Below are positions 1 to 64,000 of a stretch of DNA of 64,000 bases, piece by piece. Below the pieces are notes generated by a model. It saw only the letters and a program-made list of their open reading frames with translations, made no database searches and was not told the DNA's origin. Source of the stretch: Dechloromonas sp. ZY10 (GTDB taxonomy: Bacteria; Pseudomonadota; Gammaproteobacteria; Burkholderiales; Rhodocyclaceae); contig NZ_CP144212.1 of assembly GCF_041378895.1 (NCBI RefSeq), forward strand, positions 2,837,501 to 2,901,500, read 5' to 3'. The position numbers were made by a program, and so were the translations under genes. The number at the start of each line of letters is the position of its first letter. Positions within the stretch are counted from its first letter, which is position 1.

Positions 1-280
1 CGACCTGATCGATGAAAGCGAACGCCAGGAAGCCATCGACAATTTTCTTTCCGCATATCGCGCCGAGACCAGCTATGAAGGCCCGGTCTTTACCATTGCC
101 GCGATCAAGGGGGAAGGCACGCGCCCACTGATTTTCGCAATCCAGGAACAATTAGAGAAGATGGCCGCCGAAAACCCGCGCCCCACCGCCAGCGACCTTT
201 CGTCAGACGAGGCCGACGAAGGCGAGAACCCCGACGCCCCGCAGGAAGACGAAAGCGAAGACAACCCGGAAGAACATTAA
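1..280 (+). CDS. obgE: Obg/CgtA GTPase, C-terminal part (cut by window start)
   Basis: Only the last 92 residues are visible; the open frame enters at base 2 and stops with TAA at 278-280. The stretch with [16 protein letters not shown] matches the end of the G domain of Obg GTPases. The low-complexity acidic tail (many D, E, P) is the usual variable Obg C-terminus. Obg is a ribosome-associated GTPase acting in 50S assembly and stress control. proB follows after 2 bases, and obg-proB is a common proteobacterial pairing, which supports the call. The missing N-terminal glycine-rich Obg fold prevents full confirmation. Confidence 0.85.
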
Positions 281-282
281 GC

Positions 283-1404
283 ATGCAAACCACCCGCCTT
301 GCTCACGCCAAGCGACTAGTCGTCAAAGTCGGCTCGGCGCTCGTCACTAATAACGGCACCGGCCTCGACCTTGTCGCAATTCATGACTGGGCCCGCCAAA
401 TCAGCATCCTGCGCAGCCAGGGCAAGGAAGTGGTCCTGGTCTCTTCCGGCGCAATTGCCTGCGGCATGCAACGACTGGGCTGGGACAAGCGCCCAAAATC
501 GGTACACGAACTGCAAGCAGCCGCTGCTGTCGGACAAATGGGACTAGCCCAGGTATACGACAGCGCATTCCTTGAGCACAAACTGCACACCGCACAAATC
601 CTGCTCACCCACGACGATCTGGCCGACCGCAAGCGCTACCTGAACGCCCGCTCGACACTAACCACACTACTCTCTCTTGGCGTCGTCCCGATCATCAACG
701 AAAACGATACCGTCGTTACCGACGAAATCAAATTTGGCGACAATGACACCCTCGGCGCCCTGGTCGCCAACCTGATCGAAGCCGACGCGCTAATCATTCT
801 GACCGACCAGAAAGGCCTCTACACCGCCGACCCACGCAAAGACCCTGAAGCCACACTAATCCAGGAAGCCTGCGCCGGCGACACCTCACTCGAAGCCATG
901 GCCGGGGGTGCCGGCACCCGCGTGGGCACCGGCGGCATGATCACCAAGGTAATTGCCGCCAAGCGGGCCGCCCGTAGCGGCGCCCATACCGCAATTGCCA
1001 GCGGCCGCGAAACCGACCCCATTGTTCGCTTGGCAGCCGGAGAGCCAGTTGGCACCCTGCTGATAGCCGGAACCCAACCTCTGGCCGCCCGCAAGCAATG
1101 GCTCGCCGACCACCTGCAACTCGCCGGCAGGCTGCACCTTGACCAAGGCGCCATTGACGCATTAAAAGCCGGGAAGAGCCTGCTGCCAGTTGGGGTTATT
1201 TCCACCGAAGGAGACTTTGAACGCGGCGCAGCCGTTGCCTGCATCGCCCCCGATGGACAGGAAATCGCACGCGGCCTGAGCAACTACGGCAGCGGCGAAG
1301 CCCGCCTGATCGCCCGCAAGGGAACCGCCGAAATCGAAGAACTGCTCGGCTACGTCGACGAACCCGAAATGATCCATCGCGACAACCTGATCCTCACCCG
1401 CTAA
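283..1404 (+). CDS. proB: Glutamate 5-kinase
   Basis: This 373-residue protein catalyses the ATP-dependent first step of proline synthesis, glutamate to glutamyl-5-phosphate, in the cytoplasm. The N-terminal amino-acid-kinase fold starts with [15 protein letters not shown] and contains the NENDTV and FGDND motifs near residues 145-160. A PUA domain fills roughly residues 280-370, the usual long proteobacterial form. The gene starts 2 bases after the obg stop, so the two are probably cotranscribed. A strong intrinsic terminator follows 17 bases after the stop. Confidence 0.97.
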
Positions 1405-1420
1405 CCCCCCTACCCCAATC

Positions 1421-1463
1421 CAAACACAAACGCCCGACACAAGCCGTCGGGCGTTTGTGTTTG
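1421..1463 (+). terminator. Long perfect hairpin after proB
   Basis: An 18-bp perfectly paired stem (1421-1438 with 1446-1463) has a 7-base loop. The descending arm ends in a T/G-rich tract. It probably ends the obg-proB transcript. Confidence 0.8.
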
Positions 1464-1565
1464 GACGCACCAGACCCCCGCTGAGAACCGGGTGAAAAAT
1501 CGCCGCAGACCAAGCCCCAACGACCCAACGGACCAGCCACCAACAAACAGCGAATAGCACCATAT

Positions 1566-1594
1566 AAAAAAAGCCGCCCAAGGGCGGCTTTTTT
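1566..1594. terminator. Bidirectional intrinsic terminator after rpsI
   Basis: GCCGCCC (1573-1579) pairs with GGGCGGC (1582-1588). The stem is flanked by seven A on one side and six T on the other, so it can work on either strand. It sits just past the rpsI stop and probably ends the minus-strand rplM-rpsI operon. Confidence 0.85.
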
Positions 1595-1608
1595 GCGCTT
1601 CCAGCGAA

Positions 1609-2001
1609 TTAACGCTTGGAGAACTGCTTGCGGCGACGTGCTTTGTGGAAGCCAACTTTCTTACGCTCGACTTCACGTGCATCGCGGGTAACGAAACCAG
1701 CCTTGGAAAGGGCAGACTTCAAAGTTGCGTCAAACTGAATCAGGGCACGAGTAATACCGTGACGAACAGCGCCGGCCTGACCGGATTCACCGCCACCACA
1801 GACATTGACCTTGATATCAAAGCCGTTCAGCTGCTCAACCAATTCGAGCGGCTGGCGAACGATCATGCGACCGGTCACACGGGAGAAGAACTCGTCAATC
1901 GGCTTGCCATTGACGACGATGGCACCGGTGCCACGCTTCATGAAAACCCGAGCAACGGCGCTCTTGCGACGGCCGGTACCGTAGAAATAAGCTTCTGCCA
2001 T
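1609..2001 (-). CDS. rpsI: 30S ribosomal protein S9
   Basis: This 130-residue protein has the S9 signature [12 protein letters not shown] near the N-terminus and the conserved basic tail ending in SKR, which reaches the ribosomal P site. The length is normal. It is the second gene of the rplM-rpsI operon, 9 bases downstream of rplM, the near-universal bacterial arrangement. A bidirectional terminator lies directly after the stop. Large open frames on the opposite strand are codon-bias shadows. Confidence 0.98.
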
Positions 2002-2010
2002 GATGACCCC

Positions 2011-2439
2011 TTAGATTTCCAGAGCCTTGGGCTGCTGGGCGGTATGCGGATGCTGATCGCCGGCGTAGCACTTCAGCTTCTTCAGCATGGCATAACCGAG
2101 CGGACCCTTCGGCAGCATACCCTTGACGGCCTTTTCGAGGGCCCGACCCGGGAAGCGCTGCTGCATCTTCTTGAAGTTGGTTTCGTAAATACCGCCAGGA
2201 TAGCCAGAGTGACGGAAGTACTTCTTATCGTCAGCCTTGTTACCGGTAACGGTGATCTTGTCGACATTGGTCACAACGATGAAATCGCCGCAGTCGACGT
2301 GCGGGGTGAAGATGGCCTTGTGCTTGCCACGCAGGCGAGAAGCAATTTCGGAAGCGAGGCGGCCGAGCACCTTGTCTGTGGCGTCTACCACAAACCACTC
2401 GCGCTTCACCTCATGTGGCTTGGCGGAAAACGTTTTCAT
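2011..2439 (-). CDS. rplM: 50S ribosomal protein L13
   Basis: This 142-residue protein starts MKTFSAKP and contains the L13 motifs [16 protein letters not shown] and [11 protein letters not shown], plus the [10 protein letters not shown] segment near residue 110. L13 is an early-binding 50S assembly protein. It leads the rplM-rpsI operon and has a recognisable sigma70-type promoter about 50 bases upstream. Confidence 0.98.
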
Positions 2440-2487
2440 GTGAGTGCCGTCCTGAAAAATAGGGCGCAGAAATTAAGAAAGTCGTGG

Positions 2488-2517
2488 ATTCTATCCACAT
2501 CACTCCCCCCCTGTCAA
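2488..2517 (-). promoter_or_regulatory. Sigma70-type promoter of rplM-rpsI
   Basis: On the minus strand TTGACA (2512-2517) is followed by an 18-base spacer and TAGAAT (2488-2493). This is a consensus -35 and a near-consensus -10 in the right place for the ribosomal operon. A leader of roughly 45 bases would precede the rplM ATG at 2439. Confidence 0.7.
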
Positions 2518-2546
2518 TCACTGAAACAAAAATTCTCTCTTCAGGC

Positions 2547-2635
2547 AAAAAAAACGCGGCTCGCTGAGCCGCGCTAAATCCACACCAAAGGAGGAGGGTG
2601 GAGGAGACAAATCTGAACCGAAGTCGGTTCGTACG
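2547..2635 (-). ncRNA. Candidate trans-acting small RNA with anti-Shine-Dalgarno motif
   Basis: Between the divergent rplM and OsmC-family genes the minus strand carries a complete small-RNA layout. A promoter ends at 2642. A 6-bp hairpin follows (2615-2620 with 2625-2630). Next comes an unpaired C/U-rich stretch CTCCTCCACCCTCCTCC (2606 down to 2590), with two CCTCC anti-Shine-Dalgarno cores. An intrinsic terminator closes it (stem 2555-2562/2566-2573, then eight T). No minus-strand gene lies upstream that this terminator could serve. The predicted length is about 89 nt. This resembles stress-induced or Hfq-binding RNAs with CCUCCUCC motifs described in other proteobacteria; the class and targets are inference. 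Confidence 0.6.
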
Positions 2636-2641
2636 CTTCGC

Positions 2642-2670
2642 ATTATGCCCAAGACCACGGCTTTGATCAA
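2642..2670 (-). promoter_or_regulatory. Sigma70-type promoter for the small RNA
   Basis: On the minus strand TTGATC (2665-2670) and CATAAT (2642-2647) are separated by exactly 17 bases. Transcription would start near 2635, just before the 5' hairpin of the candidate RNA. Confidence 0.6.
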
Positions 2671-2945
2671 GTCCTTTTGTGCATCGCACAACAATTAAAG
2701 AAATGGCTTAATAAATAATGCATATGCAATACAACATATTGTTTTTATTTATAAACTACATATTTTAGTGAATTAATTGACCTATTGCTAACCAGCACAC
2801 CCCACCTATCACCCAGTCCTGACAAGAACAAAATTGCTGCAGCGCAGCAATCAATTTCGCCACAAAATTCCTTCACGCCACCGCGCCCACTCGCGGAAAT
2901 CGTGTTTCAGGCTAGAATCACCGCCTGTTTTTTCGGGAGTTTGCA
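2671..2945. other. AT-rich intergenic stretch without a gene
   Basis: About 275 bases between the small-RNA promoter and the OsmC-family gene. Positions 2695-2780 are much richer in A and T than the rest of the window. I see no coding frame with a ribosome-binding site. It probably holds upstream promoter elements for the flanking divergent transcripts. Confidence 0.5.
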
Positions 2946-3377
2946 ATGGAGTGCACAGTCAGATGGATGGGTAGCGACGCAGGAATGTCCTTTGTCGCCG
3001 AAACGGGAAGCGGCCACATGCTGGCCATGGATGGCGCACCTGAGGCTGGCGGCCGCAATCTAGCCCCACGCCCGATGGAAATGCTGCTGGCGGGAACCGG
3101 CGGATGCTCGGCATTTGACGTCGTACTGATTTTAAAAAAGGGGCGCCACCAGGTCACCGGCTGCGACGTGAGCCTGAAAGCGGAACGCGCCGACAGCGAT
3201 CCGAAAGTATTCACCAGGATCCATCTGCACTATCGCGTCAAAGGACGGCAACTGAAAGCAGAAGCTGTCGCCCGGGCAATCGAGTTATCGAAAGACAAAT
3301 ACTGCTCAGCCTCGATCATGCTGGGAGAAACAGCCGCCATCAGCTACGACTTCGAAATCATCGAAGAGGTGAGTTGA
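2946..3377 (+). CDS. OsmC family protein
   Basis: This 143-residue protein fits the OsmC/YhfA fold. It has the segment RPMEMLLAGTGGCSAFDVVLILKK near residues 41-64, with one conserved cysteine, and a second cysteine in SKDKYCSASIML near residue 120, the two positions that form the redox pair in OsmC/Ohr proteins. Family members reduce organic hydroperoxides, but for the YhfA-like branch the substrate is uncertain. The start is supported by GGGAG six bases before the ATG. It is transcribed away from the small-RNA candidate and looks monocistronic. Confidence 0.88.
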   Translation: MECTVRWMGSDAGMSFVAETGSGHMLAMDGAPEAGGRNLAPRPMEMLLAGTGGCSAFDVVLILKKGRHQVTGCDVSLKAERADSDPKVFTRIHLHYRVKGRQLKAEAVARAIELSKDKYCSASIMLGETAAISYDFEIIEEVS

Positions 3378-3564
3378 AAGCCTCGCGCGACAATGCGTTG
3401 CTGCCGCCATAGTGCCAGTCAGGAATACGCCTGACGCAACCGCTTCTCTGGCCGCACCGAAAGCAGCGAACAAAGACTCCGGGAGGATCAACACTCCCGG
3501 CATCCGCGCCCGCCCCGTAACCACACCGGAACACCTCAGCAGACGACGTGTCCCCGGGCTTGCT

Positions 3565-4182
3565 TCAGAGACGATAGGCAGTACCAGTCATCACCCGCCC
3601 CATGACCTTCATCGCCGACCTCACCGGGAGAGGCAATTCAGCAGCACCAAAATGAACGGCCATTTCTGCATGCTTGATTTCATCAAGACGCATTTGATCG
3701 ACGATAGCCCGGGACTTTTCATCCTGATCAGGCAAGGCCTGCAGATGACTATCAAGATGAGCCTCAACCTGCCGCTCGGTTTCAGCCAGAAAGCCAAGAT
3801 TCCAGCGATCGCCAAGCACACCGGCAACAACCCCAAGCGAAAGCGATCCCAAATACCAGAGCGGATTGAGCATGCTTTTGCGACCACCCAGTTCGGCAAT
3901 CCTGCCTTCGGTCCAAGCCAGATGCTCGGTCTCCTCATCAGCCGCCAGCCGCAAAGCATCGCGCACAACAGGATCACGGGAGGTCAGGGCCTGCCCTTGA
4001 TATAAAGCCTGGGCACAAATTTCGCCGCAGTGGTTAACCCGCATCAAGCCAACCACATGACGCCGCTCGGCGTCGTCCAATGGCGCCTCAGCCATCTCCG
4101 CCCCCGGAGTGGGCCGCCGGGTACGCGCCGGCGCTGCGAGCGTTCGCAGCGCCCGATCAAATTCGAGAATCAGTCGATCCAT
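3565..4182 (-). CDS. coq7: 2-polyprenyl-3-methyl-6-methoxy-1,4-benzoquinone monooxygenase
   Basis: This 205-residue di-iron hydroxylase performs the last ring hydroxylation of ubiquinone synthesis. Carboxylate-bridged di-iron ligands are visible in [18 protein letters not shown], in [16 protein letters not shown] and in [14 protein letters not shown] near the C-terminus. Length and the [15 protein letters not shown] start are typical of betaproteobacterial Coq7. It is a peripheral membrane enzyme. It is codirectional with the CNP1-like gene 9 bases upstream and with rppH. Confidence 0.95.
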
Positions 4183-4191
4183 TGCTCAACC

Positions 4192-4707
4192 TCAATTACC
4201 GATGCGCTCGTTCAGGGGGTGCACTCCACGCCGTAGCGCCGTCAGTGCCTCAGCAGCATTTCTGACTTGCACGCCAATCGGACAAAAATACTCGCTAAAC
4301 AAAGCTGCGTAGTGACGATTGGCGACCGCATCGCGAATTGGCTCCCAGCGCCGGTTACGCGACAATGACCAGCTAGCGTCCGCTCGTCCTGAGGCATACA
4401 GCCTGCGCTCCCGAGTCTCGCAGCGCATTCCCTCAAACGTCACGTTACGCGCGCCCCCTGCCGTCTCGACGACCAGAACGTACCGCACGACCCCATCCCC
4501 ATCGACACTCAGGCTACGGGCATCAACCAAAAATCGGTTGCTGGTTGCCGCACTGACGACAAAAGGGAGCAAATCCTCAGCCTTGGGGAAAGCAGGCAGA
4601 CTGGCCTCCAGTTCCTGCCAAGGCTTGAGTTCATCGTCGTCATCCTCAGCCCAGACCGGGGACAAAGCCAGACACAGAAGCATGCCTAACAGGCTGCGCA
4701 ATTTCAT
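4192..4707 (-). CDS. CNP1-like family protein, exported
   Basis: This 171-residue protein has a clear signal peptide ([20 protein letters not shown], cleaved near residue 20), then an acidic linker and a compact domain with paired cysteines. It matches the betaproteobacterial CNP1-like family, which commonly neighbours rppH/proS. The molecular function is unknown. Its start overlaps the rppH stop by four bases, so the two are translationally coupled. Confidence 0.75.
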
Positions 4708-5240
4708 TCGAGACCTCCCTGCCCTTCCTGCGGAGAAGCCTGACGCTCTACCGCCACGTGCCGTCGGTCCTGCCCGAGAAAGCGAACCAATTCGTTCAAG
4801 GCTTGCTGATACACCCCACGCTTGAATTCGATCACGGCATCGAGCGGCACCCAGTAATCATTCCAGCGCCAGGCATCGAATTCCGGCTTGTTGGTCGCTC
4901 GCAAGCAGACGTCATTATCCCTTCCCACCAGGCGCAGCAAAAACCAGATCTGCTTCTGCCCCTTGTAGGAACCGCGCCATTCGCGCTTGATCCATTGGGT
5001 CGGCACATCGTAACGCAGCCAGCCCTTGGTTCTTCCGAGGATGCGCACATGCTCGGGCAACAGCCCGACCTCTTCGTACAGTTCGCGGTACATCGCATCT
5101 TCCGGGGACTCGCCCCGCTTGATGCCGCCCTGTGGAAACTGCCAGGAATGTTCCCGTATGCGCTTGCCCCAGAAAACCTCGTTTTTCGCGTTACACAAGA
5201 TGATGCCGACGTTCGGGCGATAGCCTTCACGGTCGAGCAT
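4704..5240 (-). CDS. rppH: RNA pyrophosphohydrolase
   Basis: Nudix hydrolase that removes pyrophosphate from 5'-triphosphate mRNA and so triggers decay. The Nudix box spans [24 protein letters not shown] near residues 38-61. I chose the ATG at 5240 ([13 protein letters not shown]), the standard RppH N-terminus, which gives 178 residues; an upstream in-frame ATG would add 28 atypical residues. It heads the rppH-CNP1-coq7 operon and is divergent from proS. Confidence 0.93.
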
Positions 5241-5364
5241 AAAAGTCCTGCAAAAATGTTTGGTTGGCGCAATTCTTTCACAAAGGGGCGCCGCATGCAA
5301 AGAACGGACCCGGTGTAAAATCACCGCCTGATTTCCCTTTTGTCAACGAATTCAAGAGCACCTC

Positions 5365-7095
5365 ATGCGCACCTCGCAGTTTTTCTTTACCACCCTCAAG
5401 GAAGCCCCCGCCGACGCCGAAGTCATCAGCCAGAAAATGATGCTGCGCGCGGGTTACATCAAGCGTTCGGCAGCTGGCATCTATACCTGGATGCCACTGG
5501 GCCTGCGTGTGCTGCGCAAGGTTGAAAATATTGTTCGCGAAGAAATGAATGCCGCCGGTGCACTTGAATTGCTGATGCCGGCCGTGCAGCCTTTCGAGCT
5601 GTGGGAGGAATCCGGCCGCGGCCCGGCTTACGGCCCGGAACTGCTGCGCTTCAAGGATCGCCACCAGCGCGACTTCGTGATCGGCCCGACGCACGAGGAA
5701 GTGATCACCGACGTCGTCCGCCGCGACGTGAAAAGTTATCGCCAACTGCCGATTCACCTCTATCAGATTCAAACCAAGTTCCGCGACGAAATCCGCCCCC
5801 GTTTCGGCGTGATGCGCGGCCGCGAGTTCCTGATGAAGGACGGCTACTCCTTTCACACCTCCTTTGAGGACCTGGTGCGCGAGTACGGCAACATGTACGC
5901 CACCTACAGTCGTATTTTCACTCGTCTCGGCCTGAAGTTCCGCGCCGTCGCCGCCGACACCGGTTCGATTGGCGGCGATGGCTCGCACGAATTCCACGTC
6001 CTCGCCGACTCGGGTGAGGACGATATCGCCTTCTGCCCCGACTCCGACTACGCTGCCAACGTGGAACTGGCCGAGGCTGTCGCACCGGGTACGCCACGCG
6101 CGGCCGCCGGCAAGACCATGGACAAGGTCGCCACCCCGGGCAAGGCTGCCTGCGCGGATGTCGCCGCATTTCTCACGGTCGACCTGCAAAATATCGTTAA
6201 ATCAATTGCGGTGGTCAGCGAACAGGAAGACGGCGGTAAGAAATTCGCACTACTGCTGTTGCGTGGCGATCATGAACTGAACGAAATCAAGGCCGGCAAG
6301 ATTGCCGCACTCGGCGCCTTCCGCTTTGCCTCCGACAGCGAGATTCAGGAATATCTTGGCTGCATCCCCGGATTTATCGGTCCGGTCGGCGTCGACCGTG
6401 AACAGGTTGCCGTATTCGCTGACCGCAGCGTGGCCGCGATGAGCGACTTCATCTGCGGCGCCAACGAAGCCGGCTTCCACCTGACCGGCGTGAATTTTGG
6501 CCGCGACCTGCCCGAAGCCGAAGTGTTTGACCTTCGCAATGTTGTCGCCGGCGATCCTTCGCCGGACGGCAAGGGCAAGCTGGAAATCTGCCGCGGCATC
6601 GAAGTCGGCCATATTTTCCAGTTGCGCACCAAATACGCCAAGGCCCTCAACTGCGCCTTCCTCGACGAGAACGGCAAGAGCCAGATCATGGAGATGGGCT
6701 GCTACGGCATCGGTGTCTCGCGCATCGTCGGCGCCGCCATCGAACAGGGCAACGACGAGCGCGGCATTATCCTGCCTGCCTCGATCGCGCCATTCGCGGT
6801 CAGCATCGTGCCGATGGGTTATTTCAAGAGCGACGCCGTCAAGGCAGCGGCCGATCAGCTCTACGCCGACCTGAAACAGGCCGGGATCGACGTGGTGCTC
6901 GACGACCGCAACGAGCGCCCCGGCGTGATGTTTGCCGACATGGAACTGATCGGCATCCCGCATCGGGTGGTGATCGGCGAGCGCGGTCTCAAGGAAGGCC
7001 AGCTCGAATACAAGGGCCGCAGCGATGCTGAAGCCACCATGGTCGCGCAAGGCGAAATCCTCGCCTTCCTGCAAGGGAAACTGTGCGCCGCCTGA
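5365..7095 (+). CDS. proS: Prolyl-tRNA synthetase
   Basis: This 576-residue class II synthetase is of the bacterial (ProRS type 1) form. Class II motif 2 is in [23 protein letters not shown] near residue 140. The inserted editing domain lies at about 225-395, and the anticodon-binding domain covers the last 110 residues ([22 protein letters not shown]). It charges tRNA-Pro in the cytoplasm. The 3' end overlaps the GTG start of the lytic transglycosylase by 13 bases. Confidence 0.98.
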
Positions 7096-7694
7096 TCGCC
7101 GCGCTGCTCTACCTCTGCGCCACGGCCGCGCTGGCCGGGGCGCAGAAATACGAACCGCTGTCGGCCAGCGTTCAGGCCGCATTGCACAAGGCCGTGTCCG
7201 ACAGCCGCCCGGCGGTCAGTTCATTCAGGACACCACTGGAAGCCACGGATTGGCTGTCCACGATGTCGCCCCGACTGGAAAAGCGGATTCCCGACCGCGC
7301 CTACCGGATCGACCTGCTGCGCAGCGTACACTACGAGGCCACCCGCGCCGGACTCGACCCACAACTGGTTCTCGGGCTGATCCAGGTCGAATCCGGCTTT
7401 CGGAAATACGCGGTGTCTTCTGCCGGCGCCCGCGGCTACATGCAAGTCATGCCGTTCTGGCTCAAGCTACTGGGGCGACCAGAAGACTCCCTGTTCGACC
7501 TGCGCACCAACCTGCGCTACGGCTGCACCATCCTGCGCCACTATCTGGATATTGAAAAAGGTGACCTCTACCGCGCCCTGGGGCGTTACAACGGCAGCCT
7601 CGGCAAACCGGAATACCCGAATCTGGTTCGCGCTGCCTGGCAAAGCCACTGGGACTACCGGCAGCCGCTGCGACTAGCAGGACAAAACCGCTAA
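7083..7694 (+). CDS. Lytic transglycosylase, SLT domain
   Basis: This 203-residue exported protein has a signal peptide ending near AALAGA and an SLT lysozyme-like domain at about 90-190. The catalytic glutamate is in [22 protein letters not shown], and the domain continues with GYMQVMPFW and a typical [14 protein letters not shown] segment. Such enzymes cleave peptidoglycan to anhydro-muropeptides. The start is GTG at 7083, inside the proS 3' end (13-base overlap), which suggests translational coupling. A terminator follows. Confidence 0.88.
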
Positions 7695-7728
7695 CTCGAA
7701 TAACTCGCAACCGTCATGTAGCGACAAT

Positions 7729-7761
7729 AAAAAAGGCCAGCGCAAAGCGCAGGCCTTTTTT
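7729..7761. terminator. Bidirectional terminator between slt and ffh
   Basis: AAAAAAGGCC (7729-7738) pairs with GGCCTTTTTT (7752-7761), with an inner GCGC/GCGC extension. It lies between two convergent genes and has U-tracts for both strands. Confidence 0.85.
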
Positions 7762-7774
7762 GCATCAATCCGGC

Positions 7775-7799
7775 GTTGACCGTGAAAACCACGGTCAAC
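7775..7799. repeat. Inward-facing GTTGACCGTG hairpin
   Basis: GTTGACCGTG (7775-7784) and its exact complement (7790-7799) are separated by AAAAC. The arms are one-base variants of the iterated half-site GTCGACCGTG found across the window. It lies between the terminator and the 3' end of ffh, and lacks a T-tract, so it is not an obvious terminator. Confidence 0.7.
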
Positions 7800-7817
7800 T
7801 CAGCGCAAGCCGAAAAA

Positions 7818-9173
7818 TCAGCGCATTCCCGGCATCAACCCCTTCATGCCGCGCATCAGCTTGCCAATCCCGCCTTTTGAAAACTGCTTCATCATTTTCT
7901 GCGTCTGTTCGAACTGATTAAGCAGACGGTTAACCTCCTGCACCTGCACCCCGGCGCCGGCGGCAATCCGACGCTTGCGGCTGGCCTTGATCAATTCAGG
8001 CTTGGCCCGCTCGGCCGGGGTCATCGAATTGATGATCCCCTCGACGCGGCCAACGATCTTGTTCTCCGCCCCGGCCGGCAACTGACCGGCCATCTGCGAA
8101 AACTGGGCCGGCAGCTTGTCCATCAGCGAGGTCAGTCCGCCCATGTTGCGCATCTGCGCAATTTGTTCCTTGAAGTCGTTGAGATCGAAGCCCTTGCCGG
8201 CCTTCAGCTTCTTGGCAAAAGCAACGGCCTTTTCCTCGTCGATCCCCTTGCGCGCCTCTTCGATCAACGACAGCACGTCGCCCATACCGAGGATGCGCGA
8301 TGCCATCCGCTCGGGGTGGAAAGCCTCGATCCCGGTCAGCTTTTCACCGACCCCGGCAAACTTGATCGGCTTGCCCGTGATATGGCGCACCGACAGTGCG
8401 GCGCCCCCCCGGGCATCGCCGTCGAGCTTGGTCAGCACCACACCGGTCAGCGGCAGCGCCTCGTTGAAGGCCTTGGCAGTATTGACTGCGTCCTGCCCCA
8501 GCATCGCATCGACCACGAACAGGGTTTCAATCGGCTTGATCGCCGCGTGCAGCTGCTTGATCTCGGCCATCATCGCTTCGTCAATCGCCAGACGACCAGC
8601 GGTATCGACCAGCAGCAGGTCGTGGTAATGCCGTTTGGCCCAGTCGATTGCCGCCAGCGCGATCTCTTCCGGCTTTTGCCCGACGTCAGACGGGAAAAAG
8701 TCCACACCGGCTTGCGCTGCCACCGATTTCAACTGCTCGATCGCCGCCGGTCGATAAACGTCACAGGAAACCACCAGCACCTTCTTTTTCTGGTTTTCCT
8801 TGACGAACTTGGCGAGCTTGCCAACGGTGGTGGTCTTGCCCGCCCCCTGCAAACCCGCCATCAAGACGATCGCCGGTGGCTGGGTATTGAAGTTGAGCCC
8901 CTCGTGCGCCTCGCCCATGACCTTGGTCAGTTCGGAATGCACTACGCCGATCAGCGCCTGGCCAGGAGACAGGGAACCGATAACCTCCTCGCCAACGGCT
9001 TTTTCCTTGACGGCGGCAATAAAATCCTTGACCACTGGCAACGCCACGTCGGCTTCCAGCAGTGCCATGCGCACCTCGCGCAAAGCATCGGCAATATTCG
9101 ATTCGGTCAGGCGAGCCTCGCCCTTGAGCGTCTTCATGACGCGGGCAAGACGTTGAGTCAGGTTGTCGAGCAT
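7818..9173 (-). CDS. ffh: Signal recognition particle protein Ffh
   Basis: This 451-residue protein is the SRP54-family GTPase that binds signal sequences and 4.5S RNA for cotranslational targeting. It begins MLDNLTQRLARVM (N domain). The G domain shows GLQGAGKTTTVGKLA near residue 105, then DTAGR and TKLDGDARGG motifs. The methionine-rich M domain ends in MKGLMPGMR. I chose the ATG at 9173, since upstream in-frame codons lie in the divergent gene. It is divergent from ypjD, as in Escherichia coli. Confidence 0.98.
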   Translation of the reverse strand: MLDNLTQRLARVMKTLKGEARLTESNIADALREVRMALLEADVALPVVKDFIAAVKEKAVGEEVIGSLSPGQALIGVVHSELTKVMGEAHEGLNFNTQPPAIVLMAGLQGAGKTTTVGKLAKFVKENQKKKVLVVSCDVYRPAAIEQLKSVAAQAGVDFFPSDVGQKPEEIALAAIDWAKRHYHDLLLVDTAGRLAIDEAMMAEIKQLHAAIKPIETLFVVDAMLGQDAVNTAKAFNEALPLTGVVLTKLDGDARGGAALSVRHITGKPIKFAGVGEKLTGIEAFHPERMASRILGMGDVLSLIEEARKGIDEEKAVAFAKKLKAGKGFDLNDFKEQIAQMRNMGGLTSLMDKLPAQFSQMAGQLPAGAENKIVGRVEGIINSMTPAERAKPELIKASRKRRIAAGAGVQVQEVNRLLNQFEQTQKMMKQFSKGGIGKLMRGMKGLMPGMR

Positions 9174-9202
9174 GTGACTTGGGCTTCTAGTAGAATTTGC
9201 GA

Positions 9203-10042
9203 ATGGCCGATATTGTAATTCACCTTGCCCCGCACATTCTTGCCGCGCTGCTCTATGGTGCACTTGGCTTCCATTTCTGGAACACCCGCTGGCGAGAGAG
9301 CGAAACACAATCCGTCGCCGGCCCGATGCGCCGCTGGGAACGCAGTGCCATCGCAGCCGCCTTGCTGATCCACGCTGCCGGCTTGCAAGCCGCACTTTTC
9401 TCCGATGCTGGAATGCGCTTTTCGTTCAGTTTCGCGCTTTCACTGATGATGTGGCTGGCTGTACTGGTGTATTGGCTGGAAAGCTTCATGGCCCGGATGG
9501 AAGGCATGCAACCGATGGTGCTGCCGCTGGCCGCGCTGTGCACCGCACTACCGGTGCTGTTTCCGAATGTGCACGTCGTGGCCCATGCGCATGCGCTGGG
9601 CTTCAAGCTGCATTTTCTGGCCGCAATGCTGGCCTACAGCCTGCTGACCCTGTCGGCCTTGCACGCAATTTTCATGGGCTTTACCGAAAATGCGCTGCAC
9701 AAACACAATCTGACCCGCAGTCTCGCCAGCTTGCCGCCGCTGCTGGTCATGGAGACCTTGCTCTTCCGCATCCTGACGTTGGGCTTCATCCTGCTGACGC
9801 TAACCGTCGGCAGCGGTGTTTTCTTCTCGGACAGTCTCTTTGGCAAACCCTTTGTGCTCGAACACAAGACGCTGTTTGCCCTGGCCTCCTGGGGCATTTT
9901 TGCCACCCTGCTGCTTGGCCGCCACGCCTGGGGTTGGCGCGGCAAACGTGCCTTGCGCTGGACGCTGGCCGGCTTTGCCTTGCTCATCCTGGCCTATGTG
10001 GGCAGCCGCTTCGTGGCCGAAGTCATTCTTGGACGCGTCTAA
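9203..10042 (+). CDS. ypjD: CcsA/CcmC-like inner-membrane protein
   Basis: This 279-residue protein has about eight hydrophobic segments and the tryptophan-rich, histidine-bearing C-terminal region of the cytochrome c assembly family (LASWGIFATLLLGRHAWGWRG). Conserved order with ffh and the downstream CNNM gene matches E. coli ypjD. The physiological role is not settled. I take the ATG at 9203; a TTG lies two codons upstream. The stop is followed immediately by the next start. Confidence 0.85.
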   Translation: MADIVIHLAPHILAALLYGALGFHFWNTRWRESETQSVAGPMRRWERSAIAAALLIHAAGLQAALFSDAGMRFSFSFALSLMMWLAVLVYWLESFMARMEGMQPMVLPLAALCTALPVLFPNVHVVAHAHALGFKLHFLAAMLAYSLLTLSALHAIFMGFTENALHKHNLTRSLASLPPLLVMETLLFRILTLGFILLTLTVGSGVFFSDSLFGKPFVLEHKTLFALASWGIFATLLLGRHAWGWRGKRALRWTLAGFALLILAYVGSRFVAEVILGRV

Positions 10043-11320
10043 TTGGACGAAATCAGCCTGAGCACCAAATTATTGGCGCTCGCCACCCTGCTGGCGATGT
10101 CGGCGTTTTTCTCGCTGAGCGAAACCGCGATGATGGCCAGCAACCGGTTCCGCCTGCGCCATCTGGCACAATCCGGCAATCGGGGAGCACAAAAATCGCT
10201 GGCCCTGCTCGGCCAGACCGACAAGATGCTGGGCGTCATCCTGCTCGGCAACAACCTGATCAACTCGGCAGCGGCAACCTTGGTCAGCCTGATTGCAATC
10301 GAGCTTTTCGGCGAAGAAGAATGGGCTCTCGGCGCTGCCACTCTGGCGGTCACCTTTGCCATCCTGGTTTTCTCGGAAATCACCCCCAAGATTGCCGGGG
10401 CCACTTACAGCGACCGCCTGACCCCTTGGCTGGGTCATCTGCTGACCCCGCTGCTCCGCCTGTTTTATCCGGCAGTATGGTTCGTCAATCTGTTCGCCAG
10501 CGCGCTGCTGCGACTACTAAGACTGAAGCGGGAACCGGATAGCGAAACGGCCCAGTTGTCACCGGAGGAATTGCGTAGCCTAGTGCTTGAATCCTCTCAT
10601 GTCATGCCGCAAAAGCACCGGGCAATCCTCAACAGCCTCTTCGACCTGAATAACATCTCGGTCGAAGACATCATGACTCCACGCGGCCAGATCGAGATTC
10701 TTGATCTGGACCAATCATGGGATGCAGTGTGCCGGCAGATCGAGACCTGCCACCACAGCCGCCTGCCGGTATGCCGCGGCTCGCTCGACCGCTTGCTTGG
10801 CATTCTGCCGATCAGGCGTCTGCTCGGCCGCCTGAGCGACCCCGGGTTTTCGGAGGCAGCACTGCTCGAACAAGTGCAATCTCCCTACTATCTCCCCGCA
10901 GGCACGGCAGCCTTCTCCCAACTCGCTTTCTTCCAGGAAACACGACAACGCGTTGGCTTTGTCGTCGACGAGTACGGCGAAATTCTCGGCTTGCTGACCC
11001 TCGAAGATATCGTCGAGGAAATGGTCGGCGAGTTCACCACCTCGCTCCCGGGCCTTGGCCAAGCACTGGCATGGACTCCGGAAGGGAGCGTGGTGGTTGA
11101 AGGTACGCGGACGTTGCGCGAACTCAACCGGATGCTGCAGTTGGATTTCACGCTGGAAGGCCCGAAAACACTGAACGGATTGATACTTGAACACCTTCAG
11201 GAGATTCCCGAGGCGGACCTGAGCCTGAAAATCAACGGGATCACCATGGAAATCCTGCAAACCCAGGATCGCAGCATCGTTACCGTTCGCATCTACCGCC
11301 CTCGACCACCCCGGGGTTAA
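10043..11320 (+). CDS. yfjD: CNNM/CorC-type membrane protein with CBS pair
   Basis: This 425-residue protein has a DUF21/CNNM transmembrane domain over the first ~180 residues (FFSLSETAMMASNRFRLRHLAQ and LLGNNLINSAAATL). A pair of CBS domains follows at about 200-330 (EDIMTPRGQIEIL, VDEYGEILGLLTLEDIVEEMVGE), then a CorC_HlyC domain. Such proteins are linked to magnesium or cobalt efflux. The start is TTG, abutting the stop of ypjD, so the two are coexpressed; the same pair occurs beside ffh in E. coli. Confidence 0.9.
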   Translation: MDEISLSTKLLALATLLAMSAFFSLSETAMMASNRFRLRHLAQSGNRGAQKSLALLGQTDKMLGVILLGNNLINSAAATLVSLIAIELFGEEEWALGAATLAVTFAILVFSEITPKIAGATYSDRLTPWLGHLLTPLLRLFYPAVWFVNLFASALLRLLRLKREPDSETAQLSPEELRSLVLESSHVMPQKHRAILNSLFDLNNISVEDIMTPRGQIEILDLDQSWDAVCRQIETCHHSRLPVCRGSLDRLLGILPIRRLLGRLSDPGFSEAALLEQVQSPYYLPAGTAAFSQLAFFQETRQRVGFVVDEYGEILGLLTLEDIVEEMVGEFTTSLPGLGQALAWTPEGSVVVEGTRTLRELNRMLQLDFTLEGPKTLNGLILEHLQEIPEADLSLKINGITMEILQTQDRSIVTVRIYRPRPPRG

Positions 11321-11398
11321 TCCGGGCCGGCTTTACAAAGCCCCGCCTGCGTAGCATCATCCGCCGACATCCAACGCAGCCCTTGCTTACTGGCCTCC

Positions 11399-13117
11399 AT
11401 GGCAGCCACCCCACCCCATTCCACACTGAGCGGCCTGGCCCGCGCCCTTGTTCAGGCCGGCCAACTGACCGAAGCCGAAGCCGAGCAATTACTGCAGCAA
11501 GCCAGTGCCAACAAGCAAACCCTGGCCGAGCAATTTCTCGGCTCGCACAGTTTGCCGGCTGCCGACTTGGCCCGCTTCATCGCCGAAACATTTGGCTTTC
11601 CGCTACTCGACCTGGATGCGTTCGACGAGTCGCTGATTCCGATTGACGCGATTGATCGCAAACTGATTGCCAGTCACCGGGTGATTCCGCTCAACAAGCG
11701 GGGGAACCGGCTGGCGGTGGCCATGTCGGACCCGACCAATCTGAGAGCATTGGACGAAATCCGCTTTCAGACCGGACTGGCCGTAGACCCGGTGGTAGTC
11801 GAAGCCAACAAATTGGCGCCACTGGTAGGCAAACACGCCGAAGCGCCTCAGGATGCACTCAAGACACTAGCCAACGACGACCTCAACCTGGACCTGCTCG
11901 ATGGCGCCATCGAAAACGAACCACAGGAAGATACCAGCAACCAGGATGTCGATGACGCACCGATTGTTCGCTTCATCCAGAAAATCCTGCTCGATGCGAT
12001 TGAGGACGGCGCCTCGGATATCCATTTCGAGCCCTACGAAAAGTACTACCGCATCCGTTTCCGGGTAGACGGCATCTTGCGCGAAGTGGCAAGCCCCCCA
12101 TTGGCGATCAAGGAAAAGCTGGCCTCCCGGATCAAGGTCATCTCGCGCCTCAACATTGCTGAAAAGCGGGTTCCGCAGGATGGCCGGATGCGCCTCGTAC
12201 TCTCGAAAAACCGTGCCATCGATTTCCGGGTCAGCACCCTGCCCACGCTGCAAGGCGAAAAGATAGTCCTGCGGATTCTCGATCCCAGCTCAGCCACTCT
12301 CGGCATCGAAGCCCTGGGTTACGAACCGGAGCAAAAAGCGGCCTTGCTTGACGCGGTCAACCGCCCCTACGGCATGGTTTTGGTCACCGGACCGACCGGT
12401 TCGGGCAAAACGGTATCGCTGTACACCTGCCTCAACCTGCTGAACAAAGTTGGAGTCAATATCTCCACTGCCGAAGATCCGGCGGAAATCAACTTACCGG
12501 GAATCAATCAGGTCAACGTCGACGACAAGGCCGGGCTCACCTTTTCCTCGGCGCTGAAGGCATTCCTCCGCCAGGATCCGGACATCATCATGGTCGGCGA
12601 AATCCGCGATCTGGAAACGGCGGAAATCGCGATCAAGGCCGCGCAGACCGGACACCTGGTACTCTCGACGCTGCACACCAACGATGCGCCGCAGACACTG
12701 ACCCGGCTGATGAACATGGGCATCCCGACCTTCAACATCGCCTCCAGCATCCTGCTGATCACCGCCCAGCGCCTGGCGCGGCGTCTGTGTCACTGCAAAC
12801 AACCGATGGAAGTGCCGGAGCAGAGTCTGCTCGACGCCGGCTTCCGGCCGGAGGAATTGGACGATTCCTGGACCCTGTACGGACCTGGCGGCTGCGAGCG
12901 TTGCAAAGGCACCGGCTACAAGGGACGGGTTGGGATCTATCAAGTCATGCCAATCAGCGAGGACATGCAACGCCTGATCATGAGCGGTGCCACCGCCATC
13001 GATCTGGCCAATCAGGCCAAGCAGGAAGGCGTCAAGGACTTGCGCGAATCAGGCTTGCTCAAAGTCAAGCAGGGAGTCACTTCGCTCGACGAAGTGCTGA
13101 GTACGACCAACGCCTAA
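11399..13117 (+). CDS. pilB: Type IV pilus assembly ATPase PilB
   Basis: This 572-residue hexameric ATPase powers pilus extension. The N-terminal GSPII_E domain covers about 1-150. The Walker A motif GPTGSGKTVSLY is near residue 330, followed by the aspartate-box and Walker B region (QDPDIIMVGEIRDLETAEIA). Four cysteines of the zinc-binding element are in CHCKQ and CERCKGTGYKGR near residues 463-505. It heads the pilB-pilC-pilD operon. I saw no pilin gene beside it. Confidence 0.97.
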   Translation: MAATPPHSTLSGLARALVQAGQLTEAEAEQLLQQASANKQTLAEQFLGSHSLPAADLARFIAETFGFPLLDLDAFDESLIPIDAIDRKLIASHRVIPLNKRGNRLAVAMSDPTNLRALDEIRFQTGLAVDPVVVEANKLAPLVGKHAEAPQDALKTLANDDLNLDLLDGAIENEPQEDTSNQDVDDAPIVRFIQKILLDAIEDGASDIHFEPYEKYYRIRFRVDGILREVASPPLAIKEKLASRIKVISRLNIAEKRVPQDGRMRLVLSKNRAIDFRVSTLPTLQGEKIVLRILDPSSATLGIEALGYEPEQKAALLDAVNRPYGMVLVTGPTGSGKTVSLYTCLNLLNKVGVNISTAEDPAEINLPGINQVNVDDKAGLTFSSALKAFLRQDPDIIMVGEIRDLETAEIAIKAAQTGHLVLSTLHTNDAPQTLTRLMNMGIPTFNIASSILLITAQRLARRLCHCKQPMEVPEQSLLDAGFRPEELDDSWTLYGPGGCERCKGTGYKGRVGIYQVMPISEDMQRLIMSGATAIDLANQAKQEGVKDLRESGLLKVKQGVTSLDEVLSTTNA

Positions 13118-13132
13118 ACAGGAAGGCCGAGC

Positions 13133-14362
13133 ATGGCGACCACAGCCAAACCCAAAGTGCCCACAGTCAAGGAAAGCATTTTCCAATGGGAAGGTAAAAG
13201 CCGCGACGGCAAGTCGGTGCGAGGCGAGATGCGTGCCGCCAGCGAATCCGTAGTTCAGGCCACCCTGCGTCGCCAGGGCATCAGCAAAACCACCGTCAAA
13301 AAACTGAAATTCAAGTCGGGCGGCAAAATCAGTGACAAGGACATCACCCTGTTCACCCGGCAACTGGCGACCATGATGAAGGCCGGCGTCCCCTTGCTGC
13401 AATCCTTCGACATCGTCGGCCGTGGCCACGCCAATCCCGCCGTCGGCAAACTGCTGCTCGACATCAAGGCCGACGTCGAGACCGGCAGTTCGCTGTCGCA
13501 GGCTTTTCGCAAATACCCGCTGTATTTCGACAATTTGTTCTGCAACCTGATCGCTGCCGGCGAAGCAGCGGGGATTCTCGACAGCCTGCTCGACCGCCTG
13601 GCAACCTACAAGGAAAAAATGCAGGCAATCAAAGGCAAAATCAAGTCGGCACTGTTTTATCCGATCGCTGTTATCGCTGTCGCCATCATCATTACAGCGG
13701 TCATCATGATCTTCGTCATCCCCGCCTTCAAAGATGTCTTCAAAAGTTTCGGCGCCGACCTGCCAACTCCAACCCTGATCGTGATTGCGATGTCGGATTT
13801 CTTCGTCGAGTGGTGGTGGCTGATATTCGGCTGCATGGGGGGGGCCATCTACAGCTTTTTCGAGACCTGGAAACGCTCGGAAAAAATGCAGATGGTCATG
13901 GACCGCCTGTTCCTGCGTCTACCAATCTTCGGCGAGGTGATCCGCAAATCGGTGATTGCCCGCTGGACGCGCACTTTGGCCACGATGTTCGCTGCCGGCG
14001 TACCGCTGGTCGAAGCACTGGACTCGGTAGGCGGAGCCTCCGGCAATTATGTTTACAAGATCGCCACCCGCGAGATTCAGGCCGAGGTCTCGACCGGCAC
14101 CAACCTGACCCAGGCCATGCAGAACGTCAACCTCTTCCCCAACATGGTCACCCAGATGGTAGCGATTGGCGAAGAATCAGGTGCTCTCGACTCGATGCTC
14201 TCGAAAGTCGCCGATTTTTTCGAGGCCGAAGTCGATGATGCGGTTGAGGCGCTTTCAAGCTTGATGGAACCGATGATCATGGTAATACTCGGCACCCTGA
14301 TCGGCGGCATGGTAGTCGCCATGTATCTGCCAATTTTCAAGATGGGGAGCGTCGTCGGATGA
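13133..14362 (+). CDS. pilC: Type IV pilus inner-membrane platform protein PilC
   Basis: This 409-residue protein contains two T2SSF repeats (about 75-198 and 280-400), with the signatures LFTRQLATMMKAGVPLLQSF and RTLATMFAAGVPLVEALDSVGGASGN. Transmembrane segments are at about 175-195, 220-240 and 380-400. It is the platform on which PilB acts. It starts 15 bases after pilB, and its stop overlaps the pilD start by four bases. Confidence 0.97.
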   Translation: MATTAKPKVPTVKESIFQWEGKSRDGKSVRGEMRAASESVVQATLRRQGISKTTVKKLKFKSGGKISDKDITLFTRQLATMMKAGVPLLQSFDIVGRGHANPAVGKLLLDIKADVETGSSLSQAFRKYPLYFDNLFCNLIAAGEAAGILDSLLDRLATYKEKMQAIKGKIKSALFYPIAVIAVAIIITAVIMIFVIPAFKDVFKSFGADLPTPTLIVIAMSDFFVEWWWLIFGCMGGAIYSFFETWKRSEKMQMVMDRLFLRLPIFGEVIRKSVIARWTRTLATMFAAGVPLVEALDSVGGASGNYVYKIATREIQAEVSTGTNLTQAMQNVNLFPNMVTQMVAIGEESGALDSMLSKVADFFEAEVDDAVEALSSLMEPMIMVILGTLIGGMVVAMYLPIFKMGSVVG

Positions 14363-15219
14363 TGATGCCGGAAACCTTGGGTGGCCTGGCGGCCGCCGCC
14401 GGACTGCTAGGCTTGTGCGTCGGCAGCTTTCTGAATGTAGTGGTCCACCGCCTGCCAAAAATGATGGAGCAGGAATGGCGCGAACAATGCGCGGAGCTTT
14501 GCGGTGAAAATTGCAAAAACCCGCAGTCGACCGTGGAAAAGCTGTCGCTGGCCCGCCCCCGCTCCCGCTGCCCGGCGTGTGGACACGTCATTCGTGCATA
14601 CGAAAACATTCCGCTGCTCAGCTACCTGCTGCTGCGTGGCCGCTGCTCGGCTTGCCATCAGTCGATTTCGCTTCGCTACCCGCTGGTCGAACTGCTTACC
14701 GCCGCACTCTCGGCAGGAGCTGCCTGGCACTTTGGCCCCAGTTGGCAAACCGTCGGCGCCCTCGCCTTGCTCTGGGCCCTGGTTGCGCTGACGATGATTG
14801 ACCTCGATACGCAGCTGCTGCCAGACAGCATCACCCTGCCTTTGCTCTGGCTCGGCCTGCTGATCAATCTGCATGGGCATTTCGTTTCTCTCGAAGCCGC
14901 CGTCATCGGCGCAGTTGCTGGCTACCTGGCGCTCTGGAGCGTATTCTGGCTATTCAAGCTGGCGACCGGCAAGGAGGGCATGGGCTATGGCGATTTCAAG
15001 CTGCTGGCGGCGCTTGGCGCCTGGCTCGGCTGGAGCATGTTGCCGACCATCGTCCTGCTCTCTTCGCTGGTCGGCGCCTGCGTCGGGATCGGGCTGATCG
15101 TCTTCGCCCGCCACGGACGCAATGTCCCGATTCCCTTCGGCCCTTACCTCGCAGCCGCAGGTGTTATCGCGCTCTTCTGGGGCGAAAAGATCAACCGGAC
15201 CTATCTTGGCCTGCTCTGA
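14359..15219 (+). CDS. pilD: Prepilin peptidase / N-methyltransferase PilD
   Basis: This 286-residue integral-membrane aspartyl protease cleaves and N-methylates prepilins. The N-terminal cytoplasmic loop has two CxxC pairs (CPACGH and CSACHQ, residues ~73-101). The catalytic aspartates are in MIDLDTQLLPD near residue 147 and in GYGDFKLLAALGAWLG near residue 209. Its start overlaps pilC by four bases. In many relatives coaE follows; here an FmdB-type gene does. Confidence 0.97.
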   Translation: MMMPETLGGLAAAAGLLGLCVGSFLNVVVHRLPKMMEQEWREQCAELCGENCKNPQSTVEKLSLARPRSRCPACGHVIRAYENIPLLSYLLLRGRCSACHQSISLRYPLVELLTAALSAGAAWHFGPSWQTVGALALLWALVALTMIDLDTQLLPDSITLPLLWLGLLINLHGHFVSLEAAVIGAVAGYLALWSVFWLFKLATGKEGMGYGDFKLLAALGAWLGWSMLPTIVLLSSLVGACVGIGLIVFARHGRNVPIPFGPYLAAAGVIALFWGEKINRTYLGLL

Positions 15220-15305
15220 AACCACCGACCCGGCTTGAAATTAGCGCGACCACCCCGACATAGGACCACTCTCGGTTATATAATTCAAGGTTTTGGAGGA
15301 TTCCC

Positions 15306-15557
15306 ATGCCGATCTACGAATATCGCTGCGACGCCTGCGGTTTCCAGAAGGAACATCTGCAAAAGCTCAGCGACCCGCAACTGACTACCTGTCCCGAATG
15401 TGGCCAGGAAAGCTATAGCAAGCAACTCTCCGCCGCCGGTTTCCAGCTCAAGGGCAGCGGCTGGTACGCTACCGACTTCAAGGGCGGCACCGCCCCGAAG
15501 GCACCGCCCCCATGCCAGACCGGCGAAGGAAGCTGCTCGTCGTGCGTGGCCAACTGA
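15306..15557 (+). CDS. FmdB-family zinc-ribbon protein
   Basis: This 83-residue protein begins MPIYEYRCDACGF and has a second CxxC in TCPECGQ, the FmdB putative regulatory zinc ribbon. The Gly/Pro-rich tail ends in a cysteine cluster (CQTGEGSCSSC). Function is unknown; it may be regulatory. GGAGG ten bases before the ATG supports the start. The 3' end overlaps the next gene. Confidence 0.88.
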   Translation: MPIYEYRCDACGFQKEHLQKLSDPQLTTCPECGQESYSKQLSAAGFQLKGSGWYATDFKGGTAPKAPPPCQTGEGSCSSCVAN

Positions 15558-16195
15558 TCAAACGTTACTTCATCACCGGGCTCCTGATCTGGGTGCCGCT
15601 GGTGATTACCGCCTGGGTGCTATCGGTCATCGTCAGCACCCTGGATCAGTCATTGCGCCTGTTACCCGAGGCCATCCACCCGCAACATCTGTTCGGTTTC
15701 AGCATCCCCGGCGCCGGCGCCCTGCTGACACTGGCGATGATTTTCCTGACCGGTCTGTTGGCCGCCAATTTCATCGGCCAAAAACTGGTCGGCTGGTGGG
15801 ACAAGCTACTTTCGCGGATTCCGGTGGTCAATTCGGTGTACAAGAGCGTCAAGCAGGTTTCCGACACCTTGTTCGCCCCCAACGGCAACGCCTTTCGCAA
15901 GGCCCTGCTGGTTCAATACCCGCGCCAGGGCAGCTGGACCATCGCCTTTCTCACCGGCACACCGGGCGGCGACATCGTCAACCACCTGCACGGCAACCAC
16001 GTCAGCGTTTATGTCCCGACCACTCCCAACCCGACTTCGGGCTTCTTCCTGATGATGCCGGCCAGCGAAGTGGTTGAACTCGACATGACCGTCGACGAAG
16101 CACTGAAGTACGTCATTTCAATGGGTGTCGTCGCGCCTCCGAAGCGCCCCCATGTCGTGACTCGCCACACCGATAGCCAAACTCAACATTCCTAA
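15542..16195 (+). CDS. DUF502 family inner-membrane protein
   Basis: A protein of about 217 residues with two N-terminal transmembrane helices (ITGLLIWVPLVITAWVLSV and LLTLAMIFLTGLLAANFIG), then a conserved soluble part with SRIPVVNSVYKSVKQVSD and VPTTPNPTSGF. It is a DUF502 member of unknown role. I prefer the GTG at 15542 (VRGQLIKRYFITG), because the family usually starts just before KRYFI and GAAGGA precedes it; the alternative ATG at 15512 would overlap fmdB by 46 bases. It lies 22 bases upstream of aspS, a conserved betaproteobacterial linkage. Confidence 0.85.
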   Translation: MRGQLIKRYFITGLLIWVPLVITAWVLSVIVSTLDQSLRLLPEAIHPQHLFGFSIPGAGALLTLAMIFLTGLLAANFIGQKLVGWWDKLLSRIPVVNSVYKSVKQVSDTLFAPNGNAFRKALLVQYPRQGSWTIAFLTGTPGGDIVNHLHGNHVSVYVPTTPNPTSGFFLMMPASEVVELDMTVDEALKYVISMGVVAPPKRPHVVTRHTDSQTQHS

Positions 16196-16217
16196 TTAAG
16201 CACCCCACGGATTTTTC

Positions 16218-18017
16218 ATGCGTACTCATTACTGCGGACAACTCAACGCCTCCCTCGACGGCCAGATCGTCACCCTGTGCGGCTGGGCCCACCGTCGTCG
16301 CGACCACGGCGGCGTCATCTTCATCGACCTGCGCGACCGCGAGGGCTTGGCCCAAGTCGTCTGCGACCCGGATCGCGCCGACAGCTTCAAGATCGCTGAA
16401 TCCGTCCGCAACGAGTTCTGCCTGAAGATCACCGGCAAGGTCCGTCCGCGCCCGGCCGGCACCACCAACGCCAACCTGGCCTCCGGCGAAATCGAAGTGC
16501 TGTGCCACGAAATCGAAGTCCTGAACCCGTCGGTCACGCCCCCGTTCCAGCTCGATGAGGAAAACCTCTCCGAGAACGTCCGCCTGACCCATCGCGTCAT
16601 CGATCTGCGCCGCCCACAGATGCAGAACAACCTGATGCTGCGCTACAAGACGGCGCGTGCTTTCCGCCGCTTCCTGGACGACAACGGCTTCATCGACGTC
16701 GAAACTCCGATGCTGACCAAGTCGACCCCGGAAGGCGCCCGTGACTACCTGGTACCGTCGCGCGTGCATGCTGGCCAGTTCTTCGCGCTGCCGCAGTCGC
16801 CGCAGCTGTTCAAGCAGTTGCTGATGGTTGCCGGCTACGACCGCTACTACCAGATCACCAAGTGCTTCCGCGACGAAGACCTGCGCGCCGACCGCCAGCC
16901 GGAATTCACCCAGGTCGATATCGAAACCTCGTTCATGAGCGAGGCCGAAATCACCGCGCTGATGGAGCAACTGATCCGCCGCGTCTTCAAGGAAGCGATC
17001 GACGTCGAACTGCCGGAATTCCCGCGCATGACCTACGCCGAAGCCATGCGCCGCTTCGGTTCCGACAAGCCGGACCTGCGCGTGACGCTCGAACTGGTCG
17101 ATGTCGCCGATGCCTTCAAGGACGTCGCCTTCAAGGTCTTTGCCAATGTCGCCAACAGCGAAGGTGGCCGCATCGCCGCCATGCGCATCCCGGGCGGCGC
17201 CAGCCTCACCCGTGGCGAAATCGACGAATACACCAAGTTCGTCGGCATCTACGGCGCCAAGGGCCTGGCCTACATCAAGGTCAACGACGTTACCCAGGTT
17301 AACGAGACCGGCCTGCAGTCGCCGATCGTCAAGAACCTCTCCGAAGCCTCGCTGCGCACCGTGCTCGAGCGCACCGGCGCCCAGTCTGGCGACCTGATCT
17401 TCTTCGGCGCCGACAAGGGGAAGATCGTCAGCGATGCCCTCGGCGCGCTGCGCATCAAGATCGGCCACGAAAAGGGCTTCGTCACCGGCGCCAAGTGGGC
17501 CCCGCTGTGGGTGATCGACTTCCCGATGTTCGAGTACGACGACGAATCCAAGCGCTGGACCGCCTGCCACCACCCCTTCACCAGCCCCAAGGACGAGCAT
17601 CTCGAATTCCTGGCCACCGATCCGGGCAAGTGCCTGGCCAAGGCCTACGACCTGGCGCTCAACGGCTGGGAACTGGGCGGCGGCTCGGTGCGTATCCACC
17701 GTGCTGACGTGCAGGAAAAGGTCTTCGCTGCCCTCAATATCGGCCCGGAAGAACAGCAGGCCAAGTTCGGCTTCCTGCTCGACGCGCTGAAGTACGGTGC
17801 CCCGCCGCATGGCGGCCTGGCCTTCGGCCTGGATCGCATCGTCACCATGATGACCGGTGCCGAATCGATCCGCGACGTGATCGCCTTCCCGAAGACCCAG
17901 CGCGCCCAGTGCCTGCTCACCGACGCCCCGTCGGCGGTCGACGAGAAGCAACTGCGCGAACTGCACGTCCGCCTGCGCCAGAAGGTCGAAACCCAGGTCG
18001 AAATCAGCCAGGGCTAA
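16218..18017 (+). CDS. aspS: Aspartyl-tRNA synthetase
   Basis: This 599-residue bacterial-type class II synthetase has an N-terminal OB anticodon-binding domain ([32 protein letters not shown]). Motif 2 is in [25 protein letters not shown] insertion lies at about 290-410, and motif 3 is [14 protein letters not shown] near residue 535. It charges tRNA-Asp, and perhaps tRNA-Asn if no AsnRS exists. The RNase gene starts 3 bases after its stop. Confidence 0.98.
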
Positions 18018-18020
18018 GCC

Positions 18021-18449
18021 ATGACTCATGCCGTACTCCGTCTGCTCCTGACTTTCTGGCTGGCGCTGGCGGCATGCTGCTTGCCGGGCACCGTGGGTGC
18101 CCGCGACCAGGCTCAGGGCAACACTTACACGGTCGACAGCGAAAAAGGCAAAAATTCGCCTTTTTCCGGGTCGACCGTGGCACTCGCCGAACTACCGCGC
18201 GAAGCCCGCGAGACCTATGCGCTGATCCTGCGCGGCGGCCCCTTCCCTTATGACCGCGACGGGATCGAGTTCCGCAACTTTGAAAAGCGCCTGCCCAAGG
18301 CCGCGCGCGGCTTCTACCGTGAATATACGGTCAAGACGCCGGGCGAACGCAGCCGTGGCGCCCGCCGCATCGTCAGCGGCGGCGAGCCGCCGAGCGTGTT
18401 TTACTACACCGACGATCACTACAACAGCTTCCGCCGGATTCACGACTGA
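18021..18449 (+). CDS. Secreted barnase-like guanyl-specific ribonuclease
   Basis: This 142-residue protein has a signal peptide (hydrophobic to about residue 26), then a microbial N1/T1 RNase domain. Catalytic-type residues appear in GIEFRNFEKRLP (the general-base Glu region), YREYTVKTPG, RGARRIVSG (Arg) and FYYTDDHYNSFRRI (the His of barnase-family enzymes). Such enzymes cut single-stranded RNA after G. A barstar-like gene follows 23 bases later, the expected inhibitor. Bases 18128-18179 (between signal peptide and domain) contain a hairpin bearing two copies of the window's iterated GTCGACCGTG repeat. Family recognition is firm; substrate and target cell are inference. Confidence 0.88.
   Translation: MTHAVLRLLLTFWLALAACCLPGTVGARDQAQGNTYTVDSEKGKNSPFSGSTVALAELPREARETYALILRGGPFPYDRDGIEFRNFEKRLPKAARGFYREYTVKTPGERSRGARRIVSGGEPPSVFYYTDDHYNSFRRIHD
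18128..18179. repeat. Iterated-repeat hairpin inside the RNase gene
   Basis: CACGGTCGAC (18128-18137) and GTCGACCGTG (18170-18179) flank an inner inverted pair GAAAAAGGC/GCCTTTTTC with an 8-base loop. The stretch encodes residues about 37-53, between signal peptide and catalytic domain. Confidence 0.65.
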
Positions 18450-18472
18450 GCGAAGCGCCCAGGAGCCGTACT

Positions 18473-18898
18473 GTGGCCAGCCCGTTTTTCAACCGCCCCG
18501 AACTTGCCGGCCCCTACCGGCTGCTTCCCACCCGTCGCACGACACTTGCCGACGAACTGGCTGCGGCAACCAACCCATTGATCCGCATCGCCCCTGACCA
18601 GGCGGCAAGCATTACCGACTGGCTTGGCGCCTTGGGGCAAGCCCTCAATTTCCCGGCGCATTTTGGTGCCAATTTTGATGCGCTGTTCGATGCCCTGTGC
18701 GACCGTGACCTGCTGCCCCAAACCGTCCTGGTGCTTGAGCTCAGTGCGCTCAATGCACTTGCCGAAGAAGAGGTCGACACCCTGATCGCCGTTTTTCAGG
18801 CCGCCGCCGATGAGTGGCGCGAACAAGGTCGCTGCCTGTGGTCGCTGTTTGACGCTCCCGGCCTCGACCTCGACCCGCTCCCCACCCCGAAGGCATGA
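18473..18898 (+). CDS. Barstar-family ribonuclease inhibitor
   Basis: This 141-residue protein contains the barstar signature LGQALNFPAHFGANFDALFDALCD near residues 52-75 and a final LWSLFDAPG region. Barstar proteins bind the active site of barnase and protect the producing cytoplasm; there is no signal peptide here, as expected. The start is GTG at 18473 with AGGAG upstream. It follows the RNase by 23 bases, and its stop overlaps the nudB ATG by four bases. The N-terminal 45 residues are longer than in classical barstar. Confidence 0.88.
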   Translation: MASPFFNRPELAGPYRLLPTRRTTLADELAAATNPLIRIAPDQAASITDWLGALGQALNFPAHFGANFDALFDALCDRDLLPQTVLVLELSALNALAEEEVDTLIAVFQAAADEWREQGRCLWSLFDAPGLDLDPLPTPKA

Positions 18899-19368
18899 CC
18901 TCGCCAGCCGGCCCTCCCGGCAGCAGCTACAAGCAGCCGGTTTCAGTGCTGGTGGTGATCCATACCCCGGCAATGGAGATTTTGCTACTCGAACGGGCCG
19001 CCCACCCCGGCTACTGGCAATCGGTAACCGGCAGCCGAGAAGGCGACGAGGCGCTGGGCCACACGGCCTGGCGCGAGGTGCTTGAAGAAACCGGCATCGA
19101 CTGCCGCCAACACGGACTAAGGGACTGGCAGCAGCAAAACCGCTACGAAATCTTCCCGCAGTGGCGCCATCGTTACGCCCCCGGTGTGACCGAGAACGTC
19201 GAGCACGTCTATTCGCTGTGCCTCAACGAAAAACAGACACCCTGCATCGCCCCGGACGAACACCGCGCCTGGTGCTGGCTCCCCTGGCAGGAAGCAGCGG
19301 CCCGCTGTTTTTCCGCCAGCAACCGCTACGCCATCGAAGCCCTCGCCGGACAGCCAGCCCGCTCTTGA
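18895..19368 (+). CDS. nudB: Dihydroneopterin triphosphate diphosphatase (NudB-like)
   Basis: This 157-residue Nudix hydrolase has a Nudix box with GSREGDEALGHTAWREVLEETG near residues 45-66. It matches NudB, which removes pyrophosphate from dihydroneopterin triphosphate in folate synthesis. In E. coli nudB also lies next to aspS; here the RNase-barstar pair sits between them. It overlaps the barstar gene by four bases. A heat-shock promoter for the next gene begins inside its last codons. Confidence 0.88.
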   Translation: MTSPAGPPGSSYKQPVSVLVVIHTPAMEILLLERAAHPGYWQSVTGSREGDEALGHTAWREVLEETGIDCRQHGLRDWQQQNRYEIFPQWRHRYAPGVTENVEHVYSLCLNEKQTPCIAPDEHRAWCWLPWQEAAARCFSASNRYAIEALAGQPARS

Positions 19369-19391
19369 AACTCGGTTTGCCCACCCTATAT
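19364..19391 (+). promoter_or_regulatory. Sigma32-type heat-shock promoter
   Basis: CTTGAAA (19364-19370), a 13-base spacer and CCCTATAT (19384-19391) match the sigma32 consensus CTTGAAA/CCCCATNT with one mismatch in the -10. It lies 35 bases before the hsp20 start and overlaps the nudB stop. Confidence 0.75.
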
Positions 19392-19425
19392 TGGAGGCAT
19401 TGCAACCCGACCCAAGGAGGCCATC

Positions 19426-19854
19426 ATGGCTAATCTGATGCGTCACGACGCCCATCTCGATTCGCTCGACGACCTGTTTCGCGGCTTTTTTGTCCGCCCG
19501 GTCGAATTCAACCAACACCCGGCAACACCTCCGGCGATCACTCTCGACGTCCGCGAACAAGCCGATGCTTATCTGGTTCACGCCGAACTACCCGGCGCCC
19601 GCAAGGAAAACATTCACGTCACGGTCGACGGCGCACTGGTTTCAATCAGCGCCGAGGTCCGGCAGGAGCGCGAAAGCAAGGAAGGCGAGCGGGTTCTGCG
19701 CAGTGAACGCTACTTCGGCAAAGTATCCCGCTCCTTCCAGCTGGCCCAGGAAATCGACGATAGCCAAGCCAGCGCCCGCTTCACCGACGGCGTGCTCGAA
19801 CTGACCTTGCCAAAGCGCAGCGCCAGCCCGCAACGCCGGCTCTCGATCGAGTAA
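19426..19854 (+). CDS. Small heat-shock protein, Hsp20/alpha-crystallin family
   Basis: This 142-residue ATP-independent holdase has an alpha-crystallin domain at about 40-130. The domain includes ELPGARKENIHVTVDGALVSISAE and the A-x-x-x-x-G-V-L motif (ARFTDGVLELTLPK), with a short C-terminal extension. It keeps unfolding proteins soluble in the cytoplasm. AAGGAGG lies ten bases before the ATG. The sigma32-type promoter upstream indicates heat induction, and a strong terminator follows. Confidence 0.95.
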   Translation: MANLMRHDAHLDSLDDLFRGFFVRPVEFNQHPATPPAITLDVREQADAYLVHAELPGARKENIHVTVDGALVSISAEVRQERESKEGERVLRSERYFGKVSRSFQLAQEIDDSQASARFTDGVLELTLPKRSASPQRRLSIE

Positions 19855-20823
<969 letters not shown>

Positions 20824-20843
20824 ACCTCGCCCCCCACGTACTG

Positions 20844-20867
20844 GAAACCCGCCACCCGGCGGGTTTC
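20844..20867 (+). terminator. Hairpin after argB
   Basis: GAAACCCGCC pairs with GGCGGGTTTC around a 4-base loop, inside a longer CTGGAAA/TTTCCAG frame. It has no good T-tract, so terminator function is likely but unproven. Confidence 0.55.
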
Positions 20868-20879
20868 TCGCTTTCCAGC

Positions 20880-21521
20880 ATGTCACCGCCCCCCACCTGG
20901 CTCTTCGACCTCGACAACACCCTGCACAATGCCTCGGCACGGATTTTTCCGCACATCAACCGGGCCATGCGCGAGTACATCGAACGCCATCTCGGCCTCG
21001 ACCGATACGCTGCCGACCGCCTGCGCGCCGACTACTGGCGGCGCTACGGCGCGACCCTGCTTGGACTGGTCCGCCATCACGCGACCGACCCGCAGCATTT
21101 TCTCGACGAAACCCATCGTTTCCCCGACCTGGAACGGATGATCGTCTTCGAGAAGCCCTTGCTGCACGCGCTGAAGCGCCTGCCCGGGCGCAAGATCCTG
21201 TTCACCAACGGCCCCGCCGCTTACGCCAACGCGGTTCTGGCGCTGACCGGACTGCAGCGCCATTTCGATAGCGTTTATAGCGTCGAGCGCCTGCGCTTTC
21301 AGCCCAAACCGAGCCGTGCCGCCTTCGACATCGTTCTCCGCAACGAGCGACTGACGCCTCACCGCTGCATCCTGGTTGAGGACAGCCTGGAAAATCTGGT
21401 TACTGCCAAGAAACTGGGAATGCGAACGGTCTGGATCAATACCGGAATGCGCCAGTCGCCGTTTGTCGACCTCAAGCTGCGTTCGGTCCGCGAATTACCC
21501 CACCGCTACGGTCGACTATAA
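20880..21521 (+). CDS. Pyrimidine 5'-nucleotidase-like HAD hydrolase
   Basis: This 213-residue HAD phosphatase has the nucleophile motif FDLDNTLHNA at residues 9-18, motif II in KILFTNGPAAYANAVL, the lysine in FQPKPSRAAFDIVL and motif III in ILVEDSLENLVTAKKLGM. It resembles the Sdt1-like pyrimidine 5'-nucleotidase subfamily found next to argB and slmA in betaproteobacteria. Substrate preference is inference. Its 3' end contains TATAAT, which may serve as the -10 of slmA. Confidence 0.85.
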   Translation: MSPPPTWLFDLDNTLHNASARIFPHINRAMREYIERHLGLDRYAADRLRADYWRRYGATLLGLVRHHATDPQHFLDETHRFPDLERMIVFEKPLLHALKRLPGRKILFTNGPAAYANAVLALTGLQRHFDSVYSVERLRFQPKPSRAAFDIVLRNERLTPHRCILVEDSLENLVTAKKLGMRTVWINTGMRQSPFVDLKLRSVRELPHRYGRL

Positions 21522-21577
21522 TTTTTTGGCATTTTCCGGCATCCTTGCGGCTACTTCATTTTGTACAACAAGAAAAC

Positions 21578-22177
21578 ATGGCCAGCAAACCCGGAGAACG
21601 CCGCCTGCAGATTCTGCAAACCCTCGCCGGTATGCTCGAAAGCCCGCAAGGCGAAAAAATCACCACCGCTGCCCTGGCAGCCCGCCTTGCATGCTCGGAA
21701 GCCGCGCTCTACCGCCACTTTGCAAGCAAGGCCCAGATGTATGACGGCCTGATCGAATTCATCGAACAAAGCCTGTTTGGCGTAATCAACCGGATCACCG
21801 GTGAAGAACCAGACGGCCTCCGTCAGGTCGAGGCCATCCTGGGTCTGCTACTCAACTTTGCCCAGAAGAACCGGGGCATGACGCGGGTTTTGATTGGCGA
21901 TGCGCTGGTACACGAAAACGAACGCCTGCAACTGCGGATCAATGCCCTGCTCGACAAGCTCGAGGCCGCGCTCAAGCAGGCTCTGCGCATCGCCGCAACG
22001 CAGGGCACTCTGGCCGAGCAAGCCGATTTTGCAGCGCTCGCCAACCTGCTGCGCTGCTACGCCGTCGGGCGCTGGGAACAATACGCACGCAGCGGTTTCT
22101 CCCGCGAACCCTTGGCTAGTTGGCCGCAGCAATGGCCAATGCTGTATTGCGCCTGCCTGTCGCAGGCCGGTCGTTAG
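21578..22177 (+). CDS. slmA: Nucleoid occlusion factor SlmA (TetR family)
   Basis: This 199-residue protein has an N-terminal TetR helix-turn-helix (ITTAALAARLACSEAALYRHFASKAQMYDGLIEFIE). Its flanking sequence matches SlmA, which binds DNA and antagonises FtsZ assembly over the nucleoid. The ATG at 21578 (MASKPGERR) is the better start. A TATAAT at 21517-21522 may be its promoter. In some betaproteobacteria this family is only annotated by similarity; I saw no E. coli-type SlmA site in the window. Confidence 0.82.
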   Translation: MASKPGERRLQILQTLAGMLESPQGEKITTAALAARLACSEAALYRHFASKAQMYDGLIEFIEQSLFGVINRITGEEPDGLRQVEAILGLLLNFAQKNRGMTRVLIGDALVHENERLQLRINALLDKLEAALKQALRIAATQGTLAEQADFAALANLLRCYAVGRWEQYARSGFSREPLASWPQQWPMLYCACLSQAGR

Positions 22178-22274
22178 CGGCGTGCCTGCGACTAACCCGC
22201 TTGGTGGCAAGCTTGCCTGCCCGTCATTGCCAACTTTGAGAAAGAACGGGGGCGCCGCAGCGCCCCGGAAATAC

Positions 22275-23491
<1,217 letters not shown>

Positions 23492-23508
<17 letters not shown>

Positions 23509-24175
23509 GTTTGACCGCAGCCGTTGCTGGGGGCGTTTTCGGCGCTGCCTGCCGAGGCTCAGGCAAAGGCATGTCGAGCCAGCCGGCAAGAACCTGTTCC
23601 GCCTCTTCGATCCCGGTCTTTTTCAGACTCGAAAACAACTGTGCCGAATACCGGCCGCCGTTGCTGCCTTCGGTCCAGGTGGCAATTTCCGCCCGCACCG
23701 CGCGCAATACCTTGGTCTGGTCCTGGCGGCTGAGCTTATCGGCCTTCGAGAGCAGGATATGCAGCGGTCGGCCAGTCGGCCGGAACCAGTCAATCATGCG
23801 CCGATCGAGATCGGTGAAAGGGCGCCGGATATCCATGATCAGTACCAAGCCGACCAATGGTCCGCGCCGGGTCAGATAGGGACCGATCAACCCTTCCCAT
23901 TGGGCACGAATTTCCTCGGGCGCCTTGGCAAAACCATATCCCGGGAGGTCGACGAAATACTTGCCTTCGGCCAGCGTGAAATAATTCAGGTGCTGCGTCC
24001 GCCCTGGCGTTTTACTGACGAAGGCGAGCCGCACACGGCCTGCCAGGGTGTTAATCGCCGAAGATTTGCCGGCATTCGAACGGCCAGCGAAAGCCACCTC
24101 GCTACGGGCGTCGGTAGGCAAGTCGCGCAGGTGCGCCACGGTGGTGTGAAAAACAGCTTTCTGGAACAAAGGCAT
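23492..24175 (-). CDS. engB: Ribosome-biogenesis GTPase EngB/YsxC
   Basis: This 227-residue TRAFAC GTPase acts in 50S assembly. G1 is GRSNAGKSS near residue 31; G2/G3 are in [11 protein letters not shown] and [14 protein letters not shown]4 is LSKADKLS. The Pro/Ala-rich tail is a common variable end. Its last codons overlap the terminator of the antisense small-RNA candidate. It is divergent from the cytochrome c4 gene. Confidence 0.96.
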
Positions 24176-24285
24176 AAAAAACTCGCAAGACCCGCCTTGT
24201 TAAAGGGCGAAGTGATATAGAATAGCAGGTTTGTAACTTCCGTTCCGGTCAAAGCGCCCACAAACGCGCACTAGGAGTCCGAAAA

Positions 24286-24921
24286 ATGATTCGTACCGCG
24301 GCAATGGCAATCCTCCTCGCCACCAGTTTCGTTACCCACGCTTCCGATGAAGCCAAGGCCAAGGCCGACCCTGCCAAGGGCAAAGCCATCGCCGAAACCG
24401 TTTGCGTGGCCTGCCACGGCGCCGACGGCAACAGCGCTGCCTCGGCTAACCCGCATCTGGCCGGGCAGATCGAGGAATACCTGTTCAAGCAACTGAAAAA
24501 CTTCAAGGCCGCCGACGGCAAGCCCGCCGCCCGGAACAACCCGATCATGGGCGGCATGGTTGCCGGCTTGTCGGAAGAAGACATGAAGAACGTCGCTGCC
24601 TGGTTCTCCAGCCAGAAGCTGAAGCCAGCTTCCGCCAAGGACGAATCCAAGCTTGCTCTCGGCCAGAAGCTGTGGCGCCAGGGCGACTTCAAGAAGGGTA
24701 TCCCGGCCTGTGCCGGCTGCCACGGCCCAGCCGGCGCTGGCATGCCCGCCCAGTACCCGCGCCTGTCCGGCCAATTCGCCGAATACACCGAGGCCCAGCT
24801 GAAGGCCTTCCGTGTTGACGAGCGCAACAATGACCCGGAAAAGATGATGCGCACGATTGCCGCCAAGCTTTCTGACGTCGAAATCAAGGCCGTTTCGGAA
24901 TACGCCGCCGGTCTGCGCTAA
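24286..24921 (+). CDS. Di-haem cytochrome c4
   Basis: This 211-residue periplasmic cytochrome has a signal peptide ending near THAS and two c-type haem motifs, CVACH (residues 40-44) and CAGCH (near 141-145), with axial methionines in NPIMGGM and the matching C-terminal lobe. Cytochrome c4 carries electrons to terminal oxidases. It is divergent from engB, a widespread arrangement. A terminator follows the stop. Confidence 0.95.
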   Translation: MIRTAAMAILLATSFVTHASDEAKAKADPAKGKAIAETVCVACHGADGNSAASANPHLAGQIEEYLFKQLKNFKAADGKPAARNNPIMGGMVAGLSEEDMKNVAAWFSSQKLKPASAKDESKLALGQKLWRQGDFKKGIPACAGCHGPAGAGMPAQYPRLSGQFAEYTEAQLKAFRVDERNNDPEKMMRTIAAKLSDVEIKAVSEYAAGLR

Positions 24922-24939
24922 GCGGTTCCGCACGCAAGC

Positions 24940-24967
24940 AAAAGGCAGCCCCAGTGGCTGCCTTTTT
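24940..24967 (+). terminator. Intrinsic terminator after cytochrome c4
   Basis: GGCAGCC (24944-24950) pairs with GGCTGCC (24956-24962), flanked by A and five T. Confidence 0.85.
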
Positions 24968-25092
24968 GTTGCCCGCCGTCTGCTGGGACCACGAGCAACG
25001 ATCAATGCCAGGAGGAGCAGCCTTGTTCGCCAGCAGCGGCAGGACTAGACTGAAGCCGCAGCATCCGATCCCCCCGATAGAGGAGAAGCAAA

Positions 25093-25524
25093 ATGAAAAC
25101 GCTCAAGCAACTGCTCGCCGAAAAACAGCATCCGCTCGCCGTCGTTTCTCCCGCCGATACCGTTTTTCACGCTCTCGGCGTGATGGCGCAGCACGACGTT
25201 GGCGCCTTGCTGGTACTTGATGGCGAGGCACTGGTCGGCATTTTTTCCGAACGTGATTACGCCCGCAAGGTGATCCTGCACGGCAAAGCCTCAAAGGACA
25301 CCCCGGTACGCGACATCATGAGCGAGCGCGTAGTCTACGTCACCCCCGATCAAACCCTGGATCAGTGCATGGCGCTGATGACCGAAAAACGTTTCCGCCA
25401 TCTGCCGGTACTCAATACCGACGGCAGCGTCGCCGGAATCATCTCGATTGGCGACCTGGTCAAGGAAACCATCAGTTCGCAGCAGTTCATCATCGATGAA
25501 CTGGCGCGTTACATCAGCAGCTAA
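25093..25524 (+). CDS. Two-CBS-domain protein
   Basis: This 143-residue protein consists of a CBS pair (about 10-65 and 75-135), with VGIFSERDYARKV and the second repeat ending IISIGDLVKE. Such stand-alone CBS modules bind adenine nucleotides and often act as energy sensors; the partner is unknown. AGGAG lies nine bases before the ATG. The HDOD gene follows after 3 bases, so the pair is probably an operon. Confidence 0.9.
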   Translation: MKTLKQLLAEKQHPLAVVSPADTVFHALGVMAQHDVGALLVLDGEALVGIFSERDYARKVILHGKASKDTPVRDIMSERVVYVTPDQTLDQCMALMTEKRFRHLPVLNTDGSVAGIISIGDLVKETISSQQFIIDELARYISS

Positions 25525-25527
25525 TTC

Positions 25528-26373
25528 ATGTCCGTTACCGACTGCCGCCACCATAAGCTTCTCACTCGCATTACCAGCGATTTGGCCGGGCAGGCCAATT
25601 TCCCCACCTGCCTGGATGCGGCAGTCGCAGTGCGCAATACCTTGCAGCAAGAGCAGGTCACGCTGGAAATGCTGCGTGAGGCAGTGGCGGGCTCGCCGCT
25701 GATTGCGGCCCGTATTCTTCGCTTGGCCAATGCCAGCGCCTACAACCCGGGTGGCAAAGTGATTGCCGACCTGGGGTCAGCAATCAGTCGGATCGGCTTC
25801 GAGGCGGTCCGCAGCATTTCGCTGGCCATCGCCATTGCCCAGATGAACGCGCCGCAGCAACCACCTCATTTTGCAGCCATTGCTGCCGCCACGCTGGAGC
25901 ACTCGCTACAGGTGGCGGCAATAGCCCGCACACTGGCGCGCACCCTCGGCCGAATCAACCCGGACGAAGCAATGCTGGCCGGACTGGTGCACGACATCGG
26001 GATCTTTTACCTGCTTTATCACGCTGCCGAAGCCAGTGATTACCGCCAAGACTCAGCGTTGCTCGACGATCTGCTCGCCTGCCACCATGAGGCTATCGGC
26101 GAGCAGTTGCTGCTGGCCCTGGCCCTGCCCGGACGGATCATTCGTGCCGTCAGCGAACATGAGCACCTGCAGCACGTCGAGACCCCCTCCTCGATCCGCG
26201 ACGTCCTGTACTTCGCCAACCTGCTCGCCACCCCGGTAGCAAGCGAAATCTCGCTGGACCTGCCCGCAGCCGAACGCGAATTGCGCCAACTTGACCGCGA
26301 GCGCTATCAGGCCATTCTGAGCCATGCCGAAGATCACATTGCCGACCTGCGAACCGCCCTCGCTGCCGCCTGA
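25528..26373 (+). CDS. HDOD domain protein
   Basis: This 281-residue protein contains an HDOD domain (about 20-225), with LLRLANASAYNP-like and VHDIGIFYLLYH motifs. HDOD proteins are signalling proteins related to HD phosphohydrolases but usually lack full catalytic metal ligands. It follows the CBS protein by 3 bases. The regulatory role is inference. Confidence 0.88.
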   Translation: MSVTDCRHHKLLTRITSDLAGQANFPTCLDAAVAVRNTLQQEQVTLEMLREAVAGSPLIAARILRLANASAYNPGGKVIADLGSAISRIGFEAVRSISLAIAIAQMNAPQQPPHFAAIAAATLEHSLQVAAIARTLARTLGRINPDEAMLAGLVHDIGIFYLLYHAAEASDYRQDSALLDDLLACHHEAIGEQLLLALALPGRIIRAVSEHEHLQHVETPSSIRDVLYFANLLATPVASEISLDLPAAERELRQLDRERYQAILSHAEDHIADLRTALAAA

Positions 26374-26427
26374 ACTCACCGTGCGGAGCGTGGTCCGAAC
26401 CAGGTAGCCAATTGTTCAGCGACCATT

Positions 26428-27360
26428 ATGCCTCCTGATCTGCCAGCAATCCCGAGCAGCGAAATCACCCCGCCCGAGGTTTTTTCCCAGCGGCGGCGGT
26501 TGCTGCTTGCCGGTGCTGCCGGCTTGCTCGGTAGCACCGGCAGCGCTGCCACCACGAACCGCGAAGAGCCACTCATCGCCAGCCGCAACCCGCGCTTTGC
26601 CCTCGATGACAAGCCCACCCCGCTAGCCACCATGACCGGCTACGGCAACTTCTACGAATTCGGCCCGGACAAAGATAGCCCGGCGAAAAATGCGTACCGC
26701 CTGCGCCTGCGGCCGTGGACGCTTACGGTCGACGGCGAAGTCAGGCAAAAAAGGACTTTCGCAATCGAAGACATCCTCGGCTGGGGCGGCCTTGAAGAAC
26801 GGACCTATCGTTTTCGCTGCGTCGAGGGCTGGAGCGCCGTCGTACCCTGGATCGGCCTGCCCTTCAACGAACTGCTGAAGCGCGTCGAATTGACCGGCAA
26901 TGCCCGCTTCGTCGAGTTCTGGAGCCTCGCCGACCCTGAACAAATGCCTTATGTCCGCACCCCATTCCTCGACTGGCCTTACGTCGAGGCGCTACGCCTG
27001 GACGAAGCGGGACATCCGCTGACCCTGCTCGCCGTCGGAATGTACGGCCAGGTCATGCCCAAGCAGAGCGGCGCCCCGCTGCGCCTGATCGTGCCCTGGA
27101 AATATGGCTTCAAGGGTGCCAAGTCGATCGTCCGCATCCGCTTTGTCGAAAAGCAGCCAGCCACGGTGTGGACCAAGGCCGGCCCCGACGAATACGGGTT
27201 CTACTCCAACGTCAATCCCGAGGTGCCGCACAAGCGCTGGAGCCAGAGCCACGAGCGGCGCCTGGGCGAATTTTTCAAGCGCAAGACGCTACCCTTCAAC
27301 GGCTATGCCGAACAAGTTGCCGGGCTGTACGCCGGCATGGATTTGAAGCTTAATTTTTGA
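26428..27360 (+). CDS. msrP: Protein-methionine-sulfoxide reductase catalytic subunit MsrP
   Basis: This 310-residue periplasmic molybdoenzyme repairs oxidised methionines. The N-terminus has a Tat signal (QRRRLLLAGAAG near residue 14). The molybdenum ligand cysteine is in RFRCVEGWSAVVPWIG near residue 131. Typical YedY motifs include WKYGFKGAKSIVRI. It is directly followed by the haem subunit msrQ with a one-base stop/start overlap. Confidence 0.96.
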   Translation: MPPDLPAIPSSEITPPEVFSQRRRLLLAGAAGLLGSTGSAATTNREEPLIASRNPRFALDDKPTPLATMTGYGNFYEFGPDKDSPAKNAYRLRLRPWTLTVDGEVRQKRTFAIEDILGWGGLEERTYRFRCVEGWSAVVPWIGLPFNELLKRVELTGNARFVEFWSLADPEQMPYVRTPFLDWPYVEALRLDEAGHPLTLLAVGMYGQVMPKQSGAPLRLIVPWKYGFKGAKSIVRIRFVEKQPATVWTKAGPDEYGFYSNVNPEVPHKRWSQSHERRLGEFFKRKTLPFNGYAEQVAGLYAGMDLKLNF

Positions 27361-28073
27361 TGACCGCCACCCCCAACCTGCCTCAAACAACGGCTCCAAC
27401 CCCGCCTCGCCTCGCTGCCGTGAAGGCCCTCCTGTTCGCGCTCTGCCTACTTCCCTTGCTCCGCCTGGCGTGGGCCGCCTGGCATGATGACTTTGGTGCC
27501 AACCCCGTTGAATTCGTGCAACGCTGGACCGGCATCTGGACCTTCAACCTGCTGTTGCTGACCCTTTGCATCTCGCCCCTGCGCGCCTTCACCGGTCGCC
27601 CCTGGCTGATCCGGCTGCGGCGGATGCTCGGCCTGTTCTGTTTTTTTTACGCCAGCCTGCACTTCCTGTCCTACATCGGCTTTGACCACAGTTTCGAAGT
27701 CGATGCCATCGCCCGCGACATTCTCAAACGCCCCTTCGTCAGCGCTGGCTTTGCCGCCTTCGTGCTACTGCTGCCGCTGGCGGCGACCTCGTCGAATCGC
27801 GCCATCCGCTGGCTTGGAGGGCGCCGTTGGCAGGACCTGCACCGGGCCATTTACCCAATTGCATTGCTCGCCTGTGTGCACTACTTCTGGCTGGTCAAGG
27901 CCACTGCACTGCTTTGGCCGCTGGCCTACAGCCTCGCTGTAACCGCCCTGCTGGGCTGGCGCATGCAAGCCTGGAAGCGCAAGGCACAGGTCGCCGCGCC
28001 CACACCCGGAACGCGAGTGCAGCCTGTGCATTTTCACCAGCAACGTCCCAAATCAGGTTCAGCGACCGACTGA
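27360..28073 (+). CDS. msrQ: MsrQ haem-binding membrane subunit
   Basis: This 237-residue ferric-reductase-like membrane protein passes quinone electrons to MsrP. It has about six helices with haem-ligand-type histidines in YASLHFLSYIGFDH and LHRAIYPIALLACVHYFW. The ATG at 27360 shares its first base with the msrP TGA. The C-terminal tail is variable and polar. Confidence 0.93.
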   Translation: MTATPNLPQTTAPTPPRLAAVKALLFALCLLPLLRLAWAAWHDDFGANPVEFVQRWTGIWTFNLLLLTLCISPLRAFTGRPWLIRLRRMLGLFCFFYASLHFLSYIGFDHSFEVDAIARDILKRPFVSAGFAAFVLLLPLAATSSNRAIRWLGGRRWQDLHRAIYPIALLACVHYFWLVKATALLWPLAYSLAVTALLGWRMQAWKRKAQVAAPTPGTRVQPVHFHQQRPKSGSATD

Positions 28074-28126
28074 TAGCCAGTCGTAGTAGTAACCCCCGGG
28101 ACCAGGTTTGTTTTTTGGCTTTTTAG

Positions 28127-28157
28127 CGGGTTGACCGTGAAACCCACGGTCAACCCG
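28127..28157. repeat. Inward-facing GTTGACCGTG hairpin between msrQ and bioC
   Basis: A 13-bp stem CGGGTTGACCGTG (28127-28139) pairs with its complement (28145-28157) around AAACC. It is a second copy of the 7775-7799 architecture and also sits between convergent genes. Confidence 0.7.
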
Positions 28158-28171
28158 GCTTGAGACTGTTT

Positions 28172-29086
28172 TTAGCCGAGCTTGCGCTTCAGGCCATCGA
28201 GGTTAACCACCGCCCGACCATCCGGAGTCTGCTTGGGCGCAACCTTCCAGGCATGACCATAAACCACCTCGAAGGTAGCCGGCAGCTTGCCGTTTTCGCG
28301 CAGTCGCTCGTAAGCCGCGCGCACGGCCTGCCAACGATTGCGGCCGGTCAGGCCATGGCGGCGCATCTTCAGTGCGCAGGCCGAACCCGCGCCACGCAGT
28401 TCAGCCAGCATCCGGTCGAATTCGTCGTAGGTCAGACGAATCACTTCCATATCCATCACCGGATCGGCAAAACCGCAAGCGACCAGCATATCTCCCAGAT
28501 CGTGCATATCGGCAAAGCGCTGGGTATGCGCATAGCCATCGGCAAATGCGCTGCGTAGCTCATGCAGGGTATCCGGCCCGAAGGTTGAAAACATCAGCAA
28601 GCCACCGATATCCAGCACCCGTTGCGCTTCGGCAAGCGCCGGCAGAGGATTGTCCAGCCAGTGCAGCAGCAGATTGGACCAGACCAGATCAACCGAGCGT
28701 GCCGCCAACGGCAATTGCGTCGCATCGGCAGCCAGCCGGAGCGGTGCGCTACGCTTGCCCAATCCGAACAGGCGCCGCCAACCGCTACGCCGGTCGTCGA
28801 TCTGCGCCAGCATCGCCGGCGCCAGATCGAGGCCCAGCCACTGCGCCTGCGGATAGCGTGCATTCAGTGCGTCGAGACTACCCCCGGCACTGCAGCCAAG
28901 ATCAAGGATGCGCCGGGGCTCGATCCGCACATAATCGAGGCGCTCGTGCATGCGGCGGTCGATTTCGCGAACCAGGAAATCATGCTCGCGATAAGTGGCA
29001 GCGGCCCGACCAAACCGCCGCGCCACCTGCGCATGCTCAACGAAACTGCCGGGCGGCAAACCGGCAGTGGCAGAGGTGCCGTTCAA
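28172..29086 (-). CDS. bioC: Malonyl-ACP O-methyltransferase BioC
   Basis: This SAM-dependent methyltransferase starts the pimelate branch of biotin synthesis. Motif I is [16 protein letters not shown], and the post-core segment [19 protein letters not shown] is typical of BioC. I take TTG at 29086, which overlaps the bioB TGA by four bases and gives 304 residues, a common BioC length; upstream extension would run into bioB. The start is the least certain point. Confidence 0.88.
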
Positions 29087-30069
29087 ACCGCCTTGAGACC
29101 GAGGCGGGCAAACAGTTGGTCGTCGCGGTCGACGTCCGGGTTGCCGGTGGTTAGCAGGCGTTCGCCGTAGAACATCGAATTGGCACCGGCAAGGAAACAC
29201 AGCGCCTGCAACTCGTCACTCATTTCCTGGCGACCGGCCGACAGGCGAACCCAGGAACTCGGCATGGTGATCCGTGCCGCAGCAATGGTGCGCACGAATT
29301 CAAAGGGATCGAGACGATCATTGGCCGCCATCGGCGTCCCCGGGATCGGCACCAGATTATTGATCGGCACCGACTCCGGCGCCTTGGGCAGGTTGGCCAG
29401 TTGCACGATCAAACCTGCACGGTTCTTGCGAGACTCGCCCATGCCGATGATACCGCCGGAACAGACGTTGATTCCGGCATCGCGCACCTGCTCCAGCGTA
29501 TCGATGCGATCGTCGTGGGTATGGCTCTTGATCACCTGGCCATAGAATTCCTTGTCGGTATCCAGGTTGTGGTTGTAATAGTCAAGGCCTGCTTCCTTCA
29601 GCTTGCCGGCCTGACCATCCTTGAGCATGCCCAGAGTAACGCAAGTCTGCATCCCCAGTGCCTTGACCTCACGCACCATCTCCAGGACCTTGTCGAGATC
29701 GCCGTCCTTGGGGCCGCGCCAGGCAGCGCCCATGCAGAAGCGGGACGCGCCCTTGGCCTTGGCGGCCTGCGCGGCAGCCACCACTTCGTCGATCGGCATC
29801 AGCCGCTCGCGCTCGGTATCGGTCTGGTAGCGGGCGGATTGGGAACAATAACCACAATCCTCGGAACAACCGCCGGTCTTGACCGAAAGCAGCGTCGAGC
29901 GTTGAATGGCATTTGCATCAAAATGCTCGCGGTGCACTGCCTGGGCACGCCAGATCAAATCCATGAGCGGCAGGTCGTAGAGAGCGAGGACTTCCTCGAC
30001 CGTCCAGCGATGACGGGACTCCGAAGAAGCCTGCGGAGCGGAAGCGGCGGCGGTAGAACAAGCGAGCAT
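29083..30069 (-). CDS. bioB: Biotin synthase
   Basis: This 328-residue radical-SAM enzyme inserts sulfur into dethiobiotin. The CxxxCxxC cluster is in [16 protein letters not shown] near residues 61-75, followed by [18 protein letters not shown] and [11 protein letters not shown], which ligate the second cluster. I chose the ATG at 30069 ([13 protein letters not shown]). bioC follows with a four-base overlap; comF lies opposite. A strong promoter sits 60-90 bases upstream. Confidence 0.97.
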
Positions 30070-30118
30070 GACTGGCCTTGCAAAAAAATCGTTGAAAATC
30101 AGCGACGAAACACGTCCG

Positions 30119-30156
30119 TAATTATGAATTATCTCGAACGTGCTCTGCGCTGTCAA
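30119..30156 (-). promoter_or_regulatory. Sigma70-type bioB promoter with overlapping palindrome
   Basis: On the minus strand TTGACA (30151-30156), a 17-base spacer and GATAAT (30128-30133) form a near-perfect promoter. The palindrome TAATTATGAATTA (30119-30131) overlaps and follows the -10, a plausible operator position. I cannot match it to BirA or another known biotin regulator. Confidence 0.65.
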
Positions 30157-30181
30157 TTTTACCCCAGCCCGGAGGCGCAGC

Positions 30182-30982
30182 TTGGATGATCCTGTCCACG
30201 ATTCGTTCCCACCCACTACCGGATGGCGCCAACTCAGCCACTTGAGCACCCAGCTACTTGCTCGCCTGGGCTGCTACCTCGGCAACTTGCTGGCCTCGCA
30301 CTGCCTGTTGTGCGGGGCAGCCAGTGGCAACGACCCAGTTTGCCCGGCCTGCGCCGGCGAACTGCCGCGTCTCCTCCCCGGCGACAGCTGCCCTTGCTGC
30401 GGCGAAGGCGGTAGCGGCGGCGCAGTCTGCGGCCGCTGTCTGCGCCAGCCGCCGCCCTTCCGGTCAACCTCCGCTGCTTGGCGTTACGCTTTTCCTGCCG
30501 ATCGCCTGGTTCAAGCCCTTAAATACCAGCATCGCCTGGCCCTTGCCGGCTGGCTGGGACGCCAACTGGCGAGCAGCATCACCGTTCCGGACTGCGACTG
30601 GATCATTCCCCTGCCGCTACACCCTGAACGACTAGCCGAGCGCGGCTTCAACCAATCCCAGCTGATTGCCGAAGCACTCGGAAAATGCCTGCGGCGGCCC
30701 GTCGACCGTGACAGCCTGGTCCGCATCCGGCCAACCCCACCGCAGGCGGCGCTCGCCTATCGCCGGCGTCAAGCCAACGTCCGCGGCGCTTTTGCTTGCC
30801 AGCGCGATTTTCGCCAGCAGCGCCTACTGCTGGTCGACGACGTGATGACCACCGGTGCCACCCTGCGCGAAGCCGCCCGTGTATTGCGTTTACATGGCGC
30901 ATCTGAAATTCGGCTGGCGGTGGTGGCTCGCGCCCAGCGCGACGACCGGAGAATTCTGCTCAGGCCCGATTCCATGGTTTAA
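30182..30982 (+). CDS. comF: ComF family protein (phosphoribosyltransferase-like)
   Basis: This protein of about 266 residues has an N-terminal double zinc finger ([21 protein letters not shown] and [17 protein letters not shown]) and a C-terminal PRPP-type domain with [21 protein letters not shown]. ComF is needed for natural transformation in several bacteria. I chose the TTG at 30182 because GGAGG precedes it; the true start could be nearby. It is divergent from bioB. One copy of the iterated repeat (30701-30710) lies in the gene. Confidence 0.88.
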
Positions 30983-31012
30983 TCCGCGCGATCACTCCCA
31001 CCATCCCGCCCC

Positions 31013-31489
31013 ATGTTCGCGATTGTTCTCTTTCAGCCGGAGATTCCTCCCAATACCGGCAACATCATCCGCCTTTGCGCCAATACCGGGACCGAACTGC
31101 ACCTGGTCGAGCCACTCGGGTTCAGTCTGGACGACAAGCACATGCGGCGCGCCGGCCTCGACTACCACGAATATGCCAGCATCCAGCGCCATGCCGACTG
31201 GGCCGACTGCTGCGCTGCGCTGGCCGGCCGCCGCTTGTTCGCCATGACCACCAAAGGACGGACCTCACCTTATGAAACCCGGCTGCAACCCGGTGATGTC
31301 TTCGTATTCGGCCGCGAAAGCGCCGGCCTCCCGCCCGAAATCCGCGAGCAGTTTCCGCCAGCACAACGCCTGCGCCTGCCGATGCTGCCGGAGCAGCGCA
31401 GCCTGAATCTTTCCAACGCCGCAGCGGTGACATTGTTCGAGGCCTGGCGCCAGAATGATTTCGCCGGCAGCCTCCACCTCGCCCCTTGA
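31013..31489 (+). CDS. trmL: tRNA (cytidine(34)-2'-O)-methyltransferase
   Basis: This 158-residue SPOUT methyltransferase starts MFAIVLFQPEIPPNTGNIIRL and contains FGRESAGLPPEI and LPMLPEQRSLNLSNAAAVTLFEAW, the trefoil-knot motifs of TrmL. It methylates the wobble base of leucine tRNAs. Confidence 0.96.
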   Translation: MFAIVLFQPEIPPNTGNIIRLCANTGTELHLVEPLGFSLDDKHMRRAGLDYHEYASIQRHADWADCCAALAGRRLFAMTTKGRTSPYETRLQPGDVFVFGRESAGLPPEIREQFPPAQRLRLPMLPEQRSLNLSNAAAVTLFEAWRQNDFAGSLHLAP

Positions 31490-31507
31490 CCAGATCGGGA
31501 TTGCCGC

Positions 31508-31741
31508 CTACTTGAGGTCTGTGACGGCTTCGCCAAGCGCCCGCGCCTCCTCGTCGGCAGCCTGCAACAACCAGCAGAGATCAGCCCCTTGCAATGGCAA
31601 GGGCACCATCCGGTTACGCCGCCAGATGAATACCGGGCCGAAAGGCAGATAACGCGCCAAGACGTCACCCTGCGGGCCAACGCCAAAAAATGGCCATCCC
31701 GCATCCACCCGTTGCTTGAGTTCGCTTGCAGTCATGATCAT
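31508..31741 (-). CDS. Small conserved-looking hypothetical protein
   Basis: A 77-residue protein starting MIMTASELKQRVDAGWPFFGVGPQGDVLARY. I do not recognise a family. GGGAG seven bases before the ATG at 31741 supports translation. It contains many aromatic residues and no signal peptide or helix-turn-helix. It lies downstream of the gpsA terminator and is convergent with trmL. Confidence 0.55.
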   Translation of the reverse strand: MIMTASELKQRVDAGWPFFGVGPQGDVLARYLPFGPVFIWRRNRMVPLPLQGADLCWLLQAADEEARALGEAVTDLK

Positions 31742-31796
31742 CAGTGTTCTCCCGGCGGATTCAGCACAGTTCAGTGTGCGCCGGTTGCGCCGGCTG

Positions 31797-31836
31797 GACA
31801 AGCAAAAGGCCGCACGCAGGCGGCCTTTTGCTTGTC
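31797..31836. terminator. Intrinsic terminator after gpsA
   Basis: A 17-bp stem (31797-31813 with 31820-31836) has a 6-base loop and includes AAAAGGCCGC/GCGGCCTTTT. It sits 18 bases beyond the gpsA stop. Confidence 0.8.
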
Positions 31837-31853
31837 CAGGATACTTCTCTGAC

Positions 31854-32843
31854 TCAGGCTGCCTCGACGCGAGGGTCGCGTGCCATCAGTAACTCAACCG
31901 CCTCGACCGCGCTACACTGGCCAGCAAGAACCGCCGCCACTGCCTGCGAAATCGGCATTTCGACCCCCAGTTCGCCAGCCAGGCGGGCAACTTCACGGGC
32001 GGTGTAAACCCCTTCGGCCACATGCCCGAGCTCTTCCAGAATCTGCGGCAATGATTTGCCCTCGGCCAGCGCCAAACCAACCCGGCGGTTGCGTGACAGA
32101 TCCCCGGTACAGGTCAGGATCAGGTCGCCCATACCGGCCAGCCCCATGAAGGTCTCCCGCTTGGCGCCAAGGGCTTCGCCCAGACGCGCAATCTCTGCCA
32201 GACCGCGGGTCAACAACGCTGCCCGGGCATTGTGGCCAAGCCCCAGGCCGTCACAAACACCGGCAGCAATCGCCAGCACATTCTTGACTGCACCGCCGAC
32301 CTCGACACCGACCAGATCGTCATTGGCATAAATGCGCAGCCGCTGGGTATGCAGTTCGTGCGCTGCCTGACGGGAAAAATCGACGGAATTGGCGGCCAAG
32401 GCTACGGCGGTCGGCTGCCCCGCAGCAACTTCCTCAGCAAAACTCGGACCGGACAACACCCCGGACAAAACCCCCTTGCCCAGGACCTCGGCGACCACCT
32501 GATGCGGCAAACGCCCAGTCCCGGCCTCAAAGCCCTTGCAGACCCAGATCAACGGGCGAACCACACCCTGATCGTGCAGAATCTGCAGCGTCGGACGCAG
32601 ACCGGCCGTTGGTGTGGCAATCAGCAGCAACTCAGCCGGCGCAACGGCGCTGGCAAAATCAGTTGCCACCTCGACGTTCTCCGGCAAACGATAGCCTGGG
32701 AAAAAACGCCGATTTTCACGGGTCGACCGTAAATCTTCGGCGACATCGGATTCGCGGGTCCACAGAGTCACCGCATGCTTGCCGGCAAACGCGATTGCCA
32801 GCGCGGTTCCCCAGGCACCGGCCCCCAGAACGGTAATCTTCAT
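31854..32843 (-). CDS. gpsA: Glycerol-3-phosphate dehydrogenase [NAD(P)+]
   Basis: This 329-residue enzyme makes sn-glycerol-3-phosphate from dihydroxyacetone phosphate for phospholipids. The Rossmann motif is [18 protein letters not shown] at the N-terminus; further signatures are [20 protein letters not shown] and the catalytic lysine in [14 protein letters not shown]. The start overlaps the SH3 gene by four bases. An iterated-repeat variant lies at 32714-32733, in codons for about residues 38-43. Confidence 0.96.
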
Positions 32844-33283
32844 AGCCCCCACACCTGCATGCTGCGGATGAAACCGGTTGCGCCATCGCGATGACGCACC
32901 TTGACCCAACCGACGGTCGCCTTATCAAGATATTCCAAGGCAACCCATTTATCGACTTCCAGCACCAAGGGTGCATCGGGGCGGTCCGCCTGACGGATTT
33001 CGCCGCGCGCAGCGGTCACCAGCAAGGTGCGCTTCTCCGCCAGAAATTTTGTTTCAATCCACGCCAGCGTTCCCTCGGCATCGCGAACCTTGCTCCACCC
33101 CTCCAGCCGAACCACCACCTCGACCGGAGTCAGGGCCTTGATCAGATAGAGCTTCTTGCCTTTTTGCGAAGGCGAGTCGTAGAGCACGGCAGCTCCCGGC
33201 TCGACAGAGCGATAGTCAACCGCCTGCGCGTTGCCAAAGAGGGCAGCGCACAACACGAAGCACCAGATACGCCAGCGCGGCAT
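32840..33283 (-). CDS. Exported SH3-domain protein
   Basis: This 147-residue protein has a signal peptide ending at about FGNAQA and two bacterial SH3-like repeats. The first has [18 protein letters not shown] and [24 protein letters not shown]; the second is near [22 protein letters not shown]. Such domains bind peptidoglycan or protein ligands in the periplasm. Function is otherwise unknown. It lies between secB and gpsA. Confidence 0.85.
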
Positions 33284-33287
33284 GGTC

Positions 33288-33749
33288 TTATTGCACCGGA
33301 ATTTCGGACGGTGCGGCAGCGGCGGCTTGCTCCTCCAGACGCTGCATGTACATTGCCTCGAAATTGACCGGCTGCAGAACGATCGGCGAGAAGCCGGCGC
33401 GGGTCACCGCATCGGAAACAACTTCGCGGGCATAGGGGAAGAGCAGGTTCGGACACGCCACCGCAATCAGCGGCTCAAGTTGCTCTTCCGGTACATTCAT
33501 GATGCGGAAGATACCGGCTTGGCCCACTTCGACCAGAAACACGGTTTTTTCGCCGACGGTAGCAGTGACGGTCACCGTCAGCACAACTTCGAAAACACCG
33601 TCGCCAAGACCCCGGCCGCCAGTATTCAGCTGGATTTCGACCTGCGGTGCTTCCTGCTCGAGGAAGATTTCGGGCGCATTCGGCACCTCGATCGACAAAT
33701 CCTTGACGTAAAGCTTTTCAATGCCGAAAACCGGCTGATTCTGTTCCAT
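33288..33749 (-). CDS. secB: Protein-export chaperone SecB
   Basis: This 153-residue tetrameric chaperone keeps preproteins unfolded and passes them to SecA. It has the N-terminal [16 protein letters not shown], the central [10 protein letters not shown] strands and [33 protein letters not shown] near the C-terminus. The grxC-secB-gpsA order matches E. coli. Confidence 0.98.
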
Positions 33750-33796
33750 GATGTTCTTTCCAGACTATGAATTAAATACGGCGCCCGAGCGCCGCG

Positions 33797-34063
33797 TCAG
33801 GCCTCGCCTGCGAGCAGCGGCAACAGGCCGCCAGCCCGGTCGAGAGCAATCAGGTCATCGCAACCGCCAACATGCGTGGTACCGATGTAAATTTGCGGCA
33901 CGGTGCGCCGCCCGGTGCGCTGCATCATCTCGTCACGGCGAGCCGGATCGAGGTCAATCCGCACCTCCTCGATTTCACCGACTCCGCGGGCTGCCAGCAG
34001 CTGCTTGGCACGGATACAGTACGGACAGACTGCCGTGGTGTACATCAGCACGGGCGCACTCAT
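33797..34063 (-). CDS. grxC: Glutaredoxin 3
   Basis: This 88-residue thiol-disulfide oxidoreductase has the active site CPYC (residues 12-15), the cis-proline motif TVPQIYIG and the GGCDDL glutathione-binding segment. It overlaps the upstream rhodanese gene by four bases. Confidence 0.97.
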   Translation of the reverse strand: MSAPVLMYTTAVCPYCIRAKQLLAARGVGEIEEVRIDLDPARRDEMMQRTGRRTVPQIYIGTTHVGGCDDLIALDRAGGLLPLLAGEA

Positions 34064-34485
34064 TTGTTGCGACTACCTTTCTTGATCGGATAGCCGGCCC
34101 CGACCCAGGCATCAACGCCGCCTTCGAGGTTGTAGAGCTGGTTGAAACCCTGCTTGCCCAGATCGCGGCAGGCACGGTTCGAGCGCATGCCAGCAGCACA
34201 ACAGACGATCAGCGGCTTGTCCTTGTATTTCTCGATTTCGGCAAGTCGTTCGACCAGCTTGCCGGCCGGCAGGTTGATTGCATCCGGCAAATGCCCCTGG
34301 GCAAACTCTTCGGCCTCGCGCACATCAAGGACCACTGCATTTTCACGATTGATCAGCAAGGTCGCGGCTCCCGGATTGACCGCCGTGCCGGCCCGCCGGA
34401 CCAACGCCGGCCAAATCAGGCCCAAGCCGCTGATAACGACAATCGAGATCAGCAGGATATTCTGATAAACAAACTCCATCGGCAC
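34060..34485 (-). CDS. Membrane-anchored rhodanese-like protein
   Basis: This 141-residue protein has one N-terminal transmembrane helix (ILLISIVVISGLGLIWPAL) and a rhodanese domain with active-site loop CAAGMRS and the conserved LDVREAEEFAQGHLPDAINLP. Its sulfur donor or acceptor is unknown. It lies between an ArsR regulator and grxC in a redox-flavoured operon. Confidence 0.9.
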   Translation of the reverse strand: MPMEFVYQNILLISIVVISGLGLIWPALVRRAGTAVNPGAATLLINRENAVVLDVREAEEFAQGHLPDAINLPAGKLVERLAEIEKYKDKPLIVCCAAGMRSNRACRDLGKQGFNQLYNLEGGVDAWVGAGYPIKKGSRNK

Positions 34486-34488
34486 TAC

Positions 34489-34806
34489 TTACTCCTCCAC
34501 ACCGCAAAAGACTTCACGCATCATACCGACGAGTTGCAAAGTCCGCTGATCGCCCACGCGATAAAAAACCCGGTTGGCGTCCTTGCGGGTCAGCAACACG
34601 CCCTTTTCACGCAGAATGGCGAGATGTTGCGAAATATTGCTTTGCGACGTCCCGACGGCATCGACGATCTCCTGTACACAGGCTTCCTGATCGCCCAGCA
34701 CGCAGAGAATCTTCAGCCGCAAGGGATGGGCAATCGCCTTCAGCGCCCGTGCTGCAAGCTCGATATGCTCCTGCTTGTCGATCAGATTGAACGAAGGTGC
34801 TTCCAA
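34489..34806 (-). CDS. ArsR-family winged-helix regulator
   Basis: This 105-residue protein has the ArsR core ALKAIAHPLRLKILCVLGDQEACVQEIVDAVGTSQSNISQHLAILREKGVLLTRKDANRVFYRV. A cysteine in helix 3 (EACVQE) fits a thiol-responsive, BigR/SqrR-like possibility, but only one other cysteine is visible. The start is TTG at 34806. It leads the ArsR-rhodanese-grxC-secB-SH3-gpsA run; autoregulation is likely. Confidence 0.85.
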   Translation of the reverse strand: MEAPSFNLIDKQEHIELAARALKAIAHPLRLKILCVLGDQEACVQEIVDAVGTSQSNISQHLAILREKGVLLTRKDANRVFYRVGDQRTLQLVGMMREVFCGVEE

Positions 34807-34894
34807 GATAAAACCTCAGTTTGGTGAATGGATCATTATAAAATAAGGGATTCGGTTTCGCAGACCTTAATCCATATCACCTTGAGGAATCCGC

Positions 34895-36280
34895 GTGCGC
34901 GTGCCGCCGCCGCTTAGCCGTCCATCTCCCCGCTTGTTGTTTGCCCGCCGGGCGCTGGCCGGCACCTGCTGCCTGCTCACGCTGGCCGGGCTTCCCGCCG
35001 CCGCGAACCCACCGGCCAAAGGCCCTCAGGGCAAGGCACCGCCCCCTGAAATCGCTGAAAAACAGGCTGACCTTGGCGAGTTGAGGGGGCGCATCGAAAA
35101 CCTGCGCAAGGAGCTTTCAGCCAGCGAAGAAAGCAAAGCCAGCGCCGCCGACCGGCTCCGCGAATCGGAGCGGCAGATCTCACGCCTGGAACGCGAGGTA
35201 CACGAACTTGGCGAGCAACGCGGTCAACTGCAGAAAAAGCTGAAAAACCTCGAACAGCAATCGACCGAACTTGGCCAGACGCTGGCGCAGCAGCAGAACC
35301 GCCTGGAGCGACTGCTCTACCGGCATTACCTGCGCGGCAATCCGGACACCCTGCAATCCTTGCTCAACGGCGAGGACCCCAACCAGTTGGCGCGCGACCT
35401 GTATTATTTTTCGGCGATTGCGCAAGCCCGCAGCGAATTGATGGGCGAACTGAAAGACAACCTCGCTCGCAAGAAAGCACTGGCCAGCGAAACCAAGGCC
35501 CGCGCCGGCGAACTTGCGGAAATCGAGGCGGAGCAGCAAAAACGCCATAGCGAACTGCAAAAACAACGCGAACAACGCAAAACCTTGTACGCCCAACTGG
35601 CGGAAAAGGTGAACGCCCAGCGCAAGGAAATCGGCAGTCTGCAACAAAATGAAAAGCGGCTAACGCAACTGATTGATCGCCTATCCAAGATTCTTGCTGC
35701 CCAGGCCGCAGCCCGTGCAGCCGAAGCCGCAAAGGCTGCAGAGTCGGCTCGCCGGGCCAGCGAAGAAGCCTCCCGCCACAAAAAACGCGGCGAGGAACCC
35801 CCCGCCCGCACCACCAGCGAAGCGCCACGCAGCAGCAAGCCGGCTGAAGCCGAGAACCGCTACGAACCCGCCCCCAACGATGGCAGCTTTGCCCGCCAGA
35901 AAGGCAATCTCCGGCTTCCGGTACGCGGCAGCGTCAGCGGCCGCTTCGGCAGCCCACGCGAAGGCGGCGGCACCTGGCGCGGGCTGTTCATTCGCGCCAC
36001 CAGCGGGAGCGAAGTCAAGGCGGTAGCCAACGGCCGCGTCGTTTTTGCCGACTGGATGCGCGGTTTCGGCAATCTGCTGATTGTCGACCATGGCGACGGC
36101 TACCTCTCGATCTATGGCAACAACGAAGCGTTGCTCAAGCAGGTCGGGCAGAGCGTGCGCGGCGGTGAAAACATTGCCAGTGTGGGCAACAGCGGGGGCA
36201 ACCCGGAATCCGGTTTATACTTTGAAATTCGCCACCAGGGGCAACCCGTAGACCCGATGAAATGGGCCAGTTTGAAATGA
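34895..36280 (+). CDS. envC: Murein hydrolase activator EnvC
   Basis: This 461-residue exported protein has a signal peptide, a long coiled coil (about 55-280) rich in Glu/Lys/Gln, an Ala/Pro linker and a C-terminal LytM domain (about 350-460). The LytM domain is degenerate: the zinc-ligand histidine is replaced in GGTWRGLFIRATSGSEV, as in E. coli EnvC, so it should activate amidases rather than cut peptidoglycan. The start is GTG. The ctpA gene follows with a four-base overlap. Confidence 0.93.
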   Translation: MRVPPPLSRPSPRLLFARRALAGTCCLLTLAGLPAAANPPAKGPQGKAPPPEIAEKQADLGELRGRIENLRKELSASEESKASAADRLRESERQISRLEREVHELGEQRGQLQKKLKNLEQQSTELGQTLAQQQNRLERLLYRHYLRGNPDTLQSLLNGEDPNQLARDLYYFSAIAQARSELMGELKDNLARKKALASETKARAGELAEIEAEQQKRHSELQKQREQRKTLYAQLAEKVNAQRKEIGSLQQNEKRLTQLIDRLSKILAAQAAARAAEAAKAAESARRASEEASRHKKRGEEPPARTTSEAPRSSKPAEAENRYEPAPNDGSFARQKGNLRLPVRGSVSGRFGSPREGGGTWRGLFIRATSGSEVKAVANGRVVFADWMRGFGNLLIVDHGDGYLSIYGNNEALLKQVGQSVRGGENIASVGNSGGNPESGLYFEIRHQGQPVDPMKWASLK

Positions 36281-37695
36281 GCAAAGCCAAAACCTTCAGC
36301 CTCGTCCTCGGCGGCTTCGTCGCCGGCGCCTTGATCAGCCTTCACCTACCGGCCCTTGCCGAGAAGGAGAGCAAGGCAGGCCTGCCAATCGACGAATTGC
36401 GCACCTTCGCCGAAGTCTACAGCGCGATCAAGCAAGGCTACGTCGAGCCGGTCGAAGACAAGAAGATGATCACCAATGCCATCTCCGGCATGCTCTCCAA
36501 TCTCGACCCGCATTCCGCCTATCTTGATGCCGATGCCTTCAAGGATCTGCAGATTGGCGCCCAGGGCGAATTCGGTGGCCTCGGCATCGAAGTCGGCATG
36601 GAAGACGGCTTGGTCAAAGTCATTTCCCCGATCGAAGACACCCCGGCTTACCGTGCCGGAGTCAAATCCGGCGACCTGATCTTCAAGCTCGATGACACGC
36701 CGGTCAAGGGCCTGACCCTGTCGGAAGCAGTCAAGAAAATGCGCGGCAAACCGAAAACCTCGCTCAAGATTTCGATCTTGCGCAAGGGCGAAGTCAAGCC
36801 GCTCGAAATCACACTGGTCCGCGAAATCATCAAAGTCCAGAGCGTCAAATCCAAGCTGATTGAGCCGGGTTACGGCTGGGTTCGGATTACCCAGTTCCAG
36901 GAAAACACCACGGCCGAACTCGCCCGCCACCTGAACACCCTCTATAAAGATGGCAACCTGCGCGGCCTCGTGCTCGACCTGCGCAACGATCCGGGCGGCC
37001 TGCTCAACAGCGCCATCGGCGTCTCCGCGGCGTTCCTGCCGGCCGAGGTCAAGGTGGTCTCGACCGACGGCCGCACCGACGATGCCCGCCAGGAATTCCT
37101 TGCCCGCCCGCGCGACTACCTGCGCGGCACCAAGGAGGATCCGCTGCGGACGCTGCCGACCGATGTCAAGAAAGTGCAGATGGTGGTTCTGGTCAACGGC
37201 GGCTCGGCCTCGGCCTCGGAAATCGTCGCCGGAGCCCTGCAGGACTACAAGCGCGCCCGGATCATCGGCACCCAGACTTTTGGCAAGGGATCGGTGCAAT
37301 CGGTATTGCCGCTACCCGGCAACACCGCGATCAAGCTGACTACCGCCCGCTACTACACCCCGGACGGCCGCTCGATCCAGGCCAAGGGCATCACTCCCGA
37401 CATCGTTGTCGAAGAAACGCCAAACGGCAGCAATGGCCAACGCCTGCGCGAAGCCGACCTTGACCGTCACCTGATGAACGACAAGGAGAAGGAAGAGGCC
37501 AAAGCCGCAGCCAAGGAGGCGGCGAAGCCCAACAAGCCAGCAGCCAAGGCCGGCAACGGCGACAAGAAGGACAAGCCGGAGAGCGAGGACGAACTACCTC
37601 CGCGCCTTGAATACGCCAGCTCCAGCGATTACCAGTTCCAGCAGGCGCTGACTCTTCTCAAGGGCGGACAGATCGTGGAGAATAAGCCACAGTAA
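36277..37695 (+). CDS. ctpA: C-terminal processing peptidase (S41)
   Basis: This 472-residue periplasmic serine protease has a signal/anchor at residues 5-28 and a PDZ domain at about 85-170 with GEFGGLGIEVG. The catalytic serine is in NGGSASASEIVAG and the lysine in FGKGSVQSVLPL. A charged Lys/Ala/Glu linker lies near the C-terminus. It trims periplasmic peptidoglycan regulators in other bacteria. ATGA overlap with envC shows coupling. Confidence 0.96.
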   Translation: MSKAKTFSLVLGGFVAGALISLHLPALAEKESKAGLPIDELRTFAEVYSAIKQGYVEPVEDKKMITNAISGMLSNLDPHSAYLDADAFKDLQIGAQGEFGGLGIEVGMEDGLVKVISPIEDTPAYRAGVKSGDLIFKLDDTPVKGLTLSEAVKKMRGKPKTSLKISILRKGEVKPLEITLVREIIKVQSVKSKLIEPGYGWVRITQFQENTTAELARHLNTLYKDGNLRGLVLDLRNDPGGLLNSAIGVSAAFLPAEVKVVSTDGRTDDARQEFLARPRDYLRGTKEDPLRTLPTDVKKVQMVVLVNGGSASASEIVAGALQDYKRARIIGTQTFGKGSVQSVLPLPGNTAIKLTTARYYTPDGRSIQAKGITPDIVVEETPNGSNGQRLREADLDRHLMNDKEKEEAKAAAKEAAKPNKPAAKAGNGDKKDKPESEDELPPRLEYASSSDYQFQQALTLLKGGQIVENKPQ

Positions 37696-37719
37696 ATCGC
37701 CAACCCAAGGGAGGGTAGG

Positions 37720-38121
37720 ATGAACAGCGCAGACCTGAAGAAACAGCGGGAAATCCTCTTCGCCAAATTCCCTCCCGGCCAGGTGCCGGAAGCCGCCGAC
37801 GACCTCAGCCGCCTGGACGAGGTCGCCGTCGAGGCCCGCTACGAAAGGCGCTCGCTGGGGGTCGGCTACGATCTGCAGCAACACACCCTCCGCGACCTCG
37901 AAGAGCATCTGGAGGACAAAGGCTACCACCTCGACAACACCTTGATGAGCAAGCTGACGCGGGCGCTGATCCATTACGTCGAGGACACCCAGTTGCACAA
38001 CCTCGACGCTCCGGAAAAGCGCCTCAAGCGCTCCTCGCAGCACGCTTACGTCAAGGCTTGGGAACACCACCCGCACGGCGACCACGACGACACCCCGCCC
38101 GAATGGCGGGAATACAAATAG
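37720..38121 (+). CDS. Hypothetical protein, possible ferredoxin-like fold
   Basis: A 133-residue protein starting MNSADLKKQREILFAKFPPGQ. Its middle section (about 30-90: DEVAVEARYERRSLGVGYDLQQHTL, EHLEDKGYHLDN) resembles the beta-alpha-beta pattern of heavy-metal-associated domains but has no CxxC. The C-terminus is histidine- and acid-rich (HHPHGDHDD). Function is unknown. GGGAGG before the ATG supports translation. It lies between ctpA and moeB. Confidence 0.7.
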   Translation: MNSADLKKQREILFAKFPPGQVPEAADDLSRLDEVAVEARYERRSLGVGYDLQQHTLRDLEEHLEDKGYHLDNTLMSKLTRALIHYVEDTQLHNLDAPEKRLKRSSQHAYVKAWEHHPHGDHDDTPPEWREYK

Positions 38122-38174
38122 GATCAAGGACTCAGCCACCAGGATCCAACGCAACCTCGATCCTTGATCCTCAA
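38121..38174. repeat. Inverted GATCAAGGA/TCCTTGATC repeat
   Basis: GGATCAAGGA at the start and TCCTTGATCC near the end form an inverted pair around about 30 bases, just before moeB. A related set occurs at 40797-40874. Confidence 0.55.
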
Positions 38175-38990
38175 ATGAACGACCAGCAACTCCTCCGCTA
38201 CAGCCGCCACATTCTGCTCGATGCCCTAGGGGTTGAAGGTCAGCAATCGATTCTCGACAGTCACGCATTGATCATTGGCGCCGGCGGGCTCGGTTCGCCG
38301 GCCGCGTTGTATCTGGCCTCGGCGGGGATCGGCAAGATCACGCTGGTCGATGATGACAGCGTGGATTTCACCAACCTGCAACGCCAGATCATGCATTGTG
38401 AAGCGCGGGTCGGCATGGCCAAGGCCGAATCCGGGCGCCAGGCGCTGGCGGCGATCAATCCCGAGATTGAAGTTGTCCCGCTGATTCGCCGCCTGGCGGG
38501 AGCCGAGCTTGGCGCACTGGTCGCCAGCGCCGATCTGGTACTCGACTGCACCGACAATTTCGCGACCCGGCACGCGATCAACCGCGCCTGCGTGCAGCAC
38601 CGCAAGCCACTGGTTTCCGGCGCGGCGATCCGTTTTGACGGCCAGGTCAGCGTCTACGATTTGCGCCGCGACGACGCCCCCTGCTACCACTGCCTGTTTC
38701 CTGAAGGCGAGGATGTCGAGGAAGTACGCTGCGCGGTAATGGGCGTCTTTGCCCCGCTGACCGGCATCGTCGGCAGCATGCAGGCGGCCGAAGCGCTGAA
38801 GCTGGCGGCCGGCATCGGCCAGCCGCTGAACGGCCGACTACTGCTGCTCGACGCACTGAGCATGGAATGGCGCAGCGTCAAATTCCGCCGCGACCCGGAG
38901 TGCGCGGTCTGTCGCCCGGACTCGCGGGTCCGCAGTGGCGACTGGCGCGAAACCGAGGTGGACCAAGGCGCCCCCGCCTGCCGGCTCTGA
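38175..38990 (+). CDS. moeB: HesA/MoeB/ThiF-family adenylyltransferase
   Basis: This 271-residue E1-like enzyme adenylates a ubiquitin-like sulfur carrier (MoaD or ThiS). The nucleotide-binding motif is IIGAGGLGSPAALYLASAG near residue 33; zinc-binding CxxC pairs are CYHC and CAVC. A cysteine lies in EEVRCAVMGVFAPLTG. I chose the ATG at 38175 (MNDQQLLRYSRHILL). Whether it serves molybdopterin or thiamin synthesis cannot be told here. Confidence 0.9.
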   Translation: MNDQQLLRYSRHILLDALGVEGQQSILDSHALIIGAGGLGSPAALYLASAGIGKITLVDDDSVDFTNLQRQIMHCEARVGMAKAESGRQALAAINPEIEVVPLIRRLAGAELGALVASADLVLDCTDNFATRHAINRACVQHRKPLVSGAAIRFDGQVSVYDLRRDDAPCYHCLFPEGEDVEEVRCAVMGVFAPLTGIVGSMQAAEALKLAAGIGQPLNGRLLLLDALSMEWRSVKFRRDPECAVCRPDSRVRSGDWRETEVDQGAPACRL

Positions 38991-39028
38991 ACCCTCGGGA
39001 CAGCGATCAAGCACAGGAAAATCGACTT

Positions 39029-39048
39029 TTTCACGGTCGACCGTGAAA
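39029..39048. repeat. Full palindrome TTTCACGGTCGACCGTGAAA
   Basis: A perfect 20-bp palindrome of the iterated repeat lies in the 251-base gap between convergent moeB and ribD. The flanks (GGAAAATCGAC on the left, TTCCGAAAAACC on the right) extend the inverted similarity. The remaining gap (39049-39241) shows no gene I can support. Confidence 0.8.
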
Positions 39049-39241
39049 TTTCCGAAAAACCCTGGATTTACCCGGGGACAGGCAGAATATCCCTAGCCAG
39101 CGCGTGCGCAACGGCGCCTCAACCACCCCGCCTGACCCAACCCCGACGGCTCCAGCATGACGGGAGCAACAGAGCATTGATAGCGACAGCCCGTGTCCGG
39201 CCGGAGCAGCACAAACCTGCCCTCGCACCGCCTGCGTCAGG

Positions 39242-40333
39242 CTAGCGCCAACGCGCGACGATGCGGATATCCGCGCCCACCTGACGCAGGTCGCGAATCT
39301 GCAATTCGCGCTTCCCTTCCAGTGAGGTCAGTTCCGGCAGATTGAACAAGCCGGCCGCGTGATGTCCTAGCAGACAAGGTGCGAGATAGAGCAGCAATTC
39401 GTCCACCAAGCCCTCACGCAACAGGGAGCCGTTGAGTTTCCAGCCGGCCTCGGCATGCACTTCGTTGACTCCGCGCCGGCCCAGCTCGGCAAGCAGCGCG
39501 GACAAATCAACCTTGCCGCTCGAATCAGGCAACAGCAGTACTTCGGCACCGGCAGCCGCCAGCACCTTTCGTCGCTCCGGGCAGTCGACCGCAGCCGCGA
39601 TCAGCACCGGTCCTCCCCCCTGCAGAATGCGCGCCTGCGGCGGCGTTTCCAGGCGACTATCGATGATCACCCGCAAGGGCTGGCGGGTGGTTTCGACCTC
39701 GCGCACATCAAGTCGGGGATCGTCGTCACGCACCGTACCGATCCCGGTCAGGATCGCGCAGGCACGGGCCCGCCAGCGATGGCCGTCACGCCGCGCATCG
39801 GGCCCGGTGATCCACTGGCTGAGACCATTGTTGAGCGCGGTCTTGCCATCGAGGCTGGCGGCGGTTTTCAGGCGCAACCACGGTCGACCGCGCTCCATGC
39901 GTGAAACGAAGCCAAGATTCAGCGCCCGCGCCTCGCCTTCAAGCAGGCCGCAGGCGGTCGCAATTCCGGCGGCTTCAAGCAGCGCCAGCCCGCGCCCGGC
40001 GACCAGGGGGTTCGGGTCCTGCATCGCCGCCACCACCCGGCTCACGCCGGCGGCGACCAGCGCCTCGGCACAGGGCGGCGTGCGTCCGTGGTGACTGCAG
40101 GGTTCCAGAGTGACATAGGCAGTCGCGCCGCGCGCCCGCTCGCCGGCCTGACGCAAGGCATGGACCTCGGCATGCGGCTCGCCGGCACGCTCGTGCCAGC
40201 CCTCGCCGACAATCTCCCCGGCCTGTACCAGCACGCAGCCGACACGCGGATTGGGCGAAGTCGTCCACAAACCACGTTCGGCAAGTTGCAGCGCGCGGGC
40301 CATCAGCCGAAAGTCTTCGGCGGAGAAATCCAT
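39242..40333 (-). CDS. ribD: Bifunctional riboflavin deaminase/reductase RibD
   Basis: This 363-residue enzyme performs two steps of riboflavin synthesis. The N-terminal deaminase has zinc ligands in HAEVHAL and PCSHHGRTPPCAEALVAAG; the C-terminal reductase starts near residue 150 (RPWLRLKTAASLDGK). Its start overlaps the nrdR stop by one base. One iterated-repeat copy (39879-39888) lies in the gene. Confidence 0.97.
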   Translation of the reverse strand: MDFSAEDFRLMARALQLAERGLWTTSPNPRVGCVLVQAGEIVGEGWHERAGEPHAEVHALRQAGERARGATAYVTLEPCSHHGRTPPCAEALVAAGVSRVVAAMQDPNPLVAGRGLALLEAAGIATACGLLEGEARALNLGFVSRMERGRPWLRLKTAASLDGKTALNNGLSQWITGPDARRDGHRWRARACAILTGIGTVRDDDPRLDVREVETTRQPLRVIIDSRLETPPQARILQGGGPVLIAAAVDCPERRKVLAAAGAEVLLLPDSSGKVDLSALLAELGRRGVNEVHAEAGWKLNGSLLREGLVDELLLYLAPCLLGHHAAGLFNLPELTSLEGKRELQIRDLRQVGADIRIVARWR

Positions 40334-40800
40334 TATTTTTTGCGCGGAGAAGCGGGGGAAACTTCGCGGATTGCCTTGGAGAAGGCATCCACATCTTCGA
40401 AATTACGATAGACGGAAGCGAAGCGGATGTAGGCGACCTTGTCGAGCTTCTTCAACTCGGCCATCACCAGTTCGCCCACCTGCTGCGAACTGACTTCGCG
40501 CAAGCCGGCGGAGAGCAGCTTTTCTTCGATTTCGGCAATTGCCGCATCGACCAATTCGGTCGACACCGGCCGCTTGCGCAGCGCCAACTCGAAGCTGCCG
40601 CGTAATTTGTCGCGGGAAAACTCGGTCCGCGAACCATTCTTTTTGACCACCTGCGGCAAGCGGATTTCGGCTTTTTCGTAAGTCGTGAACCGCTTGTCGC
40701 AGACGTTGCACTTTCTGCGCCGCCGCACGATGTCGCCCTCGTCGCTGAGACGAGTATCGACCACCGCTGTTTCATCGTGACCGCAGAAAGGACATTTCAT
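40333..40800 (-). CDS. nrdR: Transcriptional repressor NrdR
   Basis: This 155-residue repressor of ribonucleotide reductase genes has an N-terminal zinc ribbon (CPFCGH and CNVCDKRF) and an ATP-cone (about 49-140, [28 protein letters not shown]). It lies between glyA and ribD, a conserved arrangement. Confidence 0.98.
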
Positions 40801-40874
40801 GATCAGATCCGAGGCTCAAGGACCAAGGATCAAGCGCCTTTGCTGGCGGCTCGATCCTCAATCCTCGACCCTTC
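40797..40874. repeat. GGATC-rich direct/inverted repeats between glyA and nrdR
   Basis: Iterated GGATCAAG-, CAAGGACCAAGG- and CTCGATCCTCAATCCTCGA-like words, related to the moeB-upstream repeat, fill this short gap. Confidence 0.5.
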
Positions 40875-42125
40875 TCAGGCGCCGTACACCGGGAACTTCT
40901 TGCACAGCTCGGAAACCTTGGCACGCACCTTGGCGGCCACGGCTTCGTCGTTCGGTGCATCGAGCACGTCGGCGATCAGGTGGGCAATGGTTTCGGCTTC
41001 GATCTCGGTAAAGCCACGGCTGGTCATCGCCGGCGAACCGATACGGATACCGGAAGTCACCATCGGCTTCTGCGGGTCGTTCGGGATGCCGTTCTTGTTC
41101 ACCGTGATGTGGGCACGCCCCAGCGCGGCTTCGGCATCCTTGCCGGTGAGGTTCTTGGGCCGCAGGTCGACCAGGAAGACGTGGCTCTCGGTACGGCCGG
41201 AGACGATGCGCAGACCGCGTTCCTCGCCCAGCACACGCGCCATCACGCGGGCGTTGTTGATCACCTGCTCCTGGTAGTTCTTGAACTCCGGCGAAGCGGC
41301 TTCCTTGAAGGCCACGGCCTTGGCGGCGATCACGTGCATCAGCGGACCACCCTGCAGGCCCGGGAAGATGGCGGAATTGATCGCCTTCTCGTGCTCGGCC
41401 TTCATCAGGATCACGCCACCGCGCGGACCGCGCAGGGTCTTGTGGGTGGTGGTGGTAACGACGTCGGCGAAAGGCACCGGGTTCGGGTAGAAACCGGCGG
41501 CGATCAGGCCGGCGTAGTGCGCCATGTCGACCCAGAAAATCGCACCGACTTCCTTGGCGACCTTGGCAAAACGCTCGAAGTCGATGCGCAGCGCGTAGGC
41601 GGAAGCACCGGCGACGATGATCTTCGGCTTGTGCTCGCGGGCCAGGGCTTCCATCTTGTCGTAGTCGATCTCCTCCTTCTCATTGAGACCGTAGGAGACG
41701 ACGTTGAACCACTTGCCGGACATATTGAGCGCCATGCCGTGGGTCAGGTGACCGCCTTCGGCTAGGCTCATGCCCATGATCGTGTCGCCCGGCTTGGCGA
41801 AGGCCATCAGCACGGCCTGGTTGGCCTGCGAACCGGAATTGGCCTGGACGTTGGCGGCATCGGCACCGAACAGGGCCTTGAGGCGGTCGATCGCGATCTG
41901 CTCGACGACGTCGACGTGTTCGCAACCGCCGTAGTAACGCTTGCCGGGATAGCCTTCGGCGTACTTGTTGGTCAACTGCGAGCCCTGAGCCTCCATGACC
42001 GCGTTGCTGACGTAGTTTTCGGACGCGATCAGTTCGATATGCTCTTCCTGACGCAGATTCTCGGCCTCGATGGCCTGCCAGAGTTCGGGATCAACGTTTG
42101 CCAGGGTATCTTTCGCGGAAAACAT
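40875..42125 (-). CDS. glyA: Serine hydroxymethyltransferase
   Basis: This 416-residue PLP enzyme interconverts serine and glycine and supplies one-carbon units. The PLP lysine is in [16 protein letters not shown] near residue 229; other motifs are [33 protein letters not shown] near the N-terminus and the [15 protein letters not shown] segment. It is upstream of nrdR on the same strand. Confidence 0.98.
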
Positions 42126-42164
42126 GGGGAGTGCCTCAAGCCATTGAAAAGGGTGCGGATTTTA

Positions 42165-42830
42165 TCACGAAGGAAGTTCATCCAGCGCACCCGGTTCAAG
42201 ATGCCCGGTTTCACCCCAGGATTCGATCGCCCATTTTTGCCCGTTTTCGCTGTTGACCGTGGAAATCCAGTTCAAACCGGCATTGGGAATCAGGAAGTCG
42301 CGCGGCCGCTCAAGCGGAGTTGCCCGGACAAAGCGATTGACAATGTCCAGCACCCCGCCATGTACCACGATGGCAACCGCCGCTCCGGCATGCGCAGCGG
42401 CGATTGCGCGGAGCTTTCCGGTAACCCGCGCATGCATCGTTTTCAGGCTTTCGCCATTTTCGAAGGCATAATCCGCATTGCGCCCCTCGAACGCGGCGTA
42501 GCCCTCAGGGTAGCGGGCCGCCGCCTCGGCGTAGGTCAGCCCCTGGAAAATGCCATAACAGCGTTCGCGGAGTTCCGGATGGCGGCTGACCTCCAGCCCC
42601 AGTTCGGCGCCAATCGCCTCGGCGGTAGTCGCGGCCCGCTTGAGATCGCTGCTGTAGAGGGCGACAATGCCGGCCCCGCGCAACCAGCGTCCGGCGGCTT
42701 GCGCCTGACCCAGGCCGGTGGCGTTGAGTCCGATATCGATCTGCCCCTGAATTCGCCGCTCGGCATTCCATTCGGTTTCGCCGTGACGAATCAGGCACAG
42801 ACGGGTGATTTGACTAGGGATTTCCTGCAT
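42165..42830 (-). CDS. Histidine phosphatase family protein
   Basis: This 221-residue phosphoglycerate-mutase-like phosphatase has the catalytic RHG motif in LCLIRHGETEWNAE near residue 12, a second histidine in VVHGGVLDI, and the arginine in YSSDLKRAATTAEAI. Substrate is undetermined; GpmB- or CobC-type members are possible. I chose the ATG at 42830 (MQEIPSQITRL). Confidence 0.9.
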   Translation of the reverse strand: MQEIPSQITRLCLIRHGETEWNAERRIQGQIDIGLNATGLGQAQAAGRWLRGAGIVALYSSDLKRAATTAEAIGAELGLEVSRHPELRERCYGIFQGLTYAEAAARYPEGYAAFEGRNADYAFENGESLKTMHARVTGKLRAIAAAHAGAAVAIVVHGGVLDIVNRFVRATPLERPRDFLIPNAGLNWISTVNSENGQKWAIESWGETGHLEPGALDELPS

Positions 42831-42926
42831 GGTCCGGGCTGGCTCCAGGCTGTACATTCAAAAAACGGGATTACTCAATAGCACCGCCATCAAGGCGATC
42901 ATTTTACCAACCGAGGAGAAAAACAA

Positions 42927-43520
42927 GTGACCCCCCTACTCTCGCTCTCGACATTGATCGACAAGATCAATGAGCGTGTCGGCAAGGGTGCATTCTGGCT
43001 TGTCTTGCTGATGACCCTCATCAGTGCCGGTAACGCAACCTATCGTTTCATCTTCAACGACAGTTCGAATGGCCTACTGGAAATCCAGTGGTACCTGTTT
43101 GCCGCAGTTTTCCTGCTCTGCGCCCCCTACACGCTGCAAAAAAATGAGCACGTCCGCATCGACGTGATCTCCGGAAAATTTTCCCCGCGCGGCCTGGCCA
43201 TCATCGACATCATCGGTACCCTGTTCTTCCTGCTGCCAATGGTCGTACTGGTGCTCTGGCTGTCGGTCCCGCTGGTCACCGAATCTTTTCGCATTAACGA
43301 ATACTCGGCCAACGCCGGCGGTCTGATCCGCTGGCCGGTCAAGGCCCTGTTGCCGCTCGGTTTCCTGCTGCTCGCCTTGCAGGGCGTCTCCGAGTTGATC
43401 AAGCGCATCGCCTTCCTGCAAGGCCTGATCGCCGACCCCAACGCCAAGGAAAACAAACCCTCGGCAGAAGAAGAACTGGCTGCCGCCATTGCTGCCGCCA
43501 AAGCCAAGGAGGGCAAATAA
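42927..43520 (+). CDS. dctQ: TRAP transporter small permease DctQ
   Basis: This 197-residue protein has four hydrophobic helices with the DctQ signature EIQWYLFAAVFLLCAPYTLQKNEHVRIDV. It is the small membrane subunit of a tripartite ATP-independent carboxylate importer. The start is GTG with GAGGAG upstream. The C-terminal acid/Ala-rich tail precedes dctM, which overlaps by one base. Confidence 0.95.
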   Translation: MTPLLSLSTLIDKINERVGKGAFWLVLLMTLISAGNATYRFIFNDSSNGLLEIQWYLFAAVFLLCAPYTLQKNEHVRIDVISGKFSPRGLAIIDIIGTLFFLLPMVVLVLWLSVPLVTESFRINEYSANAGGLIRWPVKALLPLGFLLLALQGVSELIKRIAFLQGLIADPNAKENKPSAEEELAAAIAAAKAKEGK

Positions 43521-44986
43521 TGGAATGGGTCATTGCCAACATGGCGCCGCTGATGTTCGGCGCACTGGTTCTCTTCCTGCTCTTCGGCTACCCGGTCGCC
43601 TTCGCGCTGGCCGCCAACGGCATCGTTTTCGGCCTGATCGGGATCGAACTGGGCCTGCTCACCCCGGCACTGTTCCAGGCTCTGCCGGAACGGATTTTCG
43701 GGATCATGGCCAACGATACCTTGCTGGCCATCCCCTTCTTCACCTTCATGGGGCTAGTGCTTGAACGCTCGGGCATGGCCGAGGATTTGCTCGACACCAT
43801 CGGCCAGCTGTTCGGCCCGATGCGTGGCGGCCTCGCCTATGCGGTGATTTTTGTCGGCGCCCTGCTTGCCGCCACCACCGGTGTAGTTGCCGCCTCGGTA
43901 ATCTCGATGGGTCTGATCTCGCTGCCGATCATGCTCCGCTACGGTTACGACAAGCGCCTCGCCTCCGGCGTCATCGCTGCCTCCGGCACCCTGGCCCAGA
44001 TCATCCCGCCGTCGCTGGTACTGATCATCATGGCCGATCAGCTGGGCCGCTCGGTCGGCGACATGTACGAAGGCGCCCTGGTCCCGGGCCTGGTACTGAC
44101 CAGCCTCTATGTCGGCTACGTCGCCCTGCTGACCATCATCAAGCCTGCCTCGGCACCGGCCCTGCCCCCCGAAGCCCGCACCCTGCGCGGACTGAAGCTT
44201 CTGCTCCGAGTCATCACCACGATGGTCCCGCCGCTGGCATTGATCTTCCTGGTACTTGGCACCATCTTCCTGGGCATTGCCACCCCGACCGAAGGCGGCG
44301 CAATGGGTGCGGCTGGCGCGCTGATCATGGCCATCGCCCGCAAACGCCTCGACTGGAACCTGCTCAAGCAGGCCATGGCCACCACCGGCAAGCTGTCGTC
44401 CTTCGTGGTCTTCATCCTGGTTGGCTCGACCGTCTTCGGCCTGGTCTTCCGCGCGGTCAACGGCGACCTCTGGGTCGAACACCTGTTGCTGTCGCTGCCA
44501 GGCGGCCAGCTCGGCTTCCTGATCGTGGTCAACATTCTGGTCTTCCTGCTCGCCTTCTTCCTTGACTTCTTTGAACTGTCGTTCATCATCGTGCCGTTGC
44601 TGGCACCGGTCGCAGAAAAGCTTGGCATCGATCTGATCTGGTTCGGCGTGCTGCTCGCAGTCAACATGCAGACCTCGTTCATGCACCCGCCGTTCGGCTT
44701 CGCGCTCTTCTACCTGCGCTCGGTCGCCCCCGCCTCGATCAAGACCACCGATATCTACTGGGGCGCAGTACCGTTTGTCTGCATCCAGATCATCATGGTC
44801 GCCATCGTCATCACCTTCCCGAACATCGTCAGCTACGGCGACCCGGAGGAAAGAGCCCGCATCGAACAGGCTGGTGAAGCCGGGGGCGTCGATCTTGGCT
44901 CCCTGATGCAAGACAGCGACAACGACAAACAGGAAGAACCCGGCGCCGACCTGCTGAAAAATCTGCAGAGCAACGAAGGCAAATAA
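43520..44986 (+). CDS. dctM: TRAP transporter large permease DctM
   Basis: This 488-residue membrane protein has about 12 helices and forms the sodium- or proton-driven pore. Typical motifs are LAIPFFTFMGLVLERSGMAEDLL, GTLAQIIPPSLVLII and MHPPFGFALFYLRSVAP. It resembles the long DctM group of mannitol/chloroaromatic and TakP-like systems. The substrate cannot be deduced. The matching binding protein is probably the dctP gene 0.9 kb downstream on the other strand. Confidence 0.95.
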   Translation: MEWVIANMAPLMFGALVLFLLFGYPVAFALAANGIVFGLIGIELGLLTPALFQALPERIFGIMANDTLLAIPFFTFMGLVLERSGMAEDLLDTIGQLFGPMRGGLAYAVIFVGALLAATTGVVAASVISMGLISLPIMLRYGYDKRLASGVIAASGTLAQIIPPSLVLIIMADQLGRSVGDMYEGALVPGLVLTSLYVGYVALLTIIKPASAPALPPEARTLRGLKLLLRVITTMVPPLALIFLVLGTIFLGIATPTEGGAMGAAGALIMAIARKRLDWNLLKQAMATTGKLSSFVVFILVGSTVFGLVFRAVNGDLWVEHLLLSLPGGQLGFLIVVNILVFLLAFFLDFFELSFIIVPLLAPVAEKLGIDLIWFGVLLAVNMQTSFMHPPFGFALFYLRSVAPASIKTTDIYWGAVPFVCIQIIMVAIVITFPNIVSYGDPEERARIEQAGEAGGVDLGSLMQDSDNDKQEEPGADLLKNLQSNEGK

Positions 44987-45012
44987 GCCGATCCGATCTA
45001 TCCCTCACTCAG

Positions 45013-45038
45013 GCGGGGCTGCGGCCCCGCTTTTTTTT
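45013..45038 (+). terminator. Intrinsic terminator after dctM
   Basis: GCGGGGC (45013-45019) pairs with GCCCCGC (45024-45030), followed by eight T. Confidence 0.92.
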
Positions 45039-45143
45039 CGTCATCAAAAAGGCCTATGATCAGGATTGGCAAATGCGACTGGCAAGATGCCGACAGCCAG
45101 CGCAGAATATCCCCATTGTCGTCACCTGCTTGAGGAGAAAAAC

Positions 45144-45608
45144 ATGGATATCGGAATCAGCAAAAAAGACCGCGAAAAAATTGCCGAAGGCCTGTCCCGG
45201 CTGCTTGCGGACTCATTCACGCTTTACCTGAAGACCCACAACTTCCACTGGAACGTCACCGGCCCGATGTTCAATACCCTGCACGTGATGTTCATGGACC
45301 AGTACACCGAACTGTGGAACGCCCTCGACCTGATCGCCGAGCGGATTCGCGCGCTGGGGGTGCAAGCCCCCGGCACCTATCGCGAGTTTTCGCAACTGAC
45401 GGTGATCAAGGAGAGCGAAGGCAAGGTCAGCGCCGAAGAAATGATCAAGCAATTGGTTGCCGGACAGGAAGCGGTGACCAAGACTGCCCGCAGCATTTTC
45501 GCCATCGTGGACAAGGCCGGCGACGAGCCGACCGCCGACCTGCTCACCCAGCGCATGCAGATTCACGAAAAGAACGCCTGGATGCTGCGCAGCCTGCTGG
45601 AAAGCTGA
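45144..45608 (+). CDS. dps: Dps family DNA-binding ferritin-like protein
   Basis: This 154-residue protein has the Dps/ferroxidase core [52 protein letters not shown]. The 12-mers store iron, use peroxide as oxidant and bind DNA. I chose the ATG at 45144 ([12 protein letters not shown]), with GGAG upstream. A terminator follows. It sits between the TRAP permease and binding-protein genes, probably by chance. Confidence 0.95.
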
Positions 45609-45636
45609 AGCCGATTCGCCGCTCCCGGACCTAAGC

Positions 45637-45667
45637 AAAACCCGCGATCTGAAATCGCGGGTTTTTT
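45637..45667. terminator. Intrinsic terminator after dps
   Basis: AAAACCCGCGAT pairs with ATCGCGGGTTTT, flanked by A and T tracts. It can act in both directions. An iterated-repeat half-site GTCGACCGTG follows at 45671. Confidence 0.88.
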
Positions 45668-45677
45668 GTTGTCGACC

Positions 45678-45818
45678 GTGAAAATCGCCGCCCCCGCCAT
45701 GACTGAGTCCGCCCCGCATCACCACTGGACCCAATCCAGCGCCTACGGCTTGATCATCTCGCCGCACATCGGCGAAGCCGGCGATTACGTGCTTGAACGC
45801 GCTTTCGTCGAGCAGTAA
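45678..45818 (+). CDS. Possible 39-46-residue small ORF
   Basis: From ATG at 45699 the frame reads MTESAPHHHWTQSSAYGLII and on to a TAA at 45816; a GTG at 45678 lies in frame and inside an iterated-repeat copy. It is not a recognised family and has no clear ribosome-binding site. It may be a real small protein, a gene remnant or chance. It lies between two terminators. Confidence 0.25.
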   Translation: MKIAAPAMTESAPHHHWTQSSAYGLIISPHIGEAGDYVLERAFVEQ

Positions 45819-45837
45819 AAAGGCAGTAGCCAGACGC

Positions 45838-45867
45838 AAAAAAGCCCGGATTGAATCCGGGCTTTTT
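45838..45867. terminator. Bidirectional terminator after dctP
   Basis: AAAAAGCCCGGAT pairs with ATCCGGGCTTTTT around a 3-base loop. It is placed to end dctP on the minus strand. Confidence 0.88.
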
Positions 45868-45896
45868 ACTGCAAACGGTCAGTCGACCGTGGCGGA

Positions 45897-46985
45897 TTAC
45901 TTGTGCGACTGCAGGAAGCGGTCCATCCGCATTTCGGCGACGCTGAACCAGGCATTCTGCGTCTTGCGGTACTTGTCCCACTCGGTGTAAATCTTCTTGA
46001 ACGCCGGGTTCTTGCCGGCCTCGTCGGCGTAAATCTGCTGCGCGGCCTTGTAGGCGGCGCCGAGGATTTCGTCGGAGAAGGCGTTGAGCTTGACACCGCT
46101 CTGCAGCAGCTTGGACAGGGCGATCGGGTTCTTGTGATCGTATTCGGCCATCATCGTGACGTTGGCCTCGTACGCAGCAGCCTGGAAAGCAGCCTGGTAT
46201 TCCTTCGGCAGCTTGTCCCATTCCTTCTTGTTGACGAAGAAGTGGATGACCGGGCCGGATTCCCAGAAGCCAGGGTAGTAGTAGTTCTTGGCGACCTTGT
46301 AGAAGCCGAGTTTTTCGTCATCGAACGGGCCGACCCATTCAGCAGCGTCGATAGTGCCTTTTTCCAGCGCCGGGTAGATGTCGCCACCGGCGATCTGCTG
46401 CGGCACCACGCCCAGTTCGGAGAAGACGGTGCCACCGAGACCGGCGATCCGCATCTTCACACCCTTGAGGTCAGCCACGGTCTTGACTTCCTTGCGCCAC
46501 CAGCCGCCCATCTGGGTACCGGTGTTGCCGCCGGCGAAGGAGACCACGTTGTAGTTGGCGTAGAACTCGTCGAGCAGCTTCTGGCCGCCGCCGTAGTAAA
46601 TCCAGGCGTTCATCTGGCGGGCATTCATGCCGAACGGTACGGCAGTGCCGAAACCGAAAGTCTTGTCCTTGCCGACGTAGTAGTAGGAGCAGGTGTGGCA
46701 GCACTCGACGGTGCCTTGCTGCACGGCGTCCAGCGCCTGCAGGCCGGGGACGATTTCGCCGCCGGGGAAGACACGGATGTCGAACTTGCCGCCGGTCATT
46801 TCGCGCAGGCGGTTGGCGAGCACGTCAGCGCCGCCGTAAATGGTGTCCAGGCTCTTCGGGAAGCTGGACGTCAGACGCCACTTGATGTTCGGCAGCGACT
46901 GCGCGATCGCCGGGGCGGCGACGGTAGCAGCAGCACCGGCAGCGGCGCCCAGCGAGGCTTTTTTCAGAAAATCACGACGTTGCAT
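45897..46985 (-). CDS. dctP: TRAP transporter substrate-binding protein DctP
   Basis: This 362-residue periplasmic protein has a Tat-like signal (MQRRDFLKKASLGAAAG) and the DctP fold with WRLTSSFPKSLDTIYGGAD, GVKMRIAGLGG and DAAEWVGPFDDEKLGFYKVAKNYYYPGFWESG, the last matching the TakP/alpha-keto-acid-type group. It is convergent with dctQM-dps. The substrate is not proved. Confidence 0.94.
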   Translation of the reverse strand: MQRRDFLKKASLGAAAGAAATVAAPAIAQSLPNIKWRLTSSFPKSLDTIYGGADVLANRLREMTGGKFDIRVFPGGEIVPGLQALDAVQQGTVECCHTCSYYYVGKDKTFGFGTAVPFGMNARQMNAWIYYGGGQKLLDEFYANYNVVSFAGGNTGTQMGGWWRKEVKTVADLKGVKMRIAGLGGTVFSELGVVPQQIAGGDIYPALEKGTIDAAEWVGPFDDEKLGFYKVAKNYYYPGFWESGPVIHFFVNKKEWDKLPKEYQAAFQAAAYEANVTMMAEYDHKNPIALSKLLQSGVKLNAFSDEILGAAYKAAQQIYADEAGKNPAFKKIYTEWDKYRKTQNAWFSVAEMRMDRFLQSHK

Positions 46986-47116
46986 GTTGTCTCCTCCAGT
47001 GTGATCGGTAACGTCAATGGTGACAAATTGATTCTAACTAAAGACAGAGTACAAACGAGTTGAGGAAAACCCTTATAGTCCGCTGCCCCGGGCCCTGGCG
47101 TCAATCACCCGGCCAC

Positions 47117-48469
47117 TCAGGCCCCGGCGACGGTCATCCGGTCGATCAGGATGGACCCCGCCTGCTTCGAACCGCGAATCAGCACATCGTTCCCGACCGC
47201 AGCGATACCGGCAAACATCTGCCGCAGATTGCCGGCAATCGTGATCTCCTCGACCGGGTGCACGATCTCGCCGTTCTCCACCCAGAAACCGGCGGCGCCG
47301 CGCGAATAATCGCCGGTTACATAATTGATCCCATGCCCCAGCAGTTCGGTCACCACCAGGCCACGCCCCATCTGCTTGAGCAGGCCGGAAAAATCGAGTT
47401 CGCCGGGTTGCAGCAGCAGGTTGTAGGCACCGCCGGCATTGCCGGTCGTCTGCATGCCCAGCTTGCGCGCCGAATAGGCCGACAGGAAATAGCCTTGCAG
47501 CACCCCGCCCTCGACCACTGCCCGCTCGCGGGTTGCGACGCCATCGCTGTCGAACGCCGCCGAACCGAGCGCCCCCCGCAGATGCGGCCGTTCGTCGATG
47601 CGCACGAAATCCGGCAGGATTTTCTGCCCCAGCTGGCCGACCAGAAACGACGCCTTGCGGTACAGCGCGCCGCCGCTGGCGGCATGAACCAGGCTGCCGA
47701 GCAAGCCGCCGGCCAGCGTGGCATCGAACAACACCGGATATTCGCCGGTCTTGATCCTTTGCGCGCCGAGCCGCCCGGTAGCCCGTTCCGCCGCTCGCCG
47801 CCCGACCGCTTCGGCAGCATCAAGCAAGGCCGGATTGCGATTGGTGGTATACCAGTCGTCACGCTGCATGCCTTCGCCGTCTTCCTCGCCGGCGATCACC
47901 GAGCATGAGACATAGTGACGCGAGGTTGGATAACCGCCCATGAAGCCGTGGCTGTTGGCCGAAACGAAATGTGCCTGCTGGGTCGACACCGACGCGCCTT
48001 CCGAATTTTCGATCAAGGGGCTGGTCGCAAACGCCGCTTGTTCGCAGCGCTTGGCAATCTCTATCGCCGCTTCCACGGTCAACGCCCAGGGATGGTGCAA
48101 ATCGAGTTCCGGGCAATCGCGCGCCATCAGCGCTGCCTCGGCCAGGCCGGCGCAATCGTCCTCGGCAGTGAAGCGAGCGATCTTGAGCGCAGCCTCGACC
48201 GTGTCGCGCAGTGCCTGCGGCGAGAAATCGGACGTACTGGCGTAGCCCTTGCGCTGCCCGGCATAGACGGTAACGCCAATACCCTTGTCGCGATTGAACT
48301 CGATGGTTTCGACCTCGTCGCAGCGCACCGTGACCGATTGCCCGAAGCCCTCAGAGACGTCCACCTCGCAGGCGCTGGCGCCCTGTTTTTTGGCATGCGT
48401 GAGCACATCTTCGGCCAACTGCTGCAGGGTGGCATGGGCGTAGGAAAAAGCGGAGGAATCGTTGGGCAT
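47117..48469 (-). CDS. pmbA: Metalloprotease PmbA (TldE)
   Basis: This 450-residue protein is the TldE/PmbA partner of the TldD-TldE protease, which matures peptides such as microcin and degrades CcdA. Motifs include CEVDVSEGFGQSV, EFNRDKGIGVTVYAG, the [23 protein letters not shown] region and GHGINYVTGDYSRGAAGFWVENGE. It is divergent from darP. Confidence 0.96.
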   Translation of the reverse strand: MPNDSSAFSYAHATLQQLAEDVLTHAKKQGASACEVDVSEGFGQSVTVRCDEVETIEFNRDKGIGVTVYAGQRKGYASTSDFSPQALRDTVEAALKIARFTAEDDCAGLAEAALMARDCPELDLHHPWALTVEAAIEIAKRCEQAAFATSPLIENSEGASVSTQQAHFVSANSHGFMGGYPTSRHYVSCSVIAGEEDGEGMQRDDWYTTNRNPALLDAAEAVGRRAAERATGRLGAQRIKTGEYPVLFDATLAGGLLGSLVHAASGGALYRKASFLVGQLGQKILPDFVRIDERPHLRGALGSAAFDSDGVATRERAVVEGGVLQGYFLSAYSARKLGMQTTGNAGGAYNLLLQPGELDFSGLLKQMGRGLVVTELLGHGINYVTGDYSRGAAGFWVENGEIVHPVEEITIAGNLRQMFAGIAAVGNDVLIRGSKQAGSILIDRMTVAGA

Positions 48470-48557
48470 AGTTGGGCCGGCAAGCGCAAAGGAGCGGGAA
48501 AATCGCTATCATAGCAGGCCCTGTATGACCCACTGGCGCAGCCAGCAAGATTCCCCC

Positions 48558-49136
48558 ATGCCCGCACCCAAAGCCCGCAGCAACGCGCTGCCCGACGACG
48601 ATTTCGCCGAAGACTACAGCCGCCCCTCGAAAACCAAGCGGAAGGAGGCGATGCAGGAATTGCGCGACCTCGGCGCCGAACTGGCCGAACTCTCGGTTGG
48701 CCAACTCAAGCGCATCCAGTTGCCGGAAGAGATTTTCGCCGCCGTCCGCGAAGCCCAGAAGATCACCGCCCACGGCGCCCACAAGCGGCAGCTGCAATAT
48801 CTGGGCAAACTGCTACGCAGCGTCGACGAAGAGCCGATCCGTGCCGGACTGGCCATGCTGCGCGGTGAATCCTCGGCTGAAACCGCGCGCCTGCACCGGC
48901 TCGAACGCCTGCGCAGCAAACTGCTCGAAGACGAAAGCACGCTGGCCGGTATCGTCGCCCAGTGGCCCGGCATCGACCAGCAGCAATTGCGCCAGTTGCG
49001 CCGCAATGCGCTCAAGGAACAGGAAGCCGGCAAGCCGCCCAAGGCCTTCCGTGCGATTTTCCAGATTTTCCAGGAACACGACCGGGGCGGCGTTAGTGCG
49101 GCGGCTGCCGAACCCACCGAGGCCGACGATGAGTGA
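48558..49136 (+). CDS. darP: Ribosome-biogenesis factor DarP/YjgA (DUF615)
   Basis: This 192-residue, highly charged helical protein matches DUF615, which binds 50S precursors. Signatures are SRPSKTKRKEAMQELRDLG and ITAHGAHKRQLQYLGKLLRSVD. I chose the ATG at 48558 (MPAPKARS); another ATG at 48525 is in frame. Its 3' end overlaps mog by eight bases. Confidence 0.92.
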   Translation: MPAPKARSNALPDDDFAEDYSRPSKTKRKEAMQELRDLGAELAELSVGQLKRIQLPEEIFAAVREAQKITAHGAHKRQLQYLGKLLRSVDEEPIRAGLAMLRGESSAETARLHRLERLRSKLLEDESTLAGIVAQWPGIDQQQLRQLRRNALKEQEAGKPPKAFRAIFQIFQEHDRGGVSAAAAEPTEADDE

Positions 49137-49722
49137 GACGCTGAAAATCGGCCTGGTCTCGATCAGCGACCGCGCCTCGACCGGCGTTTATGAAGACAAG
49201 GGTATTCCGGCGCTGCAGGACTGGCTCGGCCGCGCACTGGCCTCGCCCTGGGAATGCGTGCCCCGGCTGATCGCCGACGAACAGGCAGAGATTGAAAATA
49301 CCCTGATCGAACTGGTCGACCGTGAACAATGCCATCTGGTGCTGACCACCGGCGGCACCGGTCCGGCGCCGCGCGACGTGACGCCGGAAGCAACGCTGGC
49401 GGTGGCCGACAAGGAAATGCCCGGCTTCGGCGAGGAAATGCGGCGGATCAGCCTCAACTTCGTGCCGACCGCAATCCTCTCGCGCCAGGTTGCGGTGATC
49501 CGCAAGCAGGCGCTGATCATCAACCTGCCCGGCCAGCCGAAGGCGATCCAGGAAACCCTGGAGGGCGTCCGCCACCCCGACGGCAGCGTGCGCCATGTCG
49601 GCATCTTTGCCGCCGTGCCCTACTGTATTGACCTAATCGGCGGCCCCTACTGCGAAACCAATGCTGCGGTGATCCAGGCCTTCCGCCCCAAAAGCGCGCA
49701 GCGCCCCGCCCGCCCGAACTAA
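49129..49722 (+). CDS. mog: Molybdopterin adenylyltransferase
   Basis: This 197-residue enzyme adenylates molybdopterin before metal insertion. It has the signature LTTGGTGPAPRDVTPEATLAVADKEMPGFGEEMR and LINLPGQPKAI. It overlaps darP by eight bases. A molybdoenzyme client, msrP, is in the same window. One iterated-repeat copy (49315-49324) lies in the gene. Confidence 0.95.
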   Translation: MSETLKIGLVSISDRASTGVYEDKGIPALQDWLGRALASPWECVPRLIADEQAEIENTLIELVDREQCHLVLTTGGTGPAPRDVTPEATLAVADKEMPGFGEEMRRISLNFVPTAILSRQVAVIRKQALIINLPGQPKAIQETLEGVRHPDGSVRHVGIFAAVPYCIDLIGGPYCETNAAVIQAFRPKSAQRPARPN

Positions 49723-49734
49723 GGAACCGCGCCC

Positions 49735-50547
49735 ATGCAAGCCTATCTCGACCTGATGCGCCATGTGCTGGATAACGGCCAGGACAAGGCTGACCGCACT
49801 GGCACCGGCACCCGCTCGGTGTTCGGCTGGCAGATGCGTTTCGACCTCGCCGCCGGCTTCCCGGCGCTGACCACCAAGAAGCTGCACCTGAAGTCGATCA
49901 TCCACGAACTGCTGTGGTTCCTGCAGGGCGACACCAACATCGCCTACCTCAAGGAACACGGCGTCCGCATCTGGGACGAGTGGGCCGACGAAAACGGCGA
50001 CCTCGGCCCGGTCTACGGTAAGCAATGGCGCCGCTGGGAGACCCCGGACGGCCGTCTGGTCGACCAGATCAGCCAGCTGGTGCACAGCCTCAAGCACAAC
50101 CCGGATTCGCGCCGCCATATCGTTTCGGCCTGGAACCCCGGCGACGTCGACGCGATGGCGCTGCCGCCCTGCCACTGCCTGTTCCAGTTCTACGTCTCGC
50201 CGCCCGATGCGACTGGCCAGCGCAAGCTGTCGTGCCAGCTTTATCAGCGCAGCGCCGACATCTTCCTCGGCGTGCCCTTCAACATCGCCAGCTACGCGCT
50301 GCTGACGCTGATGCTGGCGCAGGTGTGCGGCTACCGGCCGGGCGAATTCGTCCATACCTTCGGCGACGCCCATCTCTACGCCAACCACTTCGAGCAGGCC
50401 CGCCTGCAGCTGACGCGCACGCCGCGCCCCTTGCCGACGCTGTGGATCAACCCCGAGGTCAAGGACATCTTCGCCTTCCGCTTCGAAGACTTCCGTCTCG
50501 ACGGCTATGACCCGCACCCGCACATCGCGGCACCGGTCGCGGTCTGA
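49735..50547 (+). CDS. thyA: Thymidylate synthase
   Basis: This 270-residue enzyme methylates dUMP with methylene-tetrahydrofolate. The catalytic cysteine is in [14 protein letters not shown] near residue 142; other motifs are [41 protein letters not shown] and the C-terminal [11 protein letters not shown]. folA lies two genes downstream, matching the folate cycle. Confidence 0.98.
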
Positions 50548-50565
50548 GTCTGCCCACACCCGCCC

Positions 50566-52158
50566 ATGTTGACGCAATCGCCCGCCTGGCAAGCCCTTGC
50601 CGCCCACGCCGAAGATTTCCGCGCGACCCATTTGCGCGAACTGTTTGCCGGCGACCGCGCCCGCTTCGACCACTTCAGCCTGCGCCACGGCAAGCTGCTG
50701 CTCGATTTTTCCAAGCAGCGGATCAGCCAGCAGACGCTGAGCCTGCTGCACGACCTGGCAACCAGCGCCAACCTGGCCGGCTGGATCAAATGCCTGCGCA
50801 GCGGCGAGGCGATCAACCACACCGAACAGCGGGCCGTGCGCCACATGGACCTGCGCGACGGCGACGCCGCGCCGCCTGAGGTCAAGGCCGTGTTGCGGCG
50901 CATGGCCGACTTTTGCGATGCGGTGCATAGCGGCCAGTGGCGGGGTTTTTCCGGCGAGTACATCACCGACGTGGTCAATCTCGGGATTGGCGGCTCCGAC
51001 CTCGGTCCGCGCATGGTGGTGCAAGCACTGAGCGCCCACCAGCTGCCCGACCTCAACGTCCATTTCGTTTCCAACCTCGACGGCGCCGACCTGGCCGCGA
51101 CGCTGGCCGGGCTCAATCCGCGCACCACGCTGTTCATCGTTGCCAGCAAGACCTTCACCACGCTGGAAACCCTGACCAATGCCCGCACCGCCCGCGACTG
51201 GCTGCTCGCCGCCGCCGGCCAGACCAGCGGCGCAGTCGCCAAGCACTTCGTTGCCGCCTCAACCAATCTGGAAGCGACCCGCAACTTCGGCATCGACGAC
51301 GCCAACGTGTTCGAGTTCTGGGACTGGGTCGGCGGCCGCTTCTCGCTGTGGTCAGCCATCGGTCTGCCGATTGCGCTGGCGATCGGCTATCGCAGCTTCA
51401 AGGAGTTGCTCGCCGGCGCGCACGACCTGGACAAACACTTCGTCAGCGCCCCGTTTGCCGAAAACCTGCCACTGACCCTGGCCCTGCTGACGCTGTGGAA
51501 CACCGATTTCCTCAAGGCCGCCAGCCACGGCATCTTTCCCTACAGCCAGTCGCTGTCGCTGCTGCCACGCTACCTGCAGCAGCTGGAGATGGAGAGCAAC
51601 GGCAAGTACTACGACCGCGACGGGCGCCACATCGACGTCGCGACCAGCCCGATCATCTGGGGCGAAGCCGGCACCAACGGCCAGCACTCGTTCTTTCAGC
51701 TGCTGCACCAGGGCGGCCAGCCGATTCCCAGCGACTTCATCGCGCTCGGCAAGTCGGACTACCCGCTGCACGGCCACCACACCGCGCTGCTTGCCAACTG
51801 CCTCGCCCAGTCGGCTGCGCTCGCCTTCGGCCAGAGCGCCGAGGAGGCGCGCGCCAACGGCATCCCCGAACACCTGCTGCCCTATCGCACCTTCCCCGGC
51901 AACCAGCCGTCGACCACGCTGGTGCTTGGCGAACTGACGCCTTACACCCTTGGCCAACTGATCGCGCTCTACGAGCACAAGGTGTTCTGCCTCGGTGTGT
52001 TATGGGGGCTCAACTCCTTCGACCAGTGGGGCGTCGAACTGGGCAAAGTGCTGGCCAGCCGGCTGATTCCGGTGGTGCGCGGCGAAGCCGACGACCACGA
52101 GCTCGACAGTTCGACAGCCGGCCTGATCACCCACCTCCGCCAATTCCGCATGTCATGA
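50566..52158 (+). CDS. pgi: Glucose-6-phosphate isomerase
   Basis: This 530-residue enzyme interconverts glucose-6-phosphate and fructose-6-phosphate. Signatures are VVNLGIGGSDLGPRMV, VASKTFTTLETLTNA, FWDWVGGRFSLWSAIGLP, WGEAGTNGQHSFFQLLHQG and the C-terminal GVLWGLNSFDQWGVELGK. It overlaps folA by four bases, so the thyA-pgi-folA stretch is probably cotranscribed. Confidence 0.98.
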   Translation: MLTQSPAWQALAAHAEDFRATHLRELFAGDRARFDHFSLRHGKLLLDFSKQRISQQTLSLLHDLATSANLAGWIKCLRSGEAINHTEQRAVRHMDLRDGDAAPPEVKAVLRRMADFCDAVHSGQWRGFSGEYITDVVNLGIGGSDLGPRMVVQALSAHQLPDLNVHFVSNLDGADLAATLAGLNPRTTLFIVASKTFTTLETLTNARTARDWLLAAAGQTSGAVAKHFVAASTNLEATRNFGIDDANVFEFWDWVGGRFSLWSAIGLPIALAIGYRSFKELLAGAHDLDKHFVSAPFAENLPLTLALLTLWNTDFLKAASHGIFPYSQSLSLLPRYLQQLEMESNGKYYDRDGRHIDVATSPIIWGEAGTNGQHSFFQLLHQGGQPIPSDFIALGKSDYPLHGHHTALLANCLAQSAALAFGQSAEEARANGIPEHLLPYRTFPGNQPSTTLVLGELTPYTLGQLIALYEHKVFCLGVLWGLNSFDQWGVELGKVLASRLIPVVRGEADDHELDSSTAGLITHLRQFRMS

Positions 52159-52667
52159 AACCGGAAATCGTCATCATCGCCGCCGTGGCGCAAAACCGCG
52201 TCATCGGCAAGGACAACCAGCTGCTCTGGCATCTCCCTGAAGACATGGCGCATTTCAAGGCGATGACCAGCGGCCGCCCGGTGATCATGGGGCGCAAGAC
52301 CTGGGAGTCGCTGCCGCCGCGCTTTCGCCCGCTGCCCGGCCGACGCAATATCGTGATCAGCCGCCAACCGGACTACGCTGCCCCCGGCGCCGAACTCGCC
52401 GACTCGCTGGAAAATGCGCTATTCCTGCTGTCGACCGTGGACGCCGCGGACCTTAGCCCGGCCTTCGTCATTGGCGGCGAACAGATCTACCGCCAGGCCA
52501 TGACGCTCGCCGACCGCCTCGAAATCACCGAAGTCGAACTGCAACCCGAAGGCGATGCCTGGTTTCCCGAGATTTCCACGGTCGACTGGGAAATGGTGCA
52601 AAAACGCACCGCCGACCGCAGCGATGTGCCGGCTTGCCACTTTGTCACCTATCGTCGCCGGCGCTGA
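52155..52667 (+). CDS. folA: Dihydrofolate reductase
   Basis: This 170-residue enzyme regenerates tetrahydrofolate after thymidylate synthesis. Motifs are IIAAVAQNRVIGKDNQLLWHLPEDMAHFKAMTSGRPVIMGRKTWESLP and FVIGGEQIYRQAM. The start overlaps the pgi stop (ATGA). Two iterated-repeat copies (52430-52439 and 52577-52586) lie in the gene. Confidence 0.97.
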   Translation: MKPEIVIIAAVAQNRVIGKDNQLLWHLPEDMAHFKAMTSGRPVIMGRKTWESLPPRFRPLPGRRNIVISRQPDYAAPGAELADSLENALFLLSTVDAADLSPAFVIGGEQIYRQAMTLADRLEITEVELQPEGDAWFPEISTVDWEMVQKRTADRSDVPACHFVTYRRRR

Positions 52668-52677
52668 CCCCTGCGCG

Positions 52678-53244
52678 ATGAGAACCACCGCCCTCCTCCG
52701 CCCGCGCCAACGCCCTTCGCTGCGGCGACTGGCGCAACTCTTCCCGCTGCTGCTGCTCGCCGCCTGCGCCACCCCGGGCAGCAAACCGCCCGCCGCCTAC
52801 AAGGCCGAAAGCTTCGATAACGAGGCCACGCCCTTTCTCTGGCACAGCACGCAAGGGCCGGAAGCGGCCTGCGAAAAAGGCCGCCGCGCCTTGCTCGGCC
52901 AGGGCTACGAACTGGAGAAATTCAGCGAGAAGCAAGGCGAAAACAGCGTCAAGGGCGTCAAGTTTTTCATGCCCAAGAGCAACCAACAGCTGCAATTGCG
53001 GATCACCCTGGTCTGCCTGCCCAGCAGCGGCGGTTCGACTATCTACGCCAATGCGCTGCAGTCCTCGCACGAACTGCGCGCCAACACCAGCAGCAGCGGC
53101 CTCAGCGTTGCCGGCGTCGGCTCGATCTCGCTGCCCTGGCCGTCCTCCGAGAGCGGCACGCTGGTCAAGGTCGGCGAAGAAACGGTGGATGATCCGGCCT
53201 TCTACCAGCGGCTCTTCTCGCTGATCGAAAACATCCCGGATTAA
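52678..53244 (+). CDS. DUF2242 lipoprotein
   Basis: This 188-residue protein has a basic N-terminus, a hydrophobic helix and lipobox LLLAAC near residues 25-30, so it is probably a membrane-anchored lipoprotein. The rest fits the betaproteobacterial DUF2242 family of unknown function. It begins 10 bases after folA. Confidence 0.82.
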   Translation: MRTTALLRPRQRPSLRRLAQLFPLLLLAACATPGSKPPAAYKAESFDNEATPFLWHSTQGPEAACEKGRRALLGQGYELEKFSEKQGENSVKGVKFFMPKSNQQLQLRITLVCLPSSGGSTIYANALQSSHELRANTSSSGLSVAGVGSISLPWPSSESGTLVKVGEETVDDPAFYQRLFSLIENIPD

Positions 53245-53249
53245 AGCAA

Positions 53250-53272
53250 ACAGGGCGCCGCTGGCGCCCTGT
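53250..53272 (+). terminator. Hairpin after the DUF2242 gene
   Basis: ACAGGGCGCC pairs with GGCGCCCTGT around a 3-base loop. The T-tract is weak. Confidence 0.55.
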
Positions 53273-53299
53273 GCGTTTACCGCCCTGGCGGCAGCAAAC

Positions 53300-53488
53300 T
53301 CAGCCGGTGTGCGGCTCCTTGTCGAGCGCCTCCAGATGACTCGCGTACTGGCGAACGAACGCCGCACAAAAGTCAGCCAGCAGGCGGCCGGTATCTTCAG
53401 AAGCGTGATGCGGGTGAATCAGTGCCGGCTGCGACTTGACCATCACATCAAGCATGTCCTTGGCTTCCTTCAGATACCGTTCTTTCAT
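53300..53488 (-). CDS. Small hypothetical protein
   Basis: A 62-residue protein (MKERYLKEAKDMLDVMVKSQ and on) of no recognised family. GGAGACGG before the ATG supports the start at 53488. It lies 26 bases downstream of the decarboxylase stop on the same strand and could be cotranscribed. Confidence 0.55.
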   Translation of the reverse strand: MKERYLKEAKDMLDVMVKSQPALIHPHHASEDTGRLLADFCAAFVRQYASHLEALDKEPHTG

Positions 53489-53514
53489 CGCCGTCTCCTG
53501 TTCAGGGCGCCGGT

Positions 53515-55743
53515 TCAGCGCACGCAATCGACATAGTACTCACCGTCCTCGCGCTTGACCAGACCATGGATGTCGGTCTCAAAACCGGGGAAGCGGGCGT
53601 TGAAATCGCGGGCAAACTTCAAGTAACGAATGATGGTGGCGTTGAACTGCTCACCCGGGATCAGTAGCGGGATGCCCGGCGGGTAAGGCGTCAGCAGCAC
53701 CGAGGTAATGCGCCCTTCGAGGTCGTCGAGGCGGACGCGCTCGATCTCGCGGTGCGCCATCTTGGCGAAGGCATCGGCCGGACGCATTGCCGGCACCATG
53801 TCCGAGAGGTACATCTCGGTGGTCAGGCGGGCGATGTCGTTTTCCTTGTACACCTTGTGGATCTGGGTGCACAGCTCGCGCAGGCCGACCCGCTCGTAAC
53901 GCGGGTTCTTCTGCACAAACTCGGGCAGCACCTTCCACAGCGGCTGGTTCTTGTCGTAATCGTCCTTGAACTGCTGCAGCGCGGTGACCAACGAGTTCCA
54001 GCGGCCCTTGGTGATGCCGATGGTGAACATGATGAAGAAGCTGTAGAGGCCGCACTTCTCGACGATCACGCCATGCTCGGCGAGGTACTTGGTGACGATG
54101 GCCGCCGGGATGCCGAATTCGTCGGCGAAGTCGCCATCGACGTCGAGCCCCGGGGTGACGATGGTCGCCTTGATCGGATCGAGCATGTTGAAACCGTCGG
54201 CGACCTGGCCAAAACCGTGCCAGCGGTCGCCCGGCTTGAGCATCCAGGCGTCGCGCTCTTCGATCCCCTCTTCCGACAGATCGTCCGGCCCCCAGACCTT
54301 GAACCACCAGTCAGCGCCCCATTCCTCGTCGACCTTGCGCATGGCGCGGCGGAAGTCGAGGGCTTCGGCAATCGACTCCTCGACCAGCGCGGTACCACCC
54401 GGCTCTTCCATCATCGCCGCCGCCACGTCGCACGAGGCGATGATTGAGTATTGCGGCGAGGTCGAGGTGTGCATCAGGTAAGCCTCGTTGAAGGCATCGC
54501 GGTCAAGCTTGCGCGCTTCGGAATCCTGGACCAGGATTTGCGAGGCCTGGCTGAGGCCGGCGAGCAGCTTGTGCGTCGATTGCGTCGAGAACACCATCGA
54601 CTCCTTGCAGCGCGGGCGGTCGGCGCCAATCGCGTGGTAGTCGCCGTAGAAATCGTGGAAGGCAGCGTGCGGCAGCCAGGCTTCGTCGAAGTGCAGGGTG
54701 TCGATCTTGCCGTCCAGTTCTTCCTTGATGTCCTCGACGTTGTAGAGGATGCCGTCGTAGGTCGACTGGGTGATGGTCAGCACGCGCGGCTTGGCCGTCT
54801 TGTCGGTAATGAAGGGGTTGGCGTCGATCTTCTTCTGGATGTTTTCCCAGGCAAATTCGCTCTTCGGAATCGGGCCGATGATGCCGAAGTTGTTGCGGGT
54901 CGGCATCAGGAACACCGGGATCGCGCCACACATGATGATCGCGTGGAGGTTGGACTTGTGGCAGTTGCGGTCGACGACCACGATGTCGCCCGGCGCGACG
55001 GTCGAGTGCCAGACGATCTTGTTCGAGGTCGAAGTGCCGTTGGTCACGAAAAACAGGTGATCGGCGTTGAAGATGCGGGCCGCGTTGCGCTCAGAGGCGG
55101 CGACCGGGCCGGTGTGGTCGAGCAGCTGACCGAGTTCTTCAACCGCGTTGCAGACGTCGGCGCGCAGCATGTTCTCGCCGAAGAACTGGTGGAACATCTG
55201 CCCGACCGGGCTCTTCAGGAAGGCAACACCGCCGGAGTGGCCAGGGCAGTGCCAGGAATAGGAGCCATCGGCAGCGTAATGGGTCAGCGCGCGGAAGAAA
55301 GGCGGCGGCAGGCTGTCGAGATAGGCATTGGCCTCGCGCTTGATATTGCGGGCGATGAACTCCGGCGTGTCTTCGTGCATGTGGATGAAGCCATGCAGTT
55401 CGCGCAGGATGTCGTTGGGGATGTGGCGGCTGGTGCGCGTTTCGCCGTGCAGGAAGATCGGGATTTCGGCGTTTTTGTGGCGGATTTCCTCGACGAAGGA
55501 ACGCAGCTCGGTCAGCGTTTCCTCCGGCTCCATGAACAATTCCTCATCGTCAATCGACAAAATGAAGGCCGAAGCACGGCTCTGCTGCTGCGCGAACGAG
55601 GTCAGGTCGCCGTAGCTGGTGACGCCCAGCACCTCCAGGCCCTCTTTTTCGAGAGCCTCGGCCAGCGCACGGATACCGAGACCGGAAGCGTTCTCGGAAC
55701 GAAAGTCTTCGTCGATGATGATGACGGGAAAATGAAAGCGCAT
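53515..55743 (-). CDS. Orn/Lys/Arg decarboxylase, inducible type
   Basis: This 742-residue PLP-dependent enzyme has a wing/receiver-like N-terminal domain (about 1-125) and a PLP core with the lysine in STQSTHKLLAGLSQAS near residue 382. HCPGHSGGVAF and HFDEAWLPHAAFHDFYGDYHA are typical of LdcC/CadA/AdiA-type enzymes. It makes a polyamine or cadaverine; lysine, arginine or ornithine preference cannot be fixed from sequence. I chose the ATG at 55743. Confidence 0.93.
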   Translation of the reverse strand: MRFHFPVIIIDEDFRSENASGLGIRALAEALEKEGLEVLGVTSYGDLTSFAQQQSRASAFILSIDDEELFMEPEETLTELRSFVEEIRHKNAEIPIFLHGETRTSRHIPNDILRELHGFIHMHEDTPEFIARNIKREANAYLDSLPPPFFRALTHYAADGSYSWHCPGHSGGVAFLKSPVGQMFHQFFGENMLRADVCNAVEELGQLLDHTGPVAASERNAARIFNADHLFFVTNGTSTSNKIVWHSTVAPGDIVVVDRNCHKSNLHAIIMCGAIPVFLMPTRNNFGIIGPIPKSEFAWENIQKKIDANPFITDKTAKPRVLTITQSTYDGILYNVEDIKEELDGKIDTLHFDEAWLPHAAFHDFYGDYHAIGADRPRCKESMVFSTQSTHKLLAGLSQASQILVQDSEARKLDRDAFNEAYLMHTSTSPQYSIIASCDVAAAMMEEPGGTALVEESIAEALDFRRAMRKVDEEWGADWWFKVWGPDDLSEEGIEERDAWMLKPGDRWHGFGQVADGFNMLDPIKATIVTPGLDVDGDFADEFGIPAAIVTKYLAEHGVIVEKCGLYSFFIMFTIGITKGRWNSLVTALQQFKDDYDKNQPLWKVLPEFVQKNPRYERVGLRELCTQIHKVYKENDIARLTTEMYLSDMVPAMRPADAFAKMAHREIERVRLDDLEGRITSVLLTPYPPGIPLLIPGEQFNATIIRYLKFARDFNARFPGFETDIHGLVKREDGEYYVDCVR

Positions 55744-55816
55744 GGCTGGTTCTCTCAAAAAGCGGCGACCCGCCGCAGCGGGTCGAACAATAAGACAGGT
55801 TCGTTACAAACTGAGG

Positions 55817-56383
55817 TCAGATCTTGGGCAGGGTCACACCGACCTGGCCCTGATACTTGCCGCCGCGATCCTTGTACGAGGTTTCGCAAATTTCGTCGGA
55901 TTCGAAGAACAACACCTGAGCGCAGCCTTCGCCCGCATAAATCTTGGCCGGCAGCGGCGTGGTGTTGGAGAACTCCAGGGTCACGTAGCCTTCCCACTCC
56001 GGCTCGAAGGGGGTAACGTTGACGATGATGCCGCAGCGGGCATAGGTCGATTTGCCGAGGCAGACGGTGAGCACCGAACGCGGAATGCGGAAATACTCGA
56101 CGGTACGCGCCAGCGCGAAGGAGTTCGGCGGAATGATGCAGACGTCGGACTCGATTTCGACGAAGGACTTGGGATCGAAGGCCTTGGGATCGACCACCGT
56201 CGAATTGATGTTGGTGAATACCTTGAATTCGCGGGCGCAGCGAATATCGTAACCGTAGCTGGAAGTGCCGTAGGAGACGATTTTCTGACCGTTGGCTTCG
56301 CGAATCAGCTCCGGCTCGAAGGGTTCGATCATGCCGTGCTCTTCCGCCATGCGGCGTATCCACTTGTCTGATTTGATGGCCAT
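55817..56383 (-). CDS. dcd: dCTP deaminase
   Basis: This 188-residue trimeric enzyme makes dUTP from dCTP. Motifs are [51 protein letters not shown] and [29 protein letters not shown]. It is codirectional with the decarboxylase, 74 bases away. Confidence 0.97.
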
Positions 56384-56561
56384 TTTTCCCTGCTGCGGTC
56401 GACAAAAAACAAAGGCGGGATTCTAACCGTCTTTGCCGCCGGAAATGTCGACAAATTGCGTGAAGAACACAAGCAAATGCGCTAATCCGGCACTCATCTA
56501 AAACACGGTACCCTCAGTACGCCAGCGGCTGCAAAACCTGGGACACCCCGACCCAGCCAAC

Positions 56562-56605
56562 AAAAAGCCCGCTATCCACGGTCGACCGTGGATAGCGGGC
56601 TTTTT
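56562..56605. terminator. 44-bp perfect palindrome containing the iterated repeat
   Basis: Two 22-base arms with no loop are centred on GGTCGACC, with AAAAAGCCCGCTATCCACGG on the left and the exact complement on the right. A5/T5 at the ends make it a terminator on both strands. It lies after apbC and includes the repeat core CACGGTCGACCGTG (56577-56590). Confidence 0.9.
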
Positions 56606-56642
56606 CATCTCAGCCGGCGGAGGAACGCCGGCGCGGAGGCAA

Positions 56643-57734
56643 TCAGGTGTTCTTGACCACGATATTGGGGAACTTCGAAGTCATGTCCTTGGCTTTGTCG
56701 GCGATCTTGACTGCGATGCGGCGGGCGATGGCGCGGTAGATTTCGGCCGGGCGCGAGTCGGGGGCGCCGACTACGGTCGGCTGGCCGCTGTCGGCGAGCT
56801 GGCGGATCGAGAGTTCGAGCGGCAGGCTGCCGAGCAGTTCGACCTTGTAGTCTTCGCCCATGCGCGCGCCGCCGCCTTCGCCGAAGATGTGCTCTTCGTG
56901 GCCGCAGTTGGAGCAGATGTGGATGCTCATGTTTTCGACGATGCCGAGGATGGGGATGTTGACCTTCTCGAACATCTTGAGGCCCTTGCGCGCGTCGATC
57001 AGCGCGATGTCCTGCGGCGTGGTGACGATCACCGCGCCGGTCACCGGCACTTTCTGCGCCATCGACAGCTGGATGTCGCCGGTGCCCGGCGGCATGTCGA
57101 CGATCAGGTAATCGACCTCGCCCCAGTTGGTCTGGCCGAGCAGCTGGTCGAGCGCCTGGGCGACCATCGGGCCGCGCCAGACCATCGGCGTTTCGACATC
57201 GACCATGAAGCCGATCGACATCGCCTTGACGCCGTGCGCTTCCAGCGGCTCCATGGATTCGCCATCCTTGGATTCCGGCTGCTGGCCGGCAAGGCCGAGC
57301 ATTTGCGGCTGCGAGGGGCCGTAAATATCGGCGTCGAGAATGCCGACCGAGGCGCCTTCCTGCGCCAGGGCCAGCGCCAGGTTGACGGCGGTGGTCGATT
57401 TGCCGACGCCGCCCTTGCCGGAGGCGACGGCGATGATGTTCTTGACGCCGGGCAGCAGCTTGACGCCAAGCTGCACCGAGTGGGCGACGATTTTGCTGAA
57501 GACGTTGGCCGAGACGTTGCCGACGCCGGCGACGCTGCGCACGGCGGCAATCACCTGCTTGCGGATGGCGTCGATCTGGGTCTTGGCCGGGTAGCCGAGT
57601 TCGATATCGAAAGAGACGTCGGCGCCGTCGATTTTCAGATTCTTGAGCGCCTTGCCGGCGACGAAATCCTTGCCGGTATTGGGGTCGACCGTGGCAGCCA
57701 GCGCCGCCTTGATCTGCTGTTCGGTAAAGCTCAT
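56643..57734 (-). CDS. apbC: Iron-sulfur cluster carrier ATPase ApbC/Mrp
   Basis: This 363-residue P-loop protein carries and transfers Fe-S clusters. It has an N-terminal DUF59/MIP18-type domain (1-90), the deviant Walker A in VASGKGGVGKSTTAVNLALALA near residue 106, MPPGTGDIQLSMAQ, and CSNCGHEEHIFGEGG near residue 285, where the CxxC binds the cluster. I place the start at MSFTEQQIKAALA (57734). One iterated-repeat copy (57684-57693) lies in the gene. Confidence 0.95.
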   Translation of the reverse strand: MSFTEQQIKAALAATVDPNTGKDFVAGKALKNLKIDGADVSFDIELGYPAKTQIDAIRKQVIAAVRSVAGVGNVSANVFSKIVAHSVQLGVKLLPGVKNIIAVASGKGGVGKSTTAVNLALALAQEGASVGILDADIYGPSQPQMLGLAGQQPESKDGESMEPLEAHGVKAMSIGFMVDVETPMVWRGPMVAQALDQLLGQTNWGEVDYLIVDMPPGTGDIQLSMAQKVPVTGAVIVTTPQDIALIDARKGLKMFEKVNIPILGIVENMSIHICSNCGHEEHIFGEGGGARMGEDYKVELLGSLPLELSIRQLADSGQPTVVGAPDSRPAEIYRAIARRIAVKIADKAKDMTSKFPNIVVKNT

Positions 57735-57938
57735 GTGAACTCCGCTGTCGTGATGTACTGGGGCTTCCGGGCGGGAATACCCGACCAATTTTGTACAGTA
57801 TAACTGAAAGCCTGCACCGCCGGCGCATCGCCAAGACGACAAAACAAGACACTCATGACAGCATGGGCTAATATTTCAAATTGTCGTCGTTTTTTTAAAC
57901 CCCCCCTTTTTCCGCCCCCTCCGCCCGGATCGCCGCTC

Positions 57939-59255
57939 ATGTTCTTTCCCTCTTCGCTTGGCAGCAAGTTGGCCCGTCTTGGAACATTGGCCCCGGAGAG
58001 CGGAGAAATCACCGTACTGCTGGTTGAGGACAGCCGCACCGTGCGCGTGCGCCTGCGCGAAACCCTGGTCAACCTGCCCGGCGTACGGGTGCTGGAGGCC
58101 GGCACCCTGGCCGAAGCCCGCGCCCTGCTCGATCAGGATGCCGCCGGCCTGTTCTGTGCCGTACTCGACCTGACCCTGCCCGACGCCAGCGGCAGCGAGG
58201 TAGTCGACCTGGTCAGCAGTTACGAAGTACCGATCATCGTCCTCACCGGCACGCTCAACCCGGAGGTGCGGCGGGCGGTGCTGGAAAAACGGGTGATCGA
58301 CTACATCATCAAATCCAATACCGGTGCCATCGAGGATGTCGCCTACCTGATTGTCCGGTTACGCCAGAACCTGCGCACCAAGGTGCTGGTGGTGGACGAT
58401 TCGGCGACTTTTCGCACTCACCTGAGCGGCCTGCTGACGCAATACCATTTCCTGATCCTGACTGCTGCCAACGGTCAGGAAGCGCTGGCGCAGATCGCCA
58501 CCCATCCCGACATCGTGCTGGTGCTGACCGATTACCACATGCCGGAAATGGACGGCCTCGAACTGATCCGCGAAATCCGCCGCCGCTACCGGCGCGAGGA
58601 CATGGCGATCATTGCCCTCTCCGACGCCGACCAACCGGACCTCTCGGCGGCGATGCTCAAGGCCGGCGCCAATGATTTTCTTTCCAAGCGTTTCCAGAGC
58701 GAGGAGTTTTACTGCCGCGTCACCCAGAACACCAACATGATCGGCTACGTCCGCCAGTTGCGCGACATGGCGACGCGCGACTACCTGACCGGCCTCTACA
58801 ACCGCCGCCACCTGTTCGAACTGGGCAATACCCTGCATGCCTCGGCACGGGCCGGCGGCGAACTGCAACTGGCGCTGGCGATGATCGACGCCGACCATTT
58901 CAAGCGGATCAACGACCAGTTTGGCCACGATGCCGGCGACGCGGCGCTCAAGATGCTGGCGGCAACGATGCAGCGAACGCTGCCCGACAGCGACATCCTC
59001 GCCCGCTTTGGCGGCGAGGAATTCGTCTGCCTCAGCCTGCTGCCCCGGTGCGAGGACGCGGCCGCGCATTTCGAAGCCCTGCGCGCGGCAGTCAAGGCCA
59101 GCGACCTGCGCTGGCAGGGCGAGCGAATCCCGCTCAGCGCCAGCATCGGCTACACCACCGCGCTCGGCGAATCGCTGGCAGCCATGATCGCGCGCGCAGA
59201 CGAAGCGGTGTACCGCGCCAAGGAAGGCGGTCGCAACCGGGTGGTCGAGGGCTGA
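57939..59255 (+). CDS. Two-receiver diguanylate cyclase (PleD-like)
   Basis: This 438-residue protein has two receiver domains (about 25-140, phospho-Asp in VLDLTLPDASG; about 150-265, phospho-Asp in LTDYHMPEMDG) and a C-terminal GGDEF domain with RFGGEEF near residue 358. The active-site pattern is intact, so it should make cyclic di-GMP. The usual RxxD inhibitory site reads PDSD here, so product inhibition may be reduced. A partner kinase is not adjacent. Confidence 0.93.
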   Translation: MFFPSSLGSKLARLGTLAPESGEITVLLVEDSRTVRVRLRETLVNLPGVRVLEAGTLAEARALLDQDAAGLFCAVLDLTLPDASGSEVVDLVSSYEVPIIVLTGTLNPEVRRAVLEKRVIDYIIKSNTGAIEDVAYLIVRLRQNLRTKVLVVDDSATFRTHLSGLLTQYHFLILTAANGQEALAQIATHPDIVLVLTDYHMPEMDGLELIREIRRRYRREDMAIIALSDADQPDLSAAMLKAGANDFLSKRFQSEEFYCRVTQNTNMIGYVRQLRDMATRDYLTGLYNRRHLFELGNTLHASARAGGELQLALAMIDADHFKRINDQFGHDAGDAALKMLAATMQRTLPDSDILARFGGEEFVCLSLLPRCEDAAAHFEALRAAVKASDLRWQGERIPLSASIGYTTALGESLAAMIARADEAVYRAKEGGRNRVVEG

Positions 59256-59342
59256 GCCCGCCGGGCGCGAACACCCCATGCGACTGCCGGACGCAAGGCC
59301 GGGCAGACTGCGGCCTTCGGCGGCGCCACTGAAAAAGCCGTA

Positions 59343-59365
59343 TTTTCATGGTCGACCGTAAAAAG
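59343..59365. repeat. Iterated-repeat palindrome between the cyclase and metG
   Basis: TTTTCATGGTCGACCGTAAAAA is an imperfect copy of the repeat. It lies in the otherwise gene-free 226-base gap (59256-59481). Confidence 0.7.
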
Positions 59366-59481
59366 CGGCCAAAACCGCCGCTACGCGACCCTGAAGCAAT
59401 GCGCGACAGTACGCAGCGCGCCGCACAGGCAGCCACTTTGCCTTTAAAATTCACCCTTTGCCGCAACGCACAAAGCCGATC

Positions 59482-61599
59482 ATGACCCGCAAGATTCTTG
59501 TCACTTCCGCCCTGCCCTACGCCAACGGCGCGATCCACCTCGGCCATCTGGTCGAGTACATCCAGACCGATATCTGGGTCCGCTTCCAGAAGATGTCCGG
59601 CAACGAATGCTGGTACGTCTGCGCCGACGACACCCACGGCACGCCGATCATGCTGCGCGCCGAGAAGGAAGGCATCACCCCGGAGCAGTTGATCGAGCGC
59701 GTGCATGGCGAGCATTTCCGCGACTTTTCCAGCTTCCACGTCGGTTTCGACAACTATTACAGCACCCACTCGCCGGAAACCCGCGAGTGCGCCAACGACA
59801 TCTACGGCAAGCTCAAGGCCGCCGGGCTGATCGAGGTGCGCACCATCGAGCAGTATTACGACCCGGTCAAGCAGATGTTCCTGCCCGACCGCTTCATCAA
59901 GGGCGAGTGCCCGAAGTGTCACGCCAAGGACCAGTACGGCGACAACTGCGAAGCCTGCGGCGCAGCCTACGCGCCGACCGACCTGATCGAGCCTTTCTCG
60001 GCCGTGTCCGGCGCCAAGCCGGAACTGCGCAATTCCGATCACTATTTCTTCAAGCTCTCCGACCCGCGCTGCGAAAGCTTCCTGCGCCAATACACCGCCA
60101 GCGGCGTGCTGCAGGCCGAAGCCGCCAACAAGATGCAGGAATGGCTGGGCGCGCCCGGCGACAACAAGCTCTCCGACTGGGACATTTCGCGCGATGCGCC
60201 CTATTTCGGTTTCGAGATTCCCGACGCGCCGGGCAAGTACTTCTACGTCTGGCTCGACGCACCGATCGGCTACATGGGCTCGTTCAAGAACCTGTGCGCC
60301 AAGAAGGGCCTCGATTTCGACGAGTTTTTCAGGAAGGATTCGAGCACCGAGCTCTACCACTTCATCGGCAAGGACATCCTCTACTTCCACGCGCTGTTCT
60401 GGCCGGCGGAACTGGAGCAGGCCGGTTTCCGTACCCCGAGCAAGATCTTCGCGCACGGCTTTCTCACGGTCGACGGCGCCAAAATGTCGAAATCGCGCGG
60501 CACCTTCATCACTGCGCAGAGCTTCATCGACAACGGCCTCAACCCGGAATGGCTGCGCTACTACTTTGCCGCCAAGCTGTCGGCGACGATGGAAGACATC
60601 GACCTCTCTTTCGACGACTTCACCGCCCGCGTCAATTCCGACCTGGTCGGCAAGTACGTAAACATCGCCAGCCGCTCGGCCGGCTTCATCGCCAAGCGCT
60701 TCAACGGCCAGCTGGCCCCGGCCGACGAGAGCCTGCCGGCCCTGCGCGCGATCCGCGAAGCCGCGCCGCGCATCGCCGAGCTGTACGAAGCCCGCGAATT
60801 CGGCAAGGCGATCCGCGAAATCATGGCCCTGACCGACGGCGCCAACCAGTACGTCGATAGCGTCAAGCCCTGGGAACTGGCCAAGCAGGAAGGCAAGGAG
60901 GCCGAACTGCACGCCGCCTGCTCCAACGCGCTCAACCTCTTCCGCCTGCTCACCGTGCTCTTGAAGCCGATCCTGCCGGCCGTCGCCGAAAAGATCGAAG
61001 CCTTCATGAACCTGGCGCCGCTGACCTGGGCCGACAGCCAGACCCTGCTCGCCGCCGGCCACGCGATCAACGCCTACAACCACCTGATGACCCGCGTCGA
61101 TCCCAAGCAGATCGAAAAACTGATCGAAGCCAACAAGCAGTCGCTGGCGCCGACCGCCGAGGTCGCCACGGTCGACAGCAAAAAAGCGGAAAAACCCGCC
61201 AAGGCTGAAAAGGCCGGCAAGGCCGTCGACCAGAAGGACGCCGCCCCGGCAACCGATGACGGCCTGTGCAGCATCGACGACTTCATGAAGATCGACCTGC
61301 GCATCGCGCTGATCGCCAACGCCGAACACGTCGAAGGCGCCGACAAGCTGGTGCGCCTGACCCTGGATATCGGCGAGGAAAAGACGCGCAACGTTTTCGC
61401 CGGGATCAAGGCCGCCTACGACCCGGCGCAACTGATCGGCCGCCTGACGGTGATGGTCGCCAACCTGGCGCCGCGCAAGATGAAGTTCGGGATGTCCGAA
61501 GGCATGGTCATGGCCGCCTCCGACCCGGACGGCAAAACCCCGGGCATCTACCTGCTCTCGCCCGACTCCGGCGCAACGCCGGGAATGCGCGTCAAATAA
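59482..61599 (+). CDS. metG: Methionyl-tRNA synthetase
   Basis: This 705-residue class I synthetase has the HIGH-like HLGHLVEY near residue 20, a zinc knuckle in [18 protein letters not shown] near 146-162, KMSKSRGT near 334, and a C-terminal tRNA-binding OB domain (about 600-705). A Lys/Ala linker at about 560-590 contains iterated-repeat sequence (61167-61200). I chose the ATG at 59482 ([16 protein letters not shown]). Confidence 0.98.
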
Positions 61600-61621
61600 G
61601 CGGCCAGCCGCTGCCAACTGT

Positions 61622-61648
61622 AAGGCCGGGGATTCCCGGCCTTTTTTA
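61622..61648 (+). terminator. Intrinsic terminator after metG
   Basis: AAGGCCGGG pairs with CCCGGCCTT around a 4-base loop, followed by T. Confidence 0.85.
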
Positions 61649-61659
61649 CCTCTGGGCGA

Positions 61660-61710
61660 CGGGAAAATCGCTGCTTTTCACGGTCGACCGTAAAAAACGC
61701 GCTTTTTCCT
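61660..61710. repeat. Near full-length copy of the iterated palindromic element
   Basis: GGGAAAATCGCTG, CTTTTCACGGTCGACCGT and the right arm AAAAAACGCGCTTTTTCC form an imperfect inverted repeat of about 50 bases. It gives the best view of the full element. The gap to 61845 holds two DnaA-box-like words (TTATCCCCA at 61710, TGTGGACAA at 61736) and no gene. Confidence 0.7.
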
Positions 61711-61845
61711 TATCCCCAGAAGCTGTCGTCAAGGCTGTGGACAAGCCCTGAGCAAGTCACCCAAGTCCTTGGTGCAACGTCACTTTTTGCACCTGCCCAA
61801 AATTTCGGCAACGGTACATTTCCACGGCCGAGCGGGCGGTCAACG

Positions 61846-61880
61846 CAAAACCGCCGCCGGGTTCGCCGGCGGCGGTTTTG
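61846..61880. terminator. Bidirectional terminator after the livK-type gene
   Basis: CAAAACCGCCGCCGG pairs with CCGGCGGCGGTTTTG around GTTCG (15-bp stem). Confidence 0.85.
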
Positions 61881-61925
61881 TTCCAGGCTAGCCGCCGGCT
61901 GCGCCAGCGGTCGCGGCGGGCAGGC

Positions 61926-63077
61926 TCAGTCCTTGACCAGGGTCCATTTGCCACCCTTGACCGTCATCATCACCCGGGCGCGCTGGTCCATGCCGTTATG
62001 GTTGCCGGCGCTCATGTTGAAGACGCCCTGGGCACCGACCACTTCCTTGCTCTTTTCCAGCGCATCGCGCAGCGCGATGCGGAATTCCGGGGTGCCCGGC
62101 TTGGCCTTCTTGAGCGCTTCCGGCACGGCTTTCTGCAGCAGCAGGCCGGCGTCCCAGGTGTTGGCGCCAAAGGTCGAGACGCTGCCGGCGCCAAAGCGGG
62201 CTTCGTAGGTCTTGATGTAGTGCTGCGCAACCGGCTTGATCGGGTTGCTGTCGGCCAGGTCGTCGACCACCAGCATCGGGCCGCCGGCCATCAGCGTACC
62301 TTCGACGTTCTTGCCGCCGAGGCGGATGAAGTCCTGGGTGGCGACGCCGTGCGTTTGATAGACGCGGCCCTTGTAGCCTTTTTCCAGCAGGCCGGCCTGC
62401 GGCAGCACCGCCGGGCCGCCGGTGGCGGCGACGAAGACGGCGTCCGGCTTGGCGGAAATCAGCTTGAGCACCTGCGGCGTCACCGACGAGTCGGTGCGGT
62501 TGTAGCGTTCGCTGGCGACGATGCGGATACCGGCCTTTTCGGCGAGCGGGGTGAACACCTTGAACCAGTTTTCGCCATACGGATCGTTGAAGCCGATGAA
62601 GCCGAGGGTCTTGATCCCGGCGGCGCTCATGTGCGCAAGCACGGCTTCGGAGATCAGATCGTCGTTCTGGGTAGTCTTGAACACCCACTTCTTCTTGTCG
62701 TCGAGCGGCAGGATGATCGCCGACGAGCCGACCGTGGTCAGCAACGGCGTCTTCGCCTCGGCAACGAAATCGAGCATGGCCAGCGCCGCCGGCGTGGTGG
62801 TCGGGCCGATCAGCGCATCGACCTTGTGCTCGCTGAGCAATTTCTTGACGTTGGTCACCGCGTGGGTCGGGTCGGAAGCGTCGTCGAGCACGATGTACTC
62901 GACCTTCTGCCCGGCGATTTCGGCCGGCAGCAGCGCGGCGGTGTTTTTCTGCGGGATGCCGACGGCGGCAGTCGGGCCGGTAGACGAAGCGATCACACCG
63001 ACCTTGATCTCGGCCAACGCCGGCAGCGCGTTGCCGAGCAAGGCGGCGAGCAGGGTGGCCAGGGTAATTTTGTGCAT
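61926..63077 (-). CDS. LivK-type ABC transporter substrate-binding protein
   Basis: This 383-residue periplasmic protein starts MHKITLATLLAALLGNALPALAE (signal peptide), then EIKVGVIASSTGPTAAVGIPQKN, a type I binding-protein fold. DALIGPTTTPAALAM and GFNDPYGENWFKVF are typical of branched-chain amino acid/LivK relatives. The ligand is unknown, and no permease genes lie adjacent. I chose the ATG at 63077. Confidence 0.92.
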   Translation of the reverse strand: MHKITLATLLAALLGNALPALAEIKVGVIASSTGPTAAVGIPQKNTAALLPAEIAGQKVEYIVLDDASDPTHAVTNVKKLLSEHKVDALIGPTTTPAALAMLDFVAEAKTPLLTTVGSSAIILPLDDKKKWVFKTTQNDDLISEAVLAHMSAAGIKTLGFIGFNDPYGENWFKVFTPLAEKAGIRIVASERYNRTDSSVTPQVLKLISAKPDAVFVAATGGPAVLPQAGLLEKGYKGRVYQTHGVATQDFIRLGGKNVEGTLMAGGPMLVVDDLADSNPIKPVAQHYIKTYEARFGAGSVSTFGANTWDAGLLLQKAVPEALKKAKPGTPEFRIALRDALEKSKEVVGAQGVFNMSAGNHNGMDQRARVMMTVKGGKWTLVKD

Positions 63078-63586
63078 GGGAGCTCCAGGGAGAAAACCGG
63101 CGAACCGCCGGCAGCGGCGCTTATTGTCGCGGCCATCCTCTGGCGCGGCAAGCACTTGACCGACGAATCGGGAAAACCCGCAAGCCTTGCCCATCCCGGT
63201 CTTGAGCCGCCTCAAGGCCGGCCCCGATTTAAAGTATTACTTTAACTTCCGGTCCGAAACACCGGCCTGCTCACACCCTTTTACAGCTATCCACAAAAAC
63301 TGTGGATAAGTCTGTGAATGAGTCATGAACGAAGCCGCTAAGTCTCCGGCCAGCAAGGCTTTTTCCTACCCTGCACGAAGTTTTGGCAATTTCTCAAGCC
63401 ATTGATTTTATTGAGAATCACAGCTTTAAGGCGCGGTCAAGCAATTACAACGGCAAGCCAGGAGCAAACAGTGTTTCAAACAGCCCGGAATGTGCACAAT
63501 TTACCCCGCCGCACGCGCTCAGCCTCGATTTTTACCGCGCCCCGGCCTCCACGCCCCCGCCGCTTTCCCCTACCCGGAGTCTGTCC
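63078..63586. other. 509-base intergenic region with DnaA-box pair
   Basis: No supported gene was found. It contains an inverted DnaA-box pair (CTATCCACA 63287-63295 and TGTGGATAA 63301-63309) and an AT-richer patch at 63380-63460. It probably carries the promoters of the two divergent genes. Confidence 0.6.
63287..63309. promoter_or_regulatory. Inverted pair of DnaA-box-like sequences
   Basis: TGTGGATAA is the exact complement of the TTATCCACA consensus; CTATCCACA differs by one base. They are separated by 5 bases. No dnaA, dnaN or gidA gene is near, so this is not evidently an origin. Confidence 0.5.
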
Positions 63587-64000
63587 ATGCATCGCCGTCA
63601 CTGCCTGCAACTAGCCGCTGCCGCCCTGCTCTCCGCCAGCGGCCTGAGTCGCCACCTGCACGCGCAACCGGCAGCACCGCGCCTGTTGATCCTGGGCGGC
63701 GGCTGGGGCGGGCTGGCTGCTGCCCGCGAGTTGCGGCGCCTGCTACCGGCAGCCGAGATCACGCTGATCGACCGCAGCCCGCAGTTCTTTTCGCGGCCGC
63801 TGTCAAACCGCTGGCTGGTCGGGCAAGCCGGGACGTCAATGCTGCAGCGCGATCTCGCCGCCAGCGCCCGGGCTCAGGGCTACCGTTTCGTCGCCGCCGA
63901 GGTGCGGGCGGTAGATCGACTGTCGCGGCGCGTCGAGAGCAGCGCCGGGGACCTGCCTTACGACTGGTTGCTGGCAGCCCCCGGTATTGCCGAAGATTTT
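63587..64000 (+). CDS. FAD-dependent oxidoreductase, FccB/SQR-like (cut by window end)
   Basis: The visible 138 residues begin MHRRHCLQLAAAALL, an exported-looking N-terminus. The FAD-binding fold LLILGGGWGGLAAARELRRLLP follows, then ITLIDRSPQFFSRPLSNRWL. It resembles flavocytochrome c sulfide dehydrogenase or NADH:quinone-type flavoproteins. The remaining domains are outside the window, so the exact activity is open. Confidence 0.75.
   Translation, partial: MHRRHCLQLAAAALLSASGLSRHLHAQPAAPRLLILGGGWGGLAAARELRRLLPAAEITLIDRSPQFFSRPLSNRWLVGQAGTSMLQRDLAASARAQGYRFVAAEVRAVDRLSRRVESSAGDLPYDWLLAAPGIAEDF

Follow-up and report, generated by a model that had tools for sequence, protein, structure and literature searches.

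We identified a palindromic PhaR-type operator in the promoter of a small RNA (sRNA) gene of Dechloromonas sp. ZY10, within a 64-kb stretch of DNA that was analysed as a whole (hereafter, the window). The RNA belongs to Rfam family RF02278, a kind that is already catalogued, and the operator in its promoter is the new part. We consider it likely that this sRNA is transcribed from its own sigma-70 promoter under the control of PhaR and damps the translation of carbon uptake and catabolism genes, where we infer PhaR binding, repression and target regulation from the DNA. The function and control of RF02278 RNAs have been open since the family was named for its toxicity in E. coli, and the regulator of their accumulation was still given as unknown by Sass et al. 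2017. Since the operator suggests PhaR as the regulator and PHB as the signal, and targets are predicted as well, the question of how RF02278 RNAs are controlled can now be tested.

Architecture and family membership of the small RNA

The features of the locus, together with one predicted target site elsewhere in the window, are as follows.

2011-2439, minus: rplM (ribosomal protein L13), an open reading frame; downstream neighbour, outside the sRNA transcript
2488-2517, minus: separate rplM-rpsI promoter, TTGACA - 18 nt - TAGAAT, matching 11/12 consensus positions and located past the sRNA terminator
2546-2609, minus: conserved core, the Rfam RF02278 match (62.8 bits)
2547-2575, minus: intrinsic terminator, with a GC-rich stem at 2575-2553, eight T at 2554-2547, and compensatory changes in the stem
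2547-2635, minus: predicted primary sRNA transcript of ~89 nt, placed from the promoter and terminator positions, with a putative start; for comparison, ncS27 measures 92 nt
2587-2596, minus: second CU-rich site CUCCUCCUUU, a hairpin loop (from the fold and unpaired probabilities)
2606-2590, minus: CU-rich tract CTCCTCCACCCTCCTCC, read from the letters
2600-2609, minus: 5′ seed UGUCUCCUCC, anti-Shine-Dalgarno, with UGUCUCC single-stranded (from seed conservation and accessibility)
2615-2630, minus: 5′ hairpin GAACCGACTTCGGTTC with GAACCG/CGGTTC arms (from the letters and the fold)
2642-2670, minus: sRNA promoter, TTGATC - 17 nt - CATAAT, with the -35 box at 2670-2665 and the -10 box at 2647-2642
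2677-2691, no strand assigned: perfect palindrome TTGTGCGATGCACAA, a PhaR-type operator directly upstream of the -35 box; the 21-nt matrix match spans 2674-2694
2832-2852, no strand assigned: second PhaR-type site AATTGCTGCAGCGCAGCAATC, between the sRNA promoter and osmC, found with two matrices
2946-3377, plus: divergent gene, an open reading frame and recurrent neighbour, whose product we take to be OsmC-like
46983-46997, minus: GGAGGAGACAACATG, a predicted target site where a TRAP DctP receptor gene (45897-46985, minus) starts, with a duplex energy of -21.6 kcal/mol

The sRNA promoter matches 9/12 consensus positions, and a CTTG(A/C) -35 box and an AT-rich -10 box are kept in position in the sRNA loci of relatives. 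The first-pass annotation had described a minus-strand promoter with a 17-base spacer, a 5′ hairpin and an intrinsic terminator with eight T, each of which is present as listed above. The stretch from 2637 to 2547 folds at -34.5 kcal/mol (z = -3.8), and 0/200 shuffles folded as well. The same annotation took the CU tract to be exposed, which calculated unpaired probabilities bear out for the 5′ UGUCUCC and the CUCCUCCUUU loop, both free of pairing, but not for the middle UCCACC, which pairs with GGUGUGGA.

The Rfam covariance model of RF02278 ('Betaproteobacteria toxic small RNA') matches the sRNA over its full length (1-64) at 62.8 bits, above the gathering threshold of 50 bits (E = 2.9e-10 over the whole 64-kb window), and the family's two-hairpin layout with a conserved 5′ UCUCCUCCA and a terminator is present. 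Matches to RF02278 occur in 58/61 genomes of the same taxonomic family and in 158/250 sampled genomes of the order, with the core TGTCTCCTCCACCCTCCTCCTTTGGTGTGGATT almost invariant across same-family loci and the seed TCTCCTC(C/T) kept in 134/138 loci. Among 20 divergent RF02278 members, 8/13 base pairs exhibit two-sided compensatory change. Two of the checks named in the first-pass annotation, an Rfam search and conservation across Rhodocyclales, came out in favour of the small RNA with anti-Shine-Dalgarno motifs that it had proposed. Homologues are expressed in Burkholderia and Bordetella, where transcripts were detected by dRNA-seq, Northern blot or RACE for B. cenocepacia (PMC5688073) and B. 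pertussis (PMC11722255), and CU-rich single-stranded sites in these relatives are predicted or shown to pair with ribosome-binding sites (PMC5688073, PMC11722255). Given this expression and pairing in relatives, the earlier reading holds, but for a kind of RNA that was already known. The known family, the rplM synteny, the second copy beside a phasin gene and the PhaR-type operator were absent from that annotation. Collectively, the sequence evidence supports a trans-acting anti-Shine-Dalgarno sRNA of family RF02278 as the predicted product of the locus.

Because the 5′ region is variable within the RF02278 family, we treat the 5′ hairpin as a removable leader that is probably taken off the primary transcript by processing. 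A conserved functional role of the hairpin was considered, since one same-genus copy keeps its shape, although the loop is larger there, but was rejected for this variability.

Two further observations concern sRNA genes more broadly. Positions 23426-23510 (plus strand) of the window match Rfam RF02837, anti-hemB RNA, with 76 bits against a cut-off of 49.5; this betaproteobacterial sRNA is likewise known and corresponds to ncS04 in Burkholderia. In a different genome, five RF02278 copies lie within ~3.5 kb (L200; G044:C1:3305000-3309600), four of them with an operator at exactly -36, a tandem expansion.

Operator-like motif and phaR co-occurrence

The palindrome TTGTGCGATGCACAA is the only perfect TTGTGCN3GCACAA in the 3.57-Mb genome, where this pattern with at most two mismatches is found at 97 places per strand vs. 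40 for the reversed control. Sites were scored with two independent matrices, one derived from sRNA promoters (consensus T-N-N-TGC-RNY-GCA-N-N-A, with AT-rich arms) and one built from 17 S. meliloti sequences, restricted to EMSA-efficient PhaR promoters (PMC12542648) and applied with a cut of p ≤ 0.02. The sites at 2674-2694 and 2832-2852 are the top two of the window in both, and the sRNA operator scores 18.4 with the S. meliloti matrix, in which EMSA-efficient sites span 13.5-25.8. The sRNA-derived matrix also picks up the genome's phaR promoter (17.9) and two phasin promoters (23.0 and 23.6), and a second RF02278 copy in this genome, adjoining a phasin gene, carries the PhaR-type site TGCTGCATTGCACAA. 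With phaR (PF07879), four phasins (Phasin_2) and three PhaC_N genes, the genome looks like that of a PHB maker.

The centre of the operator lies ~49 nt upstream of the predicted sRNA start, and the sites of phaP1 and phaP2, two repressed genes of S. meliloti, are listed at 47-75 nt from the start (PMC12542648). The spacing is comparable, and by this analogy the sign of regulation would be repression; as the operator stands upstream of the -35 box and not on it, PhaR could also activate the promoter or leave it unaffected.

Other PhaR-type sites were seen in the same genome. The strong palindrome at 2832-2852 shares the intergenic region with the sRNA promoter and precedes the divergent osmC-like gene, so this gene too may be part of the PHB regulon. 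The window's third-best site (59456-59476, scoring 14.1) is upstream of the start of a methionyl-tRNA-synthetase-like gene and may be a chance match. Two strong sites (23.2 and 20.1) precede a short uncharacterised gene starting MNAPKMLPWIARKAGISDELALKLWRRAASEAEY (L037, 1421-1518; G000:C1:2959451 region). Palindrome matches at L033-L036 lie inside genes and were set aside as probably due to chance.

Across genomes, with phaR status read from PF07879, the operator-like motif co-occurs with phaR. An exact TGCN3GCA within 150 nt upstream of the core is present at 58/72 phaR-positive vs. 5/37 phaR-negative loci (Fisher p = 1.2e-11; shuffle expectation 10% and 4%, respectively), and a leave-one-family-out matrix, built from the sRNA promoters of other families, parts the two groups of loci with an AUC of 0.96. 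Using the S. meliloti matrix, we found a site upstream of 90/101 phaR-positive vs. 2/37 phaR-negative RF02278 loci (AUC 0.965). At the orthologous rplM-linked locus, the site is present in 59/64 phaR-positive vs. 1/7 phaR-negative cases, and the lone phaR-negative case comes from an 85%-complete genome with a close relative that has phaR. The palindrome occurs at nearly all loci of the family, mostly ~80-120 nt ahead of the core in the rplM type and near -36 in the short type, and in named species 63/77 loci in which the 31-nt core is exact have a site, Bordetella, Achromobacter, Alcaligenes and Pandoraea among them. Genomes without phaR do not form one clade on the rplM tree (four changes by parsimony, at least two of them forced by well-supported branches), and with so few independent losses the co-occurrence is partly confounded by phylogeny.

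The sRNA could instead be an RF02278 anti-Shine-Dalgarno RNA under other control, such as growth phase, the stringent response or another regulator, with the palindrome inert or belonging to a different factor, a reading that we regard as unlikely. It draws on the finding that not every phaR-positive lineage has the operator, the exceptions being Burkholderia sensu stricto and Cupriavidus/Ralstonia: none of the B. cenocepacia, B. arboris, B. multivorans and Caballeronia copies examined has a good PhaR-type site, and the rplM-type copies of Cupriavidus/Ralstonia have degenerate sites only. Burkholderia, Caballeronia, Cupriavidus and Ralstonia presumably carry phaR. These exceptions suggest that PhaR control is widespread rather than universal. 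The retention of the sRNA in phaR-negative genomes under different promoters can be counted for other control, but that the promoters were replaced there at all argues against it, as do the split of phaR-positive from phaR-negative promoters by a matrix of tested PhaR sites and the occurrence of the same motif at the phaR and phasin genes of the Dechloromonas genome.

Individual genomes depart from the overall trend in different ways. One (G012, 96% complete) keeps the site with phaR not detectable by PF07879. In another (G052), phaR is not detectable, the operator is absent and the sRNA is degenerate, with two RF02278-like RNAs (L187, L188) that have neither the CTCCTCC seed (TGACCCTCCCTGACCC) nor an operator. 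RF02278 copies in a phaR-negative family (f34; L112, L113, L116 and L117) have a different strong promoter, with TTGACA and a conserved ATATTAGAAAAT..TAATAACGCTGAT stretch that is possibly the site of another regulator. Burkholderia copies (L326-L328) have in common GGGTTTTCCCTTAAATT(T/G)ACGTCTGT directly upstream of the core, which may be the 'common upstream motif' of the Burkholderia double-hairpin RNAs (Sass 2017, Fig. S3); equating that published motif with a PhaR site failed on the B. cenocepacia, B. arboris, B. multivorans and Caballeronia copies.

Neighbouring genes, predicted targets and the proposed circuit

The first-pass annotation saw no nearby gene, which was mistaken: on the same strand, rplM begins 108 bp past the T run and has a promoter of its own. 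The osmC-rplM neighbourhood of the sRNA recurs across Burkholderiales, with rplM near 71/138 RF02278 loci and osmC near 73/138. On account of the shared strand, the 108-bp distance and this synteny, the element could be read as a cis-acting leader or attenuator of the rplM-rpsI operon, its hairpins and terminator tuning ribosomal-protein expression. We consider this highly improbable and rejected it, as the near-perfect promoter TTGACA-18-TAGAAT (2517-2488) stands between the terminator and rplM, and many RF02278 copies, including the second one in Dechloromonas, are not near rplM. In addition, a strict match to a separate rplM promoter is present in 41/71 rplM-linked loci, and homologues have their own start sites and were detected as RNAs of 57-92 nt (PMC5688073).

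Targets of the sRNA were predicted by a pattern search of the genome for GGAGGAGA-N2-9-ATG, which returned 19 sites vs. 1 for the reversed control pattern, an enrichment that is only suggestive because strong Shine-Dalgarno sequences are expected before genes; complementarity between an anti-Shine-Dalgarno tract and such sequences is in part expected by construction. In 7/19 sites the match extends to GGAGGAGACA, which complements the conserved UGUCUCCUCC in full, and the genes concerned include FadD, DctP, two amino-acid-type receptors (Peripla_BP_6) and HpaD (3,4-dihydroxyphenylacetate 2,3-dioxygenase). Predicted duplexes of the sRNA with the best-matching sites have energies of -20.8 to -24.8 kcal/mol, vs. 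-7 to -13 kcal/mol for three generic sites. Uptake and catabolic genes are also what has been reported as targets of NcS27 and S17, in agreement with these predictions. It seems to us very doubtful that the sRNA is a general translation inhibitor or toxin hitting all Shine-Dalgarno-led mRNAs with no particular targets, a reading suggested by the naming of the family after its toxicity when cloned into E. coli (PMC4603805, PMC5688073). Against it stand the extended GACA complementarity beyond the Shine-Dalgarno core in those 7/19 sites, the near absence of an effect of S17 overexpression on E. coli growth (PMC11722255) and the substrate-specific effects of ncS27 described in a review (PMC10987360).

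For the PhaR-controlled sRNA that we favour, we propose the following circuit. Without PHB, the carbon-storage polymer, PhaR, a repressor that binds PHB granules, would sit on the palindrome by the -35 box and hold sRNA levels down. Once excess carbon has gone into PHB, the granules would titrate PhaR and the sRNA would be derepressed, and it would probably be trimmed to its core of ~65 nt. The two CU-rich single-stranded tracts could then base-pair with ribosome-binding sites of the GGAGGAGACA type on mRNAs for transporters and catabolism and block their translation, so that carbon storage would feed back negatively on carbon uptake. More broadly, there is a good chance that RF02278 RNAs across most PHB-making Betaproteobacteria form an arm of the PhaR regulon by which stored carbon shuts down uptake and catabolism, and that this arm was lost or rewired where phaR was lost and in a few lineages (Burkholderia sensu stricto, Cupriavidus/Ralstonia).

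Relation to known small RNAs and PhaR regulons

RF02278 RNAs of B. cenocepacia and Herbaspirillum (Hsnc59, 63, 86 and 107) have in common with the Dechloromonas sRNA a shared sequence, two hairpins, CU-rich anti-Shine-Dalgarno tracts and several copies per genome. Four are expressed in B. cenocepacia, namely ncS03, ncS05, ncS27/bdhR1 and ncS62 (PMC5688073), where glucose medium raises the level of the double-hairpin RNAs 4.3-8.0 fold (PMC5688073). The 92-nt ncS27 undergoes processing to a short form; growth slows when ncS27 is overproduced and speeds up when it is silenced, and its CU-rich loops are predicted to mask ribosome-binding sites (PMC5688073). The review cited above reports effects on phenylalanine/tyrosine catabolism and carbohydrate transport genes (PMC10987360). 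ncS27 sits between BCAL3348a and BCAL3349, and BCAL3348 is named as a ribosomal protein gene in the B. cenocepacia paper, so this locus may be the same as the rplM-linked locus of Dechloromonas. The Dechloromonas copy differs from a B. cenocepacia ncS62-like copy in having the PhaR-type palindrome by its -35 box.

In B. pertussis, the long form of S17 is processed by RNase E to the short S17S, the 5′ end of which is identical to RNAs across Betaproteobacteria, including Aromatoleum (PMC11722255). S17S directly represses BP2158, and many transporter genes, as well as regulators, are among its candidate targets (PMC11722255). S17 was studied through the Bvg mode with PhaR not mentioned (PMC11722255), and Bordetella genomospecies loci do carry the site. 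The Neisseria RNAs NmsRA/NmsRB (NgncR_162/163, RcoF) resemble the sRNA in a three-hairpin layout with a UCUCCUC tract, and their targets belong to central metabolism and amino-acid uptake (PMC9973317, PMC5362039). Membership of the sRNA in the NmsR family (RF02877) was rejected, its score of 27.7 bits (E = 0.018) being below the 52-bit threshold.

No report of PhaR control of RF02278 RNAs was found in the searchable literature, the coverage of which ends short of Sass et al. 2019 (NcS27) and Kimelman et al. 2012, so that priority is not certain. On the side of the regulator, Herbaspirillum PhbF (PhaR) was footprinted on TG[N]TGC[N]3GCAA and represses a phasin gene and itself (PMC3206438); the sRNA palindrome resembles this motif, and that study covered PHB-related promoters only (PMC3206438). 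In S. meliloti, the PhaR motif is WNWD2NYGCRNYGCRNH2WNW, and PhaR (AniA) represses the sRNA MmgR via a YGCRNYGCR palindrome (PMC12542648). As an sRNA under PhaR, MmgR is the closest functional parallel, although it is an unrelated RNA from another bacterial class, and it acts on PHB accumulation, whereas the predicted targets of the Dechloromonas sRNA belong to uptake and catabolism.

What the first reader, a model, noticed from the sequence alone, without database searches (positions are those of the whole stretch)
6174..61696. Window-wide iterated palindromic repeat with half-site GTCGACCGTG
Exact GTCGACCGTG (either strand) occurs at 19 loci that I could locate: 6174, 6391, 14526, 18128, 18170, 19620, 30701, 39032, 39879, 45671, 45882, 49315, 52430, 52577, 56577, 57684, 60465, 61167 and 61679. 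Near variants lie at 7775, 28130, 32714, 42252, 48076 and 59348. From base composition I would expect well under one copy in 64 kb. The half-site is often followed by GAAAA. Intergenic copies tend to be full palindromes (TTTCACGGTCGACCGTGAAA at 39029), while genic copies are mostly half-sites. This resembles neisserial uptake sequences, which also form gene-end inverted repeats; the window holds pilB/C/D and comF. Alternatives are a nucleoid-organising protein site or a palindromic mobile element. Function is inference.
Basis: partly seen in the sequence, partly recalled or inferred. Interest (0 to 1): 0.75.

Follow-up and report, generated by a model that had tools for sequence, protein, structure and literature searches.

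The report
Candidate DNA-uptake sequence in Dechloromonas/Azonexus bacteria
A short DNA 'password' repeated well over a thousand times in this bacterium looks like the label some bacteria use to recognise and take up DNA of their own kind, a system so far reported only from two other bacterial families.

Summary
GTCGACCGTG occurs 21 times in the window (expected 0.14) and 886 times in the 3.57-Mb genome (442 + 444; reversed control 20). It is the core of an oriented unit: an A/T triplet 16-18 bp upstream (298 of 329 cores; chance 6%) and a weaker tract nearer by. Palindromes are two overlapping units. Strict units extrapolate to about 1,430 per genome.

Units lie equally on both strands, in genes and, as inverted pairs, between convergent genes; they are rare in low-GC DNA. 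Of the genomes searched only this genus has them: 40 of 76 species strongly, 36 weakly or not; none of 285 other family genomes. Endings differ between species (CGTG, CGCA, CGCG, CGTC, CGCT) over a shared GTYGACCG. The genus includes D. agitata, without the motif.

Best reading (0.8): a third, apparently independent uptake-sequence system, laid out like the Pasteurellaceae USS but different in sequence. No uptake assay exists, the receptor is not identified, and ComEC, ComEA and a ComP_DUS-domain pilin occur in nearly all genus genomes, so they do not explain the losses.

The parts
6174..6183 (-). exact core, inside the gene 5365-7095 (class II aminoacyl-tRNA synthetase with editing domain)
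6391..6400 (+). exact core, same gene
7775..7799 (.). inverted pair of GTTGACCGTG variants (7775 +, 7790 -), outside predicted genes
14526..14535 (+). exact core inside pilD (prepilin peptidase domain, 14359-15219)
18128..18137 (-). exact core
18170..18179 (+). exact core
19620..19629 (-). exact core; A/T tract shifted by one base
21507..21516 (-). variant core GTCGACCGTA with A/T tract
26724..26733 (-). variant core GTCGACCGTA with A/T tract
28130..28154 (.). inverted pair of GTTGACCGTG variants (28130 +, 28145 -), outside predicted genes
30701..30710 (+). exact core
32722..32731 (+). variant core GTCGACCGTA with A/T tract
39032..39045 (.). full palindrome = two overlapping exact units, outside predicted genes
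39879..39888 (-). exact core inside the RibD-like gene; the aligned place in eight compared loci has no core
42252..42261 (+). variant GTTGACCGTG with A/T tract
45671..45680 (+). exact core, outside predicted genes
45882..45891 (+). exact core, outside predicted genes
48074..48083 (-). variant GTTGACCGTG inside pmbA; GTTGACCGTG/C at the same place in four motif-bearing relatives, not in D. agitata
49315..49324 (+). exact core inside a molybdopterin-binding-domain gene; same place in four motif-bearing relatives with GTYGACCGC endings
52430..52439 (+). exact core
52577..52586 (-). exact core
56577..56590 (.). full palindrome = two overlapping exact units, centre of a long perfect inverted repeat with A/T-rich ends (terminator-like)
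57684..57693 (+). exact core; A/T tract shifted
59351..59360 (+). variant GTCGACCGTA, outside predicted genes
60465..60474 (-). exact core inside the methionyl-tRNA synthetase gene
61167..61176 (-). exact core inside the methionyl-tRNA synthetase gene
61679..61692 (.). overlapping inverted pair (61679 - exact, 61683 + GTCGACCGTA), outside predicted genes
11399..15219 (+). pilB-pilC-pilD: type IV pilus assembly ATPase, platform protein and prepilin peptidase, the kind of machinery an uptake sequence needs
   Evidence: domains T2SSE+MshEN, T2SSF, A24_N_bact+Peptidase_A24; gene names by domain and order

Best explanation
The repeat is a DNA-uptake (self-recognition) sequence for natural transformation. 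SHOWN by sequence: a genus-restricted, oriented motif (A/T tract - 15 bp - GTYGACCG + two dialect bases; read the other way, NN-CGGTCRAC followed by two A/T tracts about 10 bp apart), extrapolating to over a thousand copies per genome, in near-equal numbers on both strands, in genes and in terminator-like pairs, scarce in low-GC DNA, with species-specific endings and a patchy, tree-clustered presence within the genus. INFERRED: a sequence-specific receptor on the type IV pilus, probably a minor pilin, binds the core while the A/T tracts one and two helical turns away set a bend. Retraction then brings DNA carrying the motif through the secretin to ComEA and ComEC, and recombination puts it into the chromosome. 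Because DNA with the motif is taken up more often, chance matches spread and persist by this drive. When specificity or competence is lost the sites decay, and when receptor preference shifts they change together, giving dialects. Overlapping inverted units between genes are secondarily used as terminators.
For: 886 exact cores vs 20 for the reversed control, 442/444 by strand. A/T triplet at -18..-16 in 298/329 cores, in 104/117 GTTGACCGTG and 79/83 GTCGACCGTA, but in few copies of most other one-base variants; no signal beyond about 25 bp. Strict units 257/247 by strand, Fano factor 1.17 per stretch, 121 with vs 124 against the gene. Density 0.40 per 10 kb below 56% GC vs 4.9 above 63%, Spearman 0.56 over 124 blocks; a stretch with a Druantia type II-like system has 0. 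25 of 99 inverted pairs lie between convergent genes, 1.1% of sampled positions. Two classes in the genus: 40 of 76 species at 6.6-43x control, 36 at 0.5-3.7x, plus-strand counts; outside it at most 94 hits in 285 family genomes and at most 132 in 394 order genomes, against over 1,100 in ten of twelve genus genomes. Dialects over a core whose only well-supported one-base variant in five species groups is GTTGACCG. Sites 48074 and 49315 kept at the same place in four motif-bearing relatives, absent in D. agitata. ComEC 71/76, ComEA 75/76, ComP_DUS-domain pilin 70/76 genomes.
Against: No uptake or transformation data for the genus turned up in the searched library. The receptor is not found: in the loci compared, prepilins and minor-pilin operon types (sorted by eye from a motif scan of 20 loci) do not track motif status (the list was capped), and G302 and G303 share a dialect although their whole minor-pilin operon differs, which weakens (but, if the swap is recent, does not exclude) that operon as the specificity determinant. 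ComEC integrity does not track motif status (6 of 25 low vs 4-5 of 35 high interrupted or shortened, Fisher p 0.29-0.50). Many motif-less species keep ComEC, ComEA and a ComP_DUS pilin. Density (about 400 strict units per Mb) is below the 2,206 units of H. influenzae (PMC7811141, passages) in a genome half the size. Of the four poorest 20-kb stretches only two were examined for gene content; one (flagellar genes) need not be foreign. Some sites are not shared with relatives (39879), and several dialects rest on 4-14 units.
Confidence: 0.8

Rival explanations
1. Binding site of a nucleoid-organising or chromosome-maintenance protein: a dimer that recognises GTCGAC-centred pseudo-palindromes and bends DNA through phased A/T tracts.
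For: Pseudo-dyad symmetry of the combined site with A/T tracts about 9.5 and 19.5 bp either side of the centre; even spread over the chromosome.
Against: 198 of 328 cores are not palindromic, and in these the far-left A/T triplet is present in 0.89 and the far-right in 0.25; no strand or sector bias, unlike KOPS, Chi, parS or matS (recalled); endings change in concert between species and many species lack the sites, costly if over a thousand sites served chromosome structure (inference); scarce in low-GC DNA.
Confidence: 0.1
2. A HIP1-like iterated palindrome kept up by a methyltransferase, repair or mutation bias centred on GTCGAC.
For: GTCGAC is a palindrome and the sample holds 65 full CACGGTCGACCGTG palindromes (130 strand-counts).
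Against: A methylation or mutation bias does not explain the A/T triplet 16-18 bp away on one side in 298 of 329 cores and in two variant cores, nor endings that differ between species outside GTCGAC.
Confidence: 0.04
3. A miniature mobile or REP/BIME-like repeat that spread by copying.
For: Hairpin-forming intergenic copies.
Against: No sequence shared beyond about 25 bp from the core; 245 of 504 strict units lie inside predicted genes in either orientation; sites in genes align to homologous positions in relatives without gaps at 48074.
Confidence: 0.02
4. A relic: the motif was an uptake sequence in the ancestor but is no longer used, also in the motif-rich species.
For: 36 of 76 species have it weakly or not at all; comEC is interrupted in some motif-rich species too (G308, G332).
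Against: Core and tract are sharp in this genome, with two strongly favoured variants rather than a cloud of decayed ones; comEC is open here (869 codons stop to stop).
Confidence: 0.04

Closest known systems
Pasteurellaceae uptake signal sequence (USS; Hin type AAGTGCGGT, Apl type ACAAGCGGT)
   Same: Very many copies; oriented core followed on one side by two A/T segments roughly one turn apart; dialects; inverted pairs in terminators. Dialects with C at core position 8 read NGCGGTCRAC on the other strand and so share GCGGT, on the same side of the A/T tracts, with the USS core.
   Different: The shared part here is CGGTCRAC, which matches the USS only in CGGT; this genome's own dialect reads ACGGTCGAC and lacks GCGG; the farther A/T tract is the stricter one; overlapping inverted units give a pseudo-palindrome of about 45 bp; Betaproteobacteria instead of Gammaproteobacteria. 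The shared 4-5 letters may well be chance (my rough estimate, no call: about 1 in 10).
Neisseriaceae DNA uptake sequence (DUS, read by ComP)
   Same: Same class of bacteria; very many copies; dialects over a constant core; terminator pairs; overlapping dyad pairs were described in Simonsiella muelleri (PMC3630211, passages). Genus genomes carry a pilin with the ComP_DUS domain.
   Different: DUS is a continuous motif with CTG core and no A/T segments (PMC12616744); GTYGACCG has no CTG. The ComP_DUS pilin here sits in a minor-pilin operon, and the profile of 19 such pilins matches a solved PilE (4noa, E 6.5e-15) far better than ComP (5hz7, E 9.5e-4).
HIP1 of cyanobacteria (recalled, no call)
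   Same: Highly iterated short palindrome of undemonstrated role.
   Different: No one-sided A/T tracts or species endings of this sort that I recall; here the palindrome is a by-product of overlapping units.

Membership tests
Uptake-sequence systems in general (DUS/USS kind) | Hundreds to thousands of copies of a 9-12 nt motif, far above expectation | tested here: met
   886 vs 20 control; 504 strict units in 1.26 Mb, extrapolating to about 1,430
Uptake-sequence systems in general (DUS/USS kind) | Both strands equally, genes and intergenic, no replichore polarity | tested here: met
   442/444; 257/247 and near-equal in eight sectors
Uptake-sequence systems in general (DUS/USS kind) | Inverted pairs in terminator positions | tested here: met
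   25 of 99 pairs convergent vs 1.1% background; several long perfect hairpins with A/T ends; gene calls approximate, termination itself not tested
Uptake-sequence systems in general (DUS/USS kind) | Dialects over a conserved inner core | tested here: met
   Five ending types; core GTYGACCG checked in five species groups without fixing it: only GTTGACCG, and weakly GTCGACCA in one group, pass as anchored variants
Uptake-sequence systems in general (DUS/USS kind) | Dialects follow phylogeny | tested here: inconclusive
   Sister pairs G000/G352 and G302/G303 share endings; G305/G339 show the same three endings in different proportions; too few units elsewhere
Uptake-sequence systems in general (DUS/USS kind) | Type IV pilus and ComEA/ComEC machinery present | tested here: met
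   pilBCD domains, ComEC 71/76, ComEA 75/76 of which 67 over cut-off; pilQ and dprA not searched
Uptake-sequence systems in general (DUS/USS kind) | Preferential uptake of DNA carrying the motif | not testable with these tools
   needs an uptake assay
Uptake-sequence systems in general (DUS/USS kind) | Sequence-specific receptor | tested here: inconclusive
   No prepilin or operon type compared tracks the motif or its dialect
Neisseriaceae DUS | CTG-core continuous 10-12-mer | tested here: not met
   core GTYGACCG, discontinuous; DUS definition from PMC12616744 introduction
Pasteurellaceae USS | ANNNGCGGT core with two 3' A/T segments | tested here: not met
   Segment layout similar, GCGGT only in some dialects, CRAC extension
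Mobile repeat (REP/MITE) | Copied unit with homologous flanks | tested here: not met
   flank information near zero beyond about 25 bp

The most novel reading that the evidence does not exclude
The Dechloromonas/Azonexus genus evolved, independently of Neisseriaceae and Pasteurellaceae, a third DNA-uptake-sequence system: a discontinuous element read by a pilus-tip receptor on DNA bent by helically phased A/T tracts, able to overlap with itself as a palindrome of about 45 bp. It has diversified into several dialects (five ending types seen) and been lost repeatedly within one genus, giving a natural series from full use through decay to absence.
Probability: 0.72. Interest if true: 0.9.

Novelty: new variant of a known kind. 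Interest (0 to 1): 0.85.

Why it matters
[quoted passage not shown] A third case in environmental bacteria would show that uptake sequences arise repeatedly, give an independent test of why they exist (drive versus selection for recombination), and offer a genus with several dialects and many losses in which the receptor could be found by co-variation. It might also help the genetics of this genus (perchlorate and nitrate reducers, polyphosphate accumulators; physiology recalled), since adding the motif to DNA might make these strains transformable.

Tried and rejected
Nucleoid site, HIP1-like palindrome, mobile repeat and relic were considered (see rivals). Base composition was rejected: the reversed-pattern control and the order-3 Markov expectation are each over 40-fold lower. 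In the order-wide scan some unrelated genomes have up to 139 exact 10-mers (G056; also G285 131, G219 117), but with the A/T anchor G056 and G285 fall to control level or less than twice it (89 vs 91 and 81 vs 47), so I take them as composition.

Receptor hunt: minor-pilin operon type (20 loci), ComP_DUS pilin (76 genomes), N-methyl prepilins of 14 genomes (capped list, sequences compared only for a part), and ComEC integrity (60 of 76 genomes) were compared with motif status; none explains it. A k-mer search for a replacement motif in the motif-less G300 (120 kb) and G307 (80 kb) showed none of comparable strength. The plus/minus difference in the gapped-pattern counts (e.g. 807 vs 1423) is at least partly a counting artefact: listings on the minus strand often give one site twice, once for each gap length. 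I therefore repeated the classification on plus-strand counts alone; the same 40 genomes are high. The first ComEC tree contained wrong reading frames for several genomes and was discarded, in which G307 was left out as too short. Gene calls come from a home-made codon-bias finder and are approximate. Structure prediction was not used.

Papers: PMC12616744 (abstract, outline and introduction); PMC3630211, PMC7811141, PMC13020248, PMC1852404 and PMC1626085 (found passages only). Others were seen only as listings. The statement that I found no report of such a motif in this genus rests in an open-licence library without preprints.


Full report
Observation. The pattern search confirms every listed locus: 21 exact GTCGACCGTG in the window against 0.14 expected. 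The window is 2837501-2901500 of a single 3,568,927-base contig, in which the 10-mer occurs 442 times forward and 444 reverse; the same letters read backwards occur 13 and 7 times. In a sample of 60 spaced stretches plus the window (1.26 Mb, 35% of the genome) it occurs 329 times against 7.7 from an order-3 Markov model.

Anatomy. Aligned on the core, 327 sites show A/T enrichment centred near -17, -7, +12 and +22 and almost nothing beyond about 25 bp. In non-palindromic cores (198) the far-left triplet is A/T in 89% and the far-right in 25%, so the unit has a direction; the 130 palindromic cores are 65 pairs of overlapping opposite units. Of one-base variants only GTTGACCGTG (119 seen, 3.1 expected) and GTCGACCGTA (83, 3.8) are strongly favoured, with minor ones such as GTGGACCGTG (19, 1.2); these carry the same tract (104 of 117, 79 of 83 and 15 of 19), whereas most other one-base variants seldom do. 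Read on the other strand the consensus is YACGGTCRAC, then an A-rich tract and an A/T tract about ten bases apart.

Distribution in the genome. 504 strict units: 257/247 by strand, near-even by strand in eight sectors, Fano 1.17 over the 60 stretches. Predicted genes hold 245 (2.4 per 10 kb) and the rest 259 (10.5 per 10 kb); in genes 121 point with and 124 against the gene, with one reading frame nearly avoided on the same strand (2 of 121) (approximate gene calls). Of 99 inverted pairs, 25 are between convergent genes (1.1% of sampled positions) and several form 21-24-bp perfect arms with A/T-rich ends, the look of two-way terminators. Density falls from 4.9 per 10 kb in blocks above 63% GC to 0.4 below 56% (124 blocks, Spearman 0.56). 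Of the four poorest stretches (L044, L046, L048, L057) I examined two: the emptiest (0 in 20 kb) holds a Druantia type II-like defence system and another is a low-GC flagellar cluster.

Distribution among genomes. The A/T-anchored pattern was counted in 297 family genomes: ten of twelve genus members have over 1,100 hits, two have 241 and 93, and the 285 genomes of 67 other genera have at most 94. In 399 order genomes (159 genera) nothing outside the genus exceeds 132. In all 76 genus genomes held the plus-strand ratio to control falls in two classes: 40 at 6.6-43 and 36 at 0.5-3.7, several of the latter at 2-4 as if decaying. A ComEC tree of 59 of them needs at least ten changes between the classes (seven forced by well supported branches; shuffled mean 18.8, 0 of 500 as low), and motif-rich species occur on both sides of the midpoint root. 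Old presence with repeated loss is the simplest reading; gains by transfer are not excluded, and one gene is not a species tree.

Names. A named-genome scan with the window's PmbA gave Dechloromonas agitata is5 with a contig of exactly G300's length (no motif) and, at 77-79% identity, D. hortensis MA-1, an Azonexus MAG and two Dechloromonas MAGs with the motif; one of these MAG contigs has exactly the length of a G354 contig (133,201). The genus is therefore Dechloromonas/Azonexus; for D. hortensis and the Azonexus MAG membership of the same genus handle is inferred. In 72 further loci of that scan (1.30 Mb) the loose unit occurs 13 times, 0.10 per 10 kb, against 37 in the 64-kb window; L160, L187 and D. 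agitata had none and L159 two (locus number recounted).

Dialects. The bases after GTYGACC differ: CGTG here (424 of 621 loose units) and in G352 (30 of 43), CGCA in G349 (19 of 33), G361 (8 of 11), G310 (8 of 12) and G333 (8 of 12), CGCG or CGCA in G305 (22 of 33), CGTC in G306 (11 of 24), CGCT in G302 (23 of 93) and G303 (11 of 41), the four letters being core positions 6-9; nine further species sampled had 4-17 units each, some mixed. That count fixes the core; without fixing it, single-base variants in five species groups showed only GTTGACCG as clearly anchored, with a weak GTCGACCA in G302+G303. At window 48074 and 49315 four named motif-bearing relatives have the core at the aligned place, at 49315 with C instead of T at position 8, while D. 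agitata lacks it; 39879 is not shared and several intergenic sites had no alignable counterpart, so there is turnover too.

Machinery. Within the genus ComEC is found in 71 of 76 genomes, ComEA in 75 (67 over the cut-off) and a ComP_DUS-domain pilin in 70. In this genome that pilin heads an operon pilE-fimT-pilV-pilW-pilX-pilY1 (L114:4293-11103, minus strand; names beyond the two domain hits are by position, size and prepilin motif). None of these tracks the motif in the loci compared. G302 and G303 share a dialect but have unlike minor-pilin operons between flanks 93-95% identical (pilE 41% and fimT 34% identical). That is a cassette exchange between homologous flanks, as transformation could produce, and argues against this operon as the sole specificity determinant unless the exchange is recent. 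ComEC is interrupted or shortened in 6 of 25 motif-poor and 4-5 of 35 motif-rich loci, not a significant difference.

Reading. The distributional hallmarks given for DUS and USS in the passages read are met: enrichment, both strands, terminator pairs, dialects. The sequence is neither. The layout is closer to the USS: a core, then two A/T segments on the 3' side. Dialects with C at position 8 even share GCGGT with it, a lead that may be chance. A chromosome-structure role is less likely because over a thousand sites change their ending together between species, are missing in whole species and avoid low-GC DNA; under uptake drive each site is dispensable and such changes are expected (inference). 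What is missing is the experiment: no uptake assay, no receptor.

Noticed in passing
L120:9079-15482 versus L121:3900-10331 (genomes G302, G303): The whole minor-pilin operon of about 6.4 kb is replaced by an unlike version between flanks 93-95% identical: a pilin cassette exchange, possibly by transformation.
   Followed up: partly
L294-L295 (G353), L291 (G332), L283 (G308), L265 (G344), L285 (G371): comEC is interrupted or cut off at one of two places (reference residues about 323 and 335) in several species. In G353 the halves lie about 32.5 kb apart and the insert begins with a large serine recombinase, has 53% GC and no motif unit; in G332 a below-cut-off N-terminal piece lies about 33.7 kb away. 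comEC may be a recurrent integration site, turning transformation off.
   Followed up: partly
L057:42-14680 (own genome about 1560042-1574680): Druantia type II-like defence system (DruE2, DruF2, DruG2, DruK-like, cytosine methylase) in a motif-free stretch.
   Followed up: partly
window 22274-22329: Seven perfect tandem copies of the octamer CGGCTAAC at the 3' end of hemB (ALAD domain, minus strand), an array whose length could slip.
   Followed up: no
Dialects with C at core position 8 read NGCGGTCRAC with A/T tracts on the 3' side, sharing GCGGT and its orientation with the Pasteurellaceae USS; chance or a common kind of receptor.
   Followed up: partly
own-genome sample, strict units: Besides overlapping pairs (offset 4; 82 pairs), opposite units recur at offsets 33-34 (13 pairs) and 42-43 (4 pairs); the spacing is unexplained.
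   Followed up: no
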